A stretch of DNA of 64,000 nt from Candidatus Poribacteria bacterium (lineage in GTDB: Bacteria; Poribacteria; WGA-4E; WGA-3G). The notes under the pieces are model-generated. The model saw only the letters and a list, made by a program, of their open reading frames with translations. It did not search any database and had not been told where the DNA came from. Within the stretch, counting starts at the first letter, position 1. Each line of letters begins with the position of its first letter. Below, piece by piece: positions 1-64,000 of this stretch. The translations under genes were made by a program, and so were the position numbers. The stretch spans positions 124,001-188,000 of the forward strand of contig JAPPFM010000041.1 in NCBI GenBank assembly GCA_028821605.1. The letters are read 5' to 3'.

Positions 1-2
1 CG

Positions 3-497
3 GTCTGGGAGGCAGGTGCGTCTGGAAGATGGTCTACGGAATTAGCCGAGGTCGCGTGTGCTCAGATTGAAAATCGTCCAGATAGCACGTTCATGGAAGG
101 TTGTCCGAATCCAACGGCGTTTCTGTTGGAACATAGCGATGGGTTTCACTCTGCAGTGTTGATGTTGAACGGTTACATCTCTGATTTCGCGTATGCAGGA
201 AAATCGGAAGATACGCAGTATGCCACAGAGGTTTACTTACAGAACGGACCACCGCACGCCCATTTTAGTTATTTGAGCCTCAATATTGAAGAGATGTTTG
301 TGACGGGTGAACCGCAGTATCCGGTAGAACGGACGCTGCTCGTGACGGGTGTTCTTGATGCGCTCATGCACTCGCGAGCGGAAGGACACGTCCGAATTGA
401 GACCCCACATTTAGCAGGACTCGCGTATCAATCCTACCAGAAGATGCCTATCCGACCCGTAGCACCACGTCCTGAAGGCGCAACGTTAGAAGTATAA
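3..497 (+). CDS. Conserved protein of unknown function, C-terminal part (5' end outside the window)
   Basis: The reading frame is open from base 3, so the gene begins upstream of the window. An internal ATG at 93 is unlikely to be the true start, because the upstream residues (VWEAGASGRW and onward) continue the same protein-like sequence. The visible 164 residues are soluble, with no signal peptide or membrane helix. They contain the phrases CPNPTAFLLEHSDG, PPHAHFSYLSLNIEEMF and PVERTLLVTGVLDALM, which give the impression of a conserved domain rather than random coding. I cannot assign a reaction. The C-terminal part of an oxidoreductase-like protein is conceivable, but no cofactor motif is visible. 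It ends with TAA at 495 and faces a minus-strand gene convergently. Confidence 0.7.
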   Translation, partial: VWEAGASGRWSTELAEVACAQIENRPDSTFMEGCPNPTAFLLEHSDGFHSAVLMLNGYISDFAYAGKSEDTQYATEVYLQNGPPHAHFSYLSLNIEEMFVTGEPQYPVERTLLVTGVLDALMHSRAEGHVRIETPHLAGLAYQSYQKMPIRPVAPRPEGATLEV

Positions 498-529
498 CCA
501 TGAGGGATGTCTCCGAAATTCGGACAGTG

Positions 530-937
530 TTATCCAAACTGCCGAAGAAAATCAGCCGCTGCTACAATATGAATGCCCTGATAGTACTGCAGTGGTAACA
601 AGTGTCTCTTGTCACCGGTAACAATGTGAGTAGCACCACCGACAACAGCACATTCTATTACTTTATCATCATCAGGATCTCTGGTGATACCTTCAAGTTT
701 ATTTCTAATTTTAACCATTCGGAGGAAACCAAGGAGTCTGGTAACGATTCTTGAGGTTCGGAACTCGGAATATTCAAGTTTGGTGGTTAACTTTTCAGCA
801 AATTCATCAATTATTTCAGCACAGGTTACGCCTTCAATTCTATCTGTCATTGCGAGTTTGATACAGTCGTAAGGAGTTCCACCCCACACCATACCAGATA
901 TCAAGATATTTGTATCGTAAACGACTATTGGTCGCAT
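530..937 (-). CDS. PIN-domain ribonuclease toxin of a toxin-antitoxin pair
   Basis: This 135-residue protein has the layout of the PIN-family putative toxins, which are metal-dependent RNases. The N-terminal strand VVYDTNILISG carries the first acidic residue, the middle has a helix with conserved Glu (EIIDEFAEKL), and the C-terminal part has RDPDDDKVIECA followed by THIVTGDKRHLL, which supply the remaining acidic residues. Length matches the family. Its start lies inside the last codons of the preceding antitoxin gene (13-base overlap) with an AGGACAGGGA-type ribosome site, so the two are translationally coupled. Role by family: growth control through RNA cleavage, held inactive by the partner. 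Activity here is inferred. Confidence 0.85.
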   Translation of the reverse strand: MRPIVVYDTNILISGMVWGGTPYDCIKLAMTDRIEGVTCAEIIDEFAEKLTTKLEYSEFRTSRIVTRLLGFLRMVKIRNKLEGITRDPDDDKVIECAVVGGATHIVTGDKRHLLPLQYYQGIHIVAAADFLRQFG

Positions 938-1182
938 TCCCTGTCCTCATGAACGAGATCGTCAATAAAATCTATTCGTTCATCTTCAGTCATCGCATCC
1001 CAATCTAATCCTCGCGCTGCGCATATCTTACGGACCTTTGCTTCGCCATACTTTATCTGTTCGGCATGTTCGGCGTGCGCCTGTTCTGCAAGCGTAGTGA
1101 GTACCGCAATTTTCTCTTCAGGTGGAATCTGCTGGATAAAATCAATAATTTGTTCTGTTGTTAAGTTAACAGTAAACTCCAT
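925..1182 (-). CDS. Antitoxin partner of the PIN toxin
   Basis: An 85-residue acidic, mostly helical protein directly upstream of and overlapping the PIN toxin gene on the minus strand. It starts MEFTVNLTTEQI and has segments such as QIPPEEKIAVLTTLAEQA and ARGLDWDAMTEDERIDFID, of the kind seen in small antitoxins paired with PIN proteins. A strong ribosome site (AAAAGGAGG) lies just before the ATG, whereas the toxin has a weaker, coupled start, as is usual for an antitoxin made in excess. I do not recognise a named DNA-binding fold. Assignment rests mainly on size, overlap and order. Confidence 0.7.
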   Translation of the reverse strand: MEFTVNLTTEQIIDFIQQIPPEEKIAVLTTLAEQAHAEHAEQIKYGEAKVRKICAARGLDWDAMTEDERIDFIDDLVHEDRECDQ

Positions 1183-1211
1183 TTTAATTCCTCCTTTTAA
1201 TTGAGTGTGGT

Positions 1212-1235
1212 AAGCGCGGCTGAAAAACCGCGCTT
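1212..1235 (-). terminator. GC-rich hairpin after the Gfo/Idh gene
   Basis: AAGCGCGG and CCGCGCTT form a perfect 8-base stem around an 8-base loop, a few bases past the stop of the minus-strand oxidoreductase gene and before the antitoxin gene. There is no clear T-run on the minus-strand side, so it may end or stabilise transcripts but is not a textbook intrinsic terminator. Confidence 0.35.
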
Positions 1236-1241
1236 GTAGTT

Positions 1242-2246
1242 TTAGCGTTCTGGACGTGCTGGGATACCTGTCTCCGCGGATTCGTAGATGAGATCCATCA
1301 ATTCGGATTGAATAATCCCGTTCATTGGGCTGGTCCGTGGTTCTGCTCTGCCTAAAAGTGTATCAATGAAATTGTCATCAGGGCTACCGGCGGACATATC
1401 GTCTGAAATCGGAGGTGGATCCAACGCTTCGCCACCTTTCCAAACACGAATCCAACCGCCGCCCCAACCGTCTACCTCGATCCGACCGTTCTCAAAGACT
1501 AACGCCATGTGTGTACCACCCGGGCTTGGGCAATTGCCACTTACTGCCATCGCAGCAAGAACGCCGCTCTCAAACTTGACGTTAATCGAGGAATTGATAT
1601 CAACGTCCCGGTCCTGATTGTCAGTATAGGCGTAGACCTCAGCGACTTTCGACTCGACTGCCCAGCAGAGACTGTTCAAGAGGTGCGCGCCACTATCGTA
1701 GGCTTGTCCACCACCGGAGAGTTTCGGATTCTGCCGCCATGTTCCCGTTGTACCACCTTTCCAGCCTTGCGTAATATAACCGATCACTAATTCCAGCTTG
1801 CCGAATTCCCCACTGCGGATGATTTCTCTGGTATAATAGAAGTTGGGCGTGCAAGGCGTATTGTAGCCGATCGTAAGGGTCAGCCCAGTCTCTTCAACCT
1901 TCTCTGCTATGGTATACGCATCTTTGGAAGACGTGACCATCGGTTTCTCCATCAGAACATGGCAACCTGCTTCGAGTGCTTGCATGCCCTGTTCAAAATG
2001 GAGTGTGTGCGGTGTAGAGATCACCACAGCATCCGGTGAGGTTTCTTTCAGCATCGCACCGATGTCATCATAAGCACCCGGACGTGGACTGAGGTCAGAC
2101 AGGTTCCGATCAATATAACCGCTGGCGATGTCAGTATTAACATCACACGTTCCGACGATTTGCACGTCGGGATTTTCATTCATGCGTCTGGCGTGACCTG
2201 AGGAGTTTCCGCCACACCCAATCATGGCAAGTCGAATCTTCGCCAT
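1242..2246 (-). CDS. Gfo/Idh/MocA-family NAD(P)-dependent oxidoreductase
   Basis: 334 residues, the usual length of the glucose-fructose oxidoreductase / inositol dehydrogenase / MocA family. The N-terminal Rossmann fold shows IGCGGNSSGHA for dinucleotide binding and CDVN at the end of the second strand. The family signature EKPM follows LEAGCHVLM near residue 100. The C-terminal half carries the family alpha/beta domain with GGGQAYDSGAHLLN, where the conserved His-containing segment lines the active site. It probably oxidises or reduces a sugar or cyclitol. The substrate cannot be read from the sequence. A strong AAAAGGAG ribosome site precedes the ATG. A PhyH dioxygenase gene lies upstream on the same strand, so the pair may be co-transcribed. 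Confidence 0.93.
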   Translation of the reverse strand: MAKIRLAMIGCGGNSSGHARRMNENPDVQIVGTCDVNTDIASGYIDRNLSDLSPRPGAYDDIGAMLKETSPDAVVISTPHTLHFEQGMQALEAGCHVLMEKPMVTSSKDAYTIAEKVEETGLTLTIGYNTPCTPNFYYTREIIRSGEFGKLELVIGYITQGWKGGTTGTWRQNPKLSGGGQAYDSGAHLLNSLCWAVESKVAEVYAYTDNQDRDVDINSSINVKFESGVLAAMAVSGNCPSPGGTHMALVFENGRIEVDGWGGGWIRVWKGGEALDPPPISDDMSAGSPDDNFIDTLLGRAEPRTSPMNGIIQSELMDLIYESAETGIPARPER

Positions 2247-2462
2247 ATTTTTCTCCTTTTTTAATTTTCCCTTGCGGAGTAATGAGGTGCGTTAAATCGA
2301 TTGCGTGCGTTTGGATCTATCCGCCCTCCACTTCGTTACGGGCTTATGGTTCAGTTTTATTTTTCAAAGATAGCAGCCTGCAACAACGGCGCAGGCGGAT
2401 ATGCGAGAAAACATTCAATAAACCAATCTGCTTCATTTAACGCCTTGCGAATAATTAAAAAC

Positions 2463-3281
2463 CTAAACGATTGGGCTTTCAAACGTAGACTTTGATAAAT
2501 CATCGACGCTGATTGCACCATCGCCGAAGACCTGCGTAAAGTTATGCCCATGATGCGACTTCGTCTCGCCATGCATATAGCAGACACTGAACGCACGCCG
2601 TGGAATATCCGTGTCGTTCGTACCGGAACTGTGCAGCATCCAATTATGGAGGAGTACCACTTCTCCTGCTTTCAATTCCATCGGTAGCGGTGTAGCCTTC
2701 GCAACGATGTCGTCAATGTGTTCCTGCGTTAAAAAACCAGAGCCGTTTTCAGGATTGATGAGTCTACTATGGGACTTCGGAATGATATGCACACAGCCGT
2801 TCTCAATCATTGCTGGATCCAGAGCCGTATAAATCGTAATCTGCGGGTCGCGGTCGAGATCCCTCCACCTGTCTTGATGCCACGTGAGTTGAGTGCCTTC
2901 ATGCGCCGGTTTATTCATAAACATTGCCCGGAAGCAGGCGACGGGGGTCCCATCTCCGTAGATTTTCGTGCAGACCTCTTCAAAAATCGGTTTCTGGAGA
3001 TACCCTAAAAAGATCGGATCGAGTTCGAGGTTCTGGATTTTCCGGTACAACAACGTTGCCCCTTTATGCCCTTTAGATTGCGGCCCCGGCGAGTTTTTGC
3101 CGGGTTCCCGGTCCAATTGCATCATGATTTGGTCATAATCCAACGGGGCTTTGCCGAGCATGATGTCATCCATCTGCTGCTGCAGTTTTTCGAGTTCGGT
3201 ATCCGTTGCGACTTGTCCAATGCGCACGTAGCCGTTTTCCGAAAAATGTTCCCACTGTTCATCTGTTATATGGTGTTCCAT
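2463..3281 (-). CDS. Phytanoyl-CoA dioxygenase (PhyH) family protein
   Basis: 272-residue Fe(II)/2-oxoglutarate-dependent oxygenase. The double-stranded beta-helix shows the metal triad: H-x-D in LTWHQDRW (around residue 135) and the distal His in LLHNWMLHSSG (around 220), followed by an Arg (PRRAF) for the 2-oxoglutarate carboxylate. The IIPKSHSRL segment is typical of the family. The ATG has a GGGAGG ribosome site. Members hydroxylate diverse small molecules, and the substrate here is unknown. It is one of five intact members in this window; the neighbour downstream on the same strand is a Gfo/Idh oxidoreductase, which suggests a shared catabolic or tailoring role. Confidence 0.93.
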   Translation of the reverse strand: MEHHITDEQWEHFSENGYVRIGQVATDTELEKLQQQMDDIMLGKAPLDYDQIMMQLDREPGKNSPGPQSKGHKGATLLYRKIQNLELDPIFLGYLQKPIFEEVCTKIYGDGTPVACFRAMFMNKPAHEGTQLTWHQDRWRDLDRDPQITIYTALDPAMIENGCVHIIPKSHSRLINPENGSGFLTQEHIDDIVAKATPLPMELKAGEVVLLHNWMLHSSGTNDTDIPRRAFSVCYMHGETKSHHGHNFTQVFGDGAISVDDLSKSTFESPIV

Positions 3282-3448
3282 GCTATGCCTCCCAATTGAG
3301 CATGTCGTGGTTCCAACTTTTGTATAGCAAGTTTTGACCTATGCCAAAAGTCTGTATACAAATTATAACACATATTTCAAGAAGTAGAAAAGAAAATTGC
3401 GATTTTTTTCGACCAACCAGAGATTAATTCCCACCTTTTTTAAAATAA

Positions 3449-3479
3449 TGCAACCTTTTGAAATCTAAGTTACGTCACT
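3449..3479 (+). promoter_or_regulatory. ECF-type promoter P1 (STAS gene)
   Basis: TGCAACC at 3449 and CGTCACT at 3473 have the look of ECF sigma -35 (AAC core) and -10 (CGTC) elements. Five further copies in the window keep exactly the same 24-base offset. The STAS-domain gene starts 77 bases downstream. The sequence from about 3432 to 3555 resembles 5707-5834 along its whole length, so promoter and leader were duplicated together. Confidence 0.7.
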
Positions 3480-3555
3480 CTAATCAATGGATGTTAAATT
3501 TCAACTAAATTGTCCTTGTAAATCAAACGCAACTTTCACTTTAAAGGAGTAAATC

Positions 3556-3897
3556 ATGACGACTAAAATTCGCCAGCAAAATGGGATCACGATTTTGGAA
3601 CCAAACGGAAAAATAATCGGACCCTCAACATCAGAATTATGGGAAGCAATCTCGTCGCAGATAGAGACTTCCGATACACCCCGTATTCTCATCAACTTCG
3701 AGCACGTCAAGAGGGTTGACAGTACAGGACTCGGTGTGCTCATGGGAACACGTGCCGCTGTCGCACGAAAGAAAGGCCGCGTCGGTGTCATCAATATCAG
3801 CAAACAGATCAATAATCTGATTGTTATGAGCCGACTCGTGAGTCTCTTTGAACGTTTTGACAGCGAGACTGCTGCAGTTTCAGGGCTATCCGATTAA
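3556..3897 (+). CDS. STAS-domain protein, anti-sigma-factor antagonist-like
   Basis: 113 residues, the length of a single STAS domain (SpoIIAA/RsbV type). The conserved loop RVDSTGLGVLM contains the Ser expected to be phosphorylated by a partner-switching kinase; the N-terminal ILEPNGKIIGPSTSELW is the usual first strand-turn. An AAAGGAG ribosome site precedes the ATG. By family, an unphosphorylated STAS protein binds an anti-sigma factor or kinase and frees a sigma factor. No RsbW-like kinase is visible in this window. Its upstream region carries the same ECF-type promoter as the three sigma-propeller fusions, so it may be a member or modulator of that regulon (inference). Confidence 0.9.
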   Translation: MTTKIRQQNGITILEPNGKIIGPSTSELWEAISSQIETSDTPRILINFEHVKRVDSTGLGVLMGTRAAVARKKGRVGVINISKQINNLIVMSRLVSLFERFDSETAAVSGLSD

Positions 3898-3927
3898 AAC
3901 CCAAATTTGACTTGAATTTAATAAATC

Positions 3928-4020
3928 TGAACTTACGCAGTCCTCTTTGCTGGCGAGGTTTAAAACCTCGCCAGCAGTGGGCGGACCTTAAGATTTAACA
4001 GAAACTCGCGTAAATCCTAA
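3928..4020 (+). repeat. MITE-like repeat, family 1 copy A
   Basis: About 93 bases. The left end contains GAACTTACGCA and the right end CGCGTAAATCCTAA, imperfect inverted copies of TTAGGACTTACGCA. Between them lies the hairpin GCTGGCGAGG/CCTCGCCAGC. Copy H at 57127-57219 has the same length and layout. No coding capacity. Confidence 0.6.
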
Positions 4021-4073
4021 CGCACCTTAACCTTGACTCTTAGTGCAGCTATTTTTGAAATGAGGGTTTCCTA

Positions 4074-5132
4074 ATGAAAACGCATCGCTTGACTTTTCTG
4101 TTTTCGGTAATAATTCTTCTATTGGGGATTTGCCCAAATCTGCTCTGTTGGGCAGAAGGTGTGATTGTTTACACCTATCGTAGTACGACCTACATGATAC
4201 GTCCCAATGATACCGTCCCTACACCTACGCGCATTGCGGAAGAAGGTATTTCGACACCTTCACCGGATGGTCGCTTCTTGGCAGTGGTAGACGGTGACCC
4301 TGACCGCCGTAATGTTCTTCATATCCGAGACCTCCGCACCGGTAAGAAAATTCGTTCCATCATATTGCAAGTCCATTCTTATGTGGATATTTCTTGGTCT
4401 CCGGATGGACGTTGGATTGTGTATGCTGGCAGTCCGCAAAAGATAAGAGGCGGACGCGATGTAGACACAGAAATCTTTCTAATTTCGCCGGATGGACGAC
4501 GGAAGCGAAAGTTACCACACCCCATTGGTAAGAATCCAATAGATTTTGTCTGGGCACCAGATGCGCAATCCGTGTTCTACAATCTCGCTTCAACGGACAA
4601 GCCTCAGGAGATCTGGGAGTCGAATGTCAGTGGACGAGAGAAACCTAAGAAACACTCGCTATTCCCTGAACGTGCGGGTTTCGTAAGCCGTTACCCGTTC
4701 TATAGTTTCTCCCCGGACGGTAAAAAGATTGCCTACACACCGGTTCATGAAGGTGTATTTGTTGCGGATGTTGATGGGAGGAATCACCAACCAGTGGTCA
4801 CTCACCTTGATGAAGGTATATTTGTTGTGAATGCTGGTGGAATAAACCTGCTGGAAGGAGCCAATCGCGGCTTGCGGCAGTTCTTTCAAGTAGATTGGTC
4901 GCCGAATGGCGAATACCTTGTATTTTCTGCGGATATAGGTTTTGGTAATAATGGTCTCTACATCTATTCGCTTGCGTCGCAGCAAGTTCGGCGTTTAGTT
5001 GTTTTGCCGGATAGTCTGCCTATTTCGCCGCGTTGGGTTGGTGGTGATTCGCTGCCAGTGGAACCTTTAGATAAGAGGGCTGTGACGTGGGGAGCCATCA
5101 AGGTTTCAAAGAACTTAGGACTTACGCAATAA
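4074..5132 (+). CDS. Secreted TolB-like beta-propeller protein (PD40/WD40-like repeats)
   Basis: 352 residues. The first 28 residues form a signal peptide (basic start, hydrophobic core FLFSVIILLLGI, end near CWAEG), so the protein is exported. The mature part has at least five PD40-type blades marked by STPSPDGRFLAVV, WSPDGRWIVYAG, WAPDAQSVFYN, FSPDGKKIAY and WSPNGEYLVFSA. Such propellers act as binding scaffolds in the periplasm, as in TolB; the partner here is unknown. No tol or pal genes are nearby. The last codons, TTA GGA CTT ACG CAA TAA, are identical to the end of the family 1 repeat, so the C-terminal LGLTQ seems to have been supplied by a repeat insertion. Confidence 0.85.
   Translation: MKTHRLTFLFSVIILLLGICPNLLCWAEGVIVYTYRSTTYMIRPNDTVPTPTRIAEEGISTPSPDGRFLAVVDGDPDRRNVLHIRDLRTGKKIRSIILQVHSYVDISWSPDGRWIVYAGSPQKIRGGRDVDTEIFLISPDGRRKRKLPHPIGKNPIDFVWAPDAQSVFYNLASTDKPQEIWESNVSGREKPKKHSLFPERAGFVSRYPFYSFSPDGKKIAYTPVHEGVFVADVDGRNHQPVVTHLDEGIFVVNAGGINLLEGANRGLRQFFQVDWSPNGEYLVFSADIGFGNNGLYIYSLASQQVRRLVVLPDSLPISPRWVGGDSLPVEPLDKRAVTWGAIKVSKNLGLTQ
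5115..5129 (+). repeat. Family 1 repeat end (copy B) overlapping a gene stop
   Basis: TTAGGACTTACGCAA is an exact family 1 terminal sequence. It is read in frame as the last five codons of the upstream propeller gene. A degraded partner end may lie near 5304-5320 (CGCGTGTAAGATCC), but this is uncertain. Confidence 0.5.
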
Positions 5133-5141
5133 AAAAATGTT

Positions 5142-5175
5142 AAATAGGGGGTGGTTTTACCACCCCTATTTTATT
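5142..5175 (+). terminator. Intrinsic terminator-like hairpin after the TolB-like gene
   Basis: AAATAGGGGGTGG pairs with CCACCCCTATTT over 12 base pairs with one bulged G and a loop of four to five bases, followed by TTATTTT. It sits 10 bases after the stop codon. Confidence 0.65.
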
Positions 5176-5200
5176 TTAACCATACATGGGTTCCATAAAT

Positions 5201-5279
5201 ATGCTATAAACATTGCATTCTTACAGGACTTGGGCTTTTTGGCCACACGATGCTATAAACATTTCGTCCTTACAGGACT
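5201..5279 (+). repeat. Two direct copies of a 30-base motif
   Basis: ATGCTATAAACATT begins both copies (5201-5230 and 5250-5279) and both end TTACAGGACT; only a few middle bases differ. They start 49 bases apart. They lie in the long gap before the sigma fusions and hold no gene. Function unknown. Confidence 0.55.
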
Positions 5280-5344
5280 GAAGAGGGTTTTTGTGCATAC
5301 ACGATTCGCGTGTAAGATCCGGTGCGGTTGAGTATCATGGCACC

Positions 5345-5588
5345 GTAGGTTGGGTTGAACGGATTCCAGCAAAATCGTAAAAATCATAGAAAAGTGAACT
5401 TTTCTCCTGACACGCCACATTGATCAGAGACCGAGTGAAACCCAACGCTTTTGTTGTCAAGTACCACAACTCTGAGAGTATGAAGTTGGGTTTCACTATG
5501 TTCTTGAGTGTACAGGGCAGCCTCTTGGATTTGGGGTGTGTTTGGAACACCGACATCTGCCCTTTCAATGCCGTTCAACCCAACCTAC
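5345..5588 (+). repeat. MITE-like repeat, family 2 copy 1
   Basis: A 244-base element. The left end GTAGGTTGGGTTGAACGGA (5345) is the inverse of the right end CCGTTCAACCCAACCTAC (5571-5588). Inside, GTGAAACCCAAC (near 5435) and GTTGGGTTTCACT (5485-5497) form a second inverted pair. Two more copies occur at 12235-12479 and 18436-18676. No credible reading frame. Confidence 0.75.
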
Positions 5589-5622
5589 ATGATAATCTGA
5601 TTGCTGACGGCTTTTAAAATAA

Positions 5623-5653
5623 TGCAACCTTTTGAAATCTAAGTTACGTCACT
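5623..5653 (+). promoter_or_regulatory. ECF-type promoter copy P2
   Basis: TGCAACC at 5623 and CGTCACT at 5647 (offset 24) followed by ACAATCAATGGATG, nearly identical to P1 and P3. No gene follows immediately; P3 lies 103 bases downstream. It may be a duplicated, still functional upstream start site or a relic. Confidence 0.6.
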
Positions 5654-5725
5654 ACAATCAATGGATGTAATGATTACGGAGAAATGTTTACACAAGCGAT
5701 TGATTCTCCAACTTTTTTAAAATAA

Positions 5726-5756
5726 TGCAACCTTTTGAAACCTAAGTTACGTCACT
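5726..5756 (+). promoter_or_regulatory. ECF-type promoter P3 (62-residue gene)
   Basis: TGCAACC at 5726 and CGTCACT at 5750, same 24-base offset. The downstream leader to the ATG at 5835 resembles the leader of the STAS gene, including the shared ACTTTCACTTTAAA just before the ribosome site. Confidence 0.7.
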
Positions 5757-5834
5757 ACAATCAATGGACGTTAAATTTCAGGCAAGTTGTTGATCACAAA
5801 CGGAACCGAACTTTCACTTTAAAAGGAGAAAACC

Positions 5835-6023
5835 ATGCGCTTTCTAATGATTAATCTATTCTTGGTCTTTTTATTATTCTTCGGCATTGGTTATCTTGCT
5901 TTCGGCAGCGTTGAAATTGGAGCTAATTCTGAACTGCCGGCGCATCATGTAGACAATACACCTTGGGAAGCGTCTTTTGAAACGTTCCGTTCAGAGATCA
6001 ATTTTTTGCTTTTTCAGAAGTAA
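5835..6023 (+). CDS. Small single-helix membrane or secreted protein (62 residues)
   Basis: I do not recognise this family. The first 24 residues are a hydrophobic helix (MINLFLVFLLFFGIGYLAF), either an uncleaved anchor or a signal sequence. The remaining 38 residues are polar and mildly acidic with several aromatics (PWEASFETFRSEINFLLFQK) and would lie outside the cytoplasmic membrane. The gene is supported by an AAAAGGAG ribosome site, by the ECF-type promoter 79 bases upstream, and by immediate contact with the next ECF-type promoter, which begins at its stop codon. Position suggests a partner or signal for the sigma-propeller fusion that follows, which is inference only. Confidence 0.6.
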   Translation: MRFLMINLFLVFLLFFGIGYLAFGSVEIGANSELPAHHVDNTPWEASFETFRSEINFLLFQK

Positions 6024-6054
6024 TGCAACCTTTTGAAATCTAAGTTACGTCACT
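6024..6054 (+). promoter_or_regulatory. ECF-type promoter P4 (sigma-propeller fusion 1)
   Basis: TGCAACC at 6024 and CGTCACT at 6048, same offset as the other copies. It starts one base past the stop of the 62-residue gene and lies 39 bases before the ATG of the first fusion. This fits autoregulation by an ECF sigma factor. Confidence 0.7.
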
Positions 6055-6092
6055 TCAATCAACAGACGTAATAATTCAGCAGGAGGCGTGCA

Positions 6093-9000
6093 ATGCAGCA
6101 GAGCGATGCGCAACTCATTCAGCAGGTATTACAAGGGAACCAGGAAGCATTCAGTCCCTTAGTCAAGAAATATCAAAAAGGGGTTCACGCGTTGGCGTGG
6201 CGGAAAGTCGGTGATTTTCACATCGCACAAGAACTTACGCAGGACGCGTTTCTCAAGGCGTACCGGCAACTACGTACCTTGAAGGACCATAACGCGTTTA
6301 GCGGATGGCTTTACGTTATCGTCGCGCGCGAGTGCCTTGATTGGCTCCGAAAAAACCGCATACCCATGGAATCTTTAGATACTGCTGATTCAAACGAGGT
6401 GGACAAAGTGTCATATTCTCAATATGTAGCAGAAAAACAGGAAGCCGAAGCCGACGAAACGCGCCGCGAGGTCGTCAAGGAGCTGCTCAAGAAATTACCG
6501 GAAAGTGAACGGACGGTGATGACGCTCCATTATCTCGGCGAAATGACAATCAAAGCCATCAGTGAGTTTCTGGGTGTCTCCCAGAATACCGTCAAGAGCC
6601 GCCTCAGCCGCGCCCGTAACCGTTTGCGGAAAGAGGAAGACGTAATTCAGCAGAATCTCGGCAGCTTCCAACTCCCTGATAACTTAGCGGATAACATTAT
6701 GCAGGAAGTTTCACGTATAGCACCTGTTCCACCTGCAGTGAGTAAACCGGTCGCACCCTTAGCAGTCTCTGCTGCCTCCGCTATCTTGATTTTCTTAATG
6801 ATGGGTGTTGGCACGCAGTACCTCTCCCGTTTTCAAAAACCCTACAATCTGAGTGCCACCTCTGAACCAACTGTTGATATTATTGAGGCGGTTTTTGTTG
6901 TGGACTCTCCAGCAAAGCCTGCAGTTCGGAGTCAGGCGGGAAGCTCGGCTATCCCTGGTAAAAGTCCCGGCGCGGGTCAGAAACCCGACGAATCGCTGTT
7001 TGCCACACTGCCAGTCGATATGAGAGAAGTCTCAACGCCGAAGCCTCAGTGGACCCAAACTAAGGGTCCCGAAGGAGGAGTCGTCAACGACCTCTTCATG
7101 GCATCTAACGGCGACGTTTATGCCAGAGCAGGCGCGGATCTCTATAGACTAACAGACGATAGAAACGCGTGGATATCTGCTAATACGAACATGTCTATTA
7201 ATGGATCGTGGCAAATGACAGAACATGAGGATACCCTTTATGTCGTTTCCGGTACCGAAGTACTTGCTTCCGCAGATAGAGGTAGCACATGGAATTCATT
7301 GGGAACGCGTCCAGAAGGGCAATTGATTGGCACTATTATAACGGATGAGACCCTTGGAGCGCAAGCCAACATTACAATGTACTTGGGACTTGTTGATGGT
7401 GTATTCCACTCTGTAGATGCCGGTAAATCGTGGACATCTCTTACCGACGAAAACCTAACCGATAGGAAAATTCGGGCAATCACCGCTATAGAAAACACTG
7501 TCTTTGTCGGGACGGATAATGGCCTTTATCGCCACAGTTCAGGAGGCTGGGAGCAATTACCCGTAGGTGAAGTCGAGAATATCCTTGCATTGGCAAGTGC
7601 TGAGCACCGACTCTATGTTGCCGTTGGAGAGGAGATTGAAAATAAGAAGCTTTCGATCTCCGTGTCAATGTCGGAATCTAATACCGATCTGTCGCTTTAC
7701 CGTTCAACAGACCTCGGAGATTCGTGGCAAGCGATAGATTTCCCGAAAAAAACAGCTTCCGATTCCGAGGAAAACGCTGGATTTACTTTTGCCACTGGTG
7801 CTGGCACTCGACCAGTGGATGACAACTCAGAAATGGAAAAGACTGCCAGCGTCAAAATGGTGGCAGCACAGGAAAGACTTTTAGTCGTAGATGGCGTTGA
7901 GAGTTATTACTCAAGTGATGCAGGGGAAACATGGATATCTTTAGGTTTAGGTGACGCAGCTATAGGAAGTCCTGCCACCCGTGTCTTAGCGGCAGCTACA
8001 GGAGGTGATTCCACCGCTGTTATATCGGATGCGAACACCTTTTACAAAAGTAGTAGTCCATTGGGGATTCAACGCACGACCGATGGAGGCAAAACATGGC
8101 ATCCGTTTAACACTGGATTGATAAGAACTGGTGTAGACAAGTTGGTCTATGCCAATAATATGCTTTACGCAAAAACATGGGGAAAACTTGTTGGCTCGTT
8201 TGATGATGGTGAATCGTGGACCCCTGTTTTAGGTGGTCCTGAAATTCTCACGAGTATGATGAAATTTAACGATGTGCCCTATGTCAAAGGTGTTGAAGGG
8301 GGATCGCCTCAACTTTTCCGCGTATCTGCGGAGGATAATGGGTTAGTGCCAGTTCCCGGAATGCCAATTTTAGGGGGGATAGACCTTAAAGAGCTGATCT
8401 TTGAAGCCTTTGGAAACGTCCTTCCGGAACCCGTACAAGATGAACTTCAGGAAAACATTGAAGAAGGTAAGGGATTAAAACCTGAAGATTTCGATATGGA
8501 TCTACTCAGCACAGTTGCTAATGAGACTGTAGAGAAAGGTCTCGTTAAACTCTTTCAGGCATACTTTGGGAATTTCGCTGTCAGCGGTAGTACTTACTAT
8601 ATGGAATATGACCAGCAACTCCTCAGGTGGAAGCCCGGTATGACTGAATGGTTCAATACTGGCTTAGCGGATGCAGGTGAGTCTATTCATTCTATCGCTG
8701 ACATTCAAGATCAGGGTTCCCTTGATTTCAAAATCGCAGTTTCAGGTAAAAATGTTTACGTTGGCAAACGGGATGGACACCTCCTTCAATCGTTTGATGA
8801 AGGCGATACTTGGAACGATGTCACGACAGACCTCCCATTTTCTGTTACCCAATTCAAAGCTATCGCCTTCGCCGGACCAACGCTTTACGTGGCAACCGAT
8901 AAAGGTGTTACGTATTCAGGTGATGGGATCCGCTGGTACACGGCAACCGATGCGGAAGGCACGTCACCTGTCATAGAAAAAATGGCAGTGGACGGCACAA

Positions 9001-9170
9001 CGGTATACGGCGCAACTTGGCAACAGATATATCAATTGAAAGAGAATTCAAGCAGATGGGAACAAGTCACACCGGAAGTTCCGAGCGAGATTAGCTCGCT
9101 TGCTGTTGATGGCAGCACACTTTATGTAGGAACTACGGATCGCGGCGTGCTACGTTTCACGCTTGATTAG
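6093..9170 (+). CDS. Membrane-tethered ECF sigma factor fused to an Asp-box beta-propeller (paralogue 1)
   Basis: 1025 residues. Residues 1-90 are sigma region 2 (DFHIAQELTQDAFLKAYRQL, then FSGWLYVIVARECLDWLRKN). Residues 125-182 are region 4 with its helix-turn-helix (LPESERTVMTLHYLGEMT, then ISEFLGVSQNTVKSRLSRAR). After a conserved spacer (LGSFQLPDNLADNIM) comes one membrane helix at about 222-242 (SAASAILIFLMMGVG). The remaining 780 residues lie outside and hold a Pro/Gly linker, then seven canonical Asp-boxes such as SADRGSTW, STDLGDSW, SSDAGETW, TTDGGKTW and SFDEGDTW, with a helical insertion near 760-830. This would be a one-protein sensor: ligand outside, promoter recognition inside. 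No anti-sigma gene adjoins. Strong AGGAGG ribosome site. Related ECF-propeller fusions are known from Planctomycetes; the ligand is unknown. Confidence 0.93.
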   Translation: MQQSDAQLIQQVLQGNQEAFSPLVKKYQKGVHALAWRKVGDFHIAQELTQDAFLKAYRQLRTLKDHNAFSGWLYVIVARECLDWLRKNRIPMESLDTADSNEVDKVSYSQYVAEKQEAEADETRREVVKELLKKLPESERTVMTLHYLGEMTIKAISEFLGVSQNTVKSRLSRARNRLRKEEDVIQQNLGSFQLPDNLADNIMQEVSRIAPVPPAVSKPVAPLAVSAASAILIFLMMGVGTQYLSRFQKPYNLSATSEPTVDIIEAVFVVDSPAKPAVRSQAGSSAIPGKSPGAGQKPDESLFATLPVDMREVSTPKPQWTQTKGPEGGVVNDLFMASNGDVYARAGADLYRLTDDRNAWISANTNMSINGSWQMTEHEDTLYVVSGTEVLASADRGSTWNSLGTRPEGQLIGTIITDETLGAQANITMYLGLVDGVFHSVDAGKSWTSLTDENLTDRKIRAITAIENTVFVGTDNGLYRHSSGGWEQLPVGEVENILALASAEHRLYVAVGEEIENKKLSISVSMSESNTDLSLYRSTDLGDSWQAIDFPKKTASDSEENAGFTFATGAGTRPVDDNSEMEKTASVKMVAAQERLLVVDGVESYYSSDAGETWISLGLGDAAIGSPATRVLAAATGGDSTAVISDANTFYKSSSPLGIQRTTDGGKTWHPFNTGLIRTGVDKLVYANNMLYAKTWGKLVGSFDDGESWTPVLGGPEILTSMMKFNDVPYVKGVEGGSPQLFRVSAEDNGLVPVPGMPILGGIDLKELIFEAFGNVLPEPVQDELQENIEEGKGLKPEDFDMDLLSTVANETVEKGLVKLFQAYFGNFAVSGSTYYMEYDQQLLRWKPGMTEWFNTGLADAGESIHSIADIQDQGSLDFKIAVSGKNVYVGKRDGHLLQSFDEGDTWNDVTTDLPFSVTQFKAIAFAGPTLYVATDKGVTYSGDGIRWYTATDAEGTSPVIEKMAVDGTTVYGATWQQIYQLKENSSRWEQVTPEVPSEISSLAVDGSTLYVGTTDRGVLRFTLD

Positions 9171-9174
9171 TTTC

Positions 9175-9205
9175 GTAGGGGTTGGGTTCCCCAACCCTTA
9201 CCTAC
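9175..9205 (+). terminator. Hairpin after sigma-propeller fusion 1
   Basis: GGGTTGGG/CCCAACCC stem inside an outer GTAGG/CCTAC pairing, followed by AAAAAA rather than T. It sits five bases after the stop and may be a REP-like element that also limits read-through. Confidence 0.45.
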
Positions 9206-9226
9206 AAAAAATAAGGAAATTTAAAA

Positions 9227-10507
9227 ATGTTAAAAATAATTGAACGGTTAAAGATTCATTATCTCAGGTTGCACTTACAAGAAAAAACGATAACACTTTT
9301 GTTCACAACTGTATTGATGGTGATGGGTTTACAACTGCCCCTCCACGCAGACACAAATCAGTTTCTCTTTGATATGGACGCGATTAAAGATCCGGGCAGT
9401 TTGGCGGTGAAACTTGCAGACACGCGCGCACCGGTGTCCCAATTGATTGCATCGCAATTGTCCGAAGATATACAGAGGCTGTTAGTTGGGTACGATGGCG
9501 CAAGCGATCCGTCTCCGAAGCTGCAGAAGGTACTGCTTGCAGAGCTGAATCGGCTCCTTCAAGCGGGTCCCCTCTATGATCCCGAACTATTCGCTGATAT
9601 TGAATTCAATAAACAGATGCAGACACTCATTGCCCAAAATCCAAAAAGTAGAGAAGCATTGGTTCGCCTAAACCGATTCCTCTTGGCGGCTGCTTATCCT
9701 TATGAACTCGCAGCACCTATAGCGCAACAGGACGCTAAGCGTTCTAAAGGGATTGAGGCATGTAGAGAGAATTTGAGACAGATAAAACTGGCGCGTGAGA
9801 ATTATCGCGTTTCCAATGCAGATACAGATCCGCAATGGCTTTCCGAACTTGCTCCACAATATTTGGAGAAGGAAGTGCTTCTCTGTCCTGCAGACTCAAC
9901 AGTAGGAACTCCCGGCGTTCTCACCGACGATGCGTCGGATCCAACGCTGCCGTGTAGTTATCTCTATGAGATGCGTCCTTCTAAAAAAGCGGATCAGGAA
10001 ACGCTGTGGATGCAGGAAGGTGATATGACTCCCATCGTTCGGTGTGAACATCATCGCCTCAACTTAAGTGTTGCTGGGAAACTCTATAGAAACGGACCGC
10101 AAAGAACTATCTATAATAGCAACAAGACAGAGTATTCTGCCTTATCTGACTTTTTACGGGACTTACGGGCACAACATGGAGAGAATTTTTTCAAAACCCA
10201 AACAGTCAGAGAGAAAATTAAGGAAGCGACTGAGACGTTGGTACTCAAACACTTGCCTAAGGTAATCAATCGTATGGAGGTGAGTATCCTTGAACAAGTT
10301 AAACCGCAGCTGGAGGCACAATTTGGAAAGGGTATTCTTGAGACACAAATGGGTGTGAATATCCTCCAACAAGTGACCGTGCAGATGAAAGATCAGATTA
10401 AGGAAAAACTACAGTCGCAACTACAATCGCACCTTGGGGAAGAATTTCTTAAAACGGAAGAGGGGAAGGACATCCTTGAGCAGCTATCGGTGTTGATGTC
10501 TCCTTGA
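9227..10507 (+). CDS. Secreted protein with a pseudopilin-like domain and helical C-terminus
   Basis: 426 residues. The N-terminus has a basic segment and a hydrophobic stretch (TITLLFTTVLMVMGLQLPLHA) that reads as a signal peptide ending near residue 41. A middle part (about 175-265) has CRENLRQIKLARENY, WLSELAPQYL, LLCPADS and a later SYLYEM. These resemble the globular part of type II secretion pseudopilins and DUF1559 prepilin-like proteins, but the class III prepilin leader is absent. The last 120 residues are amphipathic helices with a loose repeat (FFKTQTVREKIKE, GILETQMGVNILQQV, EFLKTEEGKDILEQL). AAGGA ribosome site. It lies between sigma fusion 1 and an ABC-2 permease. Function unknown. 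Confidence 0.75.
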   Translation: MLKIIERLKIHYLRLHLQEKTITLLFTTVLMVMGLQLPLHADTNQFLFDMDAIKDPGSLAVKLADTRAPVSQLIASQLSEDIQRLLVGYDGASDPSPKLQKVLLAELNRLLQAGPLYDPELFADIEFNKQMQTLIAQNPKSREALVRLNRFLLAAAYPYELAAPIAQQDAKRSKGIEACRENLRQIKLARENYRVSNADTDPQWLSELAPQYLEKEVLLCPADSTVGTPGVLTDDASDPTLPCSYLYEMRPSKKADQETLWMQEGDMTPIVRCEHHRLNLSVAGKLYRNGPQRTIYNSNKTEYSALSDFLRDLRAQHGENFFKTQTVREKIKEATETLVLKHLPKVINRMEVSILEQVKPQLEAQFGKGILETQMGVNILQQVTVQMKDQIKEKLQSQLQSHLGEEFLKTEEGKDILEQLSVLMSP

Positions 10508-10618
10508 CGTGTCATTGCCTTTCCCAGCTCCGTTGGCGAGGATACATGAAGATTCAGAATTTATAGTAAAACCCGAAAATAAGAGGGCACTTTGGAAAAC
10601 ACAAAACACTTCACCACC

Positions 10619-10647
10619 GCTGGCGAGGTTTGGAACCTCGCCTTTTA
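10619..10647 (+). repeat. GCTGGCGAGG hairpin repeat
   Basis: GGCGAGGTT/AACCTCGCC forms a 9-base stem with a 3-base loop followed by TTTT, so it can act as a terminator for the secreted protein gene. The same hairpin forms the core of family 1 copies A, F and H. Confidence 0.55.
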
Positions 10648-10693
10648 CAAAAGATCAAAAGGTTAAGAAATAAAAAATAGAGGAGAAATTACG

Positions 10694-12124
10694 ATGCTAA
10701 TGACATTGATTCAGAAAGAGATTATGCACCACATTTTGAGCGTCCGTTTCGTCGCGCTCTTGCTGATGTGTGTGTTGCTTATTCCACTTACGCTTTCTAT
10801 CGGTTATCGAAATTATCAACAGAACCTTGTTGATTACCAAGAAGCCGTTAAATTGGCAAACATTGAGGAAGCAAAGATGAACCCGAAGATGGAACTGAAG
10901 CCGGAGTTGGAAGTTTCTAAACTTTTCCTCAAGCCGACACCGCTGAGCGTTTTCGCAAACGGATTAGGGGATGCCCTGCCGAGTTATCTTGGAATGACGC
11001 GCAATGGAATTACACAAGGTGCTCCAGCTTTGGTTTCAGATTCTCTTTCTTACCTTTTGGGACATCTTGATTTGCTATTTCTTGTAGGTACTGTTTTCAG
11101 TTTGCTTGCACTCTTGTTTACTTTTGATGCTGTTGCTGGGGAAAGAGAAGCCGGAACACTTCGGATTACGCTATCAAATTCCTTGCCGCGCGACCTCTTC
11201 CTATGGAGTAAGCTGATCGGTGGTTACTTAGTGTTCGTCGTTCCATTCTTGATATCACTGCTATTCGGTTTACTGATGCTTGTTTGGCAAGGTTTTCCGC
11301 TTGGGGAGTCTGAAATTTTTCCACGGGTGGTGAGTCTAACTGTCGTTTCGCTACTCTACATTGGGGTTTTCTTCGCAATTGGAACGGTTATTTCTACCTA
11401 TTTAGATAATTCCAAGACCGCGCTGATTATCGCATTTACGGTTTGGGTGTTCGCCGTACTTATTACACCGCGTGTTGGGTTCCTCGCGGCGAAATTCATC
11501 GCGCCGACCCAAACATCGCAGAGTGTCTATCTTGAAAAGACGGCTCTCCGTGAGAATTTCAATGCAGAACTTGAAGAAAAGAAAGCGAAGATACACCAAG
11601 AATTCTGGAAAAATCGTCAGCAGCCTTCCTTTGATGAACAGATAGCGAACACTCTTGCTGGGGGCATCAGTGATGTGGATAAAGAGGTGCAACCGGTTGA
11701 GGAGGAATTTCGGCAGAAATTCAAGGAGAGTGCTGACGAAATAGATCGACGTTACAAACGGGACAAAGCGCGGCAAGAATCTGTAGGTGAAACGCTTTCT
11801 CGGATCACACCCACATCTTCGCTCATCTATCTCACAACAAATTTAACCCAGACCGGAAAGACAAAAAGAGACAATTACTTTCAAGCGGGTCATCGCTATT
11901 ATGATGCGCTTGATACGGATTGGTTTAGCAAAGTTGTAGATCATATCTCTATGAGAATGATGACAGCAGAAGATACCGTTACAATCACACAACCACCCTC
12001 TTTAGAAATTATGGCCTTAGGCGAGGTGCTCCGTCAATCAATGGTGGACCTCCTATTGCTCTGTTTTTTTGCAGTGGTATTGACTACGGTGGCGTTCCTA
12101 AAATTCTTCCGCTCCGATATTTAA
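10694..12124 (+). CDS. ABC-2 type transporter permease (paralogue 1)
   Basis: 476 residues. One N-terminal helix (FVALLLMCVLLIPLTLSIGY) is followed by an extracytoplasmic stretch of about 75 residues. Next come LLFLVGTVFSLLALLFTFDA and the family motif AGEREAGTLR, then three further helices (around 175-260), a large extracytoplasmic loop rich in charged residues (about 275-430) and a C-terminal helix (LLLLCFFAVVLTTVAFL). The plan matches ABC-2/DUF3526-type permeases. No ATPase gene is within the window, so the nucleotide-binding partner must be encoded elsewhere. An AGAGGAG ribosome site precedes the ATG. The second copy at 12707 has exactly the same length. Confidence 0.88.
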   Translation: MLMTLIQKEIMHHILSVRFVALLLMCVLLIPLTLSIGYRNYQQNLVDYQEAVKLANIEEAKMNPKMELKPELEVSKLFLKPTPLSVFANGLGDALPSYLGMTRNGITQGAPALVSDSLSYLLGHLDLLFLVGTVFSLLALLFTFDAVAGEREAGTLRITLSNSLPRDLFLWSKLIGGYLVFVVPFLISLLFGLLMLVWQGFPLGESEIFPRVVSLTVVSLLYIGVFFAIGTVISTYLDNSKTALIIAFTVWVFAVLITPRVGFLAAKFIAPTQTSQSVYLEKTALRENFNAELEEKKAKIHQEFWKNRQQPSFDEQIANTLAGGISDVDKEVQPVEEEFRQKFKESADEIDRRYKRDKARQESVGETLSRITPTSSLIYLTTNLTQTGKTKRDNYFQAGHRYYDALDTDWFSKVVDHISMRMMTAEDTVTITQPPSLEIMALGEVLRQSMVDLLLLCFFAVVLTTVAFLKFFRSDI

Positions 12125-12130
12125 AACAAT

Positions 12131-12602
12131 TTAGGACTTACACAAAATCAACGAATTACTTCTATTCCGACGTGATAGGTTCAGTTAGGGGACCGCACCA
12201 TAAGTGTCAATTTTAAAAAACGCATCATAGCATTGTAGGTTGGGTTGAGCGGAGCCGAGAAAAATGGTATGGACACTCCAAGCACATTTTACCACTCCAT
12301 ACGGTTCTATCAATCAAGGAAATAGCGAAACCCAACGCAAACCTACTGCCATGTTTCCAGCACTTGATGCAAAGAATGTTGGGTTTCGCTGGGTTTCTCT
12401 ATGCCTACGCGGGTCTATGAGGTTTGATGTATTTTGAAATATCTACCTTTGATTTTTAACACCGCTCAACCCAACCTACGGGACTCCGGACACACTAAAT
12501 TGACCCTTATGATGGTGCGGTTAGGGAATTTAGTCTGGGGTTAGACTAAATCCGTTCCTTGTATTACATTCCGCACCTACCGGGGAAGTGCGTAAGTCCT
12601 AA
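12131..12602 (+). repeat. MITE-like repeat, family 1 copy D (contains a nested family 2 element)
   Basis: The left end TTAGGACTTACACA (12131) and right end GTGCGTAAGTCCTAA (near 12588-12602) are inverted copies. At 472 bases it is the longest copy, because a complete family 2 element sits inside. The flanks of that inner element also show inverted similarity (CCGCACCATAAGTGTCAATT against AATTGACCCTTATGATGGTG). It fills the gap between the two permease genes. Confidence 0.65.
12235..12479 (+). repeat. MITE-like repeat, family 2 copy 2
   Basis: A 245-base element from GTAGGTTGGGTTGAGCGGA to CCGCTCAACCCAACCTAC. Both ends carry the matching change of A to G or T to C relative to the other copies, so the end pairing is preserved. 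It is nested in family 1 copy D. Confidence 0.75.
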
Positions 12603-12706
12603 AAAATTGATTAGTGATAGCCAAATCAATTCGGGAAAAGATAGAGAGAAACCCAACCTCCAAAAGATCAAACGATGAAAAAATAAAAAACAGAGGAGAA
12701 ATTACG

Positions 12707-14137
12707 ATGCTAATGACCTTGATACAAAAAGAGATTATGCACCACATTTTGAGCGTCCGGTTCGTCGCGCTTCTGTTAATGTGCCTTTTGCTCGTTCCGC
12801 TCACCCTTTCGATCAATTACCGTAGGTATAGCCAGAACCTTGTAGACTACCAAGAGTCGATCAAACGCGAACAGACAGAGGCGAAAGAAAATCCTCCGAA
12901 CGCGTCGGACCCGAACACAGAGGTTTCCAAGTTGTTCCTCAAACCTACACCTTTGAGTGTCTTTGCGAACGGTTTAGAGGATGCGCTTCCGACGTATCTT
13001 GGAATGACGCGTAATGGGGTCCGGCAAGGTTCAGCAGGGGTTTCTCAAGCATCCGTTGCGTATGTCTTAGGAAATCTTGATTTCCTGTTTATCGTAGGGA
13101 CAGTTTTCAGTCTGTTGGCACTTCTGTTTACTTTTGATGCTGTAGCAGGGGAGCGGGAGGCGGGAACTCTTCGGATAAACCTGTCAAACCCTCTTCCGCG
13201 AGATGTATTCTTGTGGAGCAAACTGATTGGCGGATACATTGTGTTTGTCGTTCCGTTCTTGGTGTCTTTCCTCTTAGGGTTGCTCTTGCTGGTCTGGCAA
13301 GGCTTTCCGCTCGGTGAGCTCAAAGTCGCACTACCCGTTTTGGGTTTGACGGTTATCTCGCTCCTCTATATTGCTGTGTTTTTTGCGATAGGTGTGGTCA
13401 TTTCAACCTATCTGGACAATGCCAAGACAGCACTGATTGTCGCTTTTACGTTTTGGGTGCTTGCCGTGCTGATCGCACCACGCGGGGCGTTTGTCGTTGC
13501 TAAACTCGTCGCACCCACTCGGACACAGCAGGCTGTTTATATGGAAAAAACGGTGCTTCGTAACAATCTGACGAAAGATAGGGACGAAAAAATTATGAAA
13601 AAAATGACTGAAACTTTCGCCGGTAGCGAAGGTATCCATATTCGCTCAGACGACGAAAGAATCGATGAAATCAAAAAGCCGATCAATGAACAGTTTCGAC
13701 AGGAATTCCAGAATCAAACGGACAAAATTGACAGGGACTATCAGCGTGAGAAGGATCGGCAAGAATATGTTGGAGAAACACTTTCTCGGATCGCGCCAAC
13801 ATCCTCTCTAACATACATTGCTATGAACCTCACGCAAACGGGTAAGTTGAAAAGGGACGGCTATTTCCAAACGGGTGAGCGGTACTATAGTCAACTTGAT
13901 GACTCTTATTTCAGCGAAGTTTCAGACGATGTACTGGGGCAGGTGATGCAGTTAATGAATCGGATGAACGATTCTTCTGAATCCGAAACAGAAAAAATAC
14001 CACCGCCGCCAACCCTGACGGAGCCTTCTTTATCGGACACATTGCGTCGCTCTGCGGTGGATGTACTCTTACTCGGTTTTTTCGCTTTGGCGTTTACAAC
14101 GGTGGCATTTCTGAAGTTCTTCCGTTCCGATATTTGA
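12707..14137 (+). CDS. ABC-2 type transporter permease (paralogue 2)
   Basis: 476 residues, the same length as the permease at 10694 and very similar throughout (both begin MLMTLIQKEIMHHILSVRF and end TTVAFLKFFRSDI). The ATG at 12707 is chosen because it aligns with the paralogue and has the same AGAGGAG site at the same spacing; an upstream in-frame start at 12614 would add residues the paralogue lacks. Membrane helices and the AGEREAGTLR motif are in the same places. The two copies differ most in the outer loop at about 275-430. No ATPase is adjacent. It probably arose by tandem duplication of permease plus leader. Confidence 0.88.
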   Translation: MLMTLIQKEIMHHILSVRFVALLLMCLLLVPLTLSINYRRYSQNLVDYQESIKREQTEAKENPPNASDPNTEVSKLFLKPTPLSVFANGLEDALPTYLGMTRNGVRQGSAGVSQASVAYVLGNLDFLFIVGTVFSLLALLFTFDAVAGEREAGTLRINLSNPLPRDVFLWSKLIGGYIVFVVPFLVSFLLGLLLLVWQGFPLGELKVALPVLGLTVISLLYIAVFFAIGVVISTYLDNAKTALIVAFTFWVLAVLIAPRGAFVVAKLVAPTRTQQAVYMEKTVLRNNLTKDRDEKIMKKMTETFAGSEGIHIRSDDERIDEIKKPINEQFRQEFQNQTDKIDRDYQREKDRQEYVGETLSRIAPTSSLTYIAMNLTQTGKLKRDGYFQTGERYYSQLDDSYFSEVSDDVLGQVMQLMNRMNDSSESETEKIPPPPTLTEPSLSDTLRRSAVDVLLLGFFALAFTTVAFLKFFRSDI

Positions 14138-14289
14138 TTGAGGGATGCTTTAGCCCCAGTTGACGAAGTTTCTGCGGAAATACCGAAGCAAACACCCGCT
14201 ATCCCGTCGGTGTATAAGTAATTGTGAGCTTTACTCTATTATTTACCCCAAGTTGCGACCTACAAGATTTTAGTTATGAAACCTGGGTC

Positions 14290-14351
14290 TTTGTAGCGTA
14301 AACTTTCAGTTTGCGCACGCAGAAGCACAGACTAACAGTCTATGCTACAAA
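14290..14351 (+). repeat. Inverted repeat TTTGTAGC/GCTACAAA
   Basis: TTTGTAGC at 14290 pairs with GCTACAAA at 14344-14351, with inner partly paired segments (AACTTTCAGTTTGCG against AGACTAACAGTCT). A further GCTACAAAGG follows near 14376. It lies in the 550-base gap between permease 2 and sigma fusion 2, whose remaining content is a possible gene relic and promoter P5. Confidence 0.45.
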
Positions 14352-14443
14352 AACCAGCACAATCTAACACATTCTGCTACAAAGGTAGCAACTTAGGTTA
14401 TTATTTAACCAAAACCCTCTTACGTTAGAAAGGCTTGAAAACG

Positions 14444-14605
14444 CTAATGACAATTGAAGTTCCGCGCGCTCATCAGATCTTTGTAAATGCTCGTGCTATC
14501 CTTTGGCGCGATTGTTTTCCACCCTTCCAACATTGCCGTTACACCGTTCTCCTCTCCTTTAATCGCTTCTGGTAGTGTCAGTTTCCTAACCCTGATTCCC
14601 CTATC
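14444..14605 (-). pseudogene. Possible short coding relic
   Basis: Read on the minus strand, about 50 codons are open and end in TAG at 14444-14446. The peptide contains RKLTLPEAIKGEENG, AMLEGWKTIAPKDSTS and IYKDLMSARNF, which has protein-like composition. There is no ribosome site, and the frame runs into promoter P5 on its 5' side. It may be the 3' remnant of a displaced gene or chance. I do not recognise the family. Confidence 0.25.
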
Positions 14606-14615
14606 GGAAAAATAA

Positions 14616-14646
14616 TGCAACCTTTTAATACTCAGAATTCGTCACT
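14616..14646 (+). promoter_or_regulatory. ECF-type promoter P5 (sigma-propeller fusion 2)
   Basis: TGCAACC at 14616 and CGTCACT at 14640, with the same 24-base offset although the bases between differ from P1-P4. That the two boxes and their spacing are retained while the spacer changes argues for selection. The fusion ATG is 42 bases downstream. Confidence 0.7.
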
Positions 14647-14687
14647 TTTAACAAAAGATAGGCGAGGCGATTTCGGAGGGGCTTGTA

Positions 14688-17600
14688 ATGGAACAGAAGG
14701 ATGCCAAACTCATTCAACGGATATTAGAGGGTGACCAAGACGCGTTTTCGCCGTTGGTCAACAAATATCAGAAGGGTGTTCACGCGCTGGCGTGGCGGAA
14801 AGTCGGGGACTTTCACATCGCACAAGAGATTGCACAGGACGCGTTTCTCAAGGCATATCAGAAACTCGGAACCTTGAAAAGTTATGAATCGTTTGGTGGC
14901 TGGCTTTATGTCATCGCGTCAAACTTGTGTCTCGACTGGCTCCGAAAGAATCCCCCGCCGGAGCAATCTTTGGAAGTTACCGATGCAAGCGAGGTGAATC
15001 AAGTGTCATATTCTCGATACATAGCAGGAAAGCAGGCGGCGGAAGCCGATGAGACGCGTCGTGAAATCGTCAAGAAATTGCTCCAAAAACTGCCGGAAAG
15101 CGAACGCACAGTGATGACGCTCCATTACCTCGGCGAAATGACGATAAAGACCATCAGTGAGTTTCTCGGTGTTTCGCCGAATACCGTCAAGAGCCGACTC
15201 AACCGCGCCCGAAATCGTCTAAAGAAGGAGGAAGATATGATTCGACAAAACCTTGGTAGTTTCCAATTACCTGCACAATTAGCAGAAAACATCATGCGAG
15301 AAATCTCGCGTATGACTCCCACCGCACCTGCTACGAATAAACCGGTGATTCCTTGGGCACTTTCTGCCGCTTCCGCTGTTTTAGTTTTGTTACTGATGGG
15401 TGTTGGTACACAATACCTCTCCCGCTTCCAGAAACCTTACGATTTGAATGCGACATCGGAACGGACAGTTGAGATTATTGAGGCAAATTTTGTCTTAGAT
15501 TCACCCGCGAAACCTGCAGTGCGAAATCAGGCAGGTAGTTCGACTACCCCCGGTAAAAACCCCAGTGCCGGTCAAAAACCCGACGCTCGACTCTTCGCTG
15601 CAGCAATTAACGAAACAGAAGTTTCAACCCCGAAACCGCAGTGGATACAAACAAAGGGACCGGAAGGTGGTCTTGTTAACAGCCTCTTCACCACAACTTC
15701 CGGTGATATTTACGCAGGGACACCCACCAGCCTCTATAAACTCGCGGACGATGCGCGCGCATGGAGACTCGTTAATGCAAGAAGTGCCAGTTCACTCGGT
15801 ATCCAAGATTGGATAGCGGGTGGGATACAGATGACGGAGCACGGTGATATGCTCTACCTTGCCACTGATACCGAAGTATTAGCTTCCACGGATAGAGGTG
15901 AGACGTGGGATTCGTTGGGCACCCATTCAGAAGGATCCCCCAGAGGCTTGGCGGTAACCGATGCGGGGTTTTATATCGCGTTTATTGAAGATATTTTCTT
16001 CTCTGAAGGTAATCAGACAGCGTGGGTATCATTGAAAGATGGCTTAGAAACCGAGAAGATTCGAGGACTTGTCTCCGTTGAAAACACTGTATTTGTCGGC
16101 ACCGATACCGGCCTCTATCGCCGCAATGCTGAGGTGTGGGAACAGTTGTCAGTGGGTCCTGCAGATAAACGCGGGCAAAAACTGACCGTCCACGCCTTAG
16201 CAGCCTCTGAACACCGTCTCTATGTTGCCGCGGGTTGGGAATTTACAAATGAGATCGGCACCCAAGGCAAAGCGATAATGACAGGCGATAACTGGTGGTC
16301 AGTTTATCGCTCAACCGATTTGGGTGATACGTGGTATGCTATAAATCCAAGAAAAAGGACAGAAAATGAGAGAAAGCCGAAGGGCGGAATTTCAACTCTA
16401 TTTCCCCCGAAGGGTGCCAATTCAACGCCTGTTGATTTTACCTATTCAAATTTCAAAATAATCACGTCTGGCGCTAAAGTTATGTTAGCGCATCCACGTG
16501 AACTTTTCTATTCAGTTAATGCTGGCGAGACGTGGACCTCCTTAGATTTAAAGGATAGGTCTGCTGGTATGAACAATATAGCGCCACCAATTGTGATGTT
16601 GGACGCAGATACCTTCTACAGAGGCAGCCAAGCTGGAGTCTATCGCACAACCGACGCAGGCGAATCGTGGCATCAACTTAATACAGGACTCGCTGGGACT
16701 ACCGTTATGGATCTATTCTCTATTAACGGTAAACTCTACGCCTCTGAAATGGACGGACTTGTCACCTCGACTGACGGTGGTGAGTCTTGGACACCATTTA
16801 CCGTCGATGCTCCGCCTATGGGAGGTATATCGGTTTTTCGGAAATTTGACGATGTGCTTTACATGAAGGGTATGGCAGTCATAAAACCTCAGATCCTGCG
16901 TTTATCTACAGAGGGTGACAAATTTATACCTATTCCTGGGATCCCTAAGATTTTTGAAAAAGTTGATCCGCTGAATAATGAACTAACGGATCGGTTAAAC
17001 CGAAAAAACGAGAAGGCAGCACGCGATGTACTCACGGATATAGCTAAGCAAGACCTTGAGAGCGGTGAGATTCTCGATACTACGGATATTGAGCAGGCAA
17101 GTAAAGCAGCGCATCAGATGGTCCAAGAGTCAATTGGAACCGCTATGCCATCAATGTTCGGAAACTTTTCTGTCAGCGGCGAAACATATTATGTTGAACA
17201 CAAGCAGAGACTCTTCAGATGGAAATCTGGTACGGATGCTTGGTATAACACCGGTTTAGTAGATAAAGGCGAAAGTTTTATTTCGACTTTAATGTCCACT
17301 CCTTTTGACTATTCGGCAGGGGCTTCTCTTTTTAGTGATGTTTTTAATTCTATGGGTTTCAAGCTCGCGGTTGCAAATAAAACCGTTTACGTTGGAAAAA
17401 GAGATGGACATCTCTCTCAATCATTCGATGAGGGCGAAACTTGGAACGATGTCACCGCAGACCTTCCGTTTCCTGTGGAGAAGTTCAATACAATTGCCTT
17501 CGCGGGATCAACTGTTTATGTGGCAACCGATAAAGGGGTCGCTTATTCAAGCGATGGAACTCAATGGCATGAGGCAGTTGGCATTGAAGGCAGCCCACTT

Positions 17601-17804
17601 GTTATTGAAAAAATTGTGGTGGATGGCACGAGGGTATATGGGACATCCGGACAATACGTGTATCAGACGAAAGGGAATTCAGGCACATGGGAACAAGTAA
17701 CGCCTGAAATCCCTGATACCGTCTTGTCGTTTGATGTTGATGGCAACACGCTTTATGTTGGAACTTCCAGCAGTGGTGTGCTGCGTTTCACGCTTGACGA
17801 GTAG
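14688..17804 (+). CDS. Membrane-tethered ECF sigma factor fused to an Asp-box beta-propeller (paralogue 2)
   Basis: 1038 residues with the same plan as the fusion at 6093. The first 250 residues align with the other two paralogues without a gap: region 2 (DFHIAQEIAQDAFLKAYQKL), region 4 (ISEFLGVSPNTVKSRLNRAR), the LGSFQLPAQLAENIM spacer and a membrane helix at about 222-242 (SAASAVLVLLLMGVG). The outer part has Asp-boxes STDRGETW, STDLGDTW, TTDAGESW, STDGGESW and SFDEGETW, plus degenerate ones. A helical insertion (about 765-830) differs strongly from paralogue 1, so ligand or partner specificity may have diverged there. GGAGG ribosome site. A small anchored protein gene follows 43 bases downstream. 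Confidence 0.93.
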   Translation: MEQKDAKLIQRILEGDQDAFSPLVNKYQKGVHALAWRKVGDFHIAQEIAQDAFLKAYQKLGTLKSYESFGGWLYVIASNLCLDWLRKNPPPEQSLEVTDASEVNQVSYSRYIAGKQAAEADETRREIVKKLLQKLPESERTVMTLHYLGEMTIKTISEFLGVSPNTVKSRLNRARNRLKKEEDMIRQNLGSFQLPAQLAENIMREISRMTPTAPATNKPVIPWALSAASAVLVLLLMGVGTQYLSRFQKPYDLNATSERTVEIIEANFVLDSPAKPAVRNQAGSSTTPGKNPSAGQKPDARLFAAAINETEVSTPKPQWIQTKGPEGGLVNSLFTTTSGDIYAGTPTSLYKLADDARAWRLVNARSASSLGIQDWIAGGIQMTEHGDMLYLATDTEVLASTDRGETWDSLGTHSEGSPRGLAVTDAGFYIAFIEDIFFSEGNQTAWVSLKDGLETEKIRGLVSVENTVFVGTDTGLYRRNAEVWEQLSVGPADKRGQKLTVHALAASEHRLYVAAGWEFTNEIGTQGKAIMTGDNWWSVYRSTDLGDTWYAINPRKRTENERKPKGGISTLFPPKGANSTPVDFTYSNFKIITSGAKVMLAHPRELFYSVNAGETWTSLDLKDRSAGMNNIAPPIVMLDADTFYRGSQAGVYRTTDAGESWHQLNTGLAGTTVMDLFSINGKLYASEMDGLVTSTDGGESWTPFTVDAPPMGGISVFRKFDDVLYMKGMAVIKPQILRLSTEGDKFIPIPGIPKIFEKVDPLNNELTDRLNRKNEKAARDVLTDIAKQDLESGEILDTTDIEQASKAAHQMVQESIGTAMPSMFGNFSVSGETYYVEHKQRLFRWKSGTDAWYNTGLVDKGESFISTLMSTPFDYSAGASLFSDVFNSMGFKLAVANKTVYVGKRDGHLSQSFDEGETWNDVTADLPFPVEKFNTIAFAGSTVYVATDKGVAYSSDGTQWHEAVGIEGSPLVIEKIVVDGTRVYGTSGQYVYQTKGNSGTWEQVTPEIPDTVLSFDVDGNTLYVGTSSSGVLRFTLDE

Positions 17805-17847
17805 TGTGTGACTATAAATTTTACTATAAAATATGGAGAAAATTGAG

Positions 17848-18417
17848 ATGCGTCAGGTAAAATGGTTACTTATTTGTTTATTTATTTTATTTGCTGTGTC
17901 GCTGGTTTTTAAGTTCGGCTGTACTACTGAAGACTTCGGTAAAACGGGGTTTAACATCACATTATCGGTTACCGGTATGACGCGAGTTACATCTGCTTTC
18001 AGTGTTATAAGTTCGTTGCAAAAAATTGATAATCTGGTCATCGAAGATGCTACCTACAAGGTAGTGAAAGCAACGCTACCATTTGGTAAGTTGAGAAATG
18101 AAGCACAAGTTTCGGTAAAATATACGCCTTCTACGAATGAGGTTTCGTTTAAAAAAGAGACAGATGAACCAACCAAGCCTGTTTTGGAGAATAAAATGGG
18201 TTGGCGTCTGAAACCCGATGAACCGAAGTACTTTATTGTTGTCGTGCAGGCACTCGTTGGTGCGGATCCTGCTAATGGCGTAAGTGATGTAATTTCAGAC
18301 CGTGTAAAAGCAGCATTAATCGAGGCTGTCGAAGACTTAGGTTTTGAGGCACGTGTGGAAAGCATAGAGGCACGTGAGGCAACTTCTATGAAACGTTACA
18401 CGCTCGGATTCAATTAG
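17848..18417 (+). CDS. Small N-terminally anchored envelope protein, unknown family
   Basis: 189 residues from the ATG at 17848, which has GGAG nine bases upstream; the earlier ATG at 17833 lacks a site. Residues 5-25 are hydrophobic (LLICLFILFAVSLVFKFGC) and end in a Cys. The residues before it (K-F-G-C) are a poor lipobox, so I favour an uncleaved anchor over a lipoprotein. The outer part looks alpha/beta, with a possible ferredoxin-like rhythm (YKVVKATLPFGKLRNEAQV, YFIVVVQALVG, VKAALIEAVEDLGFEARVE). It follows sigma fusion 2 closely and is likely co-transcribed, so it may assist that sensor. Function not recognised. Confidence 0.7.
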   Translation: MRQVKWLLICLFILFAVSLVFKFGCTTEDFGKTGFNITLSVTGMTRVTSAFSVISSLQKIDNLVIEDATYKVVKATLPFGKLRNEAQVSVKYTPSTNEVSFKKETDEPTKPVLENKMGWRLKPDEPKYFIVVVQALVGADPANGVSDVISDRVKAALIEAVEDLGFEARVESIEAREATSMKRYTLGFN

Positions 18418-18435
18418 CGAAAGGTTGGCAAAGCA

Positions 18436-18676
18436 GTAGGTTGGGTTGAACGGAACTCAGAAGACTGATGTGTTCCCCAAATACCTCTCAAATCCGGTGT
18501 GTTGTCGTATGTAATCAAGAACCGAGTGAAACCCAACTTCATACCGTCATTGTCTCGGTGGTTTCCACAAAAATGTTGGGTTTCACTCGGTTTGTGTTTG
18601 ACGTAACACATATCGACCATGTTCATTTTTCTATTGTTCTTCAGGGTTTTGGTGGTATCCGTTCAACCCAACCTAC
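18436..18676 (+). repeat. MITE-like repeat, family 2 copy 3
   Basis: A 241-base element from GTAGGTTGGGTTGAACGGA (18436) to CCGTTCAACCCAACCTAC (18659-18676), with the inner GTGAAACCCAAC/GTTGGGTTTCAC pair. It lies directly after the small envelope protein gene. The downstream flank AAATTGACACCTATGGTGCG resembles the flank of copy 2. Confidence 0.75.
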
Positions 18677-18776
18677 ATGCCATGATACAGTTTTCTCAAA
18701 TTGACACCTATGGTGCGGTGTTTTGCTGGAGTGTTTCCCTCCTAACCTCACCGGACTTTGCAAATAAATTATCGTA

Positions 18777-18802
18777 GGCGCGCTGTCAAGCGCGCCTTTT
18801 TT
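18777..18802 (+). terminator. Intrinsic terminator before sigma-propeller fusion 3
   Basis: GGCGCGC and GCGCGCC form a perfect 7-base GC stem with a TGTCAA loop, followed by TTTTTT. It separates the fusion 2 unit from promoter P6. Confidence 0.8.
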
Positions 18803-18841
18803 ATTAGCATAAACCCTCTTTCTGAAAATATCGTTAAATAA

Positions 18842-18872
18842 TGCAACCTTTTAATATCTAAAACCTGTCACT
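18842..18872 (+). promoter_or_regulatory. ECF-type promoter P6 (sigma-propeller fusion 3)
   Basis: TGCAACC at 18842 and TGTCACT at 18866, offset 24, differing from the other copies at the first base of the second box. The fusion ATG is 38 bases downstream. The adjacent terminator upstream makes an independent start likely. Confidence 0.7.
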
Positions 18873-18909
18873 TAAATTAAAAGATGTTAGGATTCCAAAG
18901 GAGTTCGCA

Positions 18910-21900
18910 ATGGAACAGAAAGATGCACAACTCATTCAACAGGTACTCCAAGGCGATCAAGAGGCGTTCGCTCTTCTCGTCAACAAGTATCAGAAGGGTG
19001 TGCATGCCCTCGTGTGGCGAAAAATCGGTGATTTTCACATCGCTCAGGAAATCACGCAGGACGCGTTTCTCAGGGCATACCAAAAACTCGAAACATTAAA
19101 AAATCACAATTTGTTTGGAGGATGGCTTTATGTCATCGCGGCGCGCTTGTGTTCTGACTGGTTCCAAAAGAAATCCTTACCGGAACAATCCTTGGAGGTC
19201 ACTGATATGAATGAGGTGAATCGAGCGTCATACTCTCGATATGTCGCCCAGAAACAGGAAGCCGAAGCCGATGAGACGCGTCGTGAAGTCGTCAAGGAAC
19301 TGCTCCAAAAACTGCCGGAAAGCGAACGCACAGTGATGACGCTCCATTACCTCGGAGAAATGACGATCAAGACCATCAGCGAATTTCTCGGTGTCTCTCC
19401 AAATACCGTTAAAAGCCGGCTTAGCCGCGCACGAAACCGCCTAAAAAAGGAAGAAAACATGATTCGACAAAACCTCGGCAGTTTCCAACTGCCTATGCAA
19501 TTAACAGAAAATATTATGCGAGAAATCTCGCGTCTTGCTCCCACTGCACCTGCTGCAAATAAGCCAATGGGACCTTGGGTGCTTTCTGCCGCCTCAGCGG
19601 TTCTGGTTTTCCTACTGATGGGTGTTGGTACACAATACCTCTCCCGCTTCCAGAAACCATACAATTTAAACGCCACATCGGAACGGACAGTTGAGCTTAT
19701 TGAAGCAGCTTTTGTCTTAGATTCACCCGCGAAACCCGCAATTCGGAATCAGGCAGGTAGTTCGGCTACCCCAGGTAAAAACCCCGGTGCCGGTCAAAAA
19801 CCCGACACTCGCCTCTTCGCTGCAGCACTCGTTGACGAAGCCGAAGTTTCAACGCCTAAACCGCAGTGGATACAGACAAAAGGACCCGAGGGTGCTTCAG
19901 TCAACACCCTCTTTACGACAACGGGTGGGGACATTTACGCGGGGACACCGACCAGTCTTTATAAATTGTCGGACGATCAGCGCGTATGGAAACTTGTTAG
20001 TGCCGAAATGGAAACCTCACGCAGCGTGGAGGATTGGATAACGAGCGGGGGGCAAATGGTAGAGCACAACGATACGCTTTATGTCGCTACCGATACAGAA
20101 ATATTAACTTCTACCGATAGTGGTAGCACATGGAACTCGCTCGGCAGCCATCCAAAAGGCGCGCCAGCAGGATTAGTGATAACCAACACAGGCTTTTATC
20201 TTGGGCTTACTGAGGGAGTTTATCATTCTCAAGATAGGGGCTCATCGTGGATAGCTCTGAAAAATGGATTGGATGTCAAGAGAATTCACGCCCTCGCTGC
20301 CGTTGAAAACACTGTATTTGCTGGCACCGATAACGGACTCTATCGTCTGAGTACTGGGACATGGGACAGAGTGTACATTCGTCCAGAAGGGGTGAGCATG
20401 GAGGAACCGACTATCTATGCCTTGATAGTTGCAGAGCACCGGCTTTATGCTGCAGCTGGAGATGCAGAGATGCGATCCAAATCAGGAATGGACAATAACG
20501 CATGGTGGTCTCTCTATCGTTCAACAAATTCAGGTGATTCTTGGTATTCTATAGATCCGTGGGAAAGATTAGAGAATGAGGAACAGAGGAACCGAAAGGG
20601 TAGGTTTCCGGTTGGATTTGGAGTCGATCTGGAGATGTTCTCGAAAATCAAGATAGTCGCAGCAGAAGAAAGGGTGATGGTGGTAGATGCGAACGGAGAA
20701 CTTTTCTACTCTATAAACACCGGAGAGACGTGGAATTCCTTAGATTTAAAGCTCGGATCAGATTACAATATCGCTCCGCCCGTGCTGATGTTAGATAAGA
20801 ACACCTTCTATAGAGGTGTCCCACCCGGGGTTCAGCGGACAACCGATGCCGGTAAATCATGGCATCAGTTTAATACTGGATTCGTGGACACTACCGTTAC
20901 CACATTGATCACTATTAAGGGTAAGCTCTACGCAAATTCAATGACTGGATTTGTTACCTCAATAGACGGTGGTGAGTCGTGGACACCGCTCCCCAGTGGT
21001 ATTGACCACGGTGTTTTTGCCCGCGGCGGTATTGACCACGGTGTTTTTGTTAAGGCTTATGACGATAGCCTTTATGTGAAGAGGGGAAATCAAATGAATT
21101 CACTTTCACCCATAGCTCGGCTATCCACCGAGGACACTATCCCAAAGTTTATCCCTGACATGCCTGCTTTTGCGGAAGTCGATCCAGGTAATACGGTGAC
21201 GATAGAGATACCGCCAGAAGTGGTCATGACCGCGCTGGAAGCGATTACAGGTAAGAGCAAGGAAGAGATTGAAGCACTTGATCCTGAACAGGCAAATGAG
21301 ATGCTCATGGGTATCGATTTAAATGAGGCACTCAAGGATCACATTGATCTTGAGCAGCTCAAAAATGAAGCACTCAATAAGGCACTTCAGGAACAACCCA
21401 CAGCTGGTATGATGTCGTTTTATGGTGACTTTGCCATTAGCGGTGATACGTACTATGTTGAATACCAGCAGCGGCTTTTCAGGTGGAAACCCGGTATGGC
21501 TGCGTGGTATGACACGGGGGTAAAAGATGAAGCCGAACCCCCCTCTCTTTCTAACCTCTATTCTGCTGATTATGCTGAGGCGACTGATCTTATGCAATCT
21601 CTCGGTGTCAAACTTGCAGTGTCCGGTAAAACCCTCTATGTTGGCAAACAGGATGGACACCTCATGCAGTCGTTTGATGAAGGGGATACCTGGAATGATG
21701 TCACCGCAGATCTCCCATTTTCTGTTGCCGCTTACAACACAGTCGTCTTCGCTGGGTCAACTGTTTACGTAGCAACAGATAAAGGTGTCGCATATTCAAG
21801 CGATGGGACGCGTTGGCATAAGGTAACCGATGCGGAAGGCATGCCACTTGTCATAGAGAAATTTGCGGTGGACGGCGCAACCGTCTATGGCGCAACGGAA

Positions 21901-22056
21901 CGGCAGGTGTATGAATTGAAGGAGAATTCGAGTACATGGAAACAGGTTACGCCAGAAGTTCCAAGCGCGATCATCTCCTTTACTGTTGATAATAACACGC
22001 TTTATGTCGGAACGCTCGGTCGTGGTGTACTCCGTTTCCCGCTTGATAAAATTTAG
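18910..22056 (+). CDS. Membrane-tethered ECF sigma factor fused to an Asp-box beta-propeller (paralogue 3)
   Basis: 1048 residues, the longest of the three. Residues 1-182 are a complete ECF core (DFHIAQEITQDAFLRAYQKL; ISEFLGVSPNTVKSRLSRAR), followed by the shared spacer and a membrane helix at about 222-242. The outer propeller has STDSGSTW, SQDRGSSW, TTDAGKSW, SIDGGESW and SFDEGDTW. A local duplication of GIDHGVF occurs near residue 700, and a helical insertion near 765-840 (KSKEEIEALDPEQANEML) is unlike those of the paralogues. AAGGAG ribosome site. Downstream, in the same direction, lies the Omp85/PA14/DUF4159 cluster, which may belong to its output or sensing circuit (inference). Confidence 0.93.
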   Translation: MEQKDAQLIQQVLQGDQEAFALLVNKYQKGVHALVWRKIGDFHIAQEITQDAFLRAYQKLETLKNHNLFGGWLYVIAARLCSDWFQKKSLPEQSLEVTDMNEVNRASYSRYVAQKQEAEADETRREVVKELLQKLPESERTVMTLHYLGEMTIKTISEFLGVSPNTVKSRLSRARNRLKKEENMIRQNLGSFQLPMQLTENIMREISRLAPTAPAANKPMGPWVLSAASAVLVFLLMGVGTQYLSRFQKPYNLNATSERTVELIEAAFVLDSPAKPAIRNQAGSSATPGKNPGAGQKPDTRLFAAALVDEAEVSTPKPQWIQTKGPEGASVNTLFTTTGGDIYAGTPTSLYKLSDDQRVWKLVSAEMETSRSVEDWITSGGQMVEHNDTLYVATDTEILTSTDSGSTWNSLGSHPKGAPAGLVITNTGFYLGLTEGVYHSQDRGSSWIALKNGLDVKRIHALAAVENTVFAGTDNGLYRLSTGTWDRVYIRPEGVSMEEPTIYALIVAEHRLYAAAGDAEMRSKSGMDNNAWWSLYRSTNSGDSWYSIDPWERLENEEQRNRKGRFPVGFGVDLEMFSKIKIVAAEERVMVVDANGELFYSINTGETWNSLDLKLGSDYNIAPPVLMLDKNTFYRGVPPGVQRTTDAGKSWHQFNTGFVDTTVTTLITIKGKLYANSMTGFVTSIDGGESWTPLPSGIDHGVFARGGIDHGVFVKAYDDSLYVKRGNQMNSLSPIARLSTEDTIPKFIPDMPAFAEVDPGNTVTIEIPPEVVMTALEAITGKSKEEIEALDPEQANEMLMGIDLNEALKDHIDLEQLKNEALNKALQEQPTAGMMSFYGDFAISGDTYYVEYQQRLFRWKPGMAAWYDTGVKDEAEPPSLSNLYSADYAEATDLMQSLGVKLAVSGKTLYVGKQDGHLMQSFDEGDTWNDVTADLPFSVAAYNTVVFAGSTVYVATDKGVAYSSDGTRWHKVTDAEGMPLVIEKFAVDGATVYGATERQVYELKENSSTWKQVTPEVPSAIISFTVDNNTLYVGTLGRGVLRFPLDKI

Positions 22057-22095
22057 ACAAAATTTTCAAAAGAGGGACTGGAGTATATGAATGAA

Positions 22096-22126
22096 GTAGG
22101 GGCACCCCTTGTGGGTGCCCGCTTAC
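22096..22126 (+). terminator. GC hairpin after sigma-propeller fusion 3
   Basis: GGGCACCC and GGGTGCCC pair perfectly around CTTGT, within an outer GTAGG/CTTAC-like arm. There is no T-run. It probably separates fusion 3 from the Omp85-like gene and belongs to the common GTAGGGG hairpin class of this genome. Confidence 0.45.
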
Positions 22127-22277
22127 ATGTCACAATGTCCACGTCATTCTAAAATCTACCATAAATCCCCTTTAGTCCGTCGTAATATTTGACAGAAAAA
22201 CCCCTGACCTGCTACAATAGTCTTTGCCAGAAAATAGTGATTGTGAGTCGCTCCCACCAAGGCAATAGGAGACCCTT

Positions 22278-24542
22278 GTGAAAAACCACATTTTCGTCTT
22301 GTTTCTATTCCTGCTGCTTGTGCCATTTTTAGCGTCTGCAGAAGGACCCGATGCGACAATCCCTTTCGATTGTCCCAATATGCCAAACGCCAAGTTCCAA
22401 TTCCACTTCACGCGTGAAATTATCGCACTTGCGGCTACGACAACCCCCTTCAATACAGTTGATGATCTCTACATCCGCATCTACGGCTACGATGCAGGTG
22501 TTTTTAATAAATTGGCTTGGTATTACGATGAGAAGTTGAAAGCGAAAAACTGGCACAGTATACAGGAAACGAATAACGTTCATCTTTATATGTTGGCGAG
22601 AGTTGCTGGGCAAAATCAGCGTTCAAATAACACTATCGCGGGGGTCTTTGCAATTGTAAAAAACGAGGAAAACATATCTCTACTAAATATCGTCGGCAGC
22701 GTCCCTTTACAACAGACAGATCGACTTTTAGCCAATCTCGGTGAACTTGGCATTGAGATCCCTGAATTGAAATCACTTGGTAAACTCGTCCTCCCCAAAT
22801 CTGAAGAGGCAGTAGAAACCATGCCGTTGCCAACGTTATTCCGGGTTACTGGAGGTGCCTCCACTGTCAACGGGCAGACAACGTATAAGAAAACCTTCAG
22901 CATACCGCCTATCCAGACCTACACCGAGAGCCATCAAGGGCATTGGAGCTACCGCGGACACCCAATCGAAAGCATTCAGATTCGCTCAACAGGAAAAAAA
23001 CAGGTTGCCAGAATAAGCGATGGGTTGAAAAGTGGATCCAAGGACATCACCGACTTGCTGGACAGCCTATTATCAAAAAATGGATCTGCCGACACACCGA
23101 AATTCATGGTGAACACATCGGAACGGAGTGTTACGATTAGCGCGGGTGGAATGTTAGATGACACACACCCCACGATGCTTGCGAAGTCGTTTCGGACCCG
23201 AGAAGGAGATCCAATTGGCGAGATAGTAATTCGGGGGAATCGGTACACCGAGGCAAGCACAGTGAGAAAAGTGCTTGAAAGGGGTCCTGAAGAAATCGAA
23301 GATGTGGTCAAAGTATTACGTAATGGAGTGCCAACTTTTGAAAAGGCAGAGCTCGTGATTGAGGAGACAAATACACAACGGACAGCCGTAATTACTGTTG
23401 TGGAAACTCCTGTTGACTCACGTTTTTATCTGGATGGAGCACCACAGCTTGGATTCAATCGCGTCACTGGATGGGAGATTGGCACACGCATAGAATCCGG
23501 CTTTCGGCCACAAACGAAAAGCTCTATGTCCTTTGGAGTCAGTTCTTCTCCTGAATCCGGTGGAGATGACAATTCAAATTTCTTTGGACAGATTGGTTAC
23601 GGATTTAGCAATAAACAAACCTACTACCGAGCTGGCGGCAGTGCAGTCTGGGGTGAACCCTATTCATGGCATCTCGGCGTAACTGCCCAACTCCATCGTT
23701 CCACGGACATAATCACCCCTGACTTTCTTTTTCACTATGACGGTGGTGGGACGGATGCCCTCCGAGTTTTTGGGATGCGAGATCCCCTGAATTACTATTT
23801 GAGACAAGGGATTGAGATCGGATTGGAATGGAAACCGGTTATGCCGACACACTCATTCAAACTATCTCTACTCGCTGAGACACATGATAGTTTAGAAAAA
23901 AACACGGATTGGCATTTCTTCAATTGGCGTTCAAAATCAAAGGCGCGGGAAAATCCAGTGATAACACCTGGGCGGATGCGGAGCGTTATGTTCCAATATG
24001 ATCTTAACACCCGTCGAAATCATCTCGGTTGGCATAACACGTTTTCGGTTGAGCACGGCAATGCCACCTTTGGATCAGATTTCGAGTTTACTCGGTATCA
24101 GCTCCATCTACGCTATGCCCATCCATTGCGTGAACATCGGATACGCACTCGTGCTGTCGGCAGTTTTTCAACCGACTCTCTGCCAATTCAACGCCAATTT
24201 GTCATCGGGGGACCAGGACTATTGAACGGTTATCCATTTTATGCCGTTGCTGGTGACCGCGGCTATCTCTTCAATATCGAATATTTTTTCTATTTACCGC
24301 AACTGTTTACTTGGGGAAACCAGCAATTTGATTTTGATTTCAATCTCTTTTTGATATTCTTCTTTGATGCAGGTCAAGCGTGGAATATAGCCGACGGGAC
24401 GCGTACACTTGCTCCGAAGAGCGATACTGGCATCGGTTTCCAGTTCGGTGAAAGCGACTCCTTTTTGCGATTTAACGTTGCGAAAGCGTTTGAATCGGAA
24501 CAGGGCGTGCGATTTAACACGGTCTGGTTCTATAGTTTTTAA
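22278..24542 (+). CDS. Omp85/BamA-like outer-membrane barrel protein (paralogue 1)
   Basis: 754 residues beginning with GTG (AGGAG site seven bases before). The signal peptide covers residues 1-21 (VLFLFLLLVPFLASA). Residues 22-200 form an N-terminal domain shared with the paralogue at 27126 (FDCPNMPNAKFQF). At least one POTRA-like module is visible near 315-375 (GEIVIRGNRYTEASTVRKVL). The C-terminal 370 residues form a beta-barrel with the hallmark FVIGGPGLLNGYPF (GG..xxGY, corresponding to the Omp85 VRGF/Y region) and end in Phe, as barrel substrates of the Bam machine do. It resembles TamA or surface-antigen proteins more than housekeeping BamA, because few POTRAs are present. Likely task: insertion or export of surface proteins. 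Confidence 0.88.
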   Translation: MKNHIFVLFLFLLLVPFLASAEGPDATIPFDCPNMPNAKFQFHFTREIIALAATTTPFNTVDDLYIRIYGYDAGVFNKLAWYYDEKLKAKNWHSIQETNNVHLYMLARVAGQNQRSNNTIAGVFAIVKNEENISLLNIVGSVPLQQTDRLLANLGELGIEIPELKSLGKLVLPKSEEAVETMPLPTLFRVTGGASTVNGQTTYKKTFSIPPIQTYTESHQGHWSYRGHPIESIQIRSTGKKQVARISDGLKSGSKDITDLLDSLLSKNGSADTPKFMVNTSERSVTISAGGMLDDTHPTMLAKSFRTREGDPIGEIVIRGNRYTEASTVRKVLERGPEEIEDVVKVLRNGVPTFEKAELVIEETNTQRTAVITVVETPVDSRFYLDGAPQLGFNRVTGWEIGTRIESGFRPQTKSSMSFGVSSSPESGGDDNSNFFGQIGYGFSNKQTYYRAGGSAVWGEPYSWHLGVTAQLHRSTDIITPDFLFHYDGGGTDALRVFGMRDPLNYYLRQGIEIGLEWKPVMPTHSFKLSLLAETHDSLEKNTDWHFFNWRSKSKARENPVITPGRMRSVMFQYDLNTRRNHLGWHNTFSVEHGNATFGSDFEFTRYQLHLRYAHPLREHRIRTRAVGSFSTDSLPIQRQFVIGGPGLLNGYPFYAVAGDRGYLFNIEYFFYLPQLFTWGNQQFDFDFNLFLIFFFDAGQAWNIADGTRTLAPKSDTGIGFQFGESDSFLRFNVAKAFESEQGVRFNTVWFYSF

Positions 24543-24775
24543 TCAGCGAAACATGGGACAACGAAATGCCTCAACGCAGAAATTGTATTGTATTACTATC
24601 CTTTATGTTGTATCTGGTATCTATTATGAGATAGTTTGGAAAAATATGCAACTTTTTGGGAACTCGTTTGTAGTAACATAAAAAGGACATTTGTAGGAGG
24701 GATCTCCGAATCCTGATCTTTTTTGTGAGTAAACTTCACAACCGCGTCGCTTCCAAATGCATGAGGAATAACAAA

Positions 24776-25933
24776 ATGCGTAGACGCACAAATCGTGCCT
24801 TATTGCTATCTTTCGGGCTTCATGTCGGTCTGATGTTGGTGATTTCCCCATTTCTTGCCAATCACTTTACTTTAGAAAAAGAGAGCATATCCGCTGAGAT
24901 ATTGGAGCCAGAATCCGAGAAGCCAGTGAGAAGACGGGGCTTACCCACGCGTTCACCGATAGTGCCACAAGTGAACGAGGCGGAATCATCCTCTTCTCCT
25001 GCTTCGCCGACGTATACGCCAGAGGTGAACGTTCCGAAGGCACCAGTTTATGCCGATATGGCTCCTGATATGGTTACGCATGCCGATATCTCACAAACGG
25101 ATGCGCCAAGTCCTGTGTCCAACGCCAGTTTTGGTAAGGATGGTGCCTTGTCAGGTCCTGTTGTCATTGAGGGACAGCAAGGAAGCGGTTTTGGTGGACC
25201 CAAACATGGTCGGTATGGTAGGGGAAACGGCTTTGCCCATGGAACAGGTGTATCAGACGTGGAACCCGTAACGCTTGATGCTGTAGATGCCGGACTCGGT
25301 ATTTTCAGCACGGACGTGATGCCCGGATACGGTTTAATCGGGCAAGTCTATGTACCTGGTGGCAAAATTGAGTGGATGCCAGATTTCGGGGCTTTGACAC
25401 CTATCTATACTTTTATTACGACGAATTTAGATGTCCCCATAAGGGAGTATACAAAGGGATTTCCTACACCAGAAAAGCAGACTGTCGTTGAGAATTTCGC
25501 AGTCCGTTTCCGTGGACAATTGGCTGTAGATACACCCGGCAAATACGTCTTCTGGCTTTTATCGGATGATGGTTCAAAGTTATACATCAACAGTACTCTC
25601 GTTATCAATAACGATGGAGTTCACGGAATCATGCGTCGCAAAGGGCGTAAGGATTTATCAAAAAATACCCAGGTATCGTGGGAGATCGATGGTCATTTCA
25701 TAGAACTTGGAAAACGGGGAAGTATTGAGTTAGCAGCGGGGACGCATCCATTTGAAATTCAATATTTCCAAGGTCCCCGTTATGAAATCGCGCTTCAGTG
25801 GTTCTATCAACCGCCAAATGCCCATAGACAGATTGTTCCACCTGAAGTTATCTATCGCCCCGGTAAGTCAAGCGTTCCAGATGCGTTGAAAAAACTACAA
25901 CAACGTCTTAAGGGAATTGAGGACATAGAGTAA
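24776..25933 (+). CDS. TonB-like anchored protein with a PA14 domain (paralogue 1)
   Basis: 385 residues from the ATG at 24776, which has GAGG nine bases upstream and aligns with the start of the paralogue at 25935; the GTG at 24725 lacks both supports. The N-terminus (NRALLLSFGLHVGLMLVIS) is the short cytoplasmic tail and membrane helix typical of TonB-like proteins. A Pro/Ser-rich and then Gly-rich linker (residues 55-190) would span the periplasm. A PA14 domain fills about 220-360 (FRGQLAVDTPGKYVFWLLSD, DGSKLYINSTLVINNDG, GTHPFEIQYFQGP). PA14 domains usually bind carbohydrate. The gene abuts the second copy by one base, so the two are one transcript. Confidence 0.85.
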   Translation: MRRRTNRALLLSFGLHVGLMLVISPFLANHFTLEKESISAEILEPESEKPVRRRGLPTRSPIVPQVNEAESSSSPASPTYTPEVNVPKAPVYADMAPDMVTHADISQTDAPSPVSNASFGKDGALSGPVVIEGQQGSGFGGPKHGRYGRGNGFAHGTGVSDVEPVTLDAVDAGLGIFSTDVMPGYGLIGQVYVPGGKIEWMPDFGALTPIYTFITTNLDVPIREYTKGFPTPEKQTVVENFAVRFRGQLAVDTPGKYVFWLLSDDGSKLYINSTLVINNDGVHGIMRRKGRKDLSKNTQVSWEIDGHFIELGKRGSIELAAGTHPFEIQYFQGPRYEIALQWFYQPPNAHRQIVPPEVIYRPGKSSVPDALKKLQQRLKGIEDIE

Positions 25934-25934
25934 A

Positions 25935-27113
25935 ATGCGCAGACACACAAATCGCGCCTTATTGTTATCTTTTGCGCTCCACATAGGATTGATGTTAGCG
26001 GTTTCGCCGTTTCTCGTCAATCACTTTACTTTAGAAAAAGAGAGCATATCCGCTGAAATATTAGAGCCGGAGGCTGAGAAACAGGTGAGACGAAGGGTTT
26101 TACCCCCACGGACACCTTTGGTGCCGCAAGCGAGTGAAGCTGAAGCATCGCCATCTTCTCCTGCTTCGCCGACGTATGCCCCGGAAGTGAGTGTGCCGGA
26201 AGCACCACTTCACGCTGATGTAGCACCTGACATTGTTACACACACCGACCTTCCACAAACGGATAGTCCGAGTCCTGTGTCCAATGCCAGCTTTGGCGAG
26301 GATGATGGCACACTGGCGGGTCCTGTCGTCATTGAAGGACAGCGAGGCGGTGGTGTTGGAGGTCCTGGGCGCGAGGGACGTGGGAGCGGAGGATATGGGA
26401 CAGGAAAAGGCTTCGTACACGGAACTGGCGCAGCCGATGTGGGACTCGGAAACCTTGACGGTGTAGGTGCCGGACTTGGCATCTTCGGAACAAACGTAAT
26501 GCCCGGACACGGTTTAATCGGGGAAGTCTACGTACCGGGCGGTACAATCCACCAGATGCCGGATTTCGACCTTTTGACCCCTGTTTATACCTTTGTCACA
26601 CCAAATCTTGATGTCCCTGAACGGAGGTATACCGAGGGATTTCCCACGCCAGAAACTCAGTCTGTCGTTGAGGATTTTGCGATTCGCTTTCGTGGAGAGT
26701 TGGCAATTGATACACCGGGGCGTTATACCTTCGGGCTTTACGCAGATGACGGCGCGAAATTATATGTCGATGGAAGGTTGGTTGTGGATAATGACGGAAT
26801 CCACCCAGCAAGGGGGAAACAAGGGTACATAACGCTCACAGCAGGCATCTATCCCGTTGAGATTCACTACTTCCAGGGACCTCGACAATTCATCGCGTTA
26901 CAGTGGTACTATCAACCCCCGAAGGAACCCGTTTCTGAGTGGTCTCGTTCTTCCATCTCAGTAACAACTCCCAAATGGAATTGGCGTTGGGAATCAACCC
27001 AGTCAGGGAAGATTGTTCCACCCGAAATTATCTATCGCCCCGGCAAGCCTCGCATTCCAGACGCTTTGCGGAAACTACAGCAACGTCTGGAGGACATTGA
27101 CAGTGAACAGTAA
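25935..27113 (+). CDS. TonB-like anchored protein with a PA14 domain (paralogue 2)
   Basis: 392 residues, same plan as the preceding gene. The TonB-like N-terminal helix (RALLLSFALHIGLMLAVS) is nearly identical, followed by the Pro-rich linker, a more Gly-rich stretch (GGVGGPGREGRGSGG) and a PA14 domain (FRGELAIDTPGRYTFGLYAD, DDGAKLYVDGRLVVDNDG). The copies differ in the domain: this one lacks about 20 residues between the DNDG and TLTAG elements but has an insertion before IVPPEIIYRPGK. It starts one base after the stop of copy 1 and ends 12 bases before the second Omp85-like gene, showing an operon. Probable role: link between inner membrane and a surface or glycan partner. Confidence 0.85.
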   Translation: MRRHTNRALLLSFALHIGLMLAVSPFLVNHFTLEKESISAEILEPEAEKQVRRRVLPPRTPLVPQASEAEASPSSPASPTYAPEVSVPEAPLHADVAPDIVTHTDLPQTDSPSPVSNASFGEDDGTLAGPVVIEGQRGGGVGGPGREGRGSGGYGTGKGFVHGTGAADVGLGNLDGVGAGLGIFGTNVMPGHGLIGEVYVPGGTIHQMPDFDLLTPVYTFVTPNLDVPERRYTEGFPTPETQSVVEDFAIRFRGELAIDTPGRYTFGLYADDGAKLYVDGRLVVDNDGIHPARGKQGYITLTAGIYPVEIHYFQGPRQFIALQWYYQPPKEPVSEWSRSSISVTTPKWNWRWESTQSGKIVPPEIIYRPGKPRIPDALRKLQQRLEDIDSEQ

Positions 27114-27125
27114 GGGAGATTCCGG

Positions 27126-29588
27126 ATGAAATATGCGATTACGAAAGTATTGATAGTGTTTCTGTTTCTCATGAGTCCAACAGTACATTCCCAGCGGGAC
27201 GACGGCACTGTCGCTTTTGATTGTCCAAATGTGCCATCGCCTGAATTTCAATTCGATTTGAACCGGCGTGTCATTGCACTTGTGATGGAGGACCCAACTG
27301 CCGATGTTGCCCCGCTGTTCAACAGTATAAACAACCTGCACCTCCACAATTATCGGGGCCGCTCTGTCGATCTTAAGGAAGTTGTTCAGTATTATGAAAA
27401 GACACTAAAGGGACGCGGATGGAACGTGCTTGGGGAACACTGGCAAGGCGATGTCAGAAGCGACAATTTGCATCTCTACACGCTCCAAAGAGGTGAAACT
27501 ATTAATGGAATCTTTGTCATCGTCAATAGCGACAGCGGTGTATATTTGATAAATATCGTCGGTGAAATTCCGCAAAAGCAGCTTGGCGAATTGCTGCTCA
27601 ATCTTAATCAACTTGGTATCGAAATTCCTGAGTTGATGGCTCTCAAACCTCGTGATTTGAAACTCGCACCGCCTCCAGTTCTTCCAGAACCCGAATCCAT
27701 CGAATTAGATCCAAAACTTCTTGATATAAATGAAAATAAAACTGAAGTAAAAAAGACTCCGGTCTTACAAGAGGCACGTAAACCCACAAAGTCTTGGAAT
27801 TGGCAGATTGATGGTAAACCAATTCATGAACTGCAGATCCAGAACGGTCTGGCAACACCTGAAGGGCTGGATCCAAAACGGATTGGGGACACAATAGCAG
27901 CCGAAAGAGCCAATATTATGAAAGTTCTTGGAAACGGCTCTGGAGACATCACGAAGGTTATGCCTGTCCTCGCGAATGTACTCCTTAGTAGTGCCAGAAA
28001 AGTCTCTCTGCGTATTGAGGAAAAAGATACCAAACGGACTGCGATAATTACTGTTGACGATCTTCCTAAAACTATATCGGTACTGGAATCTCTGAAAATT
28101 TCTGGACCTCGTGGCAATCAAATCCACAGATCAATAGGCGACAAGTTAGTTCCAGAGAAATTAGAAACGCAAACATCACCTGTAGCAACCCGATTTTGGG
28201 CAGGGGAGGCACCTATTTACGAGGTTCGCATTCGAGGAAATAAAAAGATTTCGGAGGCACAGATCCAGCAGACCCTTGAAAACGGTTCCGAAGACATCGA
28301 ACAGGCACTTAAGACGTTGTTTAAAGTGATGCCGCATTTTGAGGAGATAAACCTACAAGTTGATGAAGAGAAGTCAAGGTACATCGCCACCATCACTGTT
28401 GATGAAAAACCTCTTGCCACCGATGTCTATCTCGGTCTCAATCCGCCACTACGTTTTGGATTTAATCGCGTTACCGGTTGGGAAATCGGCACTGGCTTTG
28501 AAGTCGGTAAACGGAAAGAGGTTGGACCGCTTTGGGCGTGGAGGGTCGGGGATTCGGTCAGCGGTCAAACGTCAAAACTCTTTGGGAAGGTAAGTTATGC
28601 ATTCGGAAATCCACGTCTCCATTATAGCGTTGGTGGGACAGCGAATTGGGGGAAACCCTACAGCTGGAACTTTGGCGGAACAGCACAAGTTCATCGATTA
28701 ACAGAAGTCGTCGCACCCGAACTTTTTCCGGGCCACGACCGTGGATGGGCAATTTTTCAACGCACTATCGGTATGCCAGATTTTCAAAATTACTATTTGC
28801 GACAGGGGGTTGAGTTAGCCTTGCGGTGGGCACCTGTTATGTCAATCCATTCCTTCAATTTGGCAATGGTTGTCGAATCACACGCGAATTTGCAGAAAAG
28901 CACGGATTGGTTTGTTACCAATTGGAAATCAAGCCTCGAATTGAGAGAAAATCCGCCGATAACCCCTGGTCAGATGCGCAGTCTCACTTTCCAATACGAT
29001 TTTGATAAGCGGACAAATTCCTTGGGGTGGCACAGTACCCTCCTCGTCGAACATAGCAATGCCGCCGCCGGTTCGGATTTTGATTTTACACGCCTACTAT
29101 TGCACCTCCGGTATGCTTTTCCCTTAGCGGAAAATCGGATCCGCACGCGTTTCTTGTTTGGATTTTCCGACGCATCGCTACCGATTCAACGCCAGTTTGT
29201 AATTGGTGGTATGGGTGGACTCAGGGGATACCCTTGGCTTAGACACACAGAAGAATCTGAGGGTATAATAGATTATAAGAGTGGTCATCGGTCTTCCCCG
29301 TACGCATTTGCAGGGGATCGAGGGTTTCTGCTTAACGTCGAATATCACTACCGTTTAGCCAATCTATCCAGTTGGAATATTTTCAGAAACGCGTTTGCCA
29401 TTGCTTTTCTTGATGAAGGTCAGGTTTGGAATGTGTCCGGTCCAGCGTATACCTTCGATCCCAAAGGGAATATTGGCATCGGTTTACAGTTTGGAGAAAA
29501 TGATTTTATCGGTAGGGTTAACATTGCAAAAGCGTTTGAATCCAGCCAAGGTATTCAAATTACGACAACTTGGTATTATAGTTTCTAA
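27126..29588 (+). CDS. Omp85/BamA-like outer-membrane barrel protein (paralogue 2)
   Basis: 820 residues. The signal peptide is residues 1-24 (KVLIVFLFLMSPTVHSQ). The N-terminal domain matches paralogue 1 (FDCPNVPSPEFQFDL). Two to three POTRA-like units follow, the clearest at about 365-425 (YEVRIRGNKKISEAQIQQTL). The barrel begins near 445 (LRFGFNRVTGWEIGTGF, shared with paralogue 1) and contains FVIGGMGGLRGYPW, with the canonical RGY of Omp85, before ending WYYSF. It is part of the tight operon 24776-30337. The barrel carries an extra loop after RGYPW (about residues 700-720) not present in paralogue 1, likely surface-exposed. Confidence 0.88.
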   Translation: MKYAITKVLIVFLFLMSPTVHSQRDDGTVAFDCPNVPSPEFQFDLNRRVIALVMEDPTADVAPLFNSINNLHLHNYRGRSVDLKEVVQYYEKTLKGRGWNVLGEHWQGDVRSDNLHLYTLQRGETINGIFVIVNSDSGVYLINIVGEIPQKQLGELLLNLNQLGIEIPELMALKPRDLKLAPPPVLPEPESIELDPKLLDINENKTEVKKTPVLQEARKPTKSWNWQIDGKPIHELQIQNGLATPEGLDPKRIGDTIAAERANIMKVLGNGSGDITKVMPVLANVLLSSARKVSLRIEEKDTKRTAIITVDDLPKTISVLESLKISGPRGNQIHRSIGDKLVPEKLETQTSPVATRFWAGEAPIYEVRIRGNKKISEAQIQQTLENGSEDIEQALKTLFKVMPHFEEINLQVDEEKSRYIATITVDEKPLATDVYLGLNPPLRFGFNRVTGWEIGTGFEVGKRKEVGPLWAWRVGDSVSGQTSKLFGKVSYAFGNPRLHYSVGGTANWGKPYSWNFGGTAQVHRLTEVVAPELFPGHDRGWAIFQRTIGMPDFQNYYLRQGVELALRWAPVMSIHSFNLAMVVESHANLQKSTDWFVTNWKSSLELRENPPITPGQMRSLTFQYDFDKRTNSLGWHSTLLVEHSNAAAGSDFDFTRLLLHLRYAFPLAENRIRTRFLFGFSDASLPIQRQFVIGGMGGLRGYPWLRHTEESEGIIDYKSGHRSSPYAFAGDRGFLLNVEYHYRLANLSSWNIFRNAFAIAFLDEGQVWNVSGPAYTFDPKGNIGIGLQFGENDFIGRVNIAKAFESSQGIQITTTWYYSF

Positions 29589-29596
29589 AGGGCACA

Positions 29597-30337
29597 ATGA
29601 CGATGCGCGCTTTAACCATTTTTGTTATTATCGGTATGCTGTCCGTCTCTACTGTCTTTCCAGATGGTAAACGGGAAATCGCTTCCTCGTCCGAAGACGA
29701 GTTTACCTTCGTCCGTTTAAAATATAGAGGATGGCGAAGTATATGGGATATAGATTGGCCCGCTTCAGATCGTAACTTTATCTTGCAACTCCGGAAGCAC
29801 ACAAACATTAACGTTTCATCAAAAGAGAAAATTGTTGACATCCGTTCCAAAGAACTTTTTCATTATCCATTTGCCTATATGCTGGAGGTTAGCCGATTGA
29901 GACTCACTGAGGCGGAGGCGAATAACCTGCGCGAATATCTCCTGCGCGGTGGTTTCATCTTAGTAGACGATTTTCATGGGGGCAGACAATGGAAGCAGTT
30001 TTATAAGCAATTGAAAAAGATTTTTCCGAAACGTGAGCCGGTGGACATCCCTATTTCGCATCCACTTTTTCACTGTTTCTATGACATTGATGAACTGATG
30101 CAGGTTCCCGGGGCAGGTGCAGCCCTCAGAGGAAAGACCTATGAAAAACGAGATGGTCGTCCTGCACGGTGTCTTGGTGTCTACGATGACAACGGTAGAC
30201 TCATGATGATGATAAACTTCAATATGGATCTCGGAGATGGATGGGAGCATGCCGCCGAGGATTTCTATCCCCGTGAACGTTCAGACATGGCATTTAAACT
30301 CGGAATTAACGCCGTTGTCTACGCACTCACGCATTAA
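29597..30337 (+). CDS. Secreted DUF4159-domain protein (paralogue 1)
   Basis: 246 residues; signal peptide 1-22 (ALTIFVIIGMLSVSTVF). The rest is a DUF4159 domain, which has a class I glutamine-amidotransferase-like fold: FTFVRLKYRG, DWPASDRNFILQLRKHTNI, FHYPFAYMLEV, LREYLLRGGFILVDDFHG, then PISHPLFHCFYDI and a C-terminal FNMDLGDGWEHA. The catalytic Cys of true amidotransferases is not evident, so a binding role is more likely. It starts eight bases after the Omp85-like gene, in the same operon. DUF4159 proteins often accompany envelope or gliding-type gene sets; the biochemical task is not known. Confidence 0.88.
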   Translation: MTMRALTIFVIIGMLSVSTVFPDGKREIASSSEDEFTFVRLKYRGWRSIWDIDWPASDRNFILQLRKHTNINVSSKEKIVDIRSKELFHYPFAYMLEVSRLRLTEAEANNLREYLLRGGFILVDDFHGGRQWKQFYKQLKKIFPKREPVDIPISHPLFHCFYDIDELMQVPGAGAALRGKTYEKRDGRPARCLGVYDDNGRLMMMINFNMDLGDGWEHAAEDFYPRERSDMAFKLGINAVVYALTH

Positions 30338-30351
30338 GAAGTAACCTGAGA

Positions 30352-30472
30352 CAGGACTTACGCAAAATTCCTTCCTTTCCTCACAGAATCGGAAGATTGG
30401 AAGGCTCCCATCCTATCATCCTTCCTTTCCTTCCATCGTTTCATCCCAATATTTGCTTTGTGCGCAAGTCCC
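30352..30472 (+). repeat. MITE-like repeat, family 1 copy E
   Basis: The left end CAGGACTTACGCAAAA (30352) and right end TGTGCGCAAGTCCC (near 30459-30472) are imperfect inverted copies. The 120-base interior holds repeated CCTTCCTTTCC tracts. It lies between the two DUF4159 genes, another case of a repeat separating paralogues. Confidence 0.55.
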
Positions 30473-30648
30473 GTTGAGAGTGATTCATTACTCTCGGCAT
30501 TTCCCTACCTATTTTAACTCCCAATCCGCATTTTAGATTTGGTGAAAATTTCACTTGTGGCATAAACGCTTAGTTTGTGCTACACTATATGTACTTCTTA
30601 CAAAGTACCTATCCTCGCACCCCGTAGGCGTGCAAAATCGTATCGTCT

Positions 30649-30678
30649 GTAGGGATAGGTCTTGTGCCTATCCCGTAC
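30649..30678 (+). repeat. GTAGGGATAGG hairpin
   Basis: GTAGGGATAGG and CCTATCCCGTAC pair around TCTTGTG in the leader of the second DUF4159 gene. It belongs to the same general class of GTAGGG-type hairpins as those at 9175, 22096 and 54983. A smaller hairpin (GCATAAAC/GTTTGTGC) lies upstream near 30560-30582. Confidence 0.45.
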
Positions 30679-30722
30679 CCTTAGAGATCTATTCGGACAG
30701 AACGAAAGTGGAGAATAACTAT

Positions 30723-31451
30723 ATGCGAACAATTTTGATCCTAACGACACTCGTTATAGTGTTCACACCCACTGTTCTTCTGGACGGAGAAAATGACAGC
30801 GACCTATTTACTTTCGTTCGACTGAAGTATGGTGGGCAGCTCACGCGACGCAGTAGTTGGCGTGTGGATTACCCTGCCTCTGACCGGAATTTTATTTGGC
30901 AACTCCGTAAGCAGACGAATATCAATGCTGATCCCTATGAAAAGATCATTGAAGTCGGGTCGGGAGAGTTGTTTGAGTATCCGTTTGCCTATATGTTGGA
31001 GGTGGGCAGTCTCAGATTAAGCCGCGCAGAGGCAAAAAATCTACGTGAATATCTGTTACGCGGCGGTTTTATCTTCATTGATGATTTCCACGGGGAACGT
31101 GAATGGAAATGGTTTTATACAGAATTCAAGAAGATTTTTCCAAAACGTGAACCGGTAGACATTCCTATATCACACCCGATCTTTCGGTGCTTCTTTAAGA
31201 TAGACAAATTGATGCAGATTCCCGGACTCCGTTCGCTCTATAGTGGACGAACCTATGAACGGTTCGACGGATATCCAGCGTACTGCCGCGGGGTCTATGA
31301 CGACAAGGGACGACTCATGATGATGATAAACTTCAATACGGATCTTGGAGATGCATGGGAACACGCTGCAGAGGATCTTTATCCGCGTGAGTATTCGGAT
31401 ATGGCATTAAAAATGGGTATCAATGCGGTTGTCTATGCGCTCACACATTAA
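30723..31451 (+). CDS. Secreted DUF4159-domain protein (paralogue 2)
   Basis: 242 residues from the ATG at 30723, chosen because GGAG lies upstream and it aligns with paralogue 1; in-frame upstream sequence is repeat-derived. Signal peptide ILILTTLVIVFTPTVLLDG. The DUF4159 core is very similar to the copy at 29597 (FTFVRLKYGG, DYPASDRNFIWQLRKQTNI, LREYLLRGGFIFIDDFHG, HPIFRCFFKI, FNTDLGDAWEHA). The 385-base gap carrying a MITE and hairpins means it probably has its own promoter rather than sharing the operon of copy 1. Confidence 0.87.
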   Translation: MRTILILTTLVIVFTPTVLLDGENDSDLFTFVRLKYGGQLTRRSSWRVDYPASDRNFIWQLRKQTNINADPYEKIIEVGSGELFEYPFAYMLEVGSLRLSRAEAKNLREYLLRGGFIFIDDFHGEREWKWFYTEFKKIFPKREPVDIPISHPIFRCFFKIDKLMQIPGLRSLYSGRTYERFDGYPAYCRGVYDDKGRLMMMINFNTDLGDAWEHAAEDLYPREYSDMALKMGINAVVYALTH

Positions 31452-31492
31452 TTCTTTACAACCGTGTGTGGGCCGATACTCGGACAAAATTT

Positions 31493-31521
31493 TTGGCAAT
31501 TAGCGTTAGACGTGCTATAAT
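31493..31521 (+). promoter_or_regulatory. Sigma-70-type promoter for the PhyH gene at 31584
   Basis: TTGGCA (31493), 17-base spacer, TATAAT (31516). It lies 63 bases before the start codon. The housekeeping architecture contrasts with the ECF-type boxes of the island to the left. Confidence 0.7.
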
Positions 31522-31583
31522 TACGGTATCAAAAACTTTTGGCGGGTAGCGTACTTTAATGCCCGTAAACTGGAGAAACCTAT

Positions 31584-32354
31584 ATGCTCAGTCGTAAACA
31601 GAAGTTAGAGTTCCATGAAAACGGCTATATTTCTATCCCCGGTGTGGTACCACAATTGATGGTAGACGCGGCGCGGCAGGAAATTAATCATTCCATCGGT
31701 ACTGTTGGTATGAACGAAGGAGACTTAGAGCGCTACCGAGCGCAATCCTATTGCGACGAGATTCGTAATGCTCCTGCAATCGTTGATCTCTTCAGTAAAA
31801 CGCCTATTCGCCAACTTTCGGAGTCGTTGATGGGTGAAGGGAACGTTCAAATTCCAAGTTCAGGACAGATCGCACTGCGTTTCCCGGGTCCGTTGCGCGT
31901 GGATCCAAACGAACCTAACGGCCATCTCGACGGGTTAGGGAGCGGTAAGAATGGAATGGCAAAAGGGGTTTATCGGCGCGGATTTACTGCGCTCGCTGTG
32001 ATTTACCTCGCCGATGTCCCGGAACCCTATAGCGGGAACTTCACAGTCTGGCCCAAATCGCACAGTTTCTTCGCCGATTATTTCAAAAAGGAAGGGCATG
32101 AGATATTGGCGGACGGAATGCCGAGACCAGAACTCCCTGAAGGACCGAAACAGATAGTCGGTAAAGCAGGCGATGTCATCCTGACACACCACCAGATCGT
32201 TCACACGGCGGCACCCAACGCAGCGGCAGATATTCGCTACGCTGTTATTTTCCGTTTGCGCCACGTTGATTGTGAGCAGAACGGTTATGAAGCTTACACC
32301 GATATATGGAAGGAGTGGCCCGGCATTCAGGAAGCGATCACAGGAGATGCCTAA
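31584..32354 (+). CDS. Phytanoyl-CoA dioxygenase (PhyH) family protein
   Basis: 256 residues. The metal site is H-x-D in NGHLDGLG (around 112-116) and the distal His in ILTHHQIVHTAAPN (around 205), with Arg in DIRYAVIFRLRH for 2-oxoglutarate. The N-terminal FHENGYISIPGVVP is a common PhyH opening. GGAG ribosome site. The substrate is unknown. It differs enough from the other four members here to suggest a separate reaction. A consensus sigma-70 promoter lies upstream and the gene stands alone. Confidence 0.92.
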   Translation: MLSRKQKLEFHENGYISIPGVVPQLMVDAARQEINHSIGTVGMNEGDLERYRAQSYCDEIRNAPAIVDLFSKTPIRQLSESLMGEGNVQIPSSGQIALRFPGPLRVDPNEPNGHLDGLGSGKNGMAKGVYRRGFTALAVIYLADVPEPYSGNFTVWPKSHSFFADYFKKEGHEILADGMPRPELPEGPKQIVGKAGDVILTHHQIVHTAAPNAAADIRYAVIFRLRHVDCEQNGYEAYTDIWKEWPGIQEAITGDA

Positions 32355-32376
32355 ATACTGTTCTTTGGCAAGCAAT

Positions 32377-32402
32377 AAAAAAGAGCGGCACCGTGGCACC
32401 GC
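32377..32402 (-). terminator. Terminator of the LamG gene (minus strand)
   Basis: On the minus strand a GC-rich imperfect hairpin (GCGGTGCC.../...GGTGCCGC) is followed by TTTTTT. It lies 23 bases past the stop of the LamG gene and may also limit read-through from the convergent PhyH gene. Confidence 0.6.
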
Positions 32403-32424
32403 CCGTTCATTTCCTACCCAGTTT

Positions 32425-33243
32425 CTACTGAGCGTCTTTAATGTTTGCCCAAGTTGTACTTAATTTGCCTTTGGGATCAACATCAAACGGATTTTCGGGT
32501 CCTTTGGCGAGATGTTCAACCTCTTTTTCAGAGAGCGGACGGTGAAACAGCATGAACTCATCTAAAATTCCGCCATATGCCCATGTCGGTCCCACACCGG
32601 CATCAAAACCACCTGCTTCCGAGCCAATCCCAATAAATCCAAACCGTGCTGCCCCTGCACCGATGACTTTGGCGGGCGCGCCAACTTTTGCATCTAATTT
32701 GCCATCAACGTATATCCGCTTTTCCTTGCCATCAAATGTGGCAACAAGGTGATGCCATTTGTCATCCGCAACATCAGTCTCACCAAACCAGTCATGGCAA
32801 CACGGGCAACAACTATCAAAGGCGACAAAGGTGGTGCCGTTGTTTCCGCCGACATCATCGCCTACAGCAAAACGGAAGAACTCACTCCGATCCCAAGAGG
32901 CGATCATGCCCCTTCGATCCGCTTTAACCCATGCAACGAGGCTAATTTGCTCAATCGGGTCAACGTATTGGTGTTCCCGAACTGAAATGTAATCTGTCGC
33001 GACACCGGGAAATTCTAACCCGTCCCCGACCTTTCCCTTCACCGATTCGATCTGATTGCCTTTGATGAGACCGTCATTTTTGTTGCCGGACACATCAGTG
33101 ACATCGTCACCCTTGATCGTGTCTTTGTTGAAACTGTAGTAGATGATAAGGTCATCCTCCTTGACTTGGGCATGGACTACCAACACTGGTCCAATTGAAA
33201 TTAGCCCTAACATCAATAACTTAAACATAAGCGCAGTTTTCAT
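32425..33243 (-). CDS. Secreted LamG-like (concanavalin-type) jelly-roll protein
   Basis: 272 residues from the ATG at 33243, which opens a good signal peptide (FKLLMLGLISIGPVLVVHA); the longer TTG frame from 33312 would place a basic stretch before it. The mature part is one LamG/concanavalin A-like domain: IIYYSFNKDTIKGDDVTDVSG, GDGLEFPGV, EQISLVAWVKADRRG, KWHHLVATFDGKEKRIYVDG, and the closing ILDEFMLFHRPLSEKEV. Such domains bind sugars or proteins at the cell surface. A Cys-rich loop (DSCCPCCHDW) sits in the middle and is unusual for the family. A consensus promoter at 33307 points the other way. Confidence 0.88.
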   Translation of the reverse strand: MKTALMFKLLMLGLISIGPVLVVHAQVKEDDLIIYYSFNKDTIKGDDVTDVSGNKNDGLIKGNQIESVKGKVGDGLEFPGVATDYISVREHQYVDPIEQISLVAWVKADRRGMIASWDRSEFFRFAVGDDVGGNNGTTFVAFDSCCPCCHDWFGETDVADDKWHHLVATFDGKEKRIYVDGKLDAKVGAPAKVIGAGAARFGFIGIGSEAGGFDAGVGPTWAYGGILDEFMLFHRPLSEKEVEHLAKGPENPFDVDPKGKLSTTWANIKDAQ

Positions 33244-33306
33244 AAAAATCTTCGGCGTGGAAACCCTAATTTTTAGGTTAGGGAGGAAACGCCGCTCCTT
33301 TTTTCT

Positions 33307-33335
33307 TGACAAGTGCTGTCAAAAATGTTACAATA
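33307..33335 (+). promoter_or_regulatory. Perfect-spacing sigma-70 promoter into a noncoding segment
   Basis: TTGACA (33307), 17-base spacer, TACAAT (33330). It reads rightward, away from the LamG gene, into about 290 bases with no credible gene but several hairpins. Confidence 0.65.
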
Positions 33336-33620
33336 TTCCTTGTAGTGTAAGGTTGCAAGTTATGCTTCTGTTCGGTGTCCCCGTGTGCGACTTGTGTAAA
33401 GCTACAGCACGATACGGGAAAGAAACAGACAACGCTTCAGAGAGACACACTCGCATTATATCGGCTTAACCGCCAGCGAGAAACTTTTTAGGGCAGCTTG
33501 TGCCCTTCGTGGAGAGGTATGGGATACCATCCTCTGTGAAACGAGAAACCCGTTATTACAACAAGCTTGTTGGGGATGAAATCCTAACAAGCCTCGCCCT
33601 TTAGGGCGGGGTACTTGACT
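33336..33620 (+). ncRNA. Structured noncoding segment resembling an IS200/IS605 right end or omega-RNA
   Basis: Downstream of a consensus promoter lies a series of hairpins: GGGCA/TGCCC (33491-33505), AGAGG/CCTCT (33513-33535), AACG/CGTT around GAGAAACC, the perfect palindrome AACAAGCTTGTT (33560-33571), and a final 9-base stem CCTCGCCCT/AGGGCGGGG (33592-33611) followed by TACTTGAC. The GAGAAACCC phrase and terminal GCCCT-TT-AGGGC hairpin are typical of IS200/IS605 right ends, where TnpB guide RNAs lie. No tnpA or tnpB is present, so this is a solo remnant or a retained RNA. The minus-strand frame 33456-33647 is a shadow. Exact RNA ends are unknown. Confidence 0.45.
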
Positions 33621-34060
33621 GAGAGTCTCCTTCTGTAAGAAGCACACCTCATTAGTATGTGCTGTTAAAACTTTTCATATTTCAAAAGACAGAAAAGACG
33701 AACTTTTTCCGAATAGATTTGACTAAATGAACGAAGCGACATAGGAATCCCTCCTTGGGGATGCCCCAAGTTACGGTTCTAATAATCCAAATTGCTCCTA
33801 AAAGGTTATAAGCACTTGGAAGTTGCTTGCAAATCCATGGGAACTCCTTTATAGTGTTTTTATCCTACCACAGACCAAAACGCTAAAAAAGAGTATCTCA
33901 TGGATTTAACTAAGGAGTTGGTGTGAGACGCGGTGTGCAACCTCTAATTACACTATGATATAAAAAATATTATAAAAAAGCAACAATTTTTTCCGTTTTT
34001 AACAACATTATCACTCTGTCCGCCAAGCCTATCAGCACCGCGCGAAGCATCACGCCACGT
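33621..34060. other. Intergenic stretch without a recognised gene
   Basis: About 440 bases, AT-rich at the right (runs of AATATTATAAAAAAG near 33965). I see no reading frame with a ribosome site, no tRNA and no strong inverted repeat. It may hold the promoter-distal flank of the IS-like remnant. Confidence 0.5.
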
Positions 34061-34573
34061 CTAAGGGTCATTTATTAGGAACTTTTCCAGATAGAACACA
34101 TCACAGAATCTATCCTCAAATTTCACATGCTTTTTGGCGATACCTATTTTCTCAAAACCGAGATTACCATAAAATTGAAGTGCCCGTGTATTGTCTGCTA
34201 TCACTTGAATAGCAATCTTCACATAGTTTTTCGCTTTTGAAAACGTGAAAGATGTCTCAGCAAGCAACCGTCCAATCTTATACCCACGAAAATTTGACTG
34301 TATCCAGGTTCCGATTGTGGCTATATGTCGCATCGAATCGGTATAACGTGCCAAACCATCTGGCTCGATGACTTGAATACCGACAACCTTTTTATCCACC
34401 TCAGCGACAAACATTGCACTCCGTGGACATAACCCTTTGATAAAAACACGCTCTTCATCTTCTGTGACAGTGTTCGTTAGCGCGGTATATTGCTTCTCGA
34501 GGATAACCGAGTTAAGGACTGAAGCGACGGCTTGTGCATCATCCGGGATTGCCTCTCTAATGTTGACTTCCAT
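34061..34573 (-). CDS. GNAT-family N-acetyltransferase
   Basis: 170 residues, the normal GNAT length. The N-terminal strand IREAIPDDAQAVASVLN is followed by MFVAEVDKKVVGIQVIEPDG. Motif A for acetyl-CoA is FRGYKIGRLLAETSF (R-G-x-x-I-G-x), and motif B is IQVIADNTRALQFYGNLGFEKIG. The acceptor is not deducible. The start has a GGAG-type site. It lies 15 bases downstream of a PhyH gene on the same strand, so the two are probably co-transcribed. Confidence 0.9.
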   Translation of the reverse strand: MEVNIREAIPDDAQAVASVLNSVILEKQYTALTNTVTEDEERVFIKGLCPRSAMFVAEVDKKVVGIQVIEPDGLARYTDSMRHIATIGTWIQSNFRGYKIGRLLAETSFTFSKAKNYVKIAIQVIADNTRALQFYGNLGFEKIGIAKKHVKFEDRFCDVFYLEKFLINDP

Positions 34574-34588
34574 AATTTCTCCTGTGCT

Positions 34589-35425
34589 TTAGGAATATCC
34601 GCCTACACCTAACAGCATCCGATCTTCCAGATCGGCATTTTCAAGAAAAGCGTGGGTTAACCCATCTTCCGGTTGCGCGCCCCCATGAGGCGATTTCCGC
34701 AACCACGTCGGTGTATAACTTAAAATTAACATTCGCCGCTTGGCGTGTAGTGTTGGCAGTCCCCGATGCCAGAGATTACCGTGGATCAGGACACCACCAC
34801 CGGCTTTTACCCGTAGTTCGATTTCACCTTCTACGGGTTCGTGTACAGTCGGTGATGCCTTGTCTAACCAGTCATGGGAACCCGGAACAACAGCGACAGC
34901 TCCTGTATCTTCATTCAAATCGTCAAGGTAGATGAGACAATCGATGCAGTGTGGACGTGAAAACCAGGGTGGAATTGGGTTCGGAATCACTCGCATGTGT
35001 TGGTGCCATGGTGTTTGGTGTTCCCGTCCATCACCTGGATAAGTGATGCGTGCGCTTAAACCACGCAGACGGACAAGCGGTCCCATCATTGCTCGTGCAA
35101 TTGACAAGGTCGGTTGGAATTTCAAGAGTTCAAGAAATATTTCATCTTTGTCCATAAGATGACGAGGGATGAAACCCCACCCTTTCTTTCCCGCAATAGC
35201 ACTATCTCGTTTTTCCGATTCCCGTTCTTCCAAACGATCCAAGGCATCTCTCAGTTTTTGGAGTGCTTCACCTTGAAAGAGCCCCTCTCGAATGAGATAG
35301 CCGGTCTCGACAAACGTTTGCAGCTCCTCCGCAGTGGCATGTACATCCACTTCCCAGCACTCTCCCGTCTCTCCATCCGGATCGAATCTGTTCATCATTT
35401 CATAATGAAGTTTATGTCGTTCCAT
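34589..35425 (-). CDS. Phytanoyl-CoA dioxygenase (PhyH) family protein with an H-x-H metal motif
   Basis: 278 residues from the ATG at 35425, which has GAGGGA just upstream; the longer frame to 35473 lacks support. The fold markers are present (VVPGSHDWLD, and the distal site in VLIHGNLWHRGLPT followed by an Arg in AKRRMLILSY). The first metal motif, however, reads TPWHQHMRV, so the usual Asp of H-x-D is His. Either the site binds metal as a three-His centre, or a nearby acidic residue substitutes, or activity is altered. A GNAT gene follows on the same strand. The N-terminal helix (EGLFQGEALQKLRDALDRLEE) is the source of a relic found at 35956-36022. Confidence 0.9.
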   Translation of the reverse strand: MERHKLHYEMMNRFDPDGETGECWEVDVHATAEELQTFVETGYLIREGLFQGEALQKLRDALDRLEERESEKRDSAIAGKKGWGFIPRHLMDKDEIFLELLKFQPTLSIARAMMGPLVRLRGLSARITYPGDGREHQTPWHQHMRVIPNPIPPWFSRPHCIDCLIYLDDLNEDTGAVAVVPGSHDWLDKASPTVHEPVEGEIELRVKAGGGVLIHGNLWHRGLPTLHAKRRMLILSYTPTWLRKSPHGGAQPEDGLTHAFLENADLEDRMLLGVGGYS

Positions 35426-35540
35426 AGTTCCCTCAATTGATTTTAAATAACAGATATTACATTTCCAGCGCAACGATGGCTTTCACACACGATAGGAAAA
35501 TACCTTTCCGGTTCAGCGTTGATATCGGTATGGGATATAA

Positions 35541-35936
35541 TCAGTTGTCTTCAATACTGATGAATAATTCGCGATATACAGGTAAGGCAAGTTCCAATTC
35601 CAACGCCTCATTGATTCCAAACCATCCGATCCTTGAGTGCTCTTCTGGCTGCAGACTCTCTGGTTCACCTTTCCAATCCGTTATGACAAATACATGGTAG
35701 GTGTGGTCGTTATTGGAATCAAACAGGGTTGAGATGTGTTCAAACTGAATTGGTGTAACACCGATTTCTTCTTGCAATTCCCTGATGAGGGTCTGTGTTA
35801 GTGTTTCGCCACTTTCGCAGTGTCCACCAATCATATCCCAGACATTCGGATAAGAAGTCCGGTGTTTAGTTCTTTTCCCTAACAGAATTTTCCCATTCCT
35901 GAATAGGATTCCGAGCGCGCAAACTTTTAATTCCAC
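35541..35936 (-). CDS. Nudix hydrolase
   Basis: 131 residues. A complete Nudix box, G-x5-E-x7-R-E-L-x-E-E-x-G-V, is seen in GHCESGETLTQTLIRE and LQEEIGV (about residues 38-60). The N-terminus (LKVCALGILFRNGKILLGKR) and C-terminus are as expected for a MutT-type domain without extra domains. It hydrolyses a nucleoside diphosphate linked to another group; the substrate cannot be told. It lies between PhyH genes, with the degraded PhyH fragment just upstream of its start. Confidence 0.93.
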   Translation of the reverse strand: MELKVCALGILFRNGKILLGKRTKHRTSYPNVWDMIGGHCESGETLTQTLIRELQEEIGVTPIQFEHISTLFDSNNDHTYHVFVITDWKGEPESLQPEEHSRIGWFGINEALELELALPVYRELFISIEDN

Positions 35937-35955
35937 GAGTTGTCCTTTTCTTATT

Positions 35956-36022
35956 CTTCTAAGCGATCCAGGACCCCCTCTCAGTTTTTAAAGTTCTTCG
36001 CCTTGAAAGAGTCCTTATCCAC
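35956..36022 (-). pseudogene. Relic fragment of a PhyH gene
   Basis: About 65 bases closely resemble part of the intact PhyH gene (35227-35290), sharing GCGATCCA-like, CTCTCAGTTTTT and CGCCTTGAAAGAG segments. Translated on the minus strand it gives KDSFKAKNFKN, a stop codon, then EGVLDRLEE, matching GLFQGEALQKLRDALDRLEE of the intact protein. It is a leftover of a duplicated dioxygenase gene in the Nudix leader region. Confidence 0.6.
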
Positions 36023-36042
36023 CTCAATAGGGAGCAAAATTA

Positions 36043-36801
36043 TCAAATCGTGGGCATTACGTTCCCGCCACACACCGGAATATAAGCACCTGTGATGTAA
36101 CTCGCGAGGTCTGACGCAAGGAAAAGCACGACGTTGGCGATCTCTTGAGCGGTCCCACGGCGTTGCATCGGCACTTTACTCCAATAATGTTCGTCCGCTG
36201 TGCTCGCTTCACTCTTCTCACTGATAGTCCATCCCGGGGCAACTTGATTGACGGTAATGCCGTGTGCTCCGACTTCTTTGGCAAGCACCCGCAAGACCCC
36301 GTCCATACCTCGCTTACCAGATGTATACGCGCTCTGCCTCTCGAAATTCTGCATGGAACATTCCGTGTTAATGCTGATGACTCTGCCCCAACCCGATTCA
36401 ATCATACCGGGGACAAAGGCTTGCGCCATATATACATTGTGTAAAACACATGACTGGAATTGGCTTTCGTAGTCTTCAGCGGGCTGCTCCAAAACGGAGG
36501 TCCAAGCATACTGAATGACAGCATTATTAACGATGATGTCCGCTGCACCGAGTTCCTTCGAGACAAGGTCACGCATGGCGTTTATCGAATCCTGATTCGT
36601 AACATCTGCCTGCACAACGGTTGCTTGGACACTCTTAGCCGTAATTTCGTCTTGCAGGAGGTGCGCCGTTTCTTGATCTCGATAGTAGCAGATTGCGATG
36701 TCCGCACCCGCTTCCGCCAGAGTCCGGACCATAACACGCCCCAACGCGCCTGAACCACCCGTAATTACCGCTACTTTATTGTTGAGGTCAATCGGAATCA
36801 T
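36043..36801 (-). CDS. Short-chain dehydrogenase/reductase (SDR)
   Basis: 252 residues, classical SDR length. The cofactor motif is TGGSGALG (residues 15-22), followed by the structural NNAV and the active-site Tyr and Lys in YTSGK (about 165-169). A Ser before it (INTECS) can serve as the catalytic Ser. The end, ITGAYIPVCGGN, is typical of FabG-like enzymes. It would oxidise or reduce a hydroxyl or keto group with NAD(P)H. It starts nine bases after a PhyH gene on the same strand, so the two enzymes probably act on the same compound: hydroxylation, then oxidation. Confidence 0.93.
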   Translation of the reverse strand: MIPIDLNNKVAVITGGSGALGRVMVRTLAEAGADIAICYYRDQETAHLLQDEITAKSVQATVVQADVTNQDSINAMRDLVSKELGAADIIVNNAVIQYAWTSVLEQPAEDYESQFQSCVLHNVYMAQAFVPGMIESGWGRVISINTECSMQNFERQSAYTSGKRGMDGVLRVLAKEVGAHGITVNQVAPGWTISEKSEASTADEHYWSKVPMQRRGTAQEIANVVLFLASDLASYITGAYIPVCGGNVMPTI

Positions 36802-36809
36802 GTTTCCCT

Positions 36810-37598
36810 CTATGGTTGTAAAAGATGCGTAGGAATACGAGACATCGGATAGTTCGCGTCCTCGTCGCGATTGGCAATAATCTCAGGGATTTCGCGATCC
36901 CAATAGTCGGGTACTGTATTAGGACGACTGTGCCATGCAAGAATGAGGGTCCGTCGAACATCGGTAAGGTTTCTGTGGGCGGAATGCAAAATACGGGCAT
37001 CTGCCATTACCAACGAACCCGCTTTTGCACAGACATCTACCTGATCAGGATGATCACTGAACATGATCGGATGGTCCTCATCAATGAACCGCGCGCCTTG
37101 TTCATGTGCTGGCACCAATATGTCATGTAAATCAATTCGCTTGCGATGGGTGCCTGGAATAACCTTTAAACAGCCATTTTCTCGGTTTGTGTCGGTGAGA
37201 TAATAATTAAGAAAAATCGTTTGGGGCCACGGTGCGCAGCTGAGTGGATCATTCCAGCGCATCCAATCTTGATGCCAATAGAGTGGCGGTCCCCCGGATT
37301 CCTTCGTCAGAATAATAATCCCGCCAGAGGTCGTAAAATCTCCGAATCCAATCTGTTCTAATGCCTCGCGTGACGGCTGCCATTCCAACAATTTTTGAAT
37401 GTGAGGGTTATCTTCACCGCGGACGTTGACGTGCTGTCCTTGATAGATGACATCCTCAGGTTCCACGTGTCCTGCGATAAGCCGTTCCGACTCGTCTCGG
37501 AGCTCCTGCAAAAACGCCTCTGTCAGCACATCGTCAACAACGCAGAAACCTTCTTCAATCATCTGCTCCCGTTTTTCTAAAGCGACTTCAGGTGTCAT
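36810..37598 (-). CDS. Phytanoyl-CoA dioxygenase (PhyH) family protein
   Basis: 262 residues from the ATG at 37598, supported by AAGGAG seven bases upstream; the longer frame to 37688 would run through the promoter region. The metal triad is H-x-D in LYWHQDWMRWN and the distal His in ARILHSAHRNL, with Arg in VRRTLILAW. VIPGTHRKRIDLH is a family marker. Operon partner: the SDR gene nine bases downstream. It is transcribed divergently from another PhyH gene at 37791. Confidence 0.93.
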   Translation of the reverse strand: MTPEVALEKREQMIEEGFCVVDDVLTEAFLQELRDESERLIAGHVEPEDVIYQGQHVNVRGEDNPHIQKLLEWQPSREALEQIGFGDFTTSGGIIILTKESGGPPLYWHQDWMRWNDPLSCAPWPQTIFLNYYLTDTNRENGCLKVIPGTHRKRIDLHDILVPAHEQGARFIDEDHPIMFSDHPDQVDVCAKAGSLVMADARILHSAHRNLTDVRRTLILAWHSRPNTVPDYWDREIPEIIANRDEDANYPMSRIPTHLLQP

Positions 37599-37729
37599 TA
37601 TTTGCTCCTTTGCCTGTAAATGTTGTTCTGAAACTGATGCCAGTAGGATGCAGTTTATTTTATACGAATTCACGGGAGAAAACAACAATTTTTTCTACGA
37701 TCTGATTACACTTGCCTTAGCAATAAACA

Positions 37730-37758
37730 TTGACTTCCTTCACGGGGTATGCTATACT
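37730..37758 (+). promoter_or_regulatory. Sigma-70-type promoter for the PhyH gene at 37791
   Basis: TTGACT (37730), 17-base spacer, TATACT (37753); the start codon is 33 bases further. It lies in the divergent intergenic space between two PhyH genes. Confidence 0.7.
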
Positions 37759-37790
37759 TTAAAAAAATAGGAGGAAGGTAGGTGTAGGAC

Positions 37791-38606
37791 ATGACCGCAA
37801 CAACAGTAAACATTCCAAAACTGGAAATCTCCGATCAGGAACGCGCTGAGAATAAACTGACCCCGGAAAGTGTTGATGCAGGTGCGCGCCTCTTACGGGA
37901 GGCAGGGTTGGTGGTTATTGAAGGCGTTCTCCCACGCGATTGGATAGCAGAGCTTAATATTGCTATGGAAAATGTACTGAGTAATGAGGGGAACGATCAA
38001 AACGGTGAGAACCCAATGCTAAAAATGCCGTTCATGGACCCGCGCATCATTGATAGTCCTATCGCCATGCCGATTCTGAAAGCAGCAATGGGTGAGAAAG
38101 TGTTTGCGTATCTGCCTTACGGTTGTAACTCAACTCGTCCGGGGAACGAAATCCAGTGGATTCATCGAGATTCGGGACAACTCTTCCCTGAATTACCCTT
38201 TGCCCTACCCGTTTCAACGATTGTCGTTAACATCCCGCTTGTTGATTTCACGGTAGAAAACGGGGCGACGGAAGTGTGGCCCGGTTCGCATCTCATCGTT
38301 GATGACGAGGCAGTCCGTAATACACCCTACAACGTTTGTGAGGAAGAGCGCGCGGCAAATTACCCGTCATTTCAGTTAGAGATGCCCGCGGGTTCGGTTG
38401 TTGTCCGCGATATGCGGTGCTGGCACCGAGCGATGCCGAATCGGACAGAATCTACTGTTAGACACATGCTCGCCTTGGTGTATTTCCGGCGGCTTCATCA
38501 TGCCCCTGATGCCCCGGGAATCTTCGGTGCACGGGTGCCAGGAGAAATATGGGACAACATGTCTGAACAAGCGCAAGAGGTATACCGGTTTCAAGCGCAT
38601 GATTAA
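37791..38606 (+). CDS. Phytanoyl-CoA dioxygenase (PhyH) family protein
   Basis: 271 residues. H-x-D is in QWIHRDSGQLF (about residue 125) and the distal His in MRCWHRAMPNRT (about 208), followed by an Arg (TVRHMLALVYFRR). ATEVWPGSHLI is the usual strand before the second half. A GGAGG sequence lies 18 bases upstream of the ATG, a little far, with GTAGGAC nearer. A clear sigma-70 promoter precedes it. The substrate is unknown. Only a MITE-like repeat lies between it and the glycosidase-like gene downstream. Confidence 0.92.
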   Translation: MTATTVNIPKLEISDQERAENKLTPESVDAGARLLREAGLVVIEGVLPRDWIAELNIAMENVLSNEGNDQNGENPMLKMPFMDPRIIDSPIAMPILKAAMGEKVFAYLPYGCNSTRPGNEIQWIHRDSGQLFPELPFALPVSTIVVNIPLVDFTVENGATEVWPGSHLIVDDEAVRNTPYNVCEEERAANYPSFQLEMPAGSVVVRDMRCWHRAMPNRTESTVRHMLALVYFRRLHHAPDAPGIFGARVPGEIWDNMSEQAQEVYRFQAHD

Positions 38607-38614
38607 GAAACCCA

Positions 38615-38697
38615 GTACTTGCATTGCTGGCGAGGTTTAAAACCTCGCCAGCGGCGTGTAGTCGTAGTTACTCCTAAAAAATTGCGTAAGCCCTAAG
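38615..38697 (+). repeat. MITE-like repeat, family 1 copy F (left end degraded)
   Basis: It contains the core hairpin GCTGGCGAGGTTT/AAACCTCGCCAGC and a good right end ATTGCGTAAGCCCTAA (38681-38696). The left end is decayed (CAGTACTTGCA). The ribosome site of the next gene (GAGAGGAAG) directly follows the right end, so the insertion now supplies its leader. Confidence 0.5.
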
Positions 38698-38707
38698 AGA
38701 GGAAGAA

Positions 38708-39601
38708 ATGGAACGAACACTACTAATTCATCCCGACATGCCTGAATTTGACAGAGAACACGGCTTCTCTAATATCAACGGACCTTCACTCGTTCGTGTG
38801 CCTGAGTGGGTGAAGAACCCTTTGGGAAAATACTATCTCTATTTCGCCCATCACCGAGGTGCCTATATCCGCTTGGCGTATGCCGATGCTATTGAAGGAC
38901 CTTATACTGTCCACCGTCCCGGCGTGCTACATCGGGACAATACTGTATTCCGAGAGGGCGACCACATCGCTTCACCGGATGTACATATAGATGAAGAGAA
39001 CCGCCGTTTCTTTATGTATTTTCATGGGAGTTATGGGGGGCAGTCAACTTGTTGGGCGACCTCAACTGACGGTCTGAACTACACTGCCTCGGATATACGG
39101 CATAAGCAGATGGGAGCCTATTATCGTGTTTTCTGGTGGAACGGGCATCCCTATGCGACCTATCACGGTTGGATAAGTCGTGCGCAAACACCGGAATGGG
39201 CTGCGTCGTTCATTCCAAGAGACACACCTCTATTCCCGCGCAAGTCAGAAAAAGATAACACCGGTTTCCCTCGGCACACAGCGAACCATCTTGAAGGTGA
39301 TACTTTGACCGTCTATTACTCGCTCTATGGTGATAGTCCAGAACGTATCCGTAAAAGCACTGTGCAGTTAACAGACGATTGGAACGACTGGCAGCCGTCT
39401 GAACCGATAGAGGTTATTGCGCCGAAATACGATTTTGAGGGTGTGGATCTGCCGATTAAGCCGTCAACAGGTGGTTTAGATCGCGAGCGTGTACATGAAC
39501 TCCGCGATCCGGCTATCTATTGCGAGAATGGGAACACATGGCTTCTCTATTCTGTGGCAGGTGAACAGGGGATTGCGATTACAAAACTAAACGATACTTA
39601 A
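38708..39601 (+). CDS. Glycosidase-like five-bladed beta-propeller protein
   Basis: 297 residues without a signal peptide. The sequence reads as a GH43/GH32/GH62-type propeller: NGPSLVRVPEWV, KYYLYFAHHRGAYIRLAYAD, DHIASPDVHIDEENRRFFMY, and repeated blade edges such as ATSTDGLNY and VHELRDPAIYCENGN. The acidic residues expected for catalysis could be among the Asp in SPDVHID and RDPAIY, but I cannot confirm a full catalytic set. It may be a glycoside hydrolase or a phosphorylase-like relative acting on a plant- or algal-type oligosaccharide. GAGGAAG ribosome site directly after a repeat element. Confidence 0.8.
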   Translation: MERTLLIHPDMPEFDREHGFSNINGPSLVRVPEWVKNPLGKYYLYFAHHRGAYIRLAYADAIEGPYTVHRPGVLHRDNTVFREGDHIASPDVHIDEENRRFFMYFHGSYGGQSTCWATSTDGLNYTASDIRHKQMGAYYRVFWWNGHPYATYHGWISRAQTPEWAASFIPRDTPLFPRKSEKDNTGFPRHTANHLEGDTLTVYYSLYGDSPERIRKSTVQLTDDWNDWQPSEPIEVIAPKYDFEGVDLPIKPSTGGLDRERVHELRDPAIYCENGNTWLLYSVAGEQGIAITKLNDT

Positions 39602-39611
39602 TATCGGATTT

Positions 39612-39794
39612 CTAAGAGCGTTTTTCAATGAGTCTTCCAACAAAAAAGACTAAAACACCAAGCGTTAGGAAACCCATCTCGACACCCATTGCTTTGGATT
39701 CGCTGTAATCGAAGGGATTGACACAGCCTAAATAGAGTCCAGCACCCAAGCACGCGATGCCCATCAATTCCAAAGTTTTTCCGATATAGTACAC
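39612..39794 (-). CDS. Small two-helix membrane protein
   Basis: 60 residues. Two hydrophobic stretches (LELMGIACLGAGLYLGCV and MGFLTLGVLVFFVGRL) are separated by a short polar turn (NPFDYSESKAMGVE), and the end is basic (EKRS), as in small inner-membrane proteins with both ends in the cytoplasm. The pattern MYYIGKTLELMG near the start looks conserved rather than random. It is encoded convergently with the glycosidase-like gene. I cannot assign a function. Confidence 0.65.
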   Translation of the reverse strand: MYYIGKTLELMGIACLGAGLYLGCVNPFDYSESKAMGVEMGFLTLGVLVFFVGRLIEKRS

Positions 39795-39835
39795 GGATTC
39801 TCCGATGTTATTTGGTGGTATTCTATTTATAACTA

Positions 39836-39863
39836 TAGGGCGAGGTTTTCACGCCTCGCCCTA
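39836..39863. terminator. Perfect 10-base inverted repeat TAGGGCGAGG/CCTCGCCCTA
   Basis: A 10-base perfect stem with loop TTTTCACG lies between the small membrane protein gene and the end of the CBM9-like gene. It likely serves as a terminator for the minus-strand CBM9-like gene and belongs to the same GGCGAGG hairpin class as other intergenic repeats. Confidence 0.5.
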
Positions 39864-39874
39864 CGATGGCAAAA

Positions 39875-40585
39875 TTAATAGAGACTTTTAATACGTCCCC
39901 ACTGGATTAATTGTTGTTGTCTGGTTGGTTCGATCTTCGCTGTGAAAACGAGATCGGGAAGGTACTCGCTTTCCTCGGTGTAACCCTCCGGTGCCCAAGT
40001 TATTTTATCTTGAAGGCGTCCGTTATCAACATCGTTATAGGCAATACTGAATCCGATACTATTGCCTTTCCTTGCCAAGTTGTCGAGCCGGAAACTGAGT
40101 TCGCATGTTTGTCCATCGTTTCCCCATGCGACGCGCATCAATGGGGCTTTTAGTGTGCCCATCTCTTTCCCAATTGGGATTGCGTAGCGGTAGAGGTCAT
40201 CCTTTCGTCCTGAGTGATGTGGATCTACGTAAAGGATAAGATGATCTTCACGAAGCAGTTTCCTTTGGCGCGTTTCAAGCTGGTCATCTACGAGTTTGAT
40301 GGCGATGTAGAGGAAGCCATTGCGCCATGTTGCCGCGAAAGATCCGGTGAAATCTGGCGATGGGTTCCAGTGTTCTCCGGTAATTAAGTTTCGTTCCAAT
40401 TTCCCGGGGATTACCCTCTCCCAGACTGGATCGTCAAGATAGCCGTCTACGATAGGGGCAACCGGTGCAAGGTCGGCATTGTATTGAAAATTTTGAAGTC
40501 TTTCGCCTGTGACATGCCCTAATGCATGAGGCATCGTCGCTGACAGAAAGATGATTATCGCAAGTATCTGTTTGTTAAGGTTCAT
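39875..40585 (-). CDS. Secreted CBM9-like carbohydrate-binding domain protein
   Basis: 236 residues from the ATG at 40585, with AAGGTGG just upstream. Signal peptide QILAIIIFLSATMPHALG. The mature protein is one CBM9-like domain (DOMON-like fold): APIVDGYLDDPVWERV, then FTGSFAATWRNGFLYIAIKLVDD, REDHLILYVDPHHSGRKDDLY and SIGFSIAYNDVDNG. Such domains bind sugar ends or act as surface ligand-binding modules, often attached to larger enzymes. Here the domain stands alone, which suggests a binding or sensing role. Confidence 0.87.
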   Translation of the reverse strand: MNLNKQILAIIIFLSATMPHALGHVTGERLQNFQYNADLAPVAPIVDGYLDDPVWERVIPGKLERNLITGEHWNPSPDFTGSFAATWRNGFLYIAIKLVDDQLETRQRKLLREDHLILYVDPHHSGRKDDLYRYAIPIGKEMGTLKAPLMRVAWGNDGQTCELSFRLDNLARKGNSIGFSIAYNDVDNGRLQDKITWAPEGYTEESEYLPDLVFTAKIEPTRQQQLIQWGRIKSLY

Positions 40586-40870
40586 AGGTTCCACCTTTCC
40601 AGGATAACCTGTAAAATCAGATTTTTGTGGGACTGAGTTTCATCGCACAGTCCTATCCCTCTTTGTATCAGGGTTCAATTGCGTTAACCTTATATATTTT
40701 TTACCGCGTGGGAGGATATTGTAAACATTCCGACGCGTATCTAAAAATTTTGTTGTATCTATTTCTTAACTTCTTCACTATAATAGTATACCTTAAAAAC
40801 AATTATTTATCCAGTTAAAATTTGTACGACCAAATGCGAGGTTTGCGAATACCCGTTTTTTTAAATTCAG
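40586..40870. other. Gap before ftsH
   Basis: AT-rich spacer with no credible gene. A short inverted repeat (GGACTG/CAGTCC, near 40630-40652) is the only structure noticed. The region between this point and the ftsH start also includes AGGACTTAAGATTTTAACAG, similar to part of repeat copy A. Confidence 0.5.
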
Positions 40871-40899
40871 TTGAAATTTGAAAGAAAATTTGTTATACT
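40871..40899 (+). promoter_or_regulatory. Sigma-70-type promoter of ftsH
   Basis: TTGAAA (40871), 17-base spacer, TATACT (40894), 66 bases before the start codon. Confidence 0.65.
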
Positions 40900-40964
40900 T
40901 TTAAATAGGCTTTGAAATCGCGTTTATATCAGGACTTAAGATTTTAACAGAGAGGCAATTGGTT

Positions 40965-42881
40965 GTGAATAAAAATACAAGAAGCATGGTGATTTGGTGG
41001 GTAGTTGTTGCGGGGCTTGTTGTCCTTGGCATCTATCAACTATTTAACCGCAGAGATCCAGTATATCAACTGGCAACCTCTGATTTTCATCAATATATAA
41101 CGCGCGGTCCAGATATGTTTGATGGGTATCTGGTTTTAGACGAGGAATGGATTGAAGGGAAGTTTCATGAAAGCGCACTCAATGATGTCCGCGCCGATGC
41201 TATGCAAAATGTGGGACCTAAGGAGCAAGAAAACCCGACTCCACCGAAATGGCAAGGCGAATTTAGAGCAAGCCGCGATGCGATCGATGATTACGACATC
41301 CAGGCAAAACTTGATGAGGCCCGTATTCAGTACAACGTCAAACCACCCTCTAAGTTCCCACAGGGGCTGCTTATCTTCGGAACAACTGTCGTTCCGCTGC
41401 TTATTTTCTTGGGTTTGATGATTTTCCTGTCTCGTCAGATGCAAGGGAGTGGGAATCGAGCACTTTCTTTCGGTAAAAGCCGTGCAAGGTTACACTCCGA
41501 GAATCAAACCAAGGTGACATTTGAAGATGTCGCAGGTGTTGATGAGGCGAAAGAAGCACTTGAAGAAGTTATCGAATTCCTAAAAGCACCGAAAAAATTT
41601 GAACGACTTGGGGGTAAAATTCCTAAAGGGGTACTCCTCATGGGACCGCCGGGAACCGGTAAGACGATGCTTGCCCAAGCTGTTGCGGGTGAGGCGGATG
41701 TCCCGTTTTATAGTATCAGTGGTTCTGACTTCGTCGAAATGTTTGTCGGTGTAGGTGCATCCCGTGTCCGAGATCTGTTTGAAACCGGGAAGAAGAATGC
41801 ACCCTGTATCATCTTTATTGATGAGTTAGATGCTGTCGGTAGACACCGTGGGGCTGGTATCGGTGGCGGACACGATGAACGTGAGCAAACGCTAAATCAG
41901 CTCCTCGTGGAGATGCAGGGGTTTGAGGCATCCGAAGGTGTGATACTCATCGCGGCGACGAATCGTCCCGATGTTTTAGATCCAGCACTCCTTCGACCCG
42001 GCAGATTTGATCGACAGATTGTTGTAGATCTCCCGGATGTTCGGGGCAGAGAAGCAATACTCAAGGTACATACAAAAGAACCCTATAAACTCGCTGAAAA
42101 CGTGAATTTGGAAATTTTAGCGAAGGCGACACCGGGCTTTTCTGGCGCAGACCTTGAGAATATGGCGAACGAAGCTGCACTGCTTGCCGCAAGGTGTGAC
42201 AAAGAAGAAATTGACATGATGTGCTTTGACGATGCAAAGGACCGTGTGCTTATGGGACCGGAGCGGCGCAGTCTTGTCATTAGTGATGAAGAAAGAACGG
42301 TCACCGCTTATCACGAAGCTGGGCATGCACTTATGTTACACTTCGTCCCGGAAAGTGATCCGAACTATAAGTGTACCATTGTTCCACGCGGCAGAGCCCT
42401 CGGTGTCACAGCGAAACTACCCCTTGAAGAACGACATAACATGAGTAAGAAACGTTTGCTCGCCCATATCATTTTCGCACTTGGCGGTAGGGTCGCTGAA
42501 GAGATTATATTTGGCGAACAAACGACGGGCGCGCAAAACGATTTCGAGCAAGCCACAAGCCTTGCCCGCCGAATGGTTACGCAGTGGGGTATGAGTCACA
42601 TGGGTCCCCTTACCTACGGTAGACGTGATGAACAGGTATTCCTCGGCAAAGAATTGAGTGTCCATCAGGATTATAGCGAGAAAACCGCTATTGAAATTGA
42701 CAAGGCAGTTCACGACATTGTAACGGAGTGCTATAAAAAGGCATGGGATATTTTAGAAACGAATCTTGAGGGTTTAAAGTTGCTGGCGGATGCGTTATTA
42801 GAACGAGAAACCCTTGTTACCGAGGAGATTGATGAAATTCTCGGGCCACGCCCACAGCTCCCCACCAAACCAGTCGTATGA
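40965..42881 (+). CDS. ftsH: ATP-dependent zinc metalloprotease FtsH
   Basis: 638 residues from GTG at 40965; AGAGG is nine bases upstream, while a TTG at 40959 would be too close. Helix 1 ([19 protein letters not shown]), a periplasmic segment of about 100 residues and helix 2 ([18 protein letters not shown]) anchor it. The AAA domain has Walker A GPPGTGKT (about 228), Walker [13 protein letters not shown] and the second region of homology ending RPGRFDR. The zinc protease site is HEAGH (about 450) with the third ligand downstream in [11 protein letters not shown]. It degrades unfolded and short-lived membrane proteins. It overlaps folP by four bases. If the sigma fusions are released by proteolysis, FtsH would be one candidate protease (speculation). 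Confidence 0.97.
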
Positions 42882-43702
42882 ACTGTCGTGGCAAAACACT
42901 CATTTTAGGTGTACACACGCATGTGATGGGTATCTTGAATGTTACCCCGGACTCTTTTTCCGATGCGGGGTGCTATCTTGATGTCGAACGAGCGGTCGCG
43001 CATGCCGAACTAATGGCGGCGGAGGGCGCGACCCTCATTGATATTGGCGGTGAATCGTCCCGTCCTGGGGCATCACCAGTGTCGGTTGATGAAGAGTTGG
43101 CGCGAATCCTACCAGTCATTCGTGCCATTGTTGGTGCTGTTGATGTTCTTCTTTCCGTTGACACGTATAAAACAAAGGTGGCCCGATGTGCACTGGAAGC
43201 TGGGGCACATCTCATTAACGACATCACCGCGCTGCGCGGTGATACAGGAATGGCTGCTGTCGTGGCGGAGATGGGCGCAGGGCTTATCCTGATGCACATG
43301 AAAGGGACACCGCGCACGATGCAACGATCACCTCAGTATAACGATGTCGTTAGTGAGATTTGTGCGTCGCTGCAGAAAAGTATACAGATTGCCGAAGCAC
43401 AAGGCGTTGCTGCTGATCGAATTATTATTGACCCGGGAATTGGATTTGGCAAGACGATGGAACATAATCTTGATATCCTAAAGCGTCTTGAGGAGTTCCA
43501 AGCGTTGCATAAACCCTTGCTCATTGGCACATCACGGAAATCGTTTATTGGTAACATTTTAGGGCTTCCTGTAACCGAGCGCGTTGAAGGAACAACCGCG
43601 ACAGTGTGTTGGGCTATCGCACACGGTGTAGACATTGTGCGTGTCCATGATGTCAAAGCAAACGTCCGAGCTGCACAAATGACGGATGCACTCTACAGAT
43701 AA
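42878..43702 (+). CDS. folP: Dihydropteroate synthase
   Basis: 274 residues. All hallmark motifs are visible: GILNVTPDSFSDAG (pterin site), IDIGGESSRPGA, the phosphate-binding loop residues in NDITALRGD, IDPGIGFGKT and GTSRKSFIG near the C-terminus. It joins 4-aminobenzoate to the pterin pyrophosphate in folate synthesis, in the cytoplasm. The ATGA overlap with ftsH shows translational coupling; ftsH-folP adjacency is seen in other bacteria. The start of acpS follows at once. Confidence 0.96.
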   Translation: MNCRGKTLILGVHTHVMGILNVTPDSFSDAGCYLDVERAVAHAELMAAEGATLIDIGGESSRPGASPVSVDEELARILPVIRAIVGAVDVLLSVDTYKTKVARCALEAGAHLINDITALRGDTGMAAVVAEMGAGLILMHMKGTPRTMQRSPQYNDVVSEICASLQKSIQIAEAQGVAADRIIIDPGIGFGKTMEHNLDILKRLEEFQALHKPLLIGTSRKSFIGNILGLPVTERVEGTTATVCWAIAHGVDIVRVHDVKANVRAAQMTDALYR

Positions 43703-43706
43703 ATCG

Positions 43707-44099
43707 ATGTACCAGCACAAAATTCAGGGAATCGGCATTGATATTGTTGAGGTTGAACGGATTCGAGATGCGTCTCGTCGGTGGGGTGCACGTTTTGAAC
43801 AGCGGGTCTACACGCAGCAGGAACTCACATATTGTGGGGAGACTCCCTCCCGGTACTGGCGGCTTGCCGCCCGTTTTGCTGCTAAAGAAGCGGCATTCAA
43901 AGCACTTGGCACAGGCTTGACGACTGGCATGCGCTGGCAAGATATAGAAATTCGAGCCGACGCTGCTGGAAAACCAGAACTTGTTTTACACGGTGAAGTC
44001 CAACGTTATGCACACGAACGCAATATTAATTCAATATTTGTCTCTATGTCTCACACAAATGTATATGCTGTAGCACAGGTTACGCTCTGTTCCACTTGA
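43707..44099 (+). CDS. acpS: Holo-[acyl-carrier-protein] synthase
   Basis: 130 residues from ATG 43707. An in-frame ATG at 43686 overlapping folP would add seven residues; neither start has a strong ribosome site, so coupling to folP is likely. GIGIDIVEVERI carries the Mg-binding Asp, RFAAKEAAFKALGTGL the Glu and Lys of the 4'-phosphopantetheine transferase site, and SMSHT ends the domain. It transfers phosphopantetheine from CoA to acyl-carrier protein. Length is typical of AcpS. Confidence 0.95.
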   Translation: MYQHKIQGIGIDIVEVERIRDASRRWGARFEQRVYTQQELTYCGETPSRYWRLAARFAAKEAAFKALGTGLTTGMRWQDIEIRADAAGKPELVLHGEVQRYAHERNINSIFVSMSHTNVYAVAQVTLCST

Positions 44100-44182
44100 T
44101 TTAGTTTGCATTCACACATCTGGTTTCTATATTCTTAAGGAGATGATGTCCTATGGGGCATCCGTTTCGTGTGAGGTGAGAG

Positions 44183-45295
44183 GTGAAATACTTCCAAAGT
44201 TGCGTTACAACTCTTCTGCTTTATTTAGTTTTCCACTTTTTTGTTTCAAATAGTATTGCTTCAATGGTGGACACAAAAGCATCAGCAGACGGTTTCCTTA
44301 AGCAATTGCTCGGTGCTGAACATCATGGAATGGGAGGAAGTTTCGTCGGATTAACTCGTGGGGCGAATGCCCTTGGAAGTAATCCTGCTGGTATCAGTAC
44401 AGCAGAAGGAAACCGATTTGTTATTCACGCGACCCGTTTTCCACGAACTATTGCCCTGCTCTCGAAACCGAACCTCAGTGCGAGTTATGAGGATTATAGT
44501 CGGTATGAACAGCACGCGTACGGTATTGAAACTTTAAATTGGGCGTTTCCAATGGATAAATTCGGTACGCTGGGGTTAGGGTTCGCGTTTGCACAGGAGG
44601 GAGCATTTCGTCGAGTAGACTCTCGTGGCAAGGCACTCAACAGTTTTCCCGAAAATAACCTTGCTATCGGTTTGAGTTACGGGTTAAATATATTCGGTGG
44701 CACTGTTGTTGGGGTTGATACAAAATGGCTGCGGTCTAAAGTAATCGACACGGAGGGAAACGAGGATCTTGGACACGGATACGCCTATAATGTTGGTATT
44801 ATCCAACAGATCGGTGACGCGATTCAGGTGGGTATTGTCGCTCAGAATTTGAGTAACGGACTCTCCTTTTCTGATGCTTCTATTCCAGATACGATGGGGC
44901 GCACAATTGTAACCGGCATCGCTTATCAGCGTAAAATATCAGATGTGGCTTTACGGGTCGGTTTAGATGCACATCCACCGTTTCAAGATGGTGTTCGGGC
45001 AAACATAGGAGTTGAACTGTGGTATCAATACTGGATTGGTGTTAGAGTCGGCTACCTTCGAGACACGCAAAAGCGTTACACATCGGTATTTCTTTTGCAA
45101 GATGGGGCGTTTGAAACGGAAGAACGACTCTGGAAAGCAGAAGGTCCCTGCTTCGGAGTCGGTGTCAGATTCAGAAGCATAACGCTCAACGCAGCATATA
45201 CGCCACAATTCATACCTACTGTCGGCATAGAAGAACGTCTCCATATTGTGCAAGGGAAAGGTGTGTACGCTTTTTCAATCGGACAAACCTTTTAG
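44183..45295 (+). CDS. PorV/PorQ-like (UPF0164) outer-membrane beta-barrel protein
   Basis: 370 residues starting with GTG. The signal peptide ends near residue 27 (LLLYLVFHFFVSNSIAS). The mature N-terminus has the family signature GAEHHGMGGSFVGLTRGANALGSNPAGIS. The rest is alternating beta-strands (LGLGFAFAQEGAF, LAIGLSYGLNIFGGT, VQVGIVAQNLSNGLSF) ending in Phe (FSIGQTF). UPF0164/PorV proteins form 14-stranded FadL-like barrels, and in Bacteroidetes PorV shuttles type IX secretion substrates. A protein with a T9SS-like sorting tail is encoded at 54946. No PorU or SprA gene is visible here. Confidence 0.88.
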   Translation: MKYFQSCVTTLLLYLVFHFFVSNSIASMVDTKASADGFLKQLLGAEHHGMGGSFVGLTRGANALGSNPAGISTAEGNRFVIHATRFPRTIALLSKPNLSASYEDYSRYEQHAYGIETLNWAFPMDKFGTLGLGFAFAQEGAFRRVDSRGKALNSFPENNLAIGLSYGLNIFGGTVVGVDTKWLRSKVIDTEGNEDLGHGYAYNVGIIQQIGDAIQVGIVAQNLSNGLSFSDASIPDTMGRTIVTGIAYQRKISDVALRVGLDAHPPFQDGVRANIGVELWYQYWIGVRVGYLRDTQKRYTSVFLLQDGAFETEERLWKAEGPCFGVGVRFRSITLNAAYTPQFIPTVGIEERLHIVQGKGVYAFSIGQTF

Positions 45296-45389
45296 AAAGA
45301 TGTATGTCTAACGGATACAGACCGGTCGCAACTCGAAGGATTTGGAATTGTCAGGTAAGATAACCATCATGTCTAATGGGAGGAAATTC

Positions 45390-45833
45390 ATGATGAAAAA
45401 TCTTGAGATAAAATATACAGCAACGCATGAATGGATTGAGTTTCTCAACTCAACAGAGTGTAACATTGGGATTACCGAACGGATTCAGGAGGTTTACAGC
45501 AATATCATTTTTATAGAATTGCCGATTCTTGGTGAATATGAGCAGGGCGAAATTATCGGACGCATTGAGACATCGGATGGAAGGAATTTCTATATCTACG
45601 CACCTATATCGGGCGAGGTTTATGAAATCAACGATGGACTTGAAGATGATATTGAACTTATCAACCGTTTCCCGGAAGGTGATGGATGGATTTGTAAATT
45701 TCGGATTGAGAATCCCAACGAAATAGATACACTCCTTAACCGGAAAGAATATGAGGCGCATGAAGAGGAAGAACTCAATGAGGATGAGTACCTACCAGAA
45801 ACTGACTTCTATGAAAACATTGAGGATTATTGA
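45390..45833 (+). CDS. GcvH-like protein lacking the lipoyl lysine
   Basis: 147 residues from ATG 45390, which has GGGAGG seven bases upstream; the frame opening at 45342 has no site. The fold is that of glycine-cleavage H protein: YTATHEWIEF, the strand NIGITERIQEVYSNIIFIEL, and YAPISGEVYEINDGLEDD. Where the lipoylated lysine normally sits (E-S-V-K-A) the sequence reads E-T-S-D-G-R-N, with Gly at the lysine position. A very acidic tail (EEEELNEDEY) follows the domain. It therefore cannot carry lipoate in the usual way and no gcvT or gcvP is nearby. A binding or scaffold role is more likely. Confidence 0.82.
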   Translation: MMKNLEIKYTATHEWIEFLNSTECNIGITERIQEVYSNIIFIELPILGEYEQGEIIGRIETSDGRNFYIYAPISGEVYEINDGLEDDIELINRFPEGDGWICKFRIENPNEIDTLLNRKEYEAHEEEELNEDEYLPETDFYENIEDY

Positions 45834-46018
45834 TAGGTCATAGGGCTTTCATTATGTAATGGGGATTAAGTATTTGGATTGATCGGTAGGTGCGGTTTTG
45901 CAGGGTACGCGCCCAAGTGCAATCTGTATTCCTAACTGCACCGAGCATCCTTAAGACGAGGATATTACCAAATTATTTTTTAAACCTCATCACGGATTCC
46001 CACGCCACAAAGTCCCGA

Positions 46019-46960
46019 TTATTGTGGTACAGAAACGATAAAGATACGCCGCACGATGCTGAGTTTCGGCACCGGTAAGACTGCTTCAATCTGGTAATCT
46101 AAATCGGTTAGGAGTTTACTGAGATCTCGAAGGGCGATGAACGCTGCTTTCGGCGCGCATGTCCGTAAGTTCGACAAAATCTCTTCCTCTTGGCAGTTGT
46201 CTTTGATGAGATTGATGCCGTAGGGTAAGTCTGTCGCAATAGCGTCAAACTGCCCGCGAATTTGTGTGGCATCACCTAATGCTACATCCGCTGAGAGTCC
46301 AAAATGCTGAAGATTCTTCGTTGTCGCACCTACCATGCGCGGATTGACATCGTAACCCACCGCGTGGATACCACTATGTGCAGCGGACATCACAATCGTA
46401 CCTGTACCACAGCAAGGATCGAGCAGGCTATCCCCTGGGGATGCCACTAAATTGACGAGTACACGCGCGAGCCGGGCAGGCAGTGAACTTGACGTTACAT
46501 GAGGACGTTGGTTGTGCGCGAGCCAGATACTATCAGATTCGGAAAGGAGTCGCCCAAACCACATTTTCTCGGCTGTGACCACTGTGAGAAAGGTCACTTT
46601 CGGCTTGCTTAGGTTCGCACCGCCATCGATAACATTGCCGATATCTCGCGCGAGTGTCATAGAATTTATTTTAAGGTTACGGGGTTTTTTCACGACTGAT
46701 ACCCGAAATTCATCGGCATGTAAACCCATAGTTCTGATGTTTGCACAGAGTTCAGCAAGACTGGCTGTTTCAAAAAGGACTTCGCTGCAACTTTTCAGAT
46801 ACGCACCCCGTGCGACATCCACGCATCTTTCCGAAATCGCTATGCCGTGTTCGTTTGGGGTAGATTCGGTTAGGACAATGCACTCCGCACTCACTAATTC
46901 TGTGAGCCCTTGTGGAGTCGCTGTGAGATAAAGGTATTTGGATGTCGCTTGTAAACTCAT
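46019..46960 (-). CDS. Trm11/UPF0020-type RNA guanine-N2 methyltransferase-like protein
   Basis: 313 residues. The C-terminal Rossmann methyltransferase domain shows the SAM motif DPCCGTGTIVMSAA (about 185), the acidic end of strand 2 (GYDVNPRM), and the catalytic ATDLPYG, equivalent to the D-P-P-Y of N2-guanine methyltransferases. The N-terminal 150 residues would be an RNA-binding part, perhaps a reduced THUMP-like domain, but this is not clear from the sequence. The closest known role is tRNA G10 N2 methylation as in archaeal and eukaryotic Trm11; the target in this organism is inferred only. Confidence 0.82.
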   Translation of the reverse strand: MSLQATSKYLYLTATPQGLTELVSAECIVLTESTPNEHGIAISERCVDVARGAYLKSCSEVLFETASLAELCANIRTMGLHADEFRVSVVKKPRNLKINSMTLARDIGNVIDGGANLSKPKVTFLTVVTAEKMWFGRLLSESDSIWLAHNQRPHVTSSSLPARLARVLVNLVASPGDSLLDPCCGTGTIVMSAAHSGIHAVGYDVNPRMVGATTKNLQHFGLSADVALGDATQIRGQFDAIATDLPYGINLIKDNCQEEEILSNLRTCAPKAAFIALRDLSKLLTDLDYQIEAVLPVPKLSIVRRIFIVSVPQ

Positions 46961-47076
46961 ATTTTTAACGACAAAGATGTCTCTGAAAAATCCCGAAATT
47001 AATTAATAAGAAGTTTAGTCTAATCAACTGCATTATACCACTACCTGAACAAAACTACAATTAGATAAGGAATATT

Positions 47077-47916
47077 ATGTCACAGAAAGAAACAATTAGG
47101 ATTGGGCACAGCCCAGACTCCGATGATGCTTTTATGTTCTACGCGCTCGCGAAAGATCTAATCCCCACAGATTCCTTTGAGATCGTCCATGTTATTGAAG
47201 ATATCGAAACCCTAAATCAGCGTGCGCTTGCTGCCGAGCTTGAAGTTACAGCGATTTCCGTGCACGCCTATGCTTATGTCGCAAAAGATTATGTCTTCAT
47301 GCCGTGCGGGGCAAGTATCGGTGATCGGTACGGTCCCCTTGTTGTCTCCAAAGCACCGATAGATACCCTCGCAGGCAAACGTATCGCCATTCCCGGCAAA
47401 ATGACGACTGCCTACCTTACCCTTAGCCTTTTTGAACCCAATTTTGAGGCAGAGACCCGTCCCTTTGATAAGATATTGGACGCTGTTCAGCAGGACGAAG
47501 TGGACGCTGGACTTATTATTCATGAGGGACAGTTGACTTACGCACGCGAAGGGCTTCACAAAGTCATCGATTTGGGAGAATGGTGGTATGAAGAAACAGG
47601 GCTGCCATTGCCTCTCGGTGCCAATGTAATTCGCCGCAACCTCGGCACCGAGAAAATTCAAAAGATAACAGCATTACTCAAACAGAGTATTCAGTACTCA
47701 CTCGACCACCGATCGCGTGGGTTGGAATACGCCATGACCTACGCACGCGACATGGAAACCGATCTTGCCGACAAATTTGTCGGGATGTACGTCAACGACT
47801 ATACGCTTGATTACGGTGAAAATGGTAAAGCTGGTGTCAGAGAATTGCTCCATCGCGGTAACGCAGCAGGGATAATTCCGCATCGCGTAGATGCCGACTT
47901 TGTTAGCCTTGAGTAA
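47077..47916 (+). CDS. mqnD: 1,4-dihydroxy-6-naphthoate synthase (MqnD) family protein
   Basis: 279 residues. The opening IRIGHSPDSDDAFMFYAL is the MqnD hallmark, followed by EDIETLNQRALAAELEVTAIS, GDRYGPLVVSK and the periplasmic-binding-protein-like second lobe (DAGLIIHEGQLTYA, with the conserved His). MqnD converts cyclic dehypoxanthine futalosine to 1,4-dihydroxy-6-naphthoate in the futalosine route to menaquinone. No other mqn gene is within the window. A small gene follows after 48 bases. Confidence 0.9.
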   Translation: MSQKETIRIGHSPDSDDAFMFYALAKDLIPTDSFEIVHVIEDIETLNQRALAAELEVTAISVHAYAYVAKDYVFMPCGASIGDRYGPLVVSKAPIDTLAGKRIAIPGKMTTAYLTLSLFEPNFEAETRPFDKILDAVQQDEVDAGLIIHEGQLTYAREGLHKVIDLGEWWYEETGLPLPLGANVIRRNLGTEKIQKITALLKQSIQYSLDHRSRGLEYAMTYARDMETDLADKFVGMYVNDYTLDYGENGKAGVRELLHRGNAAGIIPHRVDADFVSLE

Positions 47917-47964
47917 CTTCTATCTGTTATTTCTCGTAAGGCTTTTGTCCATACAGGAACATCT

Positions 47965-48186
47965 ATGGATACCAAACGTCGTAGATATTTCCATTTAGAA
48001 GATGCTGAGGGCAAGAGACTTGCCTATGGGGTTCTCTATGATGAGGGAAATGTACAGCTTTTGTGGCGAGACGATTGTGGTCACACAGCGGAACAGTATG
48101 CGTCCATCAATCTGGTATTGGATTTAGTGCCCGGAATCACTGTCCTGCGTTTTGAAAGTGATGATGGAAAGGCAGAAGATAAGTGA
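47965..48186 (+). CDS. Small soluble protein of unknown function
   Basis: 73 residues, charged, with no signal peptide. It starts MDTKRRRYFHLEDAEG and continues with short predicted strands (AYGVLYDEGNVQLLWRDD, ITVLRFESDDG). AGGAA lies before the ATG. Position 48 bases after mqnD, on the same strand, suggests co-transcription. I do not recognise the family. The dense coding-like composition and spacing make it a likely real gene. Confidence 0.55.
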   Translation: MDTKRRRYFHLEDAEGKRLAYGVLYDEGNVQLLWRDDCGHTAEQYASINLVLDLVPGITVLRFESDDGKAEDK

Positions 48187-48226
48187 TGAGTAAAGTGAAT
48201 CGGACACCACACAAATTATTTATTTT

Positions 48227-49099
48227 TTAACGGAGACGGCGATCCGCTAATTTGATAATTTCCCCGGTTTCCTGCGCGATGTACATATAGCCAAGTCCAT
48301 CCAACACAATCCCTTCCTGCTCGTCTCCGGGCAAGAGGTATTGGCTTAAAATGGTGCCTTCCCGCTTGAGTTCAACTAAGAGATTTGTCGTATCACTGAT
48401 TAGCACCAGAAAATCGCCTTGGGTATCGTAAGCAAGTCCGGAAATGTCGATGAAGTTCATCTTGTAAGCACGGATGATAGGGACTGTTGTCTGTCTTTCT
48501 GTTGAGGACCGGAGTGGGACAAGAACTTCACATACAACGGATGGTTCGTCTTTTGGTTTGAGACTAAAGGTTTGGTTGCCGACCCAAAAAGTACCACCCT
48601 CCGGATGTGAGGCATCCGGCACAAAAGCGATCGCTTCAATCCCCATGCCCCCTTTCTTCAGGAGTAGCTCCCCTTCAAAATTCCTGCCGATTCTGAATTC
48701 TCTTTGAATCGTAAGACTTTTGGGGTCAAGTTCAAGGATCGCTTCATCGTCTTCCACCGCGGCATACAGCAAACCCGTGCTTGGGTCCATGGTAATCCCT
48801 TCGATGTCCCGCTCATTCAGTCCTTTTGATTGAATAAGCCTTCCATTTAGGCTTAGTTCGTGGATAATACCGGCATCATCAGCGAGGAACAACGTCCGTC
48901 GTGTCGGATGGTAAGTGATACCGGAGGGTTCTGCTATCTGTTTCTTCGTGATACTCCCAACCCAATTATAGGGGAGCGCGATTGGACGTGATTCCGCAGT
49001 CTTTTTCGTTGTCGCTTGTTCCACTCGGACAAGAAAATAGACCAGCACGCTGCTGATACCTGTAATTAGAATGATCAGGAGTACTCTTTTGTAAGACAT
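48227..49099 (-). CDS. SdiA-regulated / phytase-like propeller protein, membrane-anchored
   Basis: 290 residues from ATG 49099, which has AGAGGTAG upstream; the frame from 49180 has no site. Residues 5-25 form an N-terminal helix (VLLIILITGISSVLVYFLV), probably an anchor. The rest matches the SdiA-regulated family propeller: EPSGITYHPTRRTLFLADD, RDIEGITMDPSTGLLYAAVE, GIEAIAFVPDASHPEGGTFW, ISGLAYDTQGDFLVLISD and GIVLDGLGYMYIAQETGEI. Family members are extracytoplasmic and of unclear function; some are annotated as esterase-like phytases. It is convergent with the mqnD unit. Confidence 0.83.
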   Translation of the reverse strand: MSYKRVLLIILITGISSVLVYFLVRVEQATTKKTAESRPIALPYNWVGSITKKQIAEPSGITYHPTRRTLFLADDAGIIHELSLNGRLIQSKGLNERDIEGITMDPSTGLLYAAVEDDEAILELDPKSLTIQREFRIGRNFEGELLLKKGGMGIEAIAFVPDASHPEGGTFWVGNQTFSLKPKDEPSVVCEVLVPLRSSTERQTTVPIIRAYKMNFIDISGLAYDTQGDFLVLISDTTNLLVELKREGTILSQYLLPGDEQEGIVLDGLGYMYIAQETGEIIKLADRRLR

Positions 49100-49151
49100 T
49101 GAGCTACCTCTATCTTGCATTGACAAGAGTTCTTTCCAAACCCCTGTGCAT

Positions 49152-49180
49152 ACTTTATCATATTCTTTCCAAAGAATCAA
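49152..49180 (-). promoter_or_regulatory. Possible promoter of the SdiA-regulated-type gene
   Basis: On the minus strand: TTGATT, 17-base spacer, TAAAGT, about 50 bases before the start codon. The -10 is a weak match. Confidence 0.4.
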
Positions 49181-49465
49181 GAAAAAATAACAAAGTTCAG
49201 TTTGACAAGCAATATTAAGAAACCAATTTTAGGTTTTCAGGAAAGGTGGAAAACAGGAAGACTGCGAGAAACGCTGTGGGTGCCATCTTCCACACTTCCA
49301 CACCCCTCGTTCATCGGTGGTGTTTGGGTTTCAAAGCACTTCCATCAGCGCAAAAACACCGCACCTACCGGGCTTGCGGGGAATTACTATAGTTGAAATA
49401 GATGAAAAAGTTTCTATCTAATTGAGAGGTCGAGACAACGCATAGGAAATTTTTAACGTTTTTCC
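49181..49465. other. Gap without a recognised gene
   Basis: It includes TTGACA at 49201 without a good -10, and the phrase CACCGCACCTACCGGG, which also occurs in part at 12572 and looks like decayed repeat. No supported reading frame. Confidence 0.45.
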
Positions 49466-49495
49466 TTGACAAACTGCCTCTGCGAATGGTATTTT
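49466..49495 (+). promoter_or_regulatory. Promoter of the beta-gamma-crystallin gene
   Basis: TTGACA (49466), 18-base spacer, TATTTT (49490), 54 bases before the ATG at 49550. Confidence 0.55.
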
Positions 49496-49549
49496 AATTT
49501 TAACTTGCAATTTCGTTTGCAGGTTACGCCTGAAAATAAGGAGCGGGTT

Positions 49550-50965
49550 ATGACCAACATGCCGAGGCTTGTCGTTGAAGTTTTTGAACATGTGAATTTT
49601 CATGGACGTAAGGTTACGCTGGTTGAATCGATCTCAAACACCGGAGAGATTGGTGCACAAGATATTATCTCTTCGATTAAGATCTACAAGGGACCGGGAT
49701 TCAACGCGTCGCCGAACTACAAAGCCATTTTTCACGAACATGAGAACTATAGAGGACGCCAACTTGTGCTTGCTCCTGGGTTCTATCCAAATATTCATGA
49801 CATCCCTTACAACTTCGGGGATGCGATCACGGCTATTAGCTTTAGTCCATCAGCACACCCGACACCACCGGAATATGGAGCGGTACCCGTCATCATTGAA
49901 GTATTTCGCGACGTAGATTATAACGGACAGCGGAGCGTCATCATGCGTGATGTCAGTTCAATGTTCGATGTTGGTATGAACGATACGGTTTCGTCGATTC
50001 GCATCCAACGGGGTCCCAGTTTTCCTTTCAGTGGGTGTCATGTTATTTTCTATGAGCATGTGAATTTTGAAGGACGGCGGCTGAATCTAACTTTAAGCTC
50101 ACAAGAATTTCGCGTGGCACACCGGAACCTCAGGGCACTTCCCCACTCGCAATCATTTTCCGATATTATTTCTTCTATAAAGATTGTGCCATTAGGTGTA
50201 TTCCGAGTGTTAATTGTTGTTGGGGATAATATGACGGGCGAGCCGGCAATATTGGAATCTCTCACCACGCTTGAAGGATTAGAATTCCAATTCACGACCG
50301 TGCATGTCAATGACAATCCCGATAATCGTGGTGATCCCAACAATGCGATCAAACTCTCAAGCATTACGCTTTCAGAGTATGACATCATCTGGTTCACTTG
50401 GTTCGCAACAGGACATGACGGTGAATATTTCATTGAAGATGCTGATCAGGCGGTTCAGGAGTTTGTTCGCAAGGGAGGGATTGTCTGGGCTTCAGCGATG
50501 GACAACAATATTGTCCGACCCGATGGTGTGCACACGACCGAACCCCAATGGCGGGGTGACTGGCTTCCAGTTAACCGACACCCAATTCGCGTGATTAATT
50601 CCAATGACTGCAATGTCAGAGTCACCGATGATGGGCAAAAAACTGGCATGTTTACCTGGCCCCATAAGGTGAATGTAGACGCTCTTATAACCGACGACCA
50701 TTGGGTAACGAACGACGGAAGTTACCGAAAATTGGCAGTTAGAGAGGATAATGGAGATGCTGTCAGTATCCAGTTGCAATGGGGAGATGGCTATTACGTC
50801 GCTTTTGCGGTTGATACCCGTGATGCACATCGGATCACGATAGCAAGACCTCTCATTGAGAACGCTCTCTGTTACTTAGCAAACCTCGCGTGGCAGACTT
50901 CTCCACGTCAACCGCTCAAGGGGCGTTACCGGACGCACCTGAGCAGCGAAACGATTTTCCGGTAG
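49550..50965 (+). CDS. Beta-gamma-crystallin protein fused to a ThuA/amidotransferase-like domain
   Basis: 471 residues from ATG 49550 (AAGGAG upstream); no signal peptide from this start. Four Greek-key motifs make two beta-gamma-crystallin domains (about residues 1-220): VEVFEHVNFHGRKVTL, IFHEHENYRGRQLVL, IEVFRDVDYNGQRSVI and IFYEHVNFEGRRLNL. Each ends in a calcium-type signature (QDIISSI, GDAITAI, NDTVSSI, SDIISSI). The C-terminal half (230-460) resembles a ThuA-like class I amidotransferase fold: FRVLIVVGDN, SEYDIIWFTWFATG, FVRKGGIVWASAM, then YYVAFAVDTRDAHRI. The combination is uncommon. Calcium binding is likely by family; enzymatic activity is uncertain. Confidence 0.85.
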   Translation: MTNMPRLVVEVFEHVNFHGRKVTLVESISNTGEIGAQDIISSIKIYKGPGFNASPNYKAIFHEHENYRGRQLVLAPGFYPNIHDIPYNFGDAITAISFSPSAHPTPPEYGAVPVIIEVFRDVDYNGQRSVIMRDVSSMFDVGMNDTVSSIRIQRGPSFPFSGCHVIFYEHVNFEGRRLNLTLSSQEFRVAHRNLRALPHSQSFSDIISSIKIVPLGVFRVLIVVGDNMTGEPAILESLTTLEGLEFQFTTVHVNDNPDNRGDPNNAIKLSSITLSEYDIIWFTWFATGHDGEYFIEDADQAVQEFVRKGGIVWASAMDNNIVRPDGVHTTEPQWRGDWLPVNRHPIRVINSNDCNVRVTDDGQKTGMFTWPHKVNVDALITDDHWVTNDGSYRKLAVREDNGDAVSIQLQWGDGYYVAFAVDTRDAHRITIARPLIENALCYLANLAWQTSPRQPLKGRYRTHLSSETIFR

Positions 50966-51046
50966 GGAATAGTTATCAGTCTTAGGTTTTCAGTTTTCGG
51001 TTAAACGTGTGCAGGGCAAGTGTCGTGTCCTTCACAAACGGGTGAC

Positions 51047-51102
51047 TTTAACCATCAACTCGTCTACAGATACTTTGGCGAAAGCACGAGTTGATGGTTA
51101 AA
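51047..51102 (+). repeat. Perfect 17-base inverted repeat
   Basis: TTTAACCATCAACTCGT (51047-51063) and its exact complement at 51086-51102 flank a 22-base loop. It lies 39 bases before the flotillin start. No T-run follows. It could be a leader structure for the flotillin mRNA or a decayed repeat unit. Confidence 0.6.
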
Positions 51103-51141
51103 ACTGATAACTAATAACTGACAACTAAAAAGGAGAATTGA

Positions 51142-53439
51142 ATGCGTTTCATTGCCGTTATCGTTTTCTTGATCGCTGTAGCAATCGCTGTTGGCTGGTT
51201 TGCCTACGATAACCTCGATCAGTTTGGACAAAACGAAATAATACGATGGTTGGCAGCTATCCTCGTCGTACTGCTTGCAAGTTTGGTGACCTTTGCCGCT
51301 ATAGTCATTCGCTACCGGATACCGAAAGCCGATATCGCGTTAGTACGGACTGGTGGTGCAAAAGAGAAAATCCGTATCACCGGTGGGCTTTGGGTTAACA
51401 CCATTATCCATGAAATCAAAGAGATTTCCCTCAATACCATGCGAATTGAGGTTATTCGAGAGGGAACGGAGGCTTTAATTACCTACGACTTTAACCGCGG
51501 TGATGTTGAAGTCGTTTTCTACCTTAAAGTCGAGCCTGAAGAAACCGAGATTTTGCGCGCTGCACAAGCACTCGGTGATAAATCTATGACACCTGAGACA
51601 GTACGCGAATTAATTGAACCGAAACTCGAAGGTGCATTGCGAAGTGTTGCAGCTGAAAGTGAAATTCAGGATCTCCTCCAGAAACGTCAGGAATTTGCCG
51701 ACAAAGTGCAAGTGGCATGCGGTGAGGATTTGGAGACGCAAAACGGTTTGACCCTTGAGACCGTCTCCATCATTCGAGTGGATCAAACCCCCGTTGAAAC
51801 ACTTGATGCCGAAAACCGATTTGACGCTGTTGGTATTCGTGAAATTACTGAAATCACTGCTGATCAATATCGAGAAAAGGTAGACATAGAACAACGGAAA
51901 GAAGTCGCTGTCGTTCAAATCGAAGTTGCTGCCCGTATAGAGAAGCTTGAAGCAGAACAGGAGCAGGCGTGGGCAGAATCCGACCAGCAAAAGAATATCG
52001 CTATCTATGCCGCTGAACGAGAAGCAGAGACACTCAAGTTCCAATTTGAAATGGAACAAGGTGTGCAAGAACGTGAATATGAGATGAAGCAAGAGGTTGA
52101 GCGCGCACGTATCACGCAGGAACAGGTCGTCCAGGAACGTGAAATTGAGATGAACCGTGACGTTGAGGTCGCTCGCGTGCAACAAGAACAGATTGTCGCT
52201 GAACGTGAGATTGAGAAGAATCTCATTGTGGAGACACAACAGATTGAACAATCCAAGGTTGTGCAGCTTGCTGAAATTGAGCAGCATCTCGTTGTCCAAA
52301 TGCAGCGGATTGAACAGGAACAGACCGTTGAGGTTCGCGAAATAGAGAAAGCATTAATAGTAGAGAAAGCAAGGATAGCCCAAGAAGAGGGTGTATCTTT
52401 ACGAAGCATTGAGCGTGATTTGACAGTCCAGACGGTACAGCTTGCTATGGAACAACAGGTCCAACAGCGTGAGATAGAAAAGAACCTCGTCGTTGAAACC
52501 GCACAAATTGACCAGATGCGACAAGTCGAACTCGCCGAAATTGCCAAAACATTAGCAGTAGAAATAACCCGAATCGCGCAGGAGCAACAGGTTGAGACCC
52601 GCGAGATTGAAAAAGAACTCATGGTAGAGAAAGCGAAGATAGCCCAAGAAGAGGGTGTATCCTTACGAGACATTGAACGTGAGTTAGTGGTACAGACAAC
52701 GCGTTTCGCGCAAGAACAACAGGTCCAACAACGTGAGATTGAAAAGAACCTCGTTGTCGAAACCGCACAGATTGACCAGATGCGACAAGTCGAACTCGCT
52801 GAGATTGCCAAGATGCTGAATGTGGAGCAGTCCCGTATCAATCAAGAATTGCGTGTTGCCTTAAGCGATGAAGACCGGAAGATTGATGTCGCTAATAAAC
52901 AGCAGGTGACTGCACTCGCTGAGAAGGAACAACTGGTTGCGGAAGCCGAACGTATGGGTGCCGAGGTGAATGTGACAGCCACGGAAGAGGTGATGTCGGC
53001 AGAATGGCAGCGTGAAGTGGCAGTCATCGGTGCAGAAGCGCAGGCACAACCTATTGAACGTCTCGCTGACGCGGTACTCGCCGAAGCCCGTGCAAAAGCA
53101 CAGGGCGAAATGGCGGAATATGAAGCGCGGAATGTCGCTGAACAACGCGTCCTTGTCCAAGAGGCGATCTTAGAACTCATTAATGATGCCGATGATATTA
53201 TTGAACAGTTGATGAAACCAGTTGAGAAAATTGATAGCATCAAAATTCTGGATATGGGTAATGATGGACAAGGCGGTATCAACCGGAGCAATATGGGGAG
53301 ACTCGCGAATGCCTTGCTTGATACAGGTGCCATCTCTCCAATGCTTAAGGAATTGTTTAACTTTGCGGATGTAGATGCACAGCAGATTACAGACAAGATT
53401 GCTGAATATCTGGCAGATCTCGTCAATCGTCCGAGTTAA
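51142..53439 (+). CDS. Flotillin-like SPFH protein with long 22-residue repeat coiled coil
   Basis: 765 residues. Two N-terminal membrane segments (residues 3-23 and 35-58) are followed by an SPFH domain (about 60-240; IPKADIALVRTGGAKEKI, GGLWVNTIIHEIKEIS). From residue 303 to 588 there are thirteen consecutive repeats of exactly 22 residues with no insertion or deletion, each resembling AQEQQVxxREIEKxLxVE. Two 11-residue units per repeat predict a hendecad coiled coil. A flotillin-type Ala/Glu-rich region and a C-terminal domain (LADAVLAEARAKAQG, then DDIIEQLMKPVEKIDSIKIL) complete it. Flotillins scaffold membrane microdomains as large cages. This one has two membrane helices and a longer repeat region than common bacterial flotillins. 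The ribosome site is AAAGGAG. Confidence 0.9.
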   Translation: MRFIAVIVFLIAVAIAVGWFAYDNLDQFGQNEIIRWLAAILVVLLASLVTFAAIVIRYRIPKADIALVRTGGAKEKIRITGGLWVNTIIHEIKEISLNTMRIEVIREGTEALITYDFNRGDVEVVFYLKVEPEETEILRAAQALGDKSMTPETVRELIEPKLEGALRSVAAESEIQDLLQKRQEFADKVQVACGEDLETQNGLTLETVSIIRVDQTPVETLDAENRFDAVGIREITEITADQYREKVDIEQRKEVAVVQIEVAARIEKLEAEQEQAWAESDQQKNIAIYAAEREAETLKFQFEMEQGVQEREYEMKQEVERARITQEQVVQEREIEMNRDVEVARVQQEQIVAEREIEKNLIVETQQIEQSKVVQLAEIEQHLVVQMQRIEQEQTVEVREIEKALIVEKARIAQEEGVSLRSIERDLTVQTVQLAMEQQVQQREIEKNLVVETAQIDQMRQVELAEIAKTLAVEITRIAQEQQVETREIEKELMVEKAKIAQEEGVSLRDIERELVVQTTRFAQEQQVQQREIEKNLVVETAQIDQMRQVELAEIAKMLNVEQSRINQELRVALSDEDRKIDVANKQQVTALAEKEQLVAEAERMGAEVNVTATEEVMSAEWQREVAVIGAEAQAQPIERLADAVLAEARAKAQGEMAEYEARNVAEQRVLVQEAILELINDADDIIEQLMKPVEKIDSIKILDMGNDGQGGINRSNMGRLANALLDTGAISPMLKELFNFADVDAQQITDKIAEYLADLVNRPS
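52048..52905 (+). repeat. 66-base coding tandem repeats in the flotillin gene
   Basis: Thirteen in-frame 66-base units. Units 6-8 and 10-12 are nearly identical at the protein level (QEEGVSL, QQREIEKNLVVETAQIDQM, ELAEIAK in the same order), showing a recent tandem duplication of four units, 264 bases. Confidence 0.85.
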
Positions 53440-53477
53440 TTTTCTGGCTGCACCGACAGTGTAAATTTGTTATAGAA

Positions 53478-53607
53478 TTAGGACTTACACAACGCGCAAT
53501 GAATTGTGCGACTACGAACCTACTGCTTTTGAGAAATACACGTCCTTCCAAAGTATGTCTGTTTGTAGTAAGGAGACCCTTTATCGCCTGTCTGCGTAGG
53601 TCCTAAG
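53478..53607 (+). repeat. MITE-like repeat, family 1 copy G
   Basis: The left end TTAGGACTTACACAAC (53478) and right end CTGCGTAGGTCCTAA (near 53592-53606) are inverted copies with a few changes. The interior lacks the GGCGAGG hairpin found in copies A, F and H. It lies between the flotillin gene and the zinc-ribbon gene. Confidence 0.55.
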
Positions 53608-53654
53608 AATCTTGGATACGTTTTTTGACCATGCCAGTCTATGTGAGGGAAAAC

Positions 53655-54953
53655 ATGCGACGTGAGAGACGGCAAACATCAGCAAGACGGCGTAAAAGCC
53701 AGCGGTGTCGAACGTGTCGTTCTGATAAGGGAAAACGCGTCTGTCCTGCCCTCAGTGGTATGTTAATCTGTCCGGAATGCTGTAAAGCCAAACGCGCCAA
53801 GATCCCTGGGTGTGACGACAGGTGCCGATATTACTCACCCCTTATTGTCTCAAGTAGAACCCACAAAGCCCCTGATTTCCCATTGCATCGGTGTTTAATC
53901 AGCCGTTCCAATGACACCGGTATGTTAATCGTGGTTGGTACTCGGAAACGTCCAGATGGGAACCTGAAGGCGATGTTCCTACTGCTGGATCTCTGGAAAA
54001 AGGGTATCCGAGATTGTTTTTTTGATGCAAATCTTTCTGAAAAACAGTTCGAGCAGGTTTCGCAAAGGGTTGCAAAGAACTATGATCTCATGGAATCCAC
54101 GGAACCGGGCGAGCCAGACGTACCTGAAGAGCATGCGCGTCTACCCAAGGATACGCTTGTGATTGAAGCAGATACGGCTGTCCATATTGATGGCGGTGTG
54201 AGAATAGTTGAACGCGAGGGAGCCTCTCGCGGAAAAGCCATTGACAGCCGGAAAGGTGCGCGGGCAATACACGAAATTTATATTCCTAAAACTGGGAAAT
54301 GGTACCTCTGGGCGCGTGCCTTCTTTGAATATAGCAAAGACTCTTATTGGATCGGTATGGATGATGCACTCGCAAAACCTTGGGATAGAGACGGGGGACC
54401 AGGTGCCATAAAAATTTGGGTTGAACCTAATGATACTTCTAAGTGGGGACGTTGGTTGTGGGATACCGCGTCAGACGACACAACCGCTAACAAGTCAAAC
54501 GACATCCCTGCTTTTTTTCATATTAAACGGACGGGTTACTACCGTCTCTGGTCAAAGGGAAGGGAAGAAGGTTCACTCTTAGACCAAATCTTGTTGACCC
54601 GTGCACGAGATTTCAACCCGCAAACTGAGACAGAAGGAAAACAGCTTCCACTTAAGTATTCTCCACACCTTTACGAACCTGTTTCTATTCGCAAATGCCA
54701 AAAACTAATCCGCCATGCTGTTCAGATCGCGACCGCTGTCAACACCGAAATACCTTGGGAATTCAAATACTGGCTTCGGGATATTTGGGGGGATATTACC
54801 CGATTCCCGGAAACAGAAGGTTCAATCTACAAATGTCCGAAATGCGAAGCGGATCTGCCGCAACAGGCAGTCGATCTCATGATACAACACGCCCAATCCG
54901 ATGATATCCAATTCTATATCCTATGCCGGAAGTGCGGAGGCGAATTTGATTAA
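53655..54953 (+). CDS. Zinc-ribbon protein with an internal carbohydrate-binding-like domain
   Basis: 432 residues from ATG 53655, preceded by GAGGG six bases upstream; ATG 53631 is possible but has no site. The N-terminus is basic and Cys-rich (CRTCRSDKGKRVCP, LICPECCKAKR, CDDRC), suggesting one or two zinc sites. A middle segment (about 85-150; LKAMFLLLDLWKKGIRDCFF) resembles a helical domain seen with SEC-C-type proteins. Residues 165-315 resemble a jelly-roll carbohydrate-binding module (VIEADTAVHIDGGVRI, YIPKTGKWYLWARAFF, RTGYYRLWSKGREE). The C-terminus ends in a zinc ribbon (CPKCEADL, CRKCGGEF). No signal peptide. The mix of cytoplasmic zinc ribbons with a sugar-binding-type module is odd; function not recognised. 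Confidence 0.8.
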   Translation: MRRERRQTSARRRKSQRCRTCRSDKGKRVCPALSGMLICPECCKAKRAKIPGCDDRCRYYSPLIVSSRTHKAPDFPLHRCLISRSNDTGMLIVVGTRKRPDGNLKAMFLLLDLWKKGIRDCFFDANLSEKQFEQVSQRVAKNYDLMESTEPGEPDVPEEHARLPKDTLVIEADTAVHIDGGVRIVEREGASRGKAIDSRKGARAIHEIYIPKTGKWYLWARAFFEYSKDSYWIGMDDALAKPWDRDGGPGAIKIWVEPNDTSKWGRWLWDTASDDTTANKSNDIPAFFHIKRTGYYRLWSKGREEGSLLDQILLTRARDFNPQTETEGKQLPLKYSPHLYEPVSIRKCQKLIRHAVQIATAVNTEIPWEFKYWLRDIWGDITRFPETEGSIYKCPKCEADLPQQAVDLMIQHAQSDDIQFYILCRKCGGEFD

Positions 54954-57126
54954 ACGTTCCTTAGTCCCGCGCTGCGTTTTCCGTAGGGGTGAGGTCACCT
55001 CGTTCCTACAAACAAAAATATTACAGCGTCTAATTTTCAGCCTCCTCATTCTTCTCCTTTTTTCTTCATTAGGTGTCACGGCACCCCCAAACCCTTATCT
55101 CTTTTTTAACGAAGACTCAGCAAGCGGTGAGTTGGTACCCAAAGCACCTCAAAGTAGAGCAGAATTTCTCGAAGCGTTAGAGGGGTGTTGTCTTGCGAAA
55201 GAACAAGGCGTTTTGCAGTCCGATGGCATAGAATATGTCCTCGCTTTGAAAATAGATTTTGTTGACATGCCGGGACGCAGAGAGGGCGCGGCGTTCGATA
55301 GATACCTCTTTGCAACAGAAGGCATTTCTCTCAAAACCTACTACCGTGAAAATTCCTATGGACAGATGGATATCCAACCGGGTCCAATGGGTGGGGTCAT
55401 TCCGACTGGTAATACGTGGATCCGTGCCAAAAAGCCGATGACATATTACGGCGAAGGTGGAAGAATCCTTGAACGCTACCGAGAGTTAGTTCGCGAAGTG
55501 TGTGAAGCCGTAGATGCAAGTATCGATTTTTCAAAATATGACCGGGACGGAGACGGGATTGTTGACCACGTTTTCATTATCCATTCAGGCAATGACCAGG
55601 CTTCCACGGGGGTTATAGATGACATTGCGTCTCTTCTAATACCTTCTGTTAATGCTGTTCATGATGGCGTTCGCGTCAATACGGCTGCTATTGTAGCTGA
55701 GGAACCGGATTTTGAGCACCCACACTTAGGAATCTATTTCCACGAGTTCTTCCACGATTTCGGTGCTCCTGATGTCTATGGATTTGATTTTACAGACCCG
55801 CGCGACCATAAGTGGGGTCTGATGAGTCAGTTCGGACCGTACCAAGGTCCCGAGGCATTAGGGATTGGAAATGGATTGAACCCAAGCCATATCATGGGAT
55901 ACCTCAAATGGGATTTCGATGCAAGACCTCAAAACGGTCGTCTCGGCTGGATTCAACCCGTTCAAATAACACAGAACCAGAAAATCGATGTCCCCAGCTT
56001 TGAGCTTGCCCCCGGAACAAATAAACTTTTCAAGATCGATATTCATTCGTCAGCAACTCCCGTGCGTGGTGAAGCCGCAGAATTCTTCCTTATAGAAAAT
56101 CGGAACAAAACGTCGGGGGCAACCTTTGATACCTATCTGCCTGAGTCCGGTATCCTGATTTGGCATATTGATGAAACAAAGCCGTACCCACTTGGGACCT
56201 TCGATGCTTCCCAGCAGATATGGCTTGAGGATCCGTCGGATCCTGAACACCTTGGTATCCATCAAGAAAACGGTGCTGAGTTTATAGATGTTCAAACGAT
56301 AACGGATGGTGCTGCTTACTCGGCTGACGATGAACAGACTGCTTTTACACCCGGCACCGTGCCGAATAGCAACGCGAATGACGGAACTGTGACCGGCATT
56401 TCAATTACAAACATCGGGGCGGAAGGGTTTACGATTCCAATTCTTGTGTCATTTGGTGATACTTACGAACCCAACGATACGCTTGTGACTGCGTTCCCTA
56501 TCGAATACGGGCAGACTTACGAATCCTTTCTTTTTGACCTGAATGATACACGCGACGTTTACAAACTGGAGGCTGTTCGCGATGTCACTATTTTGGTGAC
56601 GTTGGCTGACATTCCGCCGGGCAAAGGGTATCGTTTGTCTCTCTACTCAGAGACGGGTGAGATGTATGCGACTGGAGAAAACGCCACCGACATCGCTGGG
56701 TTGAGGCTTATTTATCAGCCCGATCGGACTGGGATATTTTATCTTGTCGTGGAATCCGACGGTGGATTCAGCAGTGTTGATTCTTACAGGTTGCGCGTAG
56801 AGCAGCTACAGGCAGGGGATTTCGTCTTTGAGGATACACGGGTATATCCAAATCCGTTCCGTGCGGGCGATACGGTAATGACGTTTGCCTACCGGCTCTC
56901 TGCCTCACAAATTGCCGATAACATTAACCTTGAGATTTTCGCGCCTACGGGTGCTCTTATTCATAGTGAAACGCACAAAAACGTAGGTGCACAAGGAAAG
57001 TTTGAATGGTCCCTTGCAACCCGCAGCGGCACGCCTGTCGCATCAGGCGTTTATATCTACCGTATTTCTGCGATGCAGGCGGATGTGCTTGTCCAAGAAA
57101 TTGGGAAGTTGAGTGTCGTAAAATAA
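54946..57126 (+). CDS. Secreted M6-family metallopeptidase with a T9SS-like sorting tail
   Basis: 726 residues from TTG 54946, chosen for GGAGG five bases upstream; ATG 54901 is an alternative. A signal peptide core lies at about 30-50 (LIFSLLILLLFSSLGVTA). The M6 (immune inhibitor A-like) domain has FHEFFHDFGAPDVYG, i.e. the zinc-binding HExxH with a further Asp, and an EF-hand-like calcium loop YDRDGDGIVDHV. A pre-peptidase C-terminal-like domain follows (YEPNDTLVTAFPIEYGQTYE). The end has VYPNPFRAGDT, LEIFAPTGALI, GVYIYRISA and GKLSVVK, the pattern of type IX (Por) sorting domains or FlgD-like Ig folds. It is probably a surface or secreted protease. A GTAGGGG hairpin lies inside the N-terminal coding region. 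Confidence 0.87.
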   Translation: MIKRSLVPRCVFRRGEVTSFLQTKILQRLIFSLLILLLFSSLGVTAPPNPYLFFNEDSASGELVPKAPQSRAEFLEALEGCCLAKEQGVLQSDGIEYVLALKIDFVDMPGRREGAAFDRYLFATEGISLKTYYRENSYGQMDIQPGPMGGVIPTGNTWIRAKKPMTYYGEGGRILERYRELVREVCEAVDASIDFSKYDRDGDGIVDHVFIIHSGNDQASTGVIDDIASLLIPSVNAVHDGVRVNTAAIVAEEPDFEHPHLGIYFHEFFHDFGAPDVYGFDFTDPRDHKWGLMSQFGPYQGPEALGIGNGLNPSHIMGYLKWDFDARPQNGRLGWIQPVQITQNQKIDVPSFELAPGTNKLFKIDIHSSATPVRGEAAEFFLIENRNKTSGATFDTYLPESGILIWHIDETKPYPLGTFDASQQIWLEDPSDPEHLGIHQENGAEFIDVQTITDGAAYSADDEQTAFTPGTVPNSNANDGTVTGISITNIGAEGFTIPILVSFGDTYEPNDTLVTAFPIEYGQTYESFLFDLNDTRDVYKLEAVRDVTILVTLADIPPGKGYRLSLYSETGEMYATGENATDIAGLRLIYQPDRTGIFYLVVESDGGFSSVDSYRLRVEQLQAGDFVFEDTRVYPNPFRAGDTVMTFAYRLSASQIADNINLEIFAPTGALIHSETHKNVGAQGKFEWSLATRSGTPVASGVYIYRISAMQADVLVQEIGKLSVVK
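54983..55009 (+). repeat. GTAGGGG-type hairpin inside the peptidase 5' region
   Basis: GTAGG...GAGGT/CACCTC...CCTAC forms an imperfect inverted repeat of 27 bases. Elsewhere in this window this class is intergenic (9175, 22096, 30649). Here it is read through in frame, so the true start may lie downstream, or a repeat was inserted in the leader. Confidence 0.45.
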
Positions 57127-57219
57127 TCAGGACTTACGCAGCCCTTCGCTGGCGAGGTTTCAAACCTCGCCAACTGCACGCAATATGTAGCGATTCATAG
57201 AAAATTGCGTAAGTCTTAA
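57127..57219 (+). repeat. MITE-like repeat, family 1 copy H
   Basis: 93 bases: left end TCAGGACTTACGCAG, core hairpin GGCGAGGTTT/AAACCTCGCC, right end ATTGCGTAAGTCTTAA. It is the best-preserved short copy and begins right after the stop codon of the M6 peptidase gene. Confidence 0.7.
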
Positions 57220-57249
57220 TAATGACAACAAATTTTGCTTATATATTTC

Positions 57250-57278
57250 TTGACTAAAAATTGTAGTTATGCTAACCT
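57250..57278 (+). promoter_or_regulatory. Promoter of the lipoprotein gene
   Basis: TTGACT (57250), 17-base spacer, TAACCT (57273). The start codon is 164 bases downstream, leaving a fairly long leader without other recognised features. Confidence 0.45.
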
Positions 57279-57441
57279 AATAAAATAAATCCAGTTTTAG
57301 ACGCGCCATTTGGACTTTAATCCGGCGTTCTCAAAATCAGTCATAAATGATAACGTGCTGATTCGTTGAGTAGCCCCGGAATAGAGAGCGAAAAACGAAC
57401 TTGCCATTTGTAGAATGGTAACCAAGGAGGCAATATTATCA

Positions 57442-58494
57442 ATGAAATGGTTGAATAAATTCACAGCACTCAATTTCGCCTTACTGTTTGTACTCGCCTT
57501 TGGTGTTGCAGGTTGTGGTACGGCGCTCAGCAGTCTATCACCAATTCAACCTGTGCACAATATAGCGAAGGCAATGACGGAACAGACTGAAAAACCAAAT
57601 GAAGAGGTAGTTGTCCCGGCTGTCCCTTCTGAGGTACTCGCGAAGCCAGTGCTGGACAAATACGGTATGAGTACTGTCGGATTCCGGATTGGGAAAGCGC
57701 GTGATGCCAACATGGAAGCGTTAACCTACATCGTCGCGTTCGACGAATATGCACACGCCGAGGAGGAGTGGAATAATTTCCTTGGCGAGTGGCCCGAGAC
57801 GCAAACGCAGATTGAACTGGGCACCGGTGAAGACAGGAAGATCGTTGACATCATTATGATGTCTGATTATCCCCAGCTCTTTGACGTTCAGTCAAGACAG
57901 CCAATTCTAACCAAAACGGTGGATGGAATCACCGTTTCTATCGCGTATTGGCGGCGGCCCGACCTTGATCGGAAATACAATCGGGGGAATGCTTTTTCAC
58001 CTTTTTATGAAACGGAAGCACTCCACCAGGGCGACAAAACCGATGTGTTTTATGTGAAGATTACCAACAATCGGAGCGAAAATATCATCTTTGATGTCAA
58101 AAAATGTAGGATTATCGACCAAGGTGAGAATATCTACAACGGAATGGACTACGATGATTTAGAGGAGCGTCTCTTATACATGGCGCGCGCAACAGGGCTC
58201 TATGTCAAAAATGGACTTGAAAATGCACGGCGAATTTTAATTGAGAAGCGGATGCCTATTGTTGAAAAGCAGGTAGGTCAACGCCGGACGGGTGTCCCGC
58301 CGGGTGAAAGTTCAGAAGGGTTCCTCCCATTTACGCAAACCAAGTGGAACGCCTTAGAATTGCAAGTCATCTTACCGATTGAAAAGGCACCACCGCCAGG
58401 GGCGGCGCAACGCTATCAAACGATAGAGTTTAACTTCCCTTTCACACACGATAGGGGAATTCGCGTCGCACAACCGTCACCGAAACGCTATTAA
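57442..58494 (+). CDS. Lipoprotein of unknown function
   Basis: 350 residues from ATG 57442, which has AAGGAGG upstream at a rather wide spacing of about 13 bases; ATG 57415 has no site. The N-terminus has a signal core (ALNFALLFVLAFGVAGCG) with a lipobox V-A-G-C, so it is a lipid-anchored protein. The mature part has no domain I can name. A Glu/Asp-rich middle (FDEYAHAEEEWNNFLGEWPE) and strands such as KTDVFYVKITNNRSENIIF suggest a beta-sandwich. It carries its own promoter and is followed by a bidirectional terminator. Confidence 0.8.
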   Translation: MKWLNKFTALNFALLFVLAFGVAGCGTALSSLSPIQPVHNIAKAMTEQTEKPNEEVVVPAVPSEVLAKPVLDKYGMSTVGFRIGKARDANMEALTYIVAFDEYAHAEEEWNNFLGEWPETQTQIELGTGEDRKIVDIIMMSDYPQLFDVQSRQPILTKTVDGITVSIAYWRRPDLDRKYNRGNAFSPFYETEALHQGDKTDVFYVKITNNRSENIIFDVKKCRIIDQGENIYNGMDYDDLEERLLYMARATGLYVKNGLENARRILIEKRMPIVEKQVGQRRTGVPPGESSEGFLPFTQTKWNALELQVILPIEKAPPPGAAQRYQTIEFNFPFTHDRGIRVAQPSPKRY

Positions 58495-58533
58495 TCAGAG
58501 TCGCGTTCGCAAGGAAAAATAGCAGGAATTACG

Positions 58534-58570
58534 ATGCCCGTGGTAATACATACCGCGGGCATTATTTTTT
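58534..58570. terminator. Terminator between convergent lipoprotein and dinG genes
   Basis: ATGCCCGTGGTA pairs with TACCGCGGGCAT (one mismatch) around ATACA, followed on the plus strand by TATTTTTTAT. It can serve the plus-strand lipoprotein gene. On the minus side the dinG stop lies almost inside it. Confidence 0.7.
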
Positions 58571-60551
58571 ATGTTTCTACAATTTCGCAGTTTGGCAGTG
58601 AATCCAAAAACTGTTTCCCGTAACTGGCTGTTCTAATCCGTGGGTCGAGAATAACCACAATTCCCTCGTCGGTTTGCGTGCGGATGAGTCTCCCAAATCC
58701 CTGTTTCAGGCGCAAAACTGCTTCCGGTAAACTGAATTCAAAAAACTCGTTTCCACCGCGTTCCTTAATCTGCTTCACGCGTGCCTCCATTACTGGATGC
58801 GTCGGCACCTCAAAAGGCAGCCGTGTGATGATAACATTGCTGAGCGATTCACCACGCACATCAACGCCTTCCCAAAAACTGGAAGTCCCAAATAGAACGG
58901 AGTCCGTATCTTTACGAAACGCCTCAAGCATAGCCGTCCGTGAAAGATCACCGCCCTGTTTGAAAGCGTCAATCCCCATCTCCTCCAAGTCAGGTGCGAC
59001 AGCATCGTACACTTCGTCCATCATTTTGTAACTTGTGAAAAGGACAAACGCCTTACCGTGGGTCAGCTTGAGATAGTGCATGATTTTTTGAATCGTTGCT
59101 GGCACAAACGCATTGCTGTTCGGGTGTGGCATATCACGCGGGATGTGGATCTGTACCTGTTTTTTGAAGTCAAACGGTGAATGGGCGAGAAGTTCGCGAC
59201 AGTCGCTTATCCCGACCCGTTTTTTAAAGTAATCAAAGTTACGATTGGTAGACAACGTAGCACTTGTCATCACGATACTACTTTTTAGGGTGAACAGGTG
59301 ATCTTGCAGCATCTGGTTCACATTCGCTGGAGTGGCATTTAGAAGGATGCGCGGTGTCCGCCCGCGTGTTGATATTTCAGCCCAATAGACATAATCCGGG
59401 TCGCTTTGCCGAATTATCATATCTAATTCATCACGGAGACGTTCGCAATAGCGATGGTGTGCGGTAATTTCCTGTTCATCATCGTCTGTGGTGGCACTCT
59501 CCCGGAGGCGTTTCAGCGTTTTTGCAATATCGGCAAGCGGAGCATCCAATACATTTCTGACAAAATTGATTTCATCAATGCGCTGCGTAAGCGTAGTTGA
59601 ACTTCCGGCAGCATTAATTTCTTGCATGGAATCAATGATATTACTGAAAAGGATATTTGCCTGTTCACGCGCCTTCTTGACTTGAAGCATCAATTGTGGT
59701 GAAGTGAACCTTTTCGCTAAACCTTCTTTGCTTCGTTCATTGTAAAGGGAATCGAGGACCCATTTGACACGGGTGTTGCTGAAATCGACGCTCGCGTGGT
59801 TGGTTGCTGTTGCTTCTAAATGGTGCGCTTCATCAATGATGAGATAGTCGTAATCAGGTAGGACTCCTATGGCTTCCTCGGTGTCCTTACGGATCGCAAG
59901 ATCGCTGAAAAGGAGGTGGTGGTTCACGATAAGCAGGTCGGCGTCGTGCATTTCCCGTCGAGCTTTGAAATAAAAACAGGTATCGTAGGTCTCACAGTTG
60001 CGTCCGAGACAATTATCCCTGTCGGAAGCGACCTTATCCCACACTTGTGGCTGAGGCTGCCAAGAGAGATCAGTTCGGCTCCCGTCTACTGTCCGATCTA
60101 CCCACTCTTCAATCTCTGCGACCTCTTCCACCTCTTCGTATGTATCAAACAATCCACGTTCGTAATGCAGCAAATTTTTGAGCCGTCTTCGCGAGAGGTA
60201 ATTACGCCGTCCTTTTGCCAGCACGACGTTGAAATCGCGCGGGAGTACACGCTGTAGAAAAGGAATATCCTTCGTGATGAGTTGTTCCTGTAGGCTAATG
60301 GTATTCGTTGAAATGACAACCTTCTGTTCCGCTTTGAGCGCAAGGGAGATCGCGGGAATCAGATAGGCAAAACTTTTACCTACACCGGTCCCCGCTTCGA
60401 CAACCAGATGCTCCGAGGCTTCAAAAGCGCGAGCAACCTCATGTGCCATCTGTAGTTGTTCTTGGCGGAACTCATATCCTTCAAGTTGTTGCGAGATGAA
60501 CCCGCCAGGACTAAATATTTCTCTAAGCGTTAGAAGATTTCCTGTTTCCAT
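58569..60551 (-). CDS. dinG: DinG/XPD-family ATP-dependent DNA helicase
   Basis: 660 residues. The helicase core shows Walker A in VEAGTGVGKSFAYLIP, the DEAH box in YLIIDEAHHLE, the C-terminal motif GTSSFWEGVDVRGESLS and the arginine-containing KQGFGRLIRT. Cysteines in CLGRNCETYDTCFYF, before LLIVNHHLLF, match the 4Fe-4S cluster of the XPD/DinG group. It would unwind structured DNA during repair or replication stress. No exonuclease domain is fused at the N-terminus, so it is of the short YoaA/DinG type. It begins three bases after the htrA-like gene on the same strand, indicating co-transcription. Confidence 0.93.
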   Translation of the reverse strand: METGNLLTLREIFSPGGFISQQLEGYEFRQEQLQMAHEVARAFEASEHLVVEAGTGVGKSFAYLIPAISLALKAEQKVVISTNTISLQEQLITKDIPFLQRVLPRDFNVVLAKGRRNYLSRRRLKNLLHYERGLFDTYEEVEEVAEIEEWVDRTVDGSRTDLSWQPQPQVWDKVASDRDNCLGRNCETYDTCFYFKARREMHDADLLIVNHHLLFSDLAIRKDTEEAIGVLPDYDYLIIDEAHHLEATATNHASVDFSNTRVKWVLDSLYNERSKEGLAKRFTSPQLMLQVKKAREQANILFSNIIDSMQEINAAGSSTTLTQRIDEINFVRNVLDAPLADIAKTLKRLRESATTDDDEQEITAHHRYCERLRDELDMIIRQSDPDYVYWAEISTRGRTPRILLNATPANVNQMLQDHLFTLKSSIVMTSATLSTNRNFDYFKKRVGISDCRELLAHSPFDFKKQVQIHIPRDMPHPNSNAFVPATIQKIMHYLKLTHGKAFVLFTSYKMMDEVYDAVAPDLEEMGIDAFKQGGDLSRTAMLEAFRKDTDSVLFGTSSFWEGVDVRGESLSNVIITRLPFEVPTHPVMEARVKQIKERGGNEFFEFSLPEAVLRLKQGFGRLIRTQTDEGIVVILDPRIRTASYGKQFLDSLPNCEIVET

Positions 60552-60553
60552 TT

Positions 60554-61882
60554 CTAAGGTTTTAACTTTACAGTTATTTTTTCCTCACCATGGCTACTCT
60601 TGATATCGAGGATAAGTTGTTCAAGTTCTTGTTGCTTTTGGAGGAATGCCTCAAAATCTTGTGTGCTGGTTACGTTTTGCCCATTGACCGCAATAATGAG
60701 TGCCCCGCGTGGAATTTGCGATCCGGGCTTAACCCTTTCAACAATAACACCACGATCTTCATCGGTTAGGTAAGTATATCTTTCAAAATCACCTGTTCTC
60801 AGTTTCCGAACTGATAAACCGAGCATTTTCCAAGATACAGATTCAACGTTAATGGGCTGTCCTGTCCATTCGGGTGGCACTTCACTGATGGTCACATTGA
60901 ATGTTCTTTCGTGTCCCTGCCGCAAAACCCGGACGACAGATCGCTTACCTACCTGTGATTCTGCGACGAGCATTTGGAGTTCAACGGACTTTTGCACCTT
61001 TTTGCCATTGTATTCAAAAATGATGTCGTTTCGGCGCAGACCGCCAAGGTATGCGGGTGTATCTTCTCCAACAGGTCTGATGCGAATTCCGCCTCTTGTC
61101 TCCTCCATGCTGACACCAAGGTAACCGCGAATAACGCGTCCACTGGCAATTAGCTGATCGCCAATGCTCTTAACGAGATTAATGGGAATTGCAAACCCTG
61201 CCCCGGCCATCGCAGCTGGGGTGTTTTCACCGCCATCAACGCGCCGAATTAATGCGTTGATACCGATAACCTCACCGTAGATGTTCAGCAACGGACCGCC
61301 GCTACTGCCGGTATTAATCCACGCATCTGTTTGAATAAAGTCTTGATATCGAATCATTCTAAAACCATGGAGGATAGAGCGTTCTTTACCGCTCACAACA
61401 CCTGTCGTTACAGTGTAATCAAGTCGAAATGGATTGCCAATAGCAATAGCGAATTGTCCGACCCGCACCTTCGATGAATCTGCTAATGGAAGAACGGGGA
61501 ATGCTTCTTCTCGTTCAATCTTTAGAACTGCAACATCGGTGTTTACATCTGCCCCGACAAGATCTGCCTCAAATCTACTCTCATCTAACAATGTCACCGT
61601 GATACGCCTCGCATCACGCACAACATGGTCGTTTGTTAGAATGTAACCCTCTTCCCGAAAAATAAATCCCGATCCTATACGACGTTCAGGTTCAGACCCT
61701 TCCAAACCCCTGACAAAAATTCCAACAATAGCAGGTTTGCTTCGGTTTACGATGTTCACAAAAGCGTTTTCAACAGAAATTAGCAGTTCCAAGTCGCTCT
61801 GTCGATCAACTGGTTGCGCACACGAAGAAACTATGACGACAGTAAGTAGCAAGGTAAAATAGAAATTAATATTTTTTTTCAT
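60554..61882 (-). CDS. HtrA/DegP-type serine protease, lipoprotein form
   Basis: 442 residues from ATG 61882 (GGAGGT upstream). The N-terminal signal ends in the lipobox VSSC, so the protease is probably lipid-anchored in the periplasm. The trypsin-like domain has the triad His in LTNDHVV, Asp in NTDVAVLKI and Ser in NTGSSGGPLL. Two PDZ domains follow (about 265-350, GYLGVSMEETRGGIRI; and 365-440, GVIVERVKPGSQIPRGALI). It degrades or refolds damaged envelope proteins. In other bacteria DegS-type proteases start the release of ECF sigma factors; a link to the tethered sigma factors of this window is conceivable but unproven. Lipoprotein HtrAs are less common than soluble ones. Confidence 0.93.
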   Translation of the reverse strand: MKKNINFYFTLLLTVVIVSSCAQPVDRQSDLELLISVENAFVNIVNRSKPAIVGIFVRGLEGSEPERRIGSGFIFREEGYILTNDHVVRDARRITVTLLDESRFEADLVGADVNTDVAVLKIEREEAFPVLPLADSSKVRVGQFAIAIGNPFRLDYTVTTGVVSGKERSILHGFRMIRYQDFIQTDAWINTGSSGGPLLNIYGEVIGINALIRRVDGGENTPAAMAGAGFAIPINLVKSIGDQLIASGRVIRGYLGVSMEETRGGIRIRPVGEDTPAYLGGLRRNDIIFEYNGKKVQKSVELQMLVAESQVGKRSVVRVLRQGHERTFNVTISEVPPEWTGQPINVESVSWKMLGLSVRKLRTGDFERYTYLTDEDRGVIVERVKPGSQIPRGALIIAVNGQNVTSTQDFEAFLQKQQELEQLILDIKSSHGEEKITVKLKP

Positions 61883-62052
61883 TAAATTACCTCCATCGGT
61901 TAAAATATTACCATCCGATAGTTTTCCAGCATTGTCCAATTCCCTTTATATCCATTTCTGTATAGTGTATTCTAACACAACTTTTGAGGGGTTGTCAAAG
62001 TGTTTTTCTCTCTTCTCGGTCTTTTGGTTTTCTCTTAATTGCGACACGCCGC

Positions 62053-63672
62053 CTAAACTGCTGATGGCGGTCTCTGTAAAACAGGAATGACATAACTCCG
62101 AATTTCTACGCCATCTACTTCCTCTGTTTCTACTTGTGCTTCTGGATTCTGACGATGATCGAAAACGACATAGTATCCCTCTACCGCGGTCTCTAATTTC
62201 ATGTACGCGGCAAGTTGCTTTTTACCTGCCTGATAATACCGGACACCTTCCCATATCTTTGTTTCAACAATGTATTTTCGCTGATTATATACGATGAGTA
62301 GATCTATTCGACCCCGCCCGGTTTGAACTTCAAGAAACATATCGGCACCCACGACACGGACGAAGTGATCCAAATAGGCGTAAAGGAGGTGCTGACCGAC
62401 GTATTCTTGTGGGGTATCCGGTACCTGCAGTATGCGGAAACCGGCACGCGCGATAAACGCCTGAAAGTTATCGAGAAGGGATTCCATCGCAAGTTCACCT
62501 GTAGGTGTGAGGTAATCAATAAAATTCTCCCCGCTATCTTCCGAAAAGTACACATTTTCAAGTCCGTTAAAAGTAGGCTTGAATATCTGGAGGATTCGGT
62601 GCTGATAAATCGGGTTAACAATCTCACACATACCGTCAACTCCTTCTGCGATAACCCCATACGTGACGAGTTCATTCATAAGAGTGTCATCTGGACTGAA
62701 TGGCAAACCGTTTTCATAAGAGGCGATTTGCAAGAGGAGTGTTTCAAAGCGGCGGTCGCGACGGACGTTAGTTCGTAGGTGATCAATGTTGGTATTCCCT
62801 TCCGCCAGGAGCCGCTTATGTGCCTTGGCAAAATCTATCATTGTAATCGTTTCTGTTTTAGGAATATCCAGTTCCTCCGTGAGTACCTGCGCACACCGAT
62901 TGACAAGAAAGGGTTGTCCAGCTGTCTGTTTATGAAGAGCTTCAATGACTTCCGGTGCGAAGGCTTGTCCGACTTCAGCCGTATATTGCCCAAACAACTC
63001 TTGCACTTGTTCAACCGTAAAATTAGGTAAACGGAACTCGTCTTGGATATTGAAGGGCGAAATGGACCTGTCGTAGTCAAGTTGTGTGATACTCTTTACT
63101 CCTACAATACCGACACTATGCGGACATTGCATTTCATCAGAAAGGTAAATCTGACGAAGCGCGTACAAAAAATCACTCACAACCGTCTTCGGGATGCCAT
63201 CAAACTCGTCAATAAGGAGTACAACCCTCTTGAAAGCAGGCACACCCTGGTGGGAATCGCTGTTCAACAAACCTGTGAGCTGTTTAAAAAACAGCAGCAT
63301 CGAAAAATCATCGGTTAATGTTGTGTTTTCCAGAAACTGTGTTAAGGCTTGAGAAAGCACGCCCCGGCGTTTTTGGAAAACGCTCTCAATTTGCATGCAA
63401 ATCATTTGATAGAGTCGATCGTAAAAAGTAGCAGGGGAGGCATTTCGCATCGTTTGGAAGTCCAATTGAATCGGGAAATAGGTTGGATCCTCTTCTGTGA
63501 GGGCCTCAATTGCCAATCGAAAAAAAGTAGTTTTGCCGGTTTGCCGCGGTGCGAACAACACGATATACTTGCCATCTTTGATCCGACTGATGAAATCAGC
63601 AATCTCCTTGCTGCGTGAGACAATATAATGCTGTTCAGGGCGTACGCGTCCATGTGTTCCGAAACTTCGCAT
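62053..63672 (-). CDS. AAA-like ATPase with C-terminal PD-(D/E)XK nuclease domain
   Basis: 539 residues. The N-terminal ATPase has Walker A APRQTGKTTFF (about 40) and Walker B VVLLIDEFDGI, with LREIYLSDEMQ-like helices and a winged-helix segment (FTVEQVQELFGQYTAEV). This plan matches the AAA-35 / DUF1703-type family. The C-terminal 100 residues show the nuclease pattern GRIDLLIVYNQRKYIVETKIW (Asp...Glu-x-Lys) and end in a strand-rich tail. Such proteins are thought to act in mobile-element or defence settings, but this is not established. It sits beside the xisH/xisI locus, which fits an accessory region. A strong GGAG site (GAGGAGAAAA) precedes the ATG. Confidence 0.9.
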   Translation of the reverse strand: MRSFGTHGRVRPEQHYIVSRSKEIADFISRIKDGKYIVLFAPRQTGKTTFFRLAIEALTEEDPTYFPIQLDFQTMRNASPATFYDRLYQMICMQIESVFQKRRGVLSQALTQFLENTTLTDDFSMLLFFKQLTGLLNSDSHQGVPAFKRVVLLIDEFDGIPKTVVSDFLYALRQIYLSDEMQCPHSVGIVGVKSITQLDYDRSISPFNIQDEFRLPNFTVEQVQELFGQYTAEVGQAFAPEVIEALHKQTAGQPFLVNRCAQVLTEELDIPKTETITMIDFAKAHKRLLAEGNTNIDHLRTNVRRDRRFETLLLQIASYENGLPFSPDDTLMNELVTYGVIAEGVDGMCEIVNPIYQHRILQIFKPTFNGLENVYFSEDSGENFIDYLTPTGELAMESLLDNFQAFIARAGFRILQVPDTPQEYVGQHLLYAYLDHFVRVVGADMFLEVQTGRGRIDLLIVYNQRKYIVETKIWEGVRYYQAGKKQLAAYMKLETAVEGYYVVFDHRQNPEAQVETEEVDGVEIRSYVIPVLQRPPSAV

Positions 63673-63816
63673 TTTTCTCCTCGTCTTTGGTATCTTTTGT
63701 TCTTTATTCTATTATATTGCTGAATGAAAGTCTATATCTAATTTTTTATTCAATCCTAAAAATTTGCCTTTTGATTGCTTCTGTGGTATTCTATACAAGG
63801 TAGAAGGAAACAATTA

Positions 63817-63924
63817 ATGCCTGCTAAAGACATTTATCACGACACCGTGAAGAACGCGTTAATCAAGGATGGGCTGCTTATCTTTAGCAAAAGCAAGGAG
63901 GTAATTGTGAAATGGAACGCATAG
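63817..63924 (+). pseudogene. xisH remnant with a large internal deletion
   Basis: 35 codons: the first 19 (MPAKDIYHDTVKNALIKDG) match the start of XisH-type proteins and the last 16 (LLIFSKSKEVIVKWNA) match their C-terminus. The roughly 100 residues between, including the PD-(D/E)XK nuclease core, are missing, with the frame kept. AAGGA precedes the ATG. The stop overlaps the start of xisI by 13 bases, so translation coupling to xisI is preserved. The protein would lack nuclease activity. Confidence 0.7.
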
Positions 63925-64000
63925 AGAAGTATCGGGAGATTATAATGCGAGTCTTGCGTGAATGGACAGAAGTCCCACCGGCTTACGGTGAGATGATAGA
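63912..64000 (+). CDS. xisI: XisI-family protein, N-terminal part (continues past the window)
   Basis: The ATG at 63912 opens MERIEKYREIIMRVLREWTE and then VPPAYGEMI, the usual start of XisI (fdxN element excision-controlling factor), normally about 110 residues. Only 29 codons are visible. Its start lies inside the end of the xisH remnant. XisI normally partners XisH; here the partner has lost its nuclease core, so its role is unclear. Confidence 0.75.
   Translation, partial: MERIEKYREIIMRVLREWTEVPPAYGEMI

Follow-up and report, generated by a model that had tools for sequence, protein, structure and literature searches.

The promoters of ECF sigma factors typically carry AAC at -35 and CGT at -10, and positive autoregulation is a typical feature of these regulators, as described in a review of the group (PMC8103513). 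Some ECF proteins additionally unite the sigma domains with further parts in one polypeptide: IutY is first cut back to ~50 periplasmic residues and then requires RseP (PMC5411451); ECF57 proteins bear WD40-like C-terminal extensions and two cysteines, and members of ECF48, ECF52 and ECF53 are fused proteins with one or two TM segments (PMC8999054). A term look-up for 'sigma' gave no occurrence in the main text of two papers on Poribacteria (PMC3909097 and PMC5087111), and the one mention in a third (PMC6081418) refers to a sigma-factor antagonist from an acidobacterium-like organism. The genome considered here, 6.0 Mb in size, is that of Candidatus Poribacteria, a sponge-symbiont bacterium.

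The window, i.e., the whole 64-kb stretch of DNA that was analysed, contains six exact matches to TGCAACC-N17-(C/T)GTCACT when both strands are scanned—all of them on the + strand and each with 24 bases from box to box, start to start. P1 (3449..3479, with the -35-like TGCAACC at 3449-3455 and the -10-like CGTCACT at 3473-3479) lies 76 bp before the gene of a 113-aa STAS-domain protein (3556..3897, +; SpoIIAA-like, with DSTGLG and a Pfam STAS match of 6.4e-14), for which homologues were found. P2 (5623..5653) and P3 (5726..5756) are the distal and proximal members of a tandem pair, 181 and 78 bp before a 62-codon gene (5835..6023, +) that encodes a conserved 24-residue membrane-anchor leader followed by a variable tail. 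P4 (6024..6054) starts right after the stop codon of this small gene and 38 bp before sigA (6093..9170, +), P5 (14616..14646) lies 41 bp before sigB (14688..17804, +), and P6 (18842..18872), the only site with TGTCACT in place of CGTCACT, lies 37 bp before sigC (18910..22056, +). The gaps, counted between the last base of the -10 box and the start codon, span 37-181 bp, and all six sites are intergenic, with none inside an ORF of at least 100 codons. The positions, spacing and single TGTCACT given in an earlier note on this DNA proved exact, and its placement of copies upstream of the three sigma genes, the STAS gene and the 62-codon gene was borne out.

Chance does not produce such sites at this density: the expectation in the window was 0.00, with a largest count of 0, over 100 dinucleotide shuffles. 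Scanning the whole window with a position-weight matrix returned the same six sites at 27-33 bits, with the next best at 10.9, while its backward-read controls gave one match at 24.2 and three at 13.6-14.6. The blocks around P1-P3 (3431-3513, 5605-5687 and 5708-5790) are 78-89% identical to one another across 83 nt and therefore look block-copied; P4 shows 71% identity to this block over the same length, and the 100 bp that precede P5 and P6 are unrelated to the upstream DNA of the other sites. Spacer variation, which the earlier note had taken as a sign of function rather than of recent copying alone, can be read in that way for P4-P6, but not for P1-P3 with their copied flanks. The tandem spacing of P2 and P3 (102-103 bp) is also present in other genomes, and the 62-codon gene is of a type with 13 copies, whose 24-codon leaders differ per pair, on average, by 7.7 synonymous versus 4.8 non-synonymous codons of 24.

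Across the 6.0-Mb genome, the strict motif has eight matches versus none in backward-read controls, all eight lying outside ORFs of at least 100 codons and upstream of an ORF. A degenerate form yields 20 matches (one in the control), with a sigma gene downstream of ten; 18 of the 20 fall outside such ORFs, and 16 of those 18 have an ATG-start ORF within 230 bp downstream. A motif sitting mostly inside genes or far from starts, the outcome that would have spoken against the earlier note, is therefore not what the genome holds. A variant with N15-16 (22-23 bases start to start) has five matches—three ahead of sigma genes (C38:33552, C38:35020 and C59:206046) and one each on contigs C29 and C58. 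Among related organisms, 34 of the 36 genomes that belong to the genus contain the strict motif, versus none of 24 outside it. Outside the genus, 30 loci drawn from 89 sigma matches (five genomes of the same order or class) gave a single site above 12 bits, and no gapped word was commoner there than in the backward control; given this near-absence, our claims are confined to the genus.

The association with sigma genes extends to a whole protein family. The genome has 77 Sigma70_r4_2 matches, 57 of which form one family with C-terminal extensions (57 of 60 long sigma proteins, three having been dropped at 16-19% identity to the first-row sequence). An ECF-type promoter with a jackknifed score above 12 precedes 42 of these 57 fused genes, leaving 15 without the motif at this cut-off; controls reached it in 0.4% of 285 dinucleotide shuffles, 0/57 reverse strands and 0/20 other sigma genes, and at a laxer cut-off (>9) three of the 20 other sigma genes and two of the 57 reverse strands also score. 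All 42 scored sites keep a box spacing of 22-24; in P1-P6 an AT-rich AATAA/AATTA stretch precedes the -35 box. An unsupervised search upstream of the 57 genes, which lack long upstream similarity to one another, recovered the gapped words TGCA-25-GTCA (17/57) and TGCA-24-CGTC (16/57), each with no backward and one reverse-strand control match. Moreover, 61 of 82 sigma genes in other named Poribacteria score above 12 (controls 1/82 and 0/82); these 82 of 85 ORFs stand outside the matrix, yet are largely orthologous to SigA-C, and the relatives without the motif include 5/28 sigA orthologues and 13/20 other sigma genes.

Both boxes are conserved between species. The comparison comprised 28, 14 and 12 of the 29, 20 and 19 genes whose best match in our genome is sigA, sigB and sigC, respectively, after exclusion of genes at ≤55% identity, short ORFs, and short or identical upstream stretches. 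Identity to the own box was 0.90, 0.96 and 0.85 at -35 and 0.88, 1.00 and 0.83 at -10, against 0.31-0.35 in comparison DNA 20-120 bp upstream. The DNA between the -10 box and the start codon is kept as well (0.73, 0.48 and 0.76), so the conservation extends beyond the boxes. Within the genome, the -10 box, the adjacent spacer, the upstream extension and the 12 nt downstream co-diverge with the sigma domain over 42 genes (Mantel r 0.29-0.41, p≤0.002), while two upstream flanks gave 0.06 (p 0.11) and 0.09 (p 0.01). A -10 box with T for A, mostly (C/T)GTCTTT, occurs in 12 genes, ten of which belong to one sigma clade (support 100/98). The -35 box showed no co-divergence with sigma sequence across the same 42 genes (Mantel r 0.00), which means that many paralogues could share promoters instead of each reading its own. 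Column-wise coupling of sigma residues to the -10 type was set aside, being confounded by clade.

In SigA (1025 aa), ECF sigma domains are followed by one hydrophobic helix (~220-238) and then by BNR/Vps10-type repeats; SigB (1038 aa) and SigC (1048 aa) share this architecture. The sensors of the family include BNR/Vps10, WD40, kelch, redoxin and other types. Juxtamembrane residues 241-280 have a conservation of 0.55-0.61 over 53 paralogues versus 0.25-0.39 beyond residue 300; the proteins combine a constant sigma-membrane-juxtamembrane part with exchangeable sensors, and release would probably occur by proteolysis. The genome encodes one full-length and one partial M50 protease match, but M50 proteases were found in 14/14 control genomes and their presence is hence not specific. 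No anti-sigma domain was found by Pfam in the six non-sigma window genes scanned; two of these, at 9227 and 17833, match no Pfam family and may yet encode an anti-sigma factor. An AlphaFold model of SigA residues 1-320 (mean pLDDT 68.6, with 238-320 below 50) was poor outside the sigma domains and is no reliable guide to the TM and juxtamembrane part. Superposed on anti-sigma-bound CnrH, its sigma domains gave an rmsd of 3.9, against about 22-28 for polymerase-bound structures; this superposition was dropped as evidence, since other anti-sigma-bound structures gave 9-21 and the inter-domain linker has a pLDDT below 50.

We consider it likely that the sites work as ECF promoters and that the SigA/B/C clade uses them to switch on its own genes together with a small number of envelope genes. 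Beyond the sites and the domain order of the proteins, which are observed, we infer the following sequence of sensing, proteolysis, sigma-to-site pairing and transcription. A single helix would tether the sigma domain to the inner membrane and leave the sensor on the outer side; once that sensor meets a signal or is damaged, proteolysis would shorten the protein close to the conserved juxtamembrane stretch of ~45 residues, and an RseP-type site-2 protease would then free the sigma domain. RNA polymerase carrying sigma domains of this clade would read P1-P6 as promoters with a TGCAACC -35, a CGTCACT -10 and the AATAA/AATTA stretch before them. As each sigma gene has its own promoter copy, each most likely takes part in a loop of positive autoregulation or mutual activation, and P1-P3 would add the STAS protein and the small membrane-anchor protein to the output. 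The earlier note's reading of the sites as ECF-type promoters of a candidate regulon is supported; that they 'define' it was too strong, sigma-to-site pairing and transcription being part of what we infer.

A rather less probable, though serious, reading accepts the sites as real ECF promoters and has one master sigma or several cross-acting sigmas drive them as a shared network, without per-gene autoregulation. The -35 box, common to the family and free of co-divergence, would suit such a network, as would the identical 31-mers of P1, P2 and P4 ahead of three different genes and a conventional ECF gene on contig C31 with one site 398 bp upstream. The spacers point both ways: in six of the 14 sigB orthologues the spacer is of the sigA type (CTAAGTTA or GTAAGTTA ahead of CGTCACT), so that it does not mark any one sigma consistently, but the other eight and most sigC orthologues have spacers unlike that of sigA. 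The -10 box and its neighbouring bases, moreover, follow the sigma clades.

That the repeats merely represent a promoter-leader cassette, passively duplicated along with genes and free of selection, appears highly improbable. The 83-nt block common to P1-P3 and the recurrence of a conserved promoter and 24-codon leader ahead of several different tails have the look of such copying, but boxes kept between species while upstream flanks diverge, the constant 22-24 spacing, the lack of extended similarity upstream of the 57 fused genes and the motif's presence in nearly every genome of the genus all argue against it. We likewise regard it as very unlikely that a dedicated DNA-binding protein, be it repressor or activator, uses the sites as its operators: conserved bases do reach past both boxes on both sides, yet dyad symmetry across the sites was not seen by eye, the sites associate with the sigma genes themselves, and their AAC and CGT boxes have the described ECF form (PMC8103513).

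Beyond self-activation of the SigA/B/C clade, we tentatively propose, at somewhat less than even confidence, that the genus conducts much of its envelope signalling via ~57 such one-protein regulators in a single genome, most behind their own ECF promoter. Sigma clades with matching -10 subtypes would then act as partly insulated, self-amplifying switches without separate anti-sigma factors, alongside a helix-less branch of the same family that includes a sigma fused to a DNA sliding clamp. Fused membrane-tethered sigmas are known from few cases; if the proposal is true, they would be a main signalling mode of one uncultured genus. Promoters readable from sequence would yield regulons open to testing in bacteria that are represented here by assembled genomes alone, the paralogous sigma/promoter pairs would form a natural series for studying the evolution of specificity, and the proteins might serve as components of surface-sensing gene switches.

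The individual kinds of part are already known, while the open-access literature searched showed neither this scale nor this modularity. IutY of P. putida (ECF243, a sigma fused to a membrane anti-sigma) likewise joins a cytosolic sigma, a membrane pass and a periplasmic part, and its trimming to ~50 periplasmic residues, as described for that protein, compares with the ~45-residue conserved stretch here. Unlike IutY, SigA, SigB, SigC and 25 others scanned singly have no FecR-type domain by Pfam at E≤0.001, and their proteolysis is a prediction. The repeat-bearing C-terminal extensions or fused TM regions resemble ECF57 and ECF48/52/53 as described (PMC8999054). However, ECF57 has two conserved cysteines linking sigma2 and sigma4, whereas a single column of the poribacterial sigma part exceeds 50% cysteine (residue 81, 0.94 of 53), and the zinc-finger anti-sigma domain that precedes the TM segment in ECF48/52/53 was found in none of the 28 proteins scanned singly. 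As in group IV ECF factors, sigma2 and sigma4 are the only DNA-binding determinants (Sigma70_r2 and r4_2 in 60/60 scanned long sigma proteins; an HTH_20-like C-terminal match occurs in two members, one above the Pfam cut-off), and an AAC/CGT promoter stands before the own gene in SigA, SigB and SigC and in 42 of the 57 fused genes. The closest solved structures in both sequence and fold are SigW, AlgU and E. coli sigma-E, whose autoregulated promoters also have an AAC-type -35, a CGTC-type -10 and a site before the sigma gene. Unlike these, the poribacterial regulator carries its membrane helix and sensor within a single polypeptide, and its promoter form is common to dozens of paralogues in one genome.

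Sigma factors fused to C-terminal extensions form, in this genome (6.0 Mb, 98% complete), a large modular family of one-protein regulators with recurring predicted promoters. This is the wider finding of our analysis: the kind of system is already known, the variant is new. The window's SigA, SigB and SigC consist of Sigma70 regions 2 and 4, one hydrophobic helix near residues 220-240, and BNR/Sortilin-Vps10-like repeats. Among 77 genomic matches to Sigma70_r4_2, 60 proteins had at least 240 residues and, once three of another type were dropped, 57 fell into one family. A hydrophobic stretch near residue 205-265 was found in 44 of the 57 (40 at a stricter threshold than the simple one), with 3.16 lysines plus arginines per 20 residues before it versus 1.84 after, as expected of a cytosolic sigma end. 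Across 53 fused sigmas, conservation covers the sigma domains, the linker, the helix and the roughly 45 residues that follow it; it falls beyond residue 300, and the portion past the juxtamembrane stretch is exchangeable. Extensions among the 60 long proteins comprised Sortilin-type repeats (22/60) and WD40 (9/60), and single scans of 25 further sigma proteins returned another domain above its cut-off in 13—redoxin (3), M16-like (2), GHL15, M61-N, kelch, Reg_prop, C-type lectin, Big_5, HTH_20 and DNA polymerase III beta clamp—and none outside the sigma part in 12. Ten family members lie within 45 kb at G000:C16:46398-91300; 33-46 kb before this cluster, several genes carry (A/G)GCAACCGTTTTGTC...CGCGTCACT sites, including three similar genes, of which the one scanned contains PD40 repeats.

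The six promoter-like sites that an earlier note placed in the window are exact in position: at 3449 (P1, before a STAS gene), 5623 and 5726 (P2 and P3, before a 62-codon gene), and 6024, 14616 and 18842 (P4-P6, before sigA, sigB and sigC), the boxes stand 24 bases apart, start to start, all on the + strand, with none expected by chance. The accompanying argument that spacer variation favours function over copying holds for P4-P6. The 31-mer core is identical in P1, P2 and P4 and one base off in P3, and P5 and P6 differ in its spacer; the DNA upstream of P4, P5 and P6 is unrelated. However, P1-P3 share an 83-nt block beyond the core at 78-89% identity, so these three were probably duplicated together with their leader. 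The 102-103 bp offset of the P2-P3 tandem is retained in several genomes. Just 3' of the -10 box, a stretch AATCAAnnGAYGT (3480-3500, 5654-5680, 6055-6075) is largely kept among P1-P4 and sigA orthologues.

When gapped 4-mers were counted without supervision in the 250 bp preceding each of the 57 genes, TGCA-25-GTCA (17/57) and TGCA-24-CGTC (16/57) came within the top four words, each with 0 backward and 1 reverse-strand control occurrences; T-rich words also ranked high, TTTT-21-TTTT being equally common in the backward control. With a jackknifed weight matrix seeded on the proposed boxes, 42 of the 57 genes scored >12 and the other 15 <5; controls reached >12 in 0.4% of 285 shuffles, 0/57 reverse strands and 0/20 other sigma genes, and >9 in 1.1%, 2/57 and 3/20, respectively. 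The consensus is aATTATGCAaCCtT followed, 22-24 bases start to start, by CGTCACT or (C/T)GTCTTT, at a median of 56.5 bp from the start codon, and it accompanies genes with the helix (32/44) and without it (10/13).

Genome-wide, the strict motif had 8 matches versus 0 backward controls, the motif with up to two mismatches 47 versus 9, and a degenerate exact form 20 versus 1. A location mostly inside genes had been named as evidence against promoters; 18 of the 20 degenerate-form sites lie outside ORFs of at least 100 codons, the two within long ORFs being C7:145465 and C56:153273. A sigma gene follows ten sites (nine of the fused family, and one on C31 at 398 bp), and the remaining sites include those before the STAS gene, the 62-codon gene (two sites) and its paralogues on C50 (with a Reg_prop domain) and C55, an ABC ATPase gene (C2) and a CotH-family gene (C25); on C32, only a 61-codon TTG ORF lies behind the site. 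The ABC ATPase gene at L091:1777 carries the strict motif; elsewhere, in the window, lie two similar ABC-2 permease-like genes (10694-12124, the one domain-scanned, and 12614-14137), and no adjoining ATPase gene was seen in the window's ORF list.

Among other named Poribacteria, the matrix passed 23/28 sigA, 17/18 sigB, 14/16 sigC and 7/20 other sigma genes (controls, 1/82 and 0/82), and the strict motif was present in 34 of the genus's 36 genomes, this one among them, versus 0/24 outside it (one control match in all 60). In aligned orthologues the boxes are 0.83-1.00 identical versus 0.31-0.35 for upstream DNA; the stretch from -10 to start codon likewise shows fair conservation, which thus extends beyond the boxes. 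Over 42 genes, the -10 element and its eight adjacent spacer bases co-diverge with the sigma domain, as do eight bases 5' of -35 and twelve 3' of -10; no such co-divergence was found for the -35 box and its next four bases. In twelve genes, ten of them in one clade, T replaces A after GTC in the -10. This pattern fits sigma-specific -10 reading over a shared -35, which would give partial insulation and possible cross-talk; a sigA-like spacer in 6/14 sigB orthologues counts against fixed pairing. Co-divergence does not prove autoregulation, because promoter and gene descend together. The ECF-promoter interpretation of the earlier note is supported, and its regulon stands as a predicted one.

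A DS(T/S)GLG motif, which resembles the phosphorylated serine site of SpoIIAA, is retained in the STAS protein. The 62-codon gene is, judging by codon differences, a translated anchor, because synonymous exceed non-synonymous changes (mean per pair among 13 copies, 7.7 versus 4.8 of 24 codons); three copies extend into proteins of 464-471 residues. Conserved at 5835-6023 and in loci L076, L077, L107 and L144 is a membrane-anchor leader of 24 residues, accompanied by a GGAG stretch that resembles a ribosome site and joined to quite different tails in proteins of 31 to 471 residues.

One family sigma (L213:5728-7443, minus strand, equal to G000:C55:109727-111442; orthologues in L272-L282) carries an entire DNA polymerase III beta sliding clamp as an in-frame fusion. 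The protein has 572 residues, with the three clamp domains at 209-568, and a separate clamp gene, a 375-codon frame, lies at C55:200466. Of the genus's 36 genomes, 28 contain full-length matches (E<=1e-120), three of them at 43-44% identity, and the promoter motif precedes the fusion in 7 of the 12 loci analysed, own genome included.

Our best guess at the mechanism is that a sensor outside the cell membrane would prompt trimming close to the conserved juxtamembrane stretch, after which an RseP-type cleavage would free the sigma to transcribe from its own promoter and from a small number of envelope promoters. IutY is a precedent that fits this well, including an intermediate of ~50 residues (PMC5411451, PMC8999054) against ~45 conserved residues here, and the sigma-clamp fusion recalls the clamp-activated late transcription of T4 (PMC2988020).
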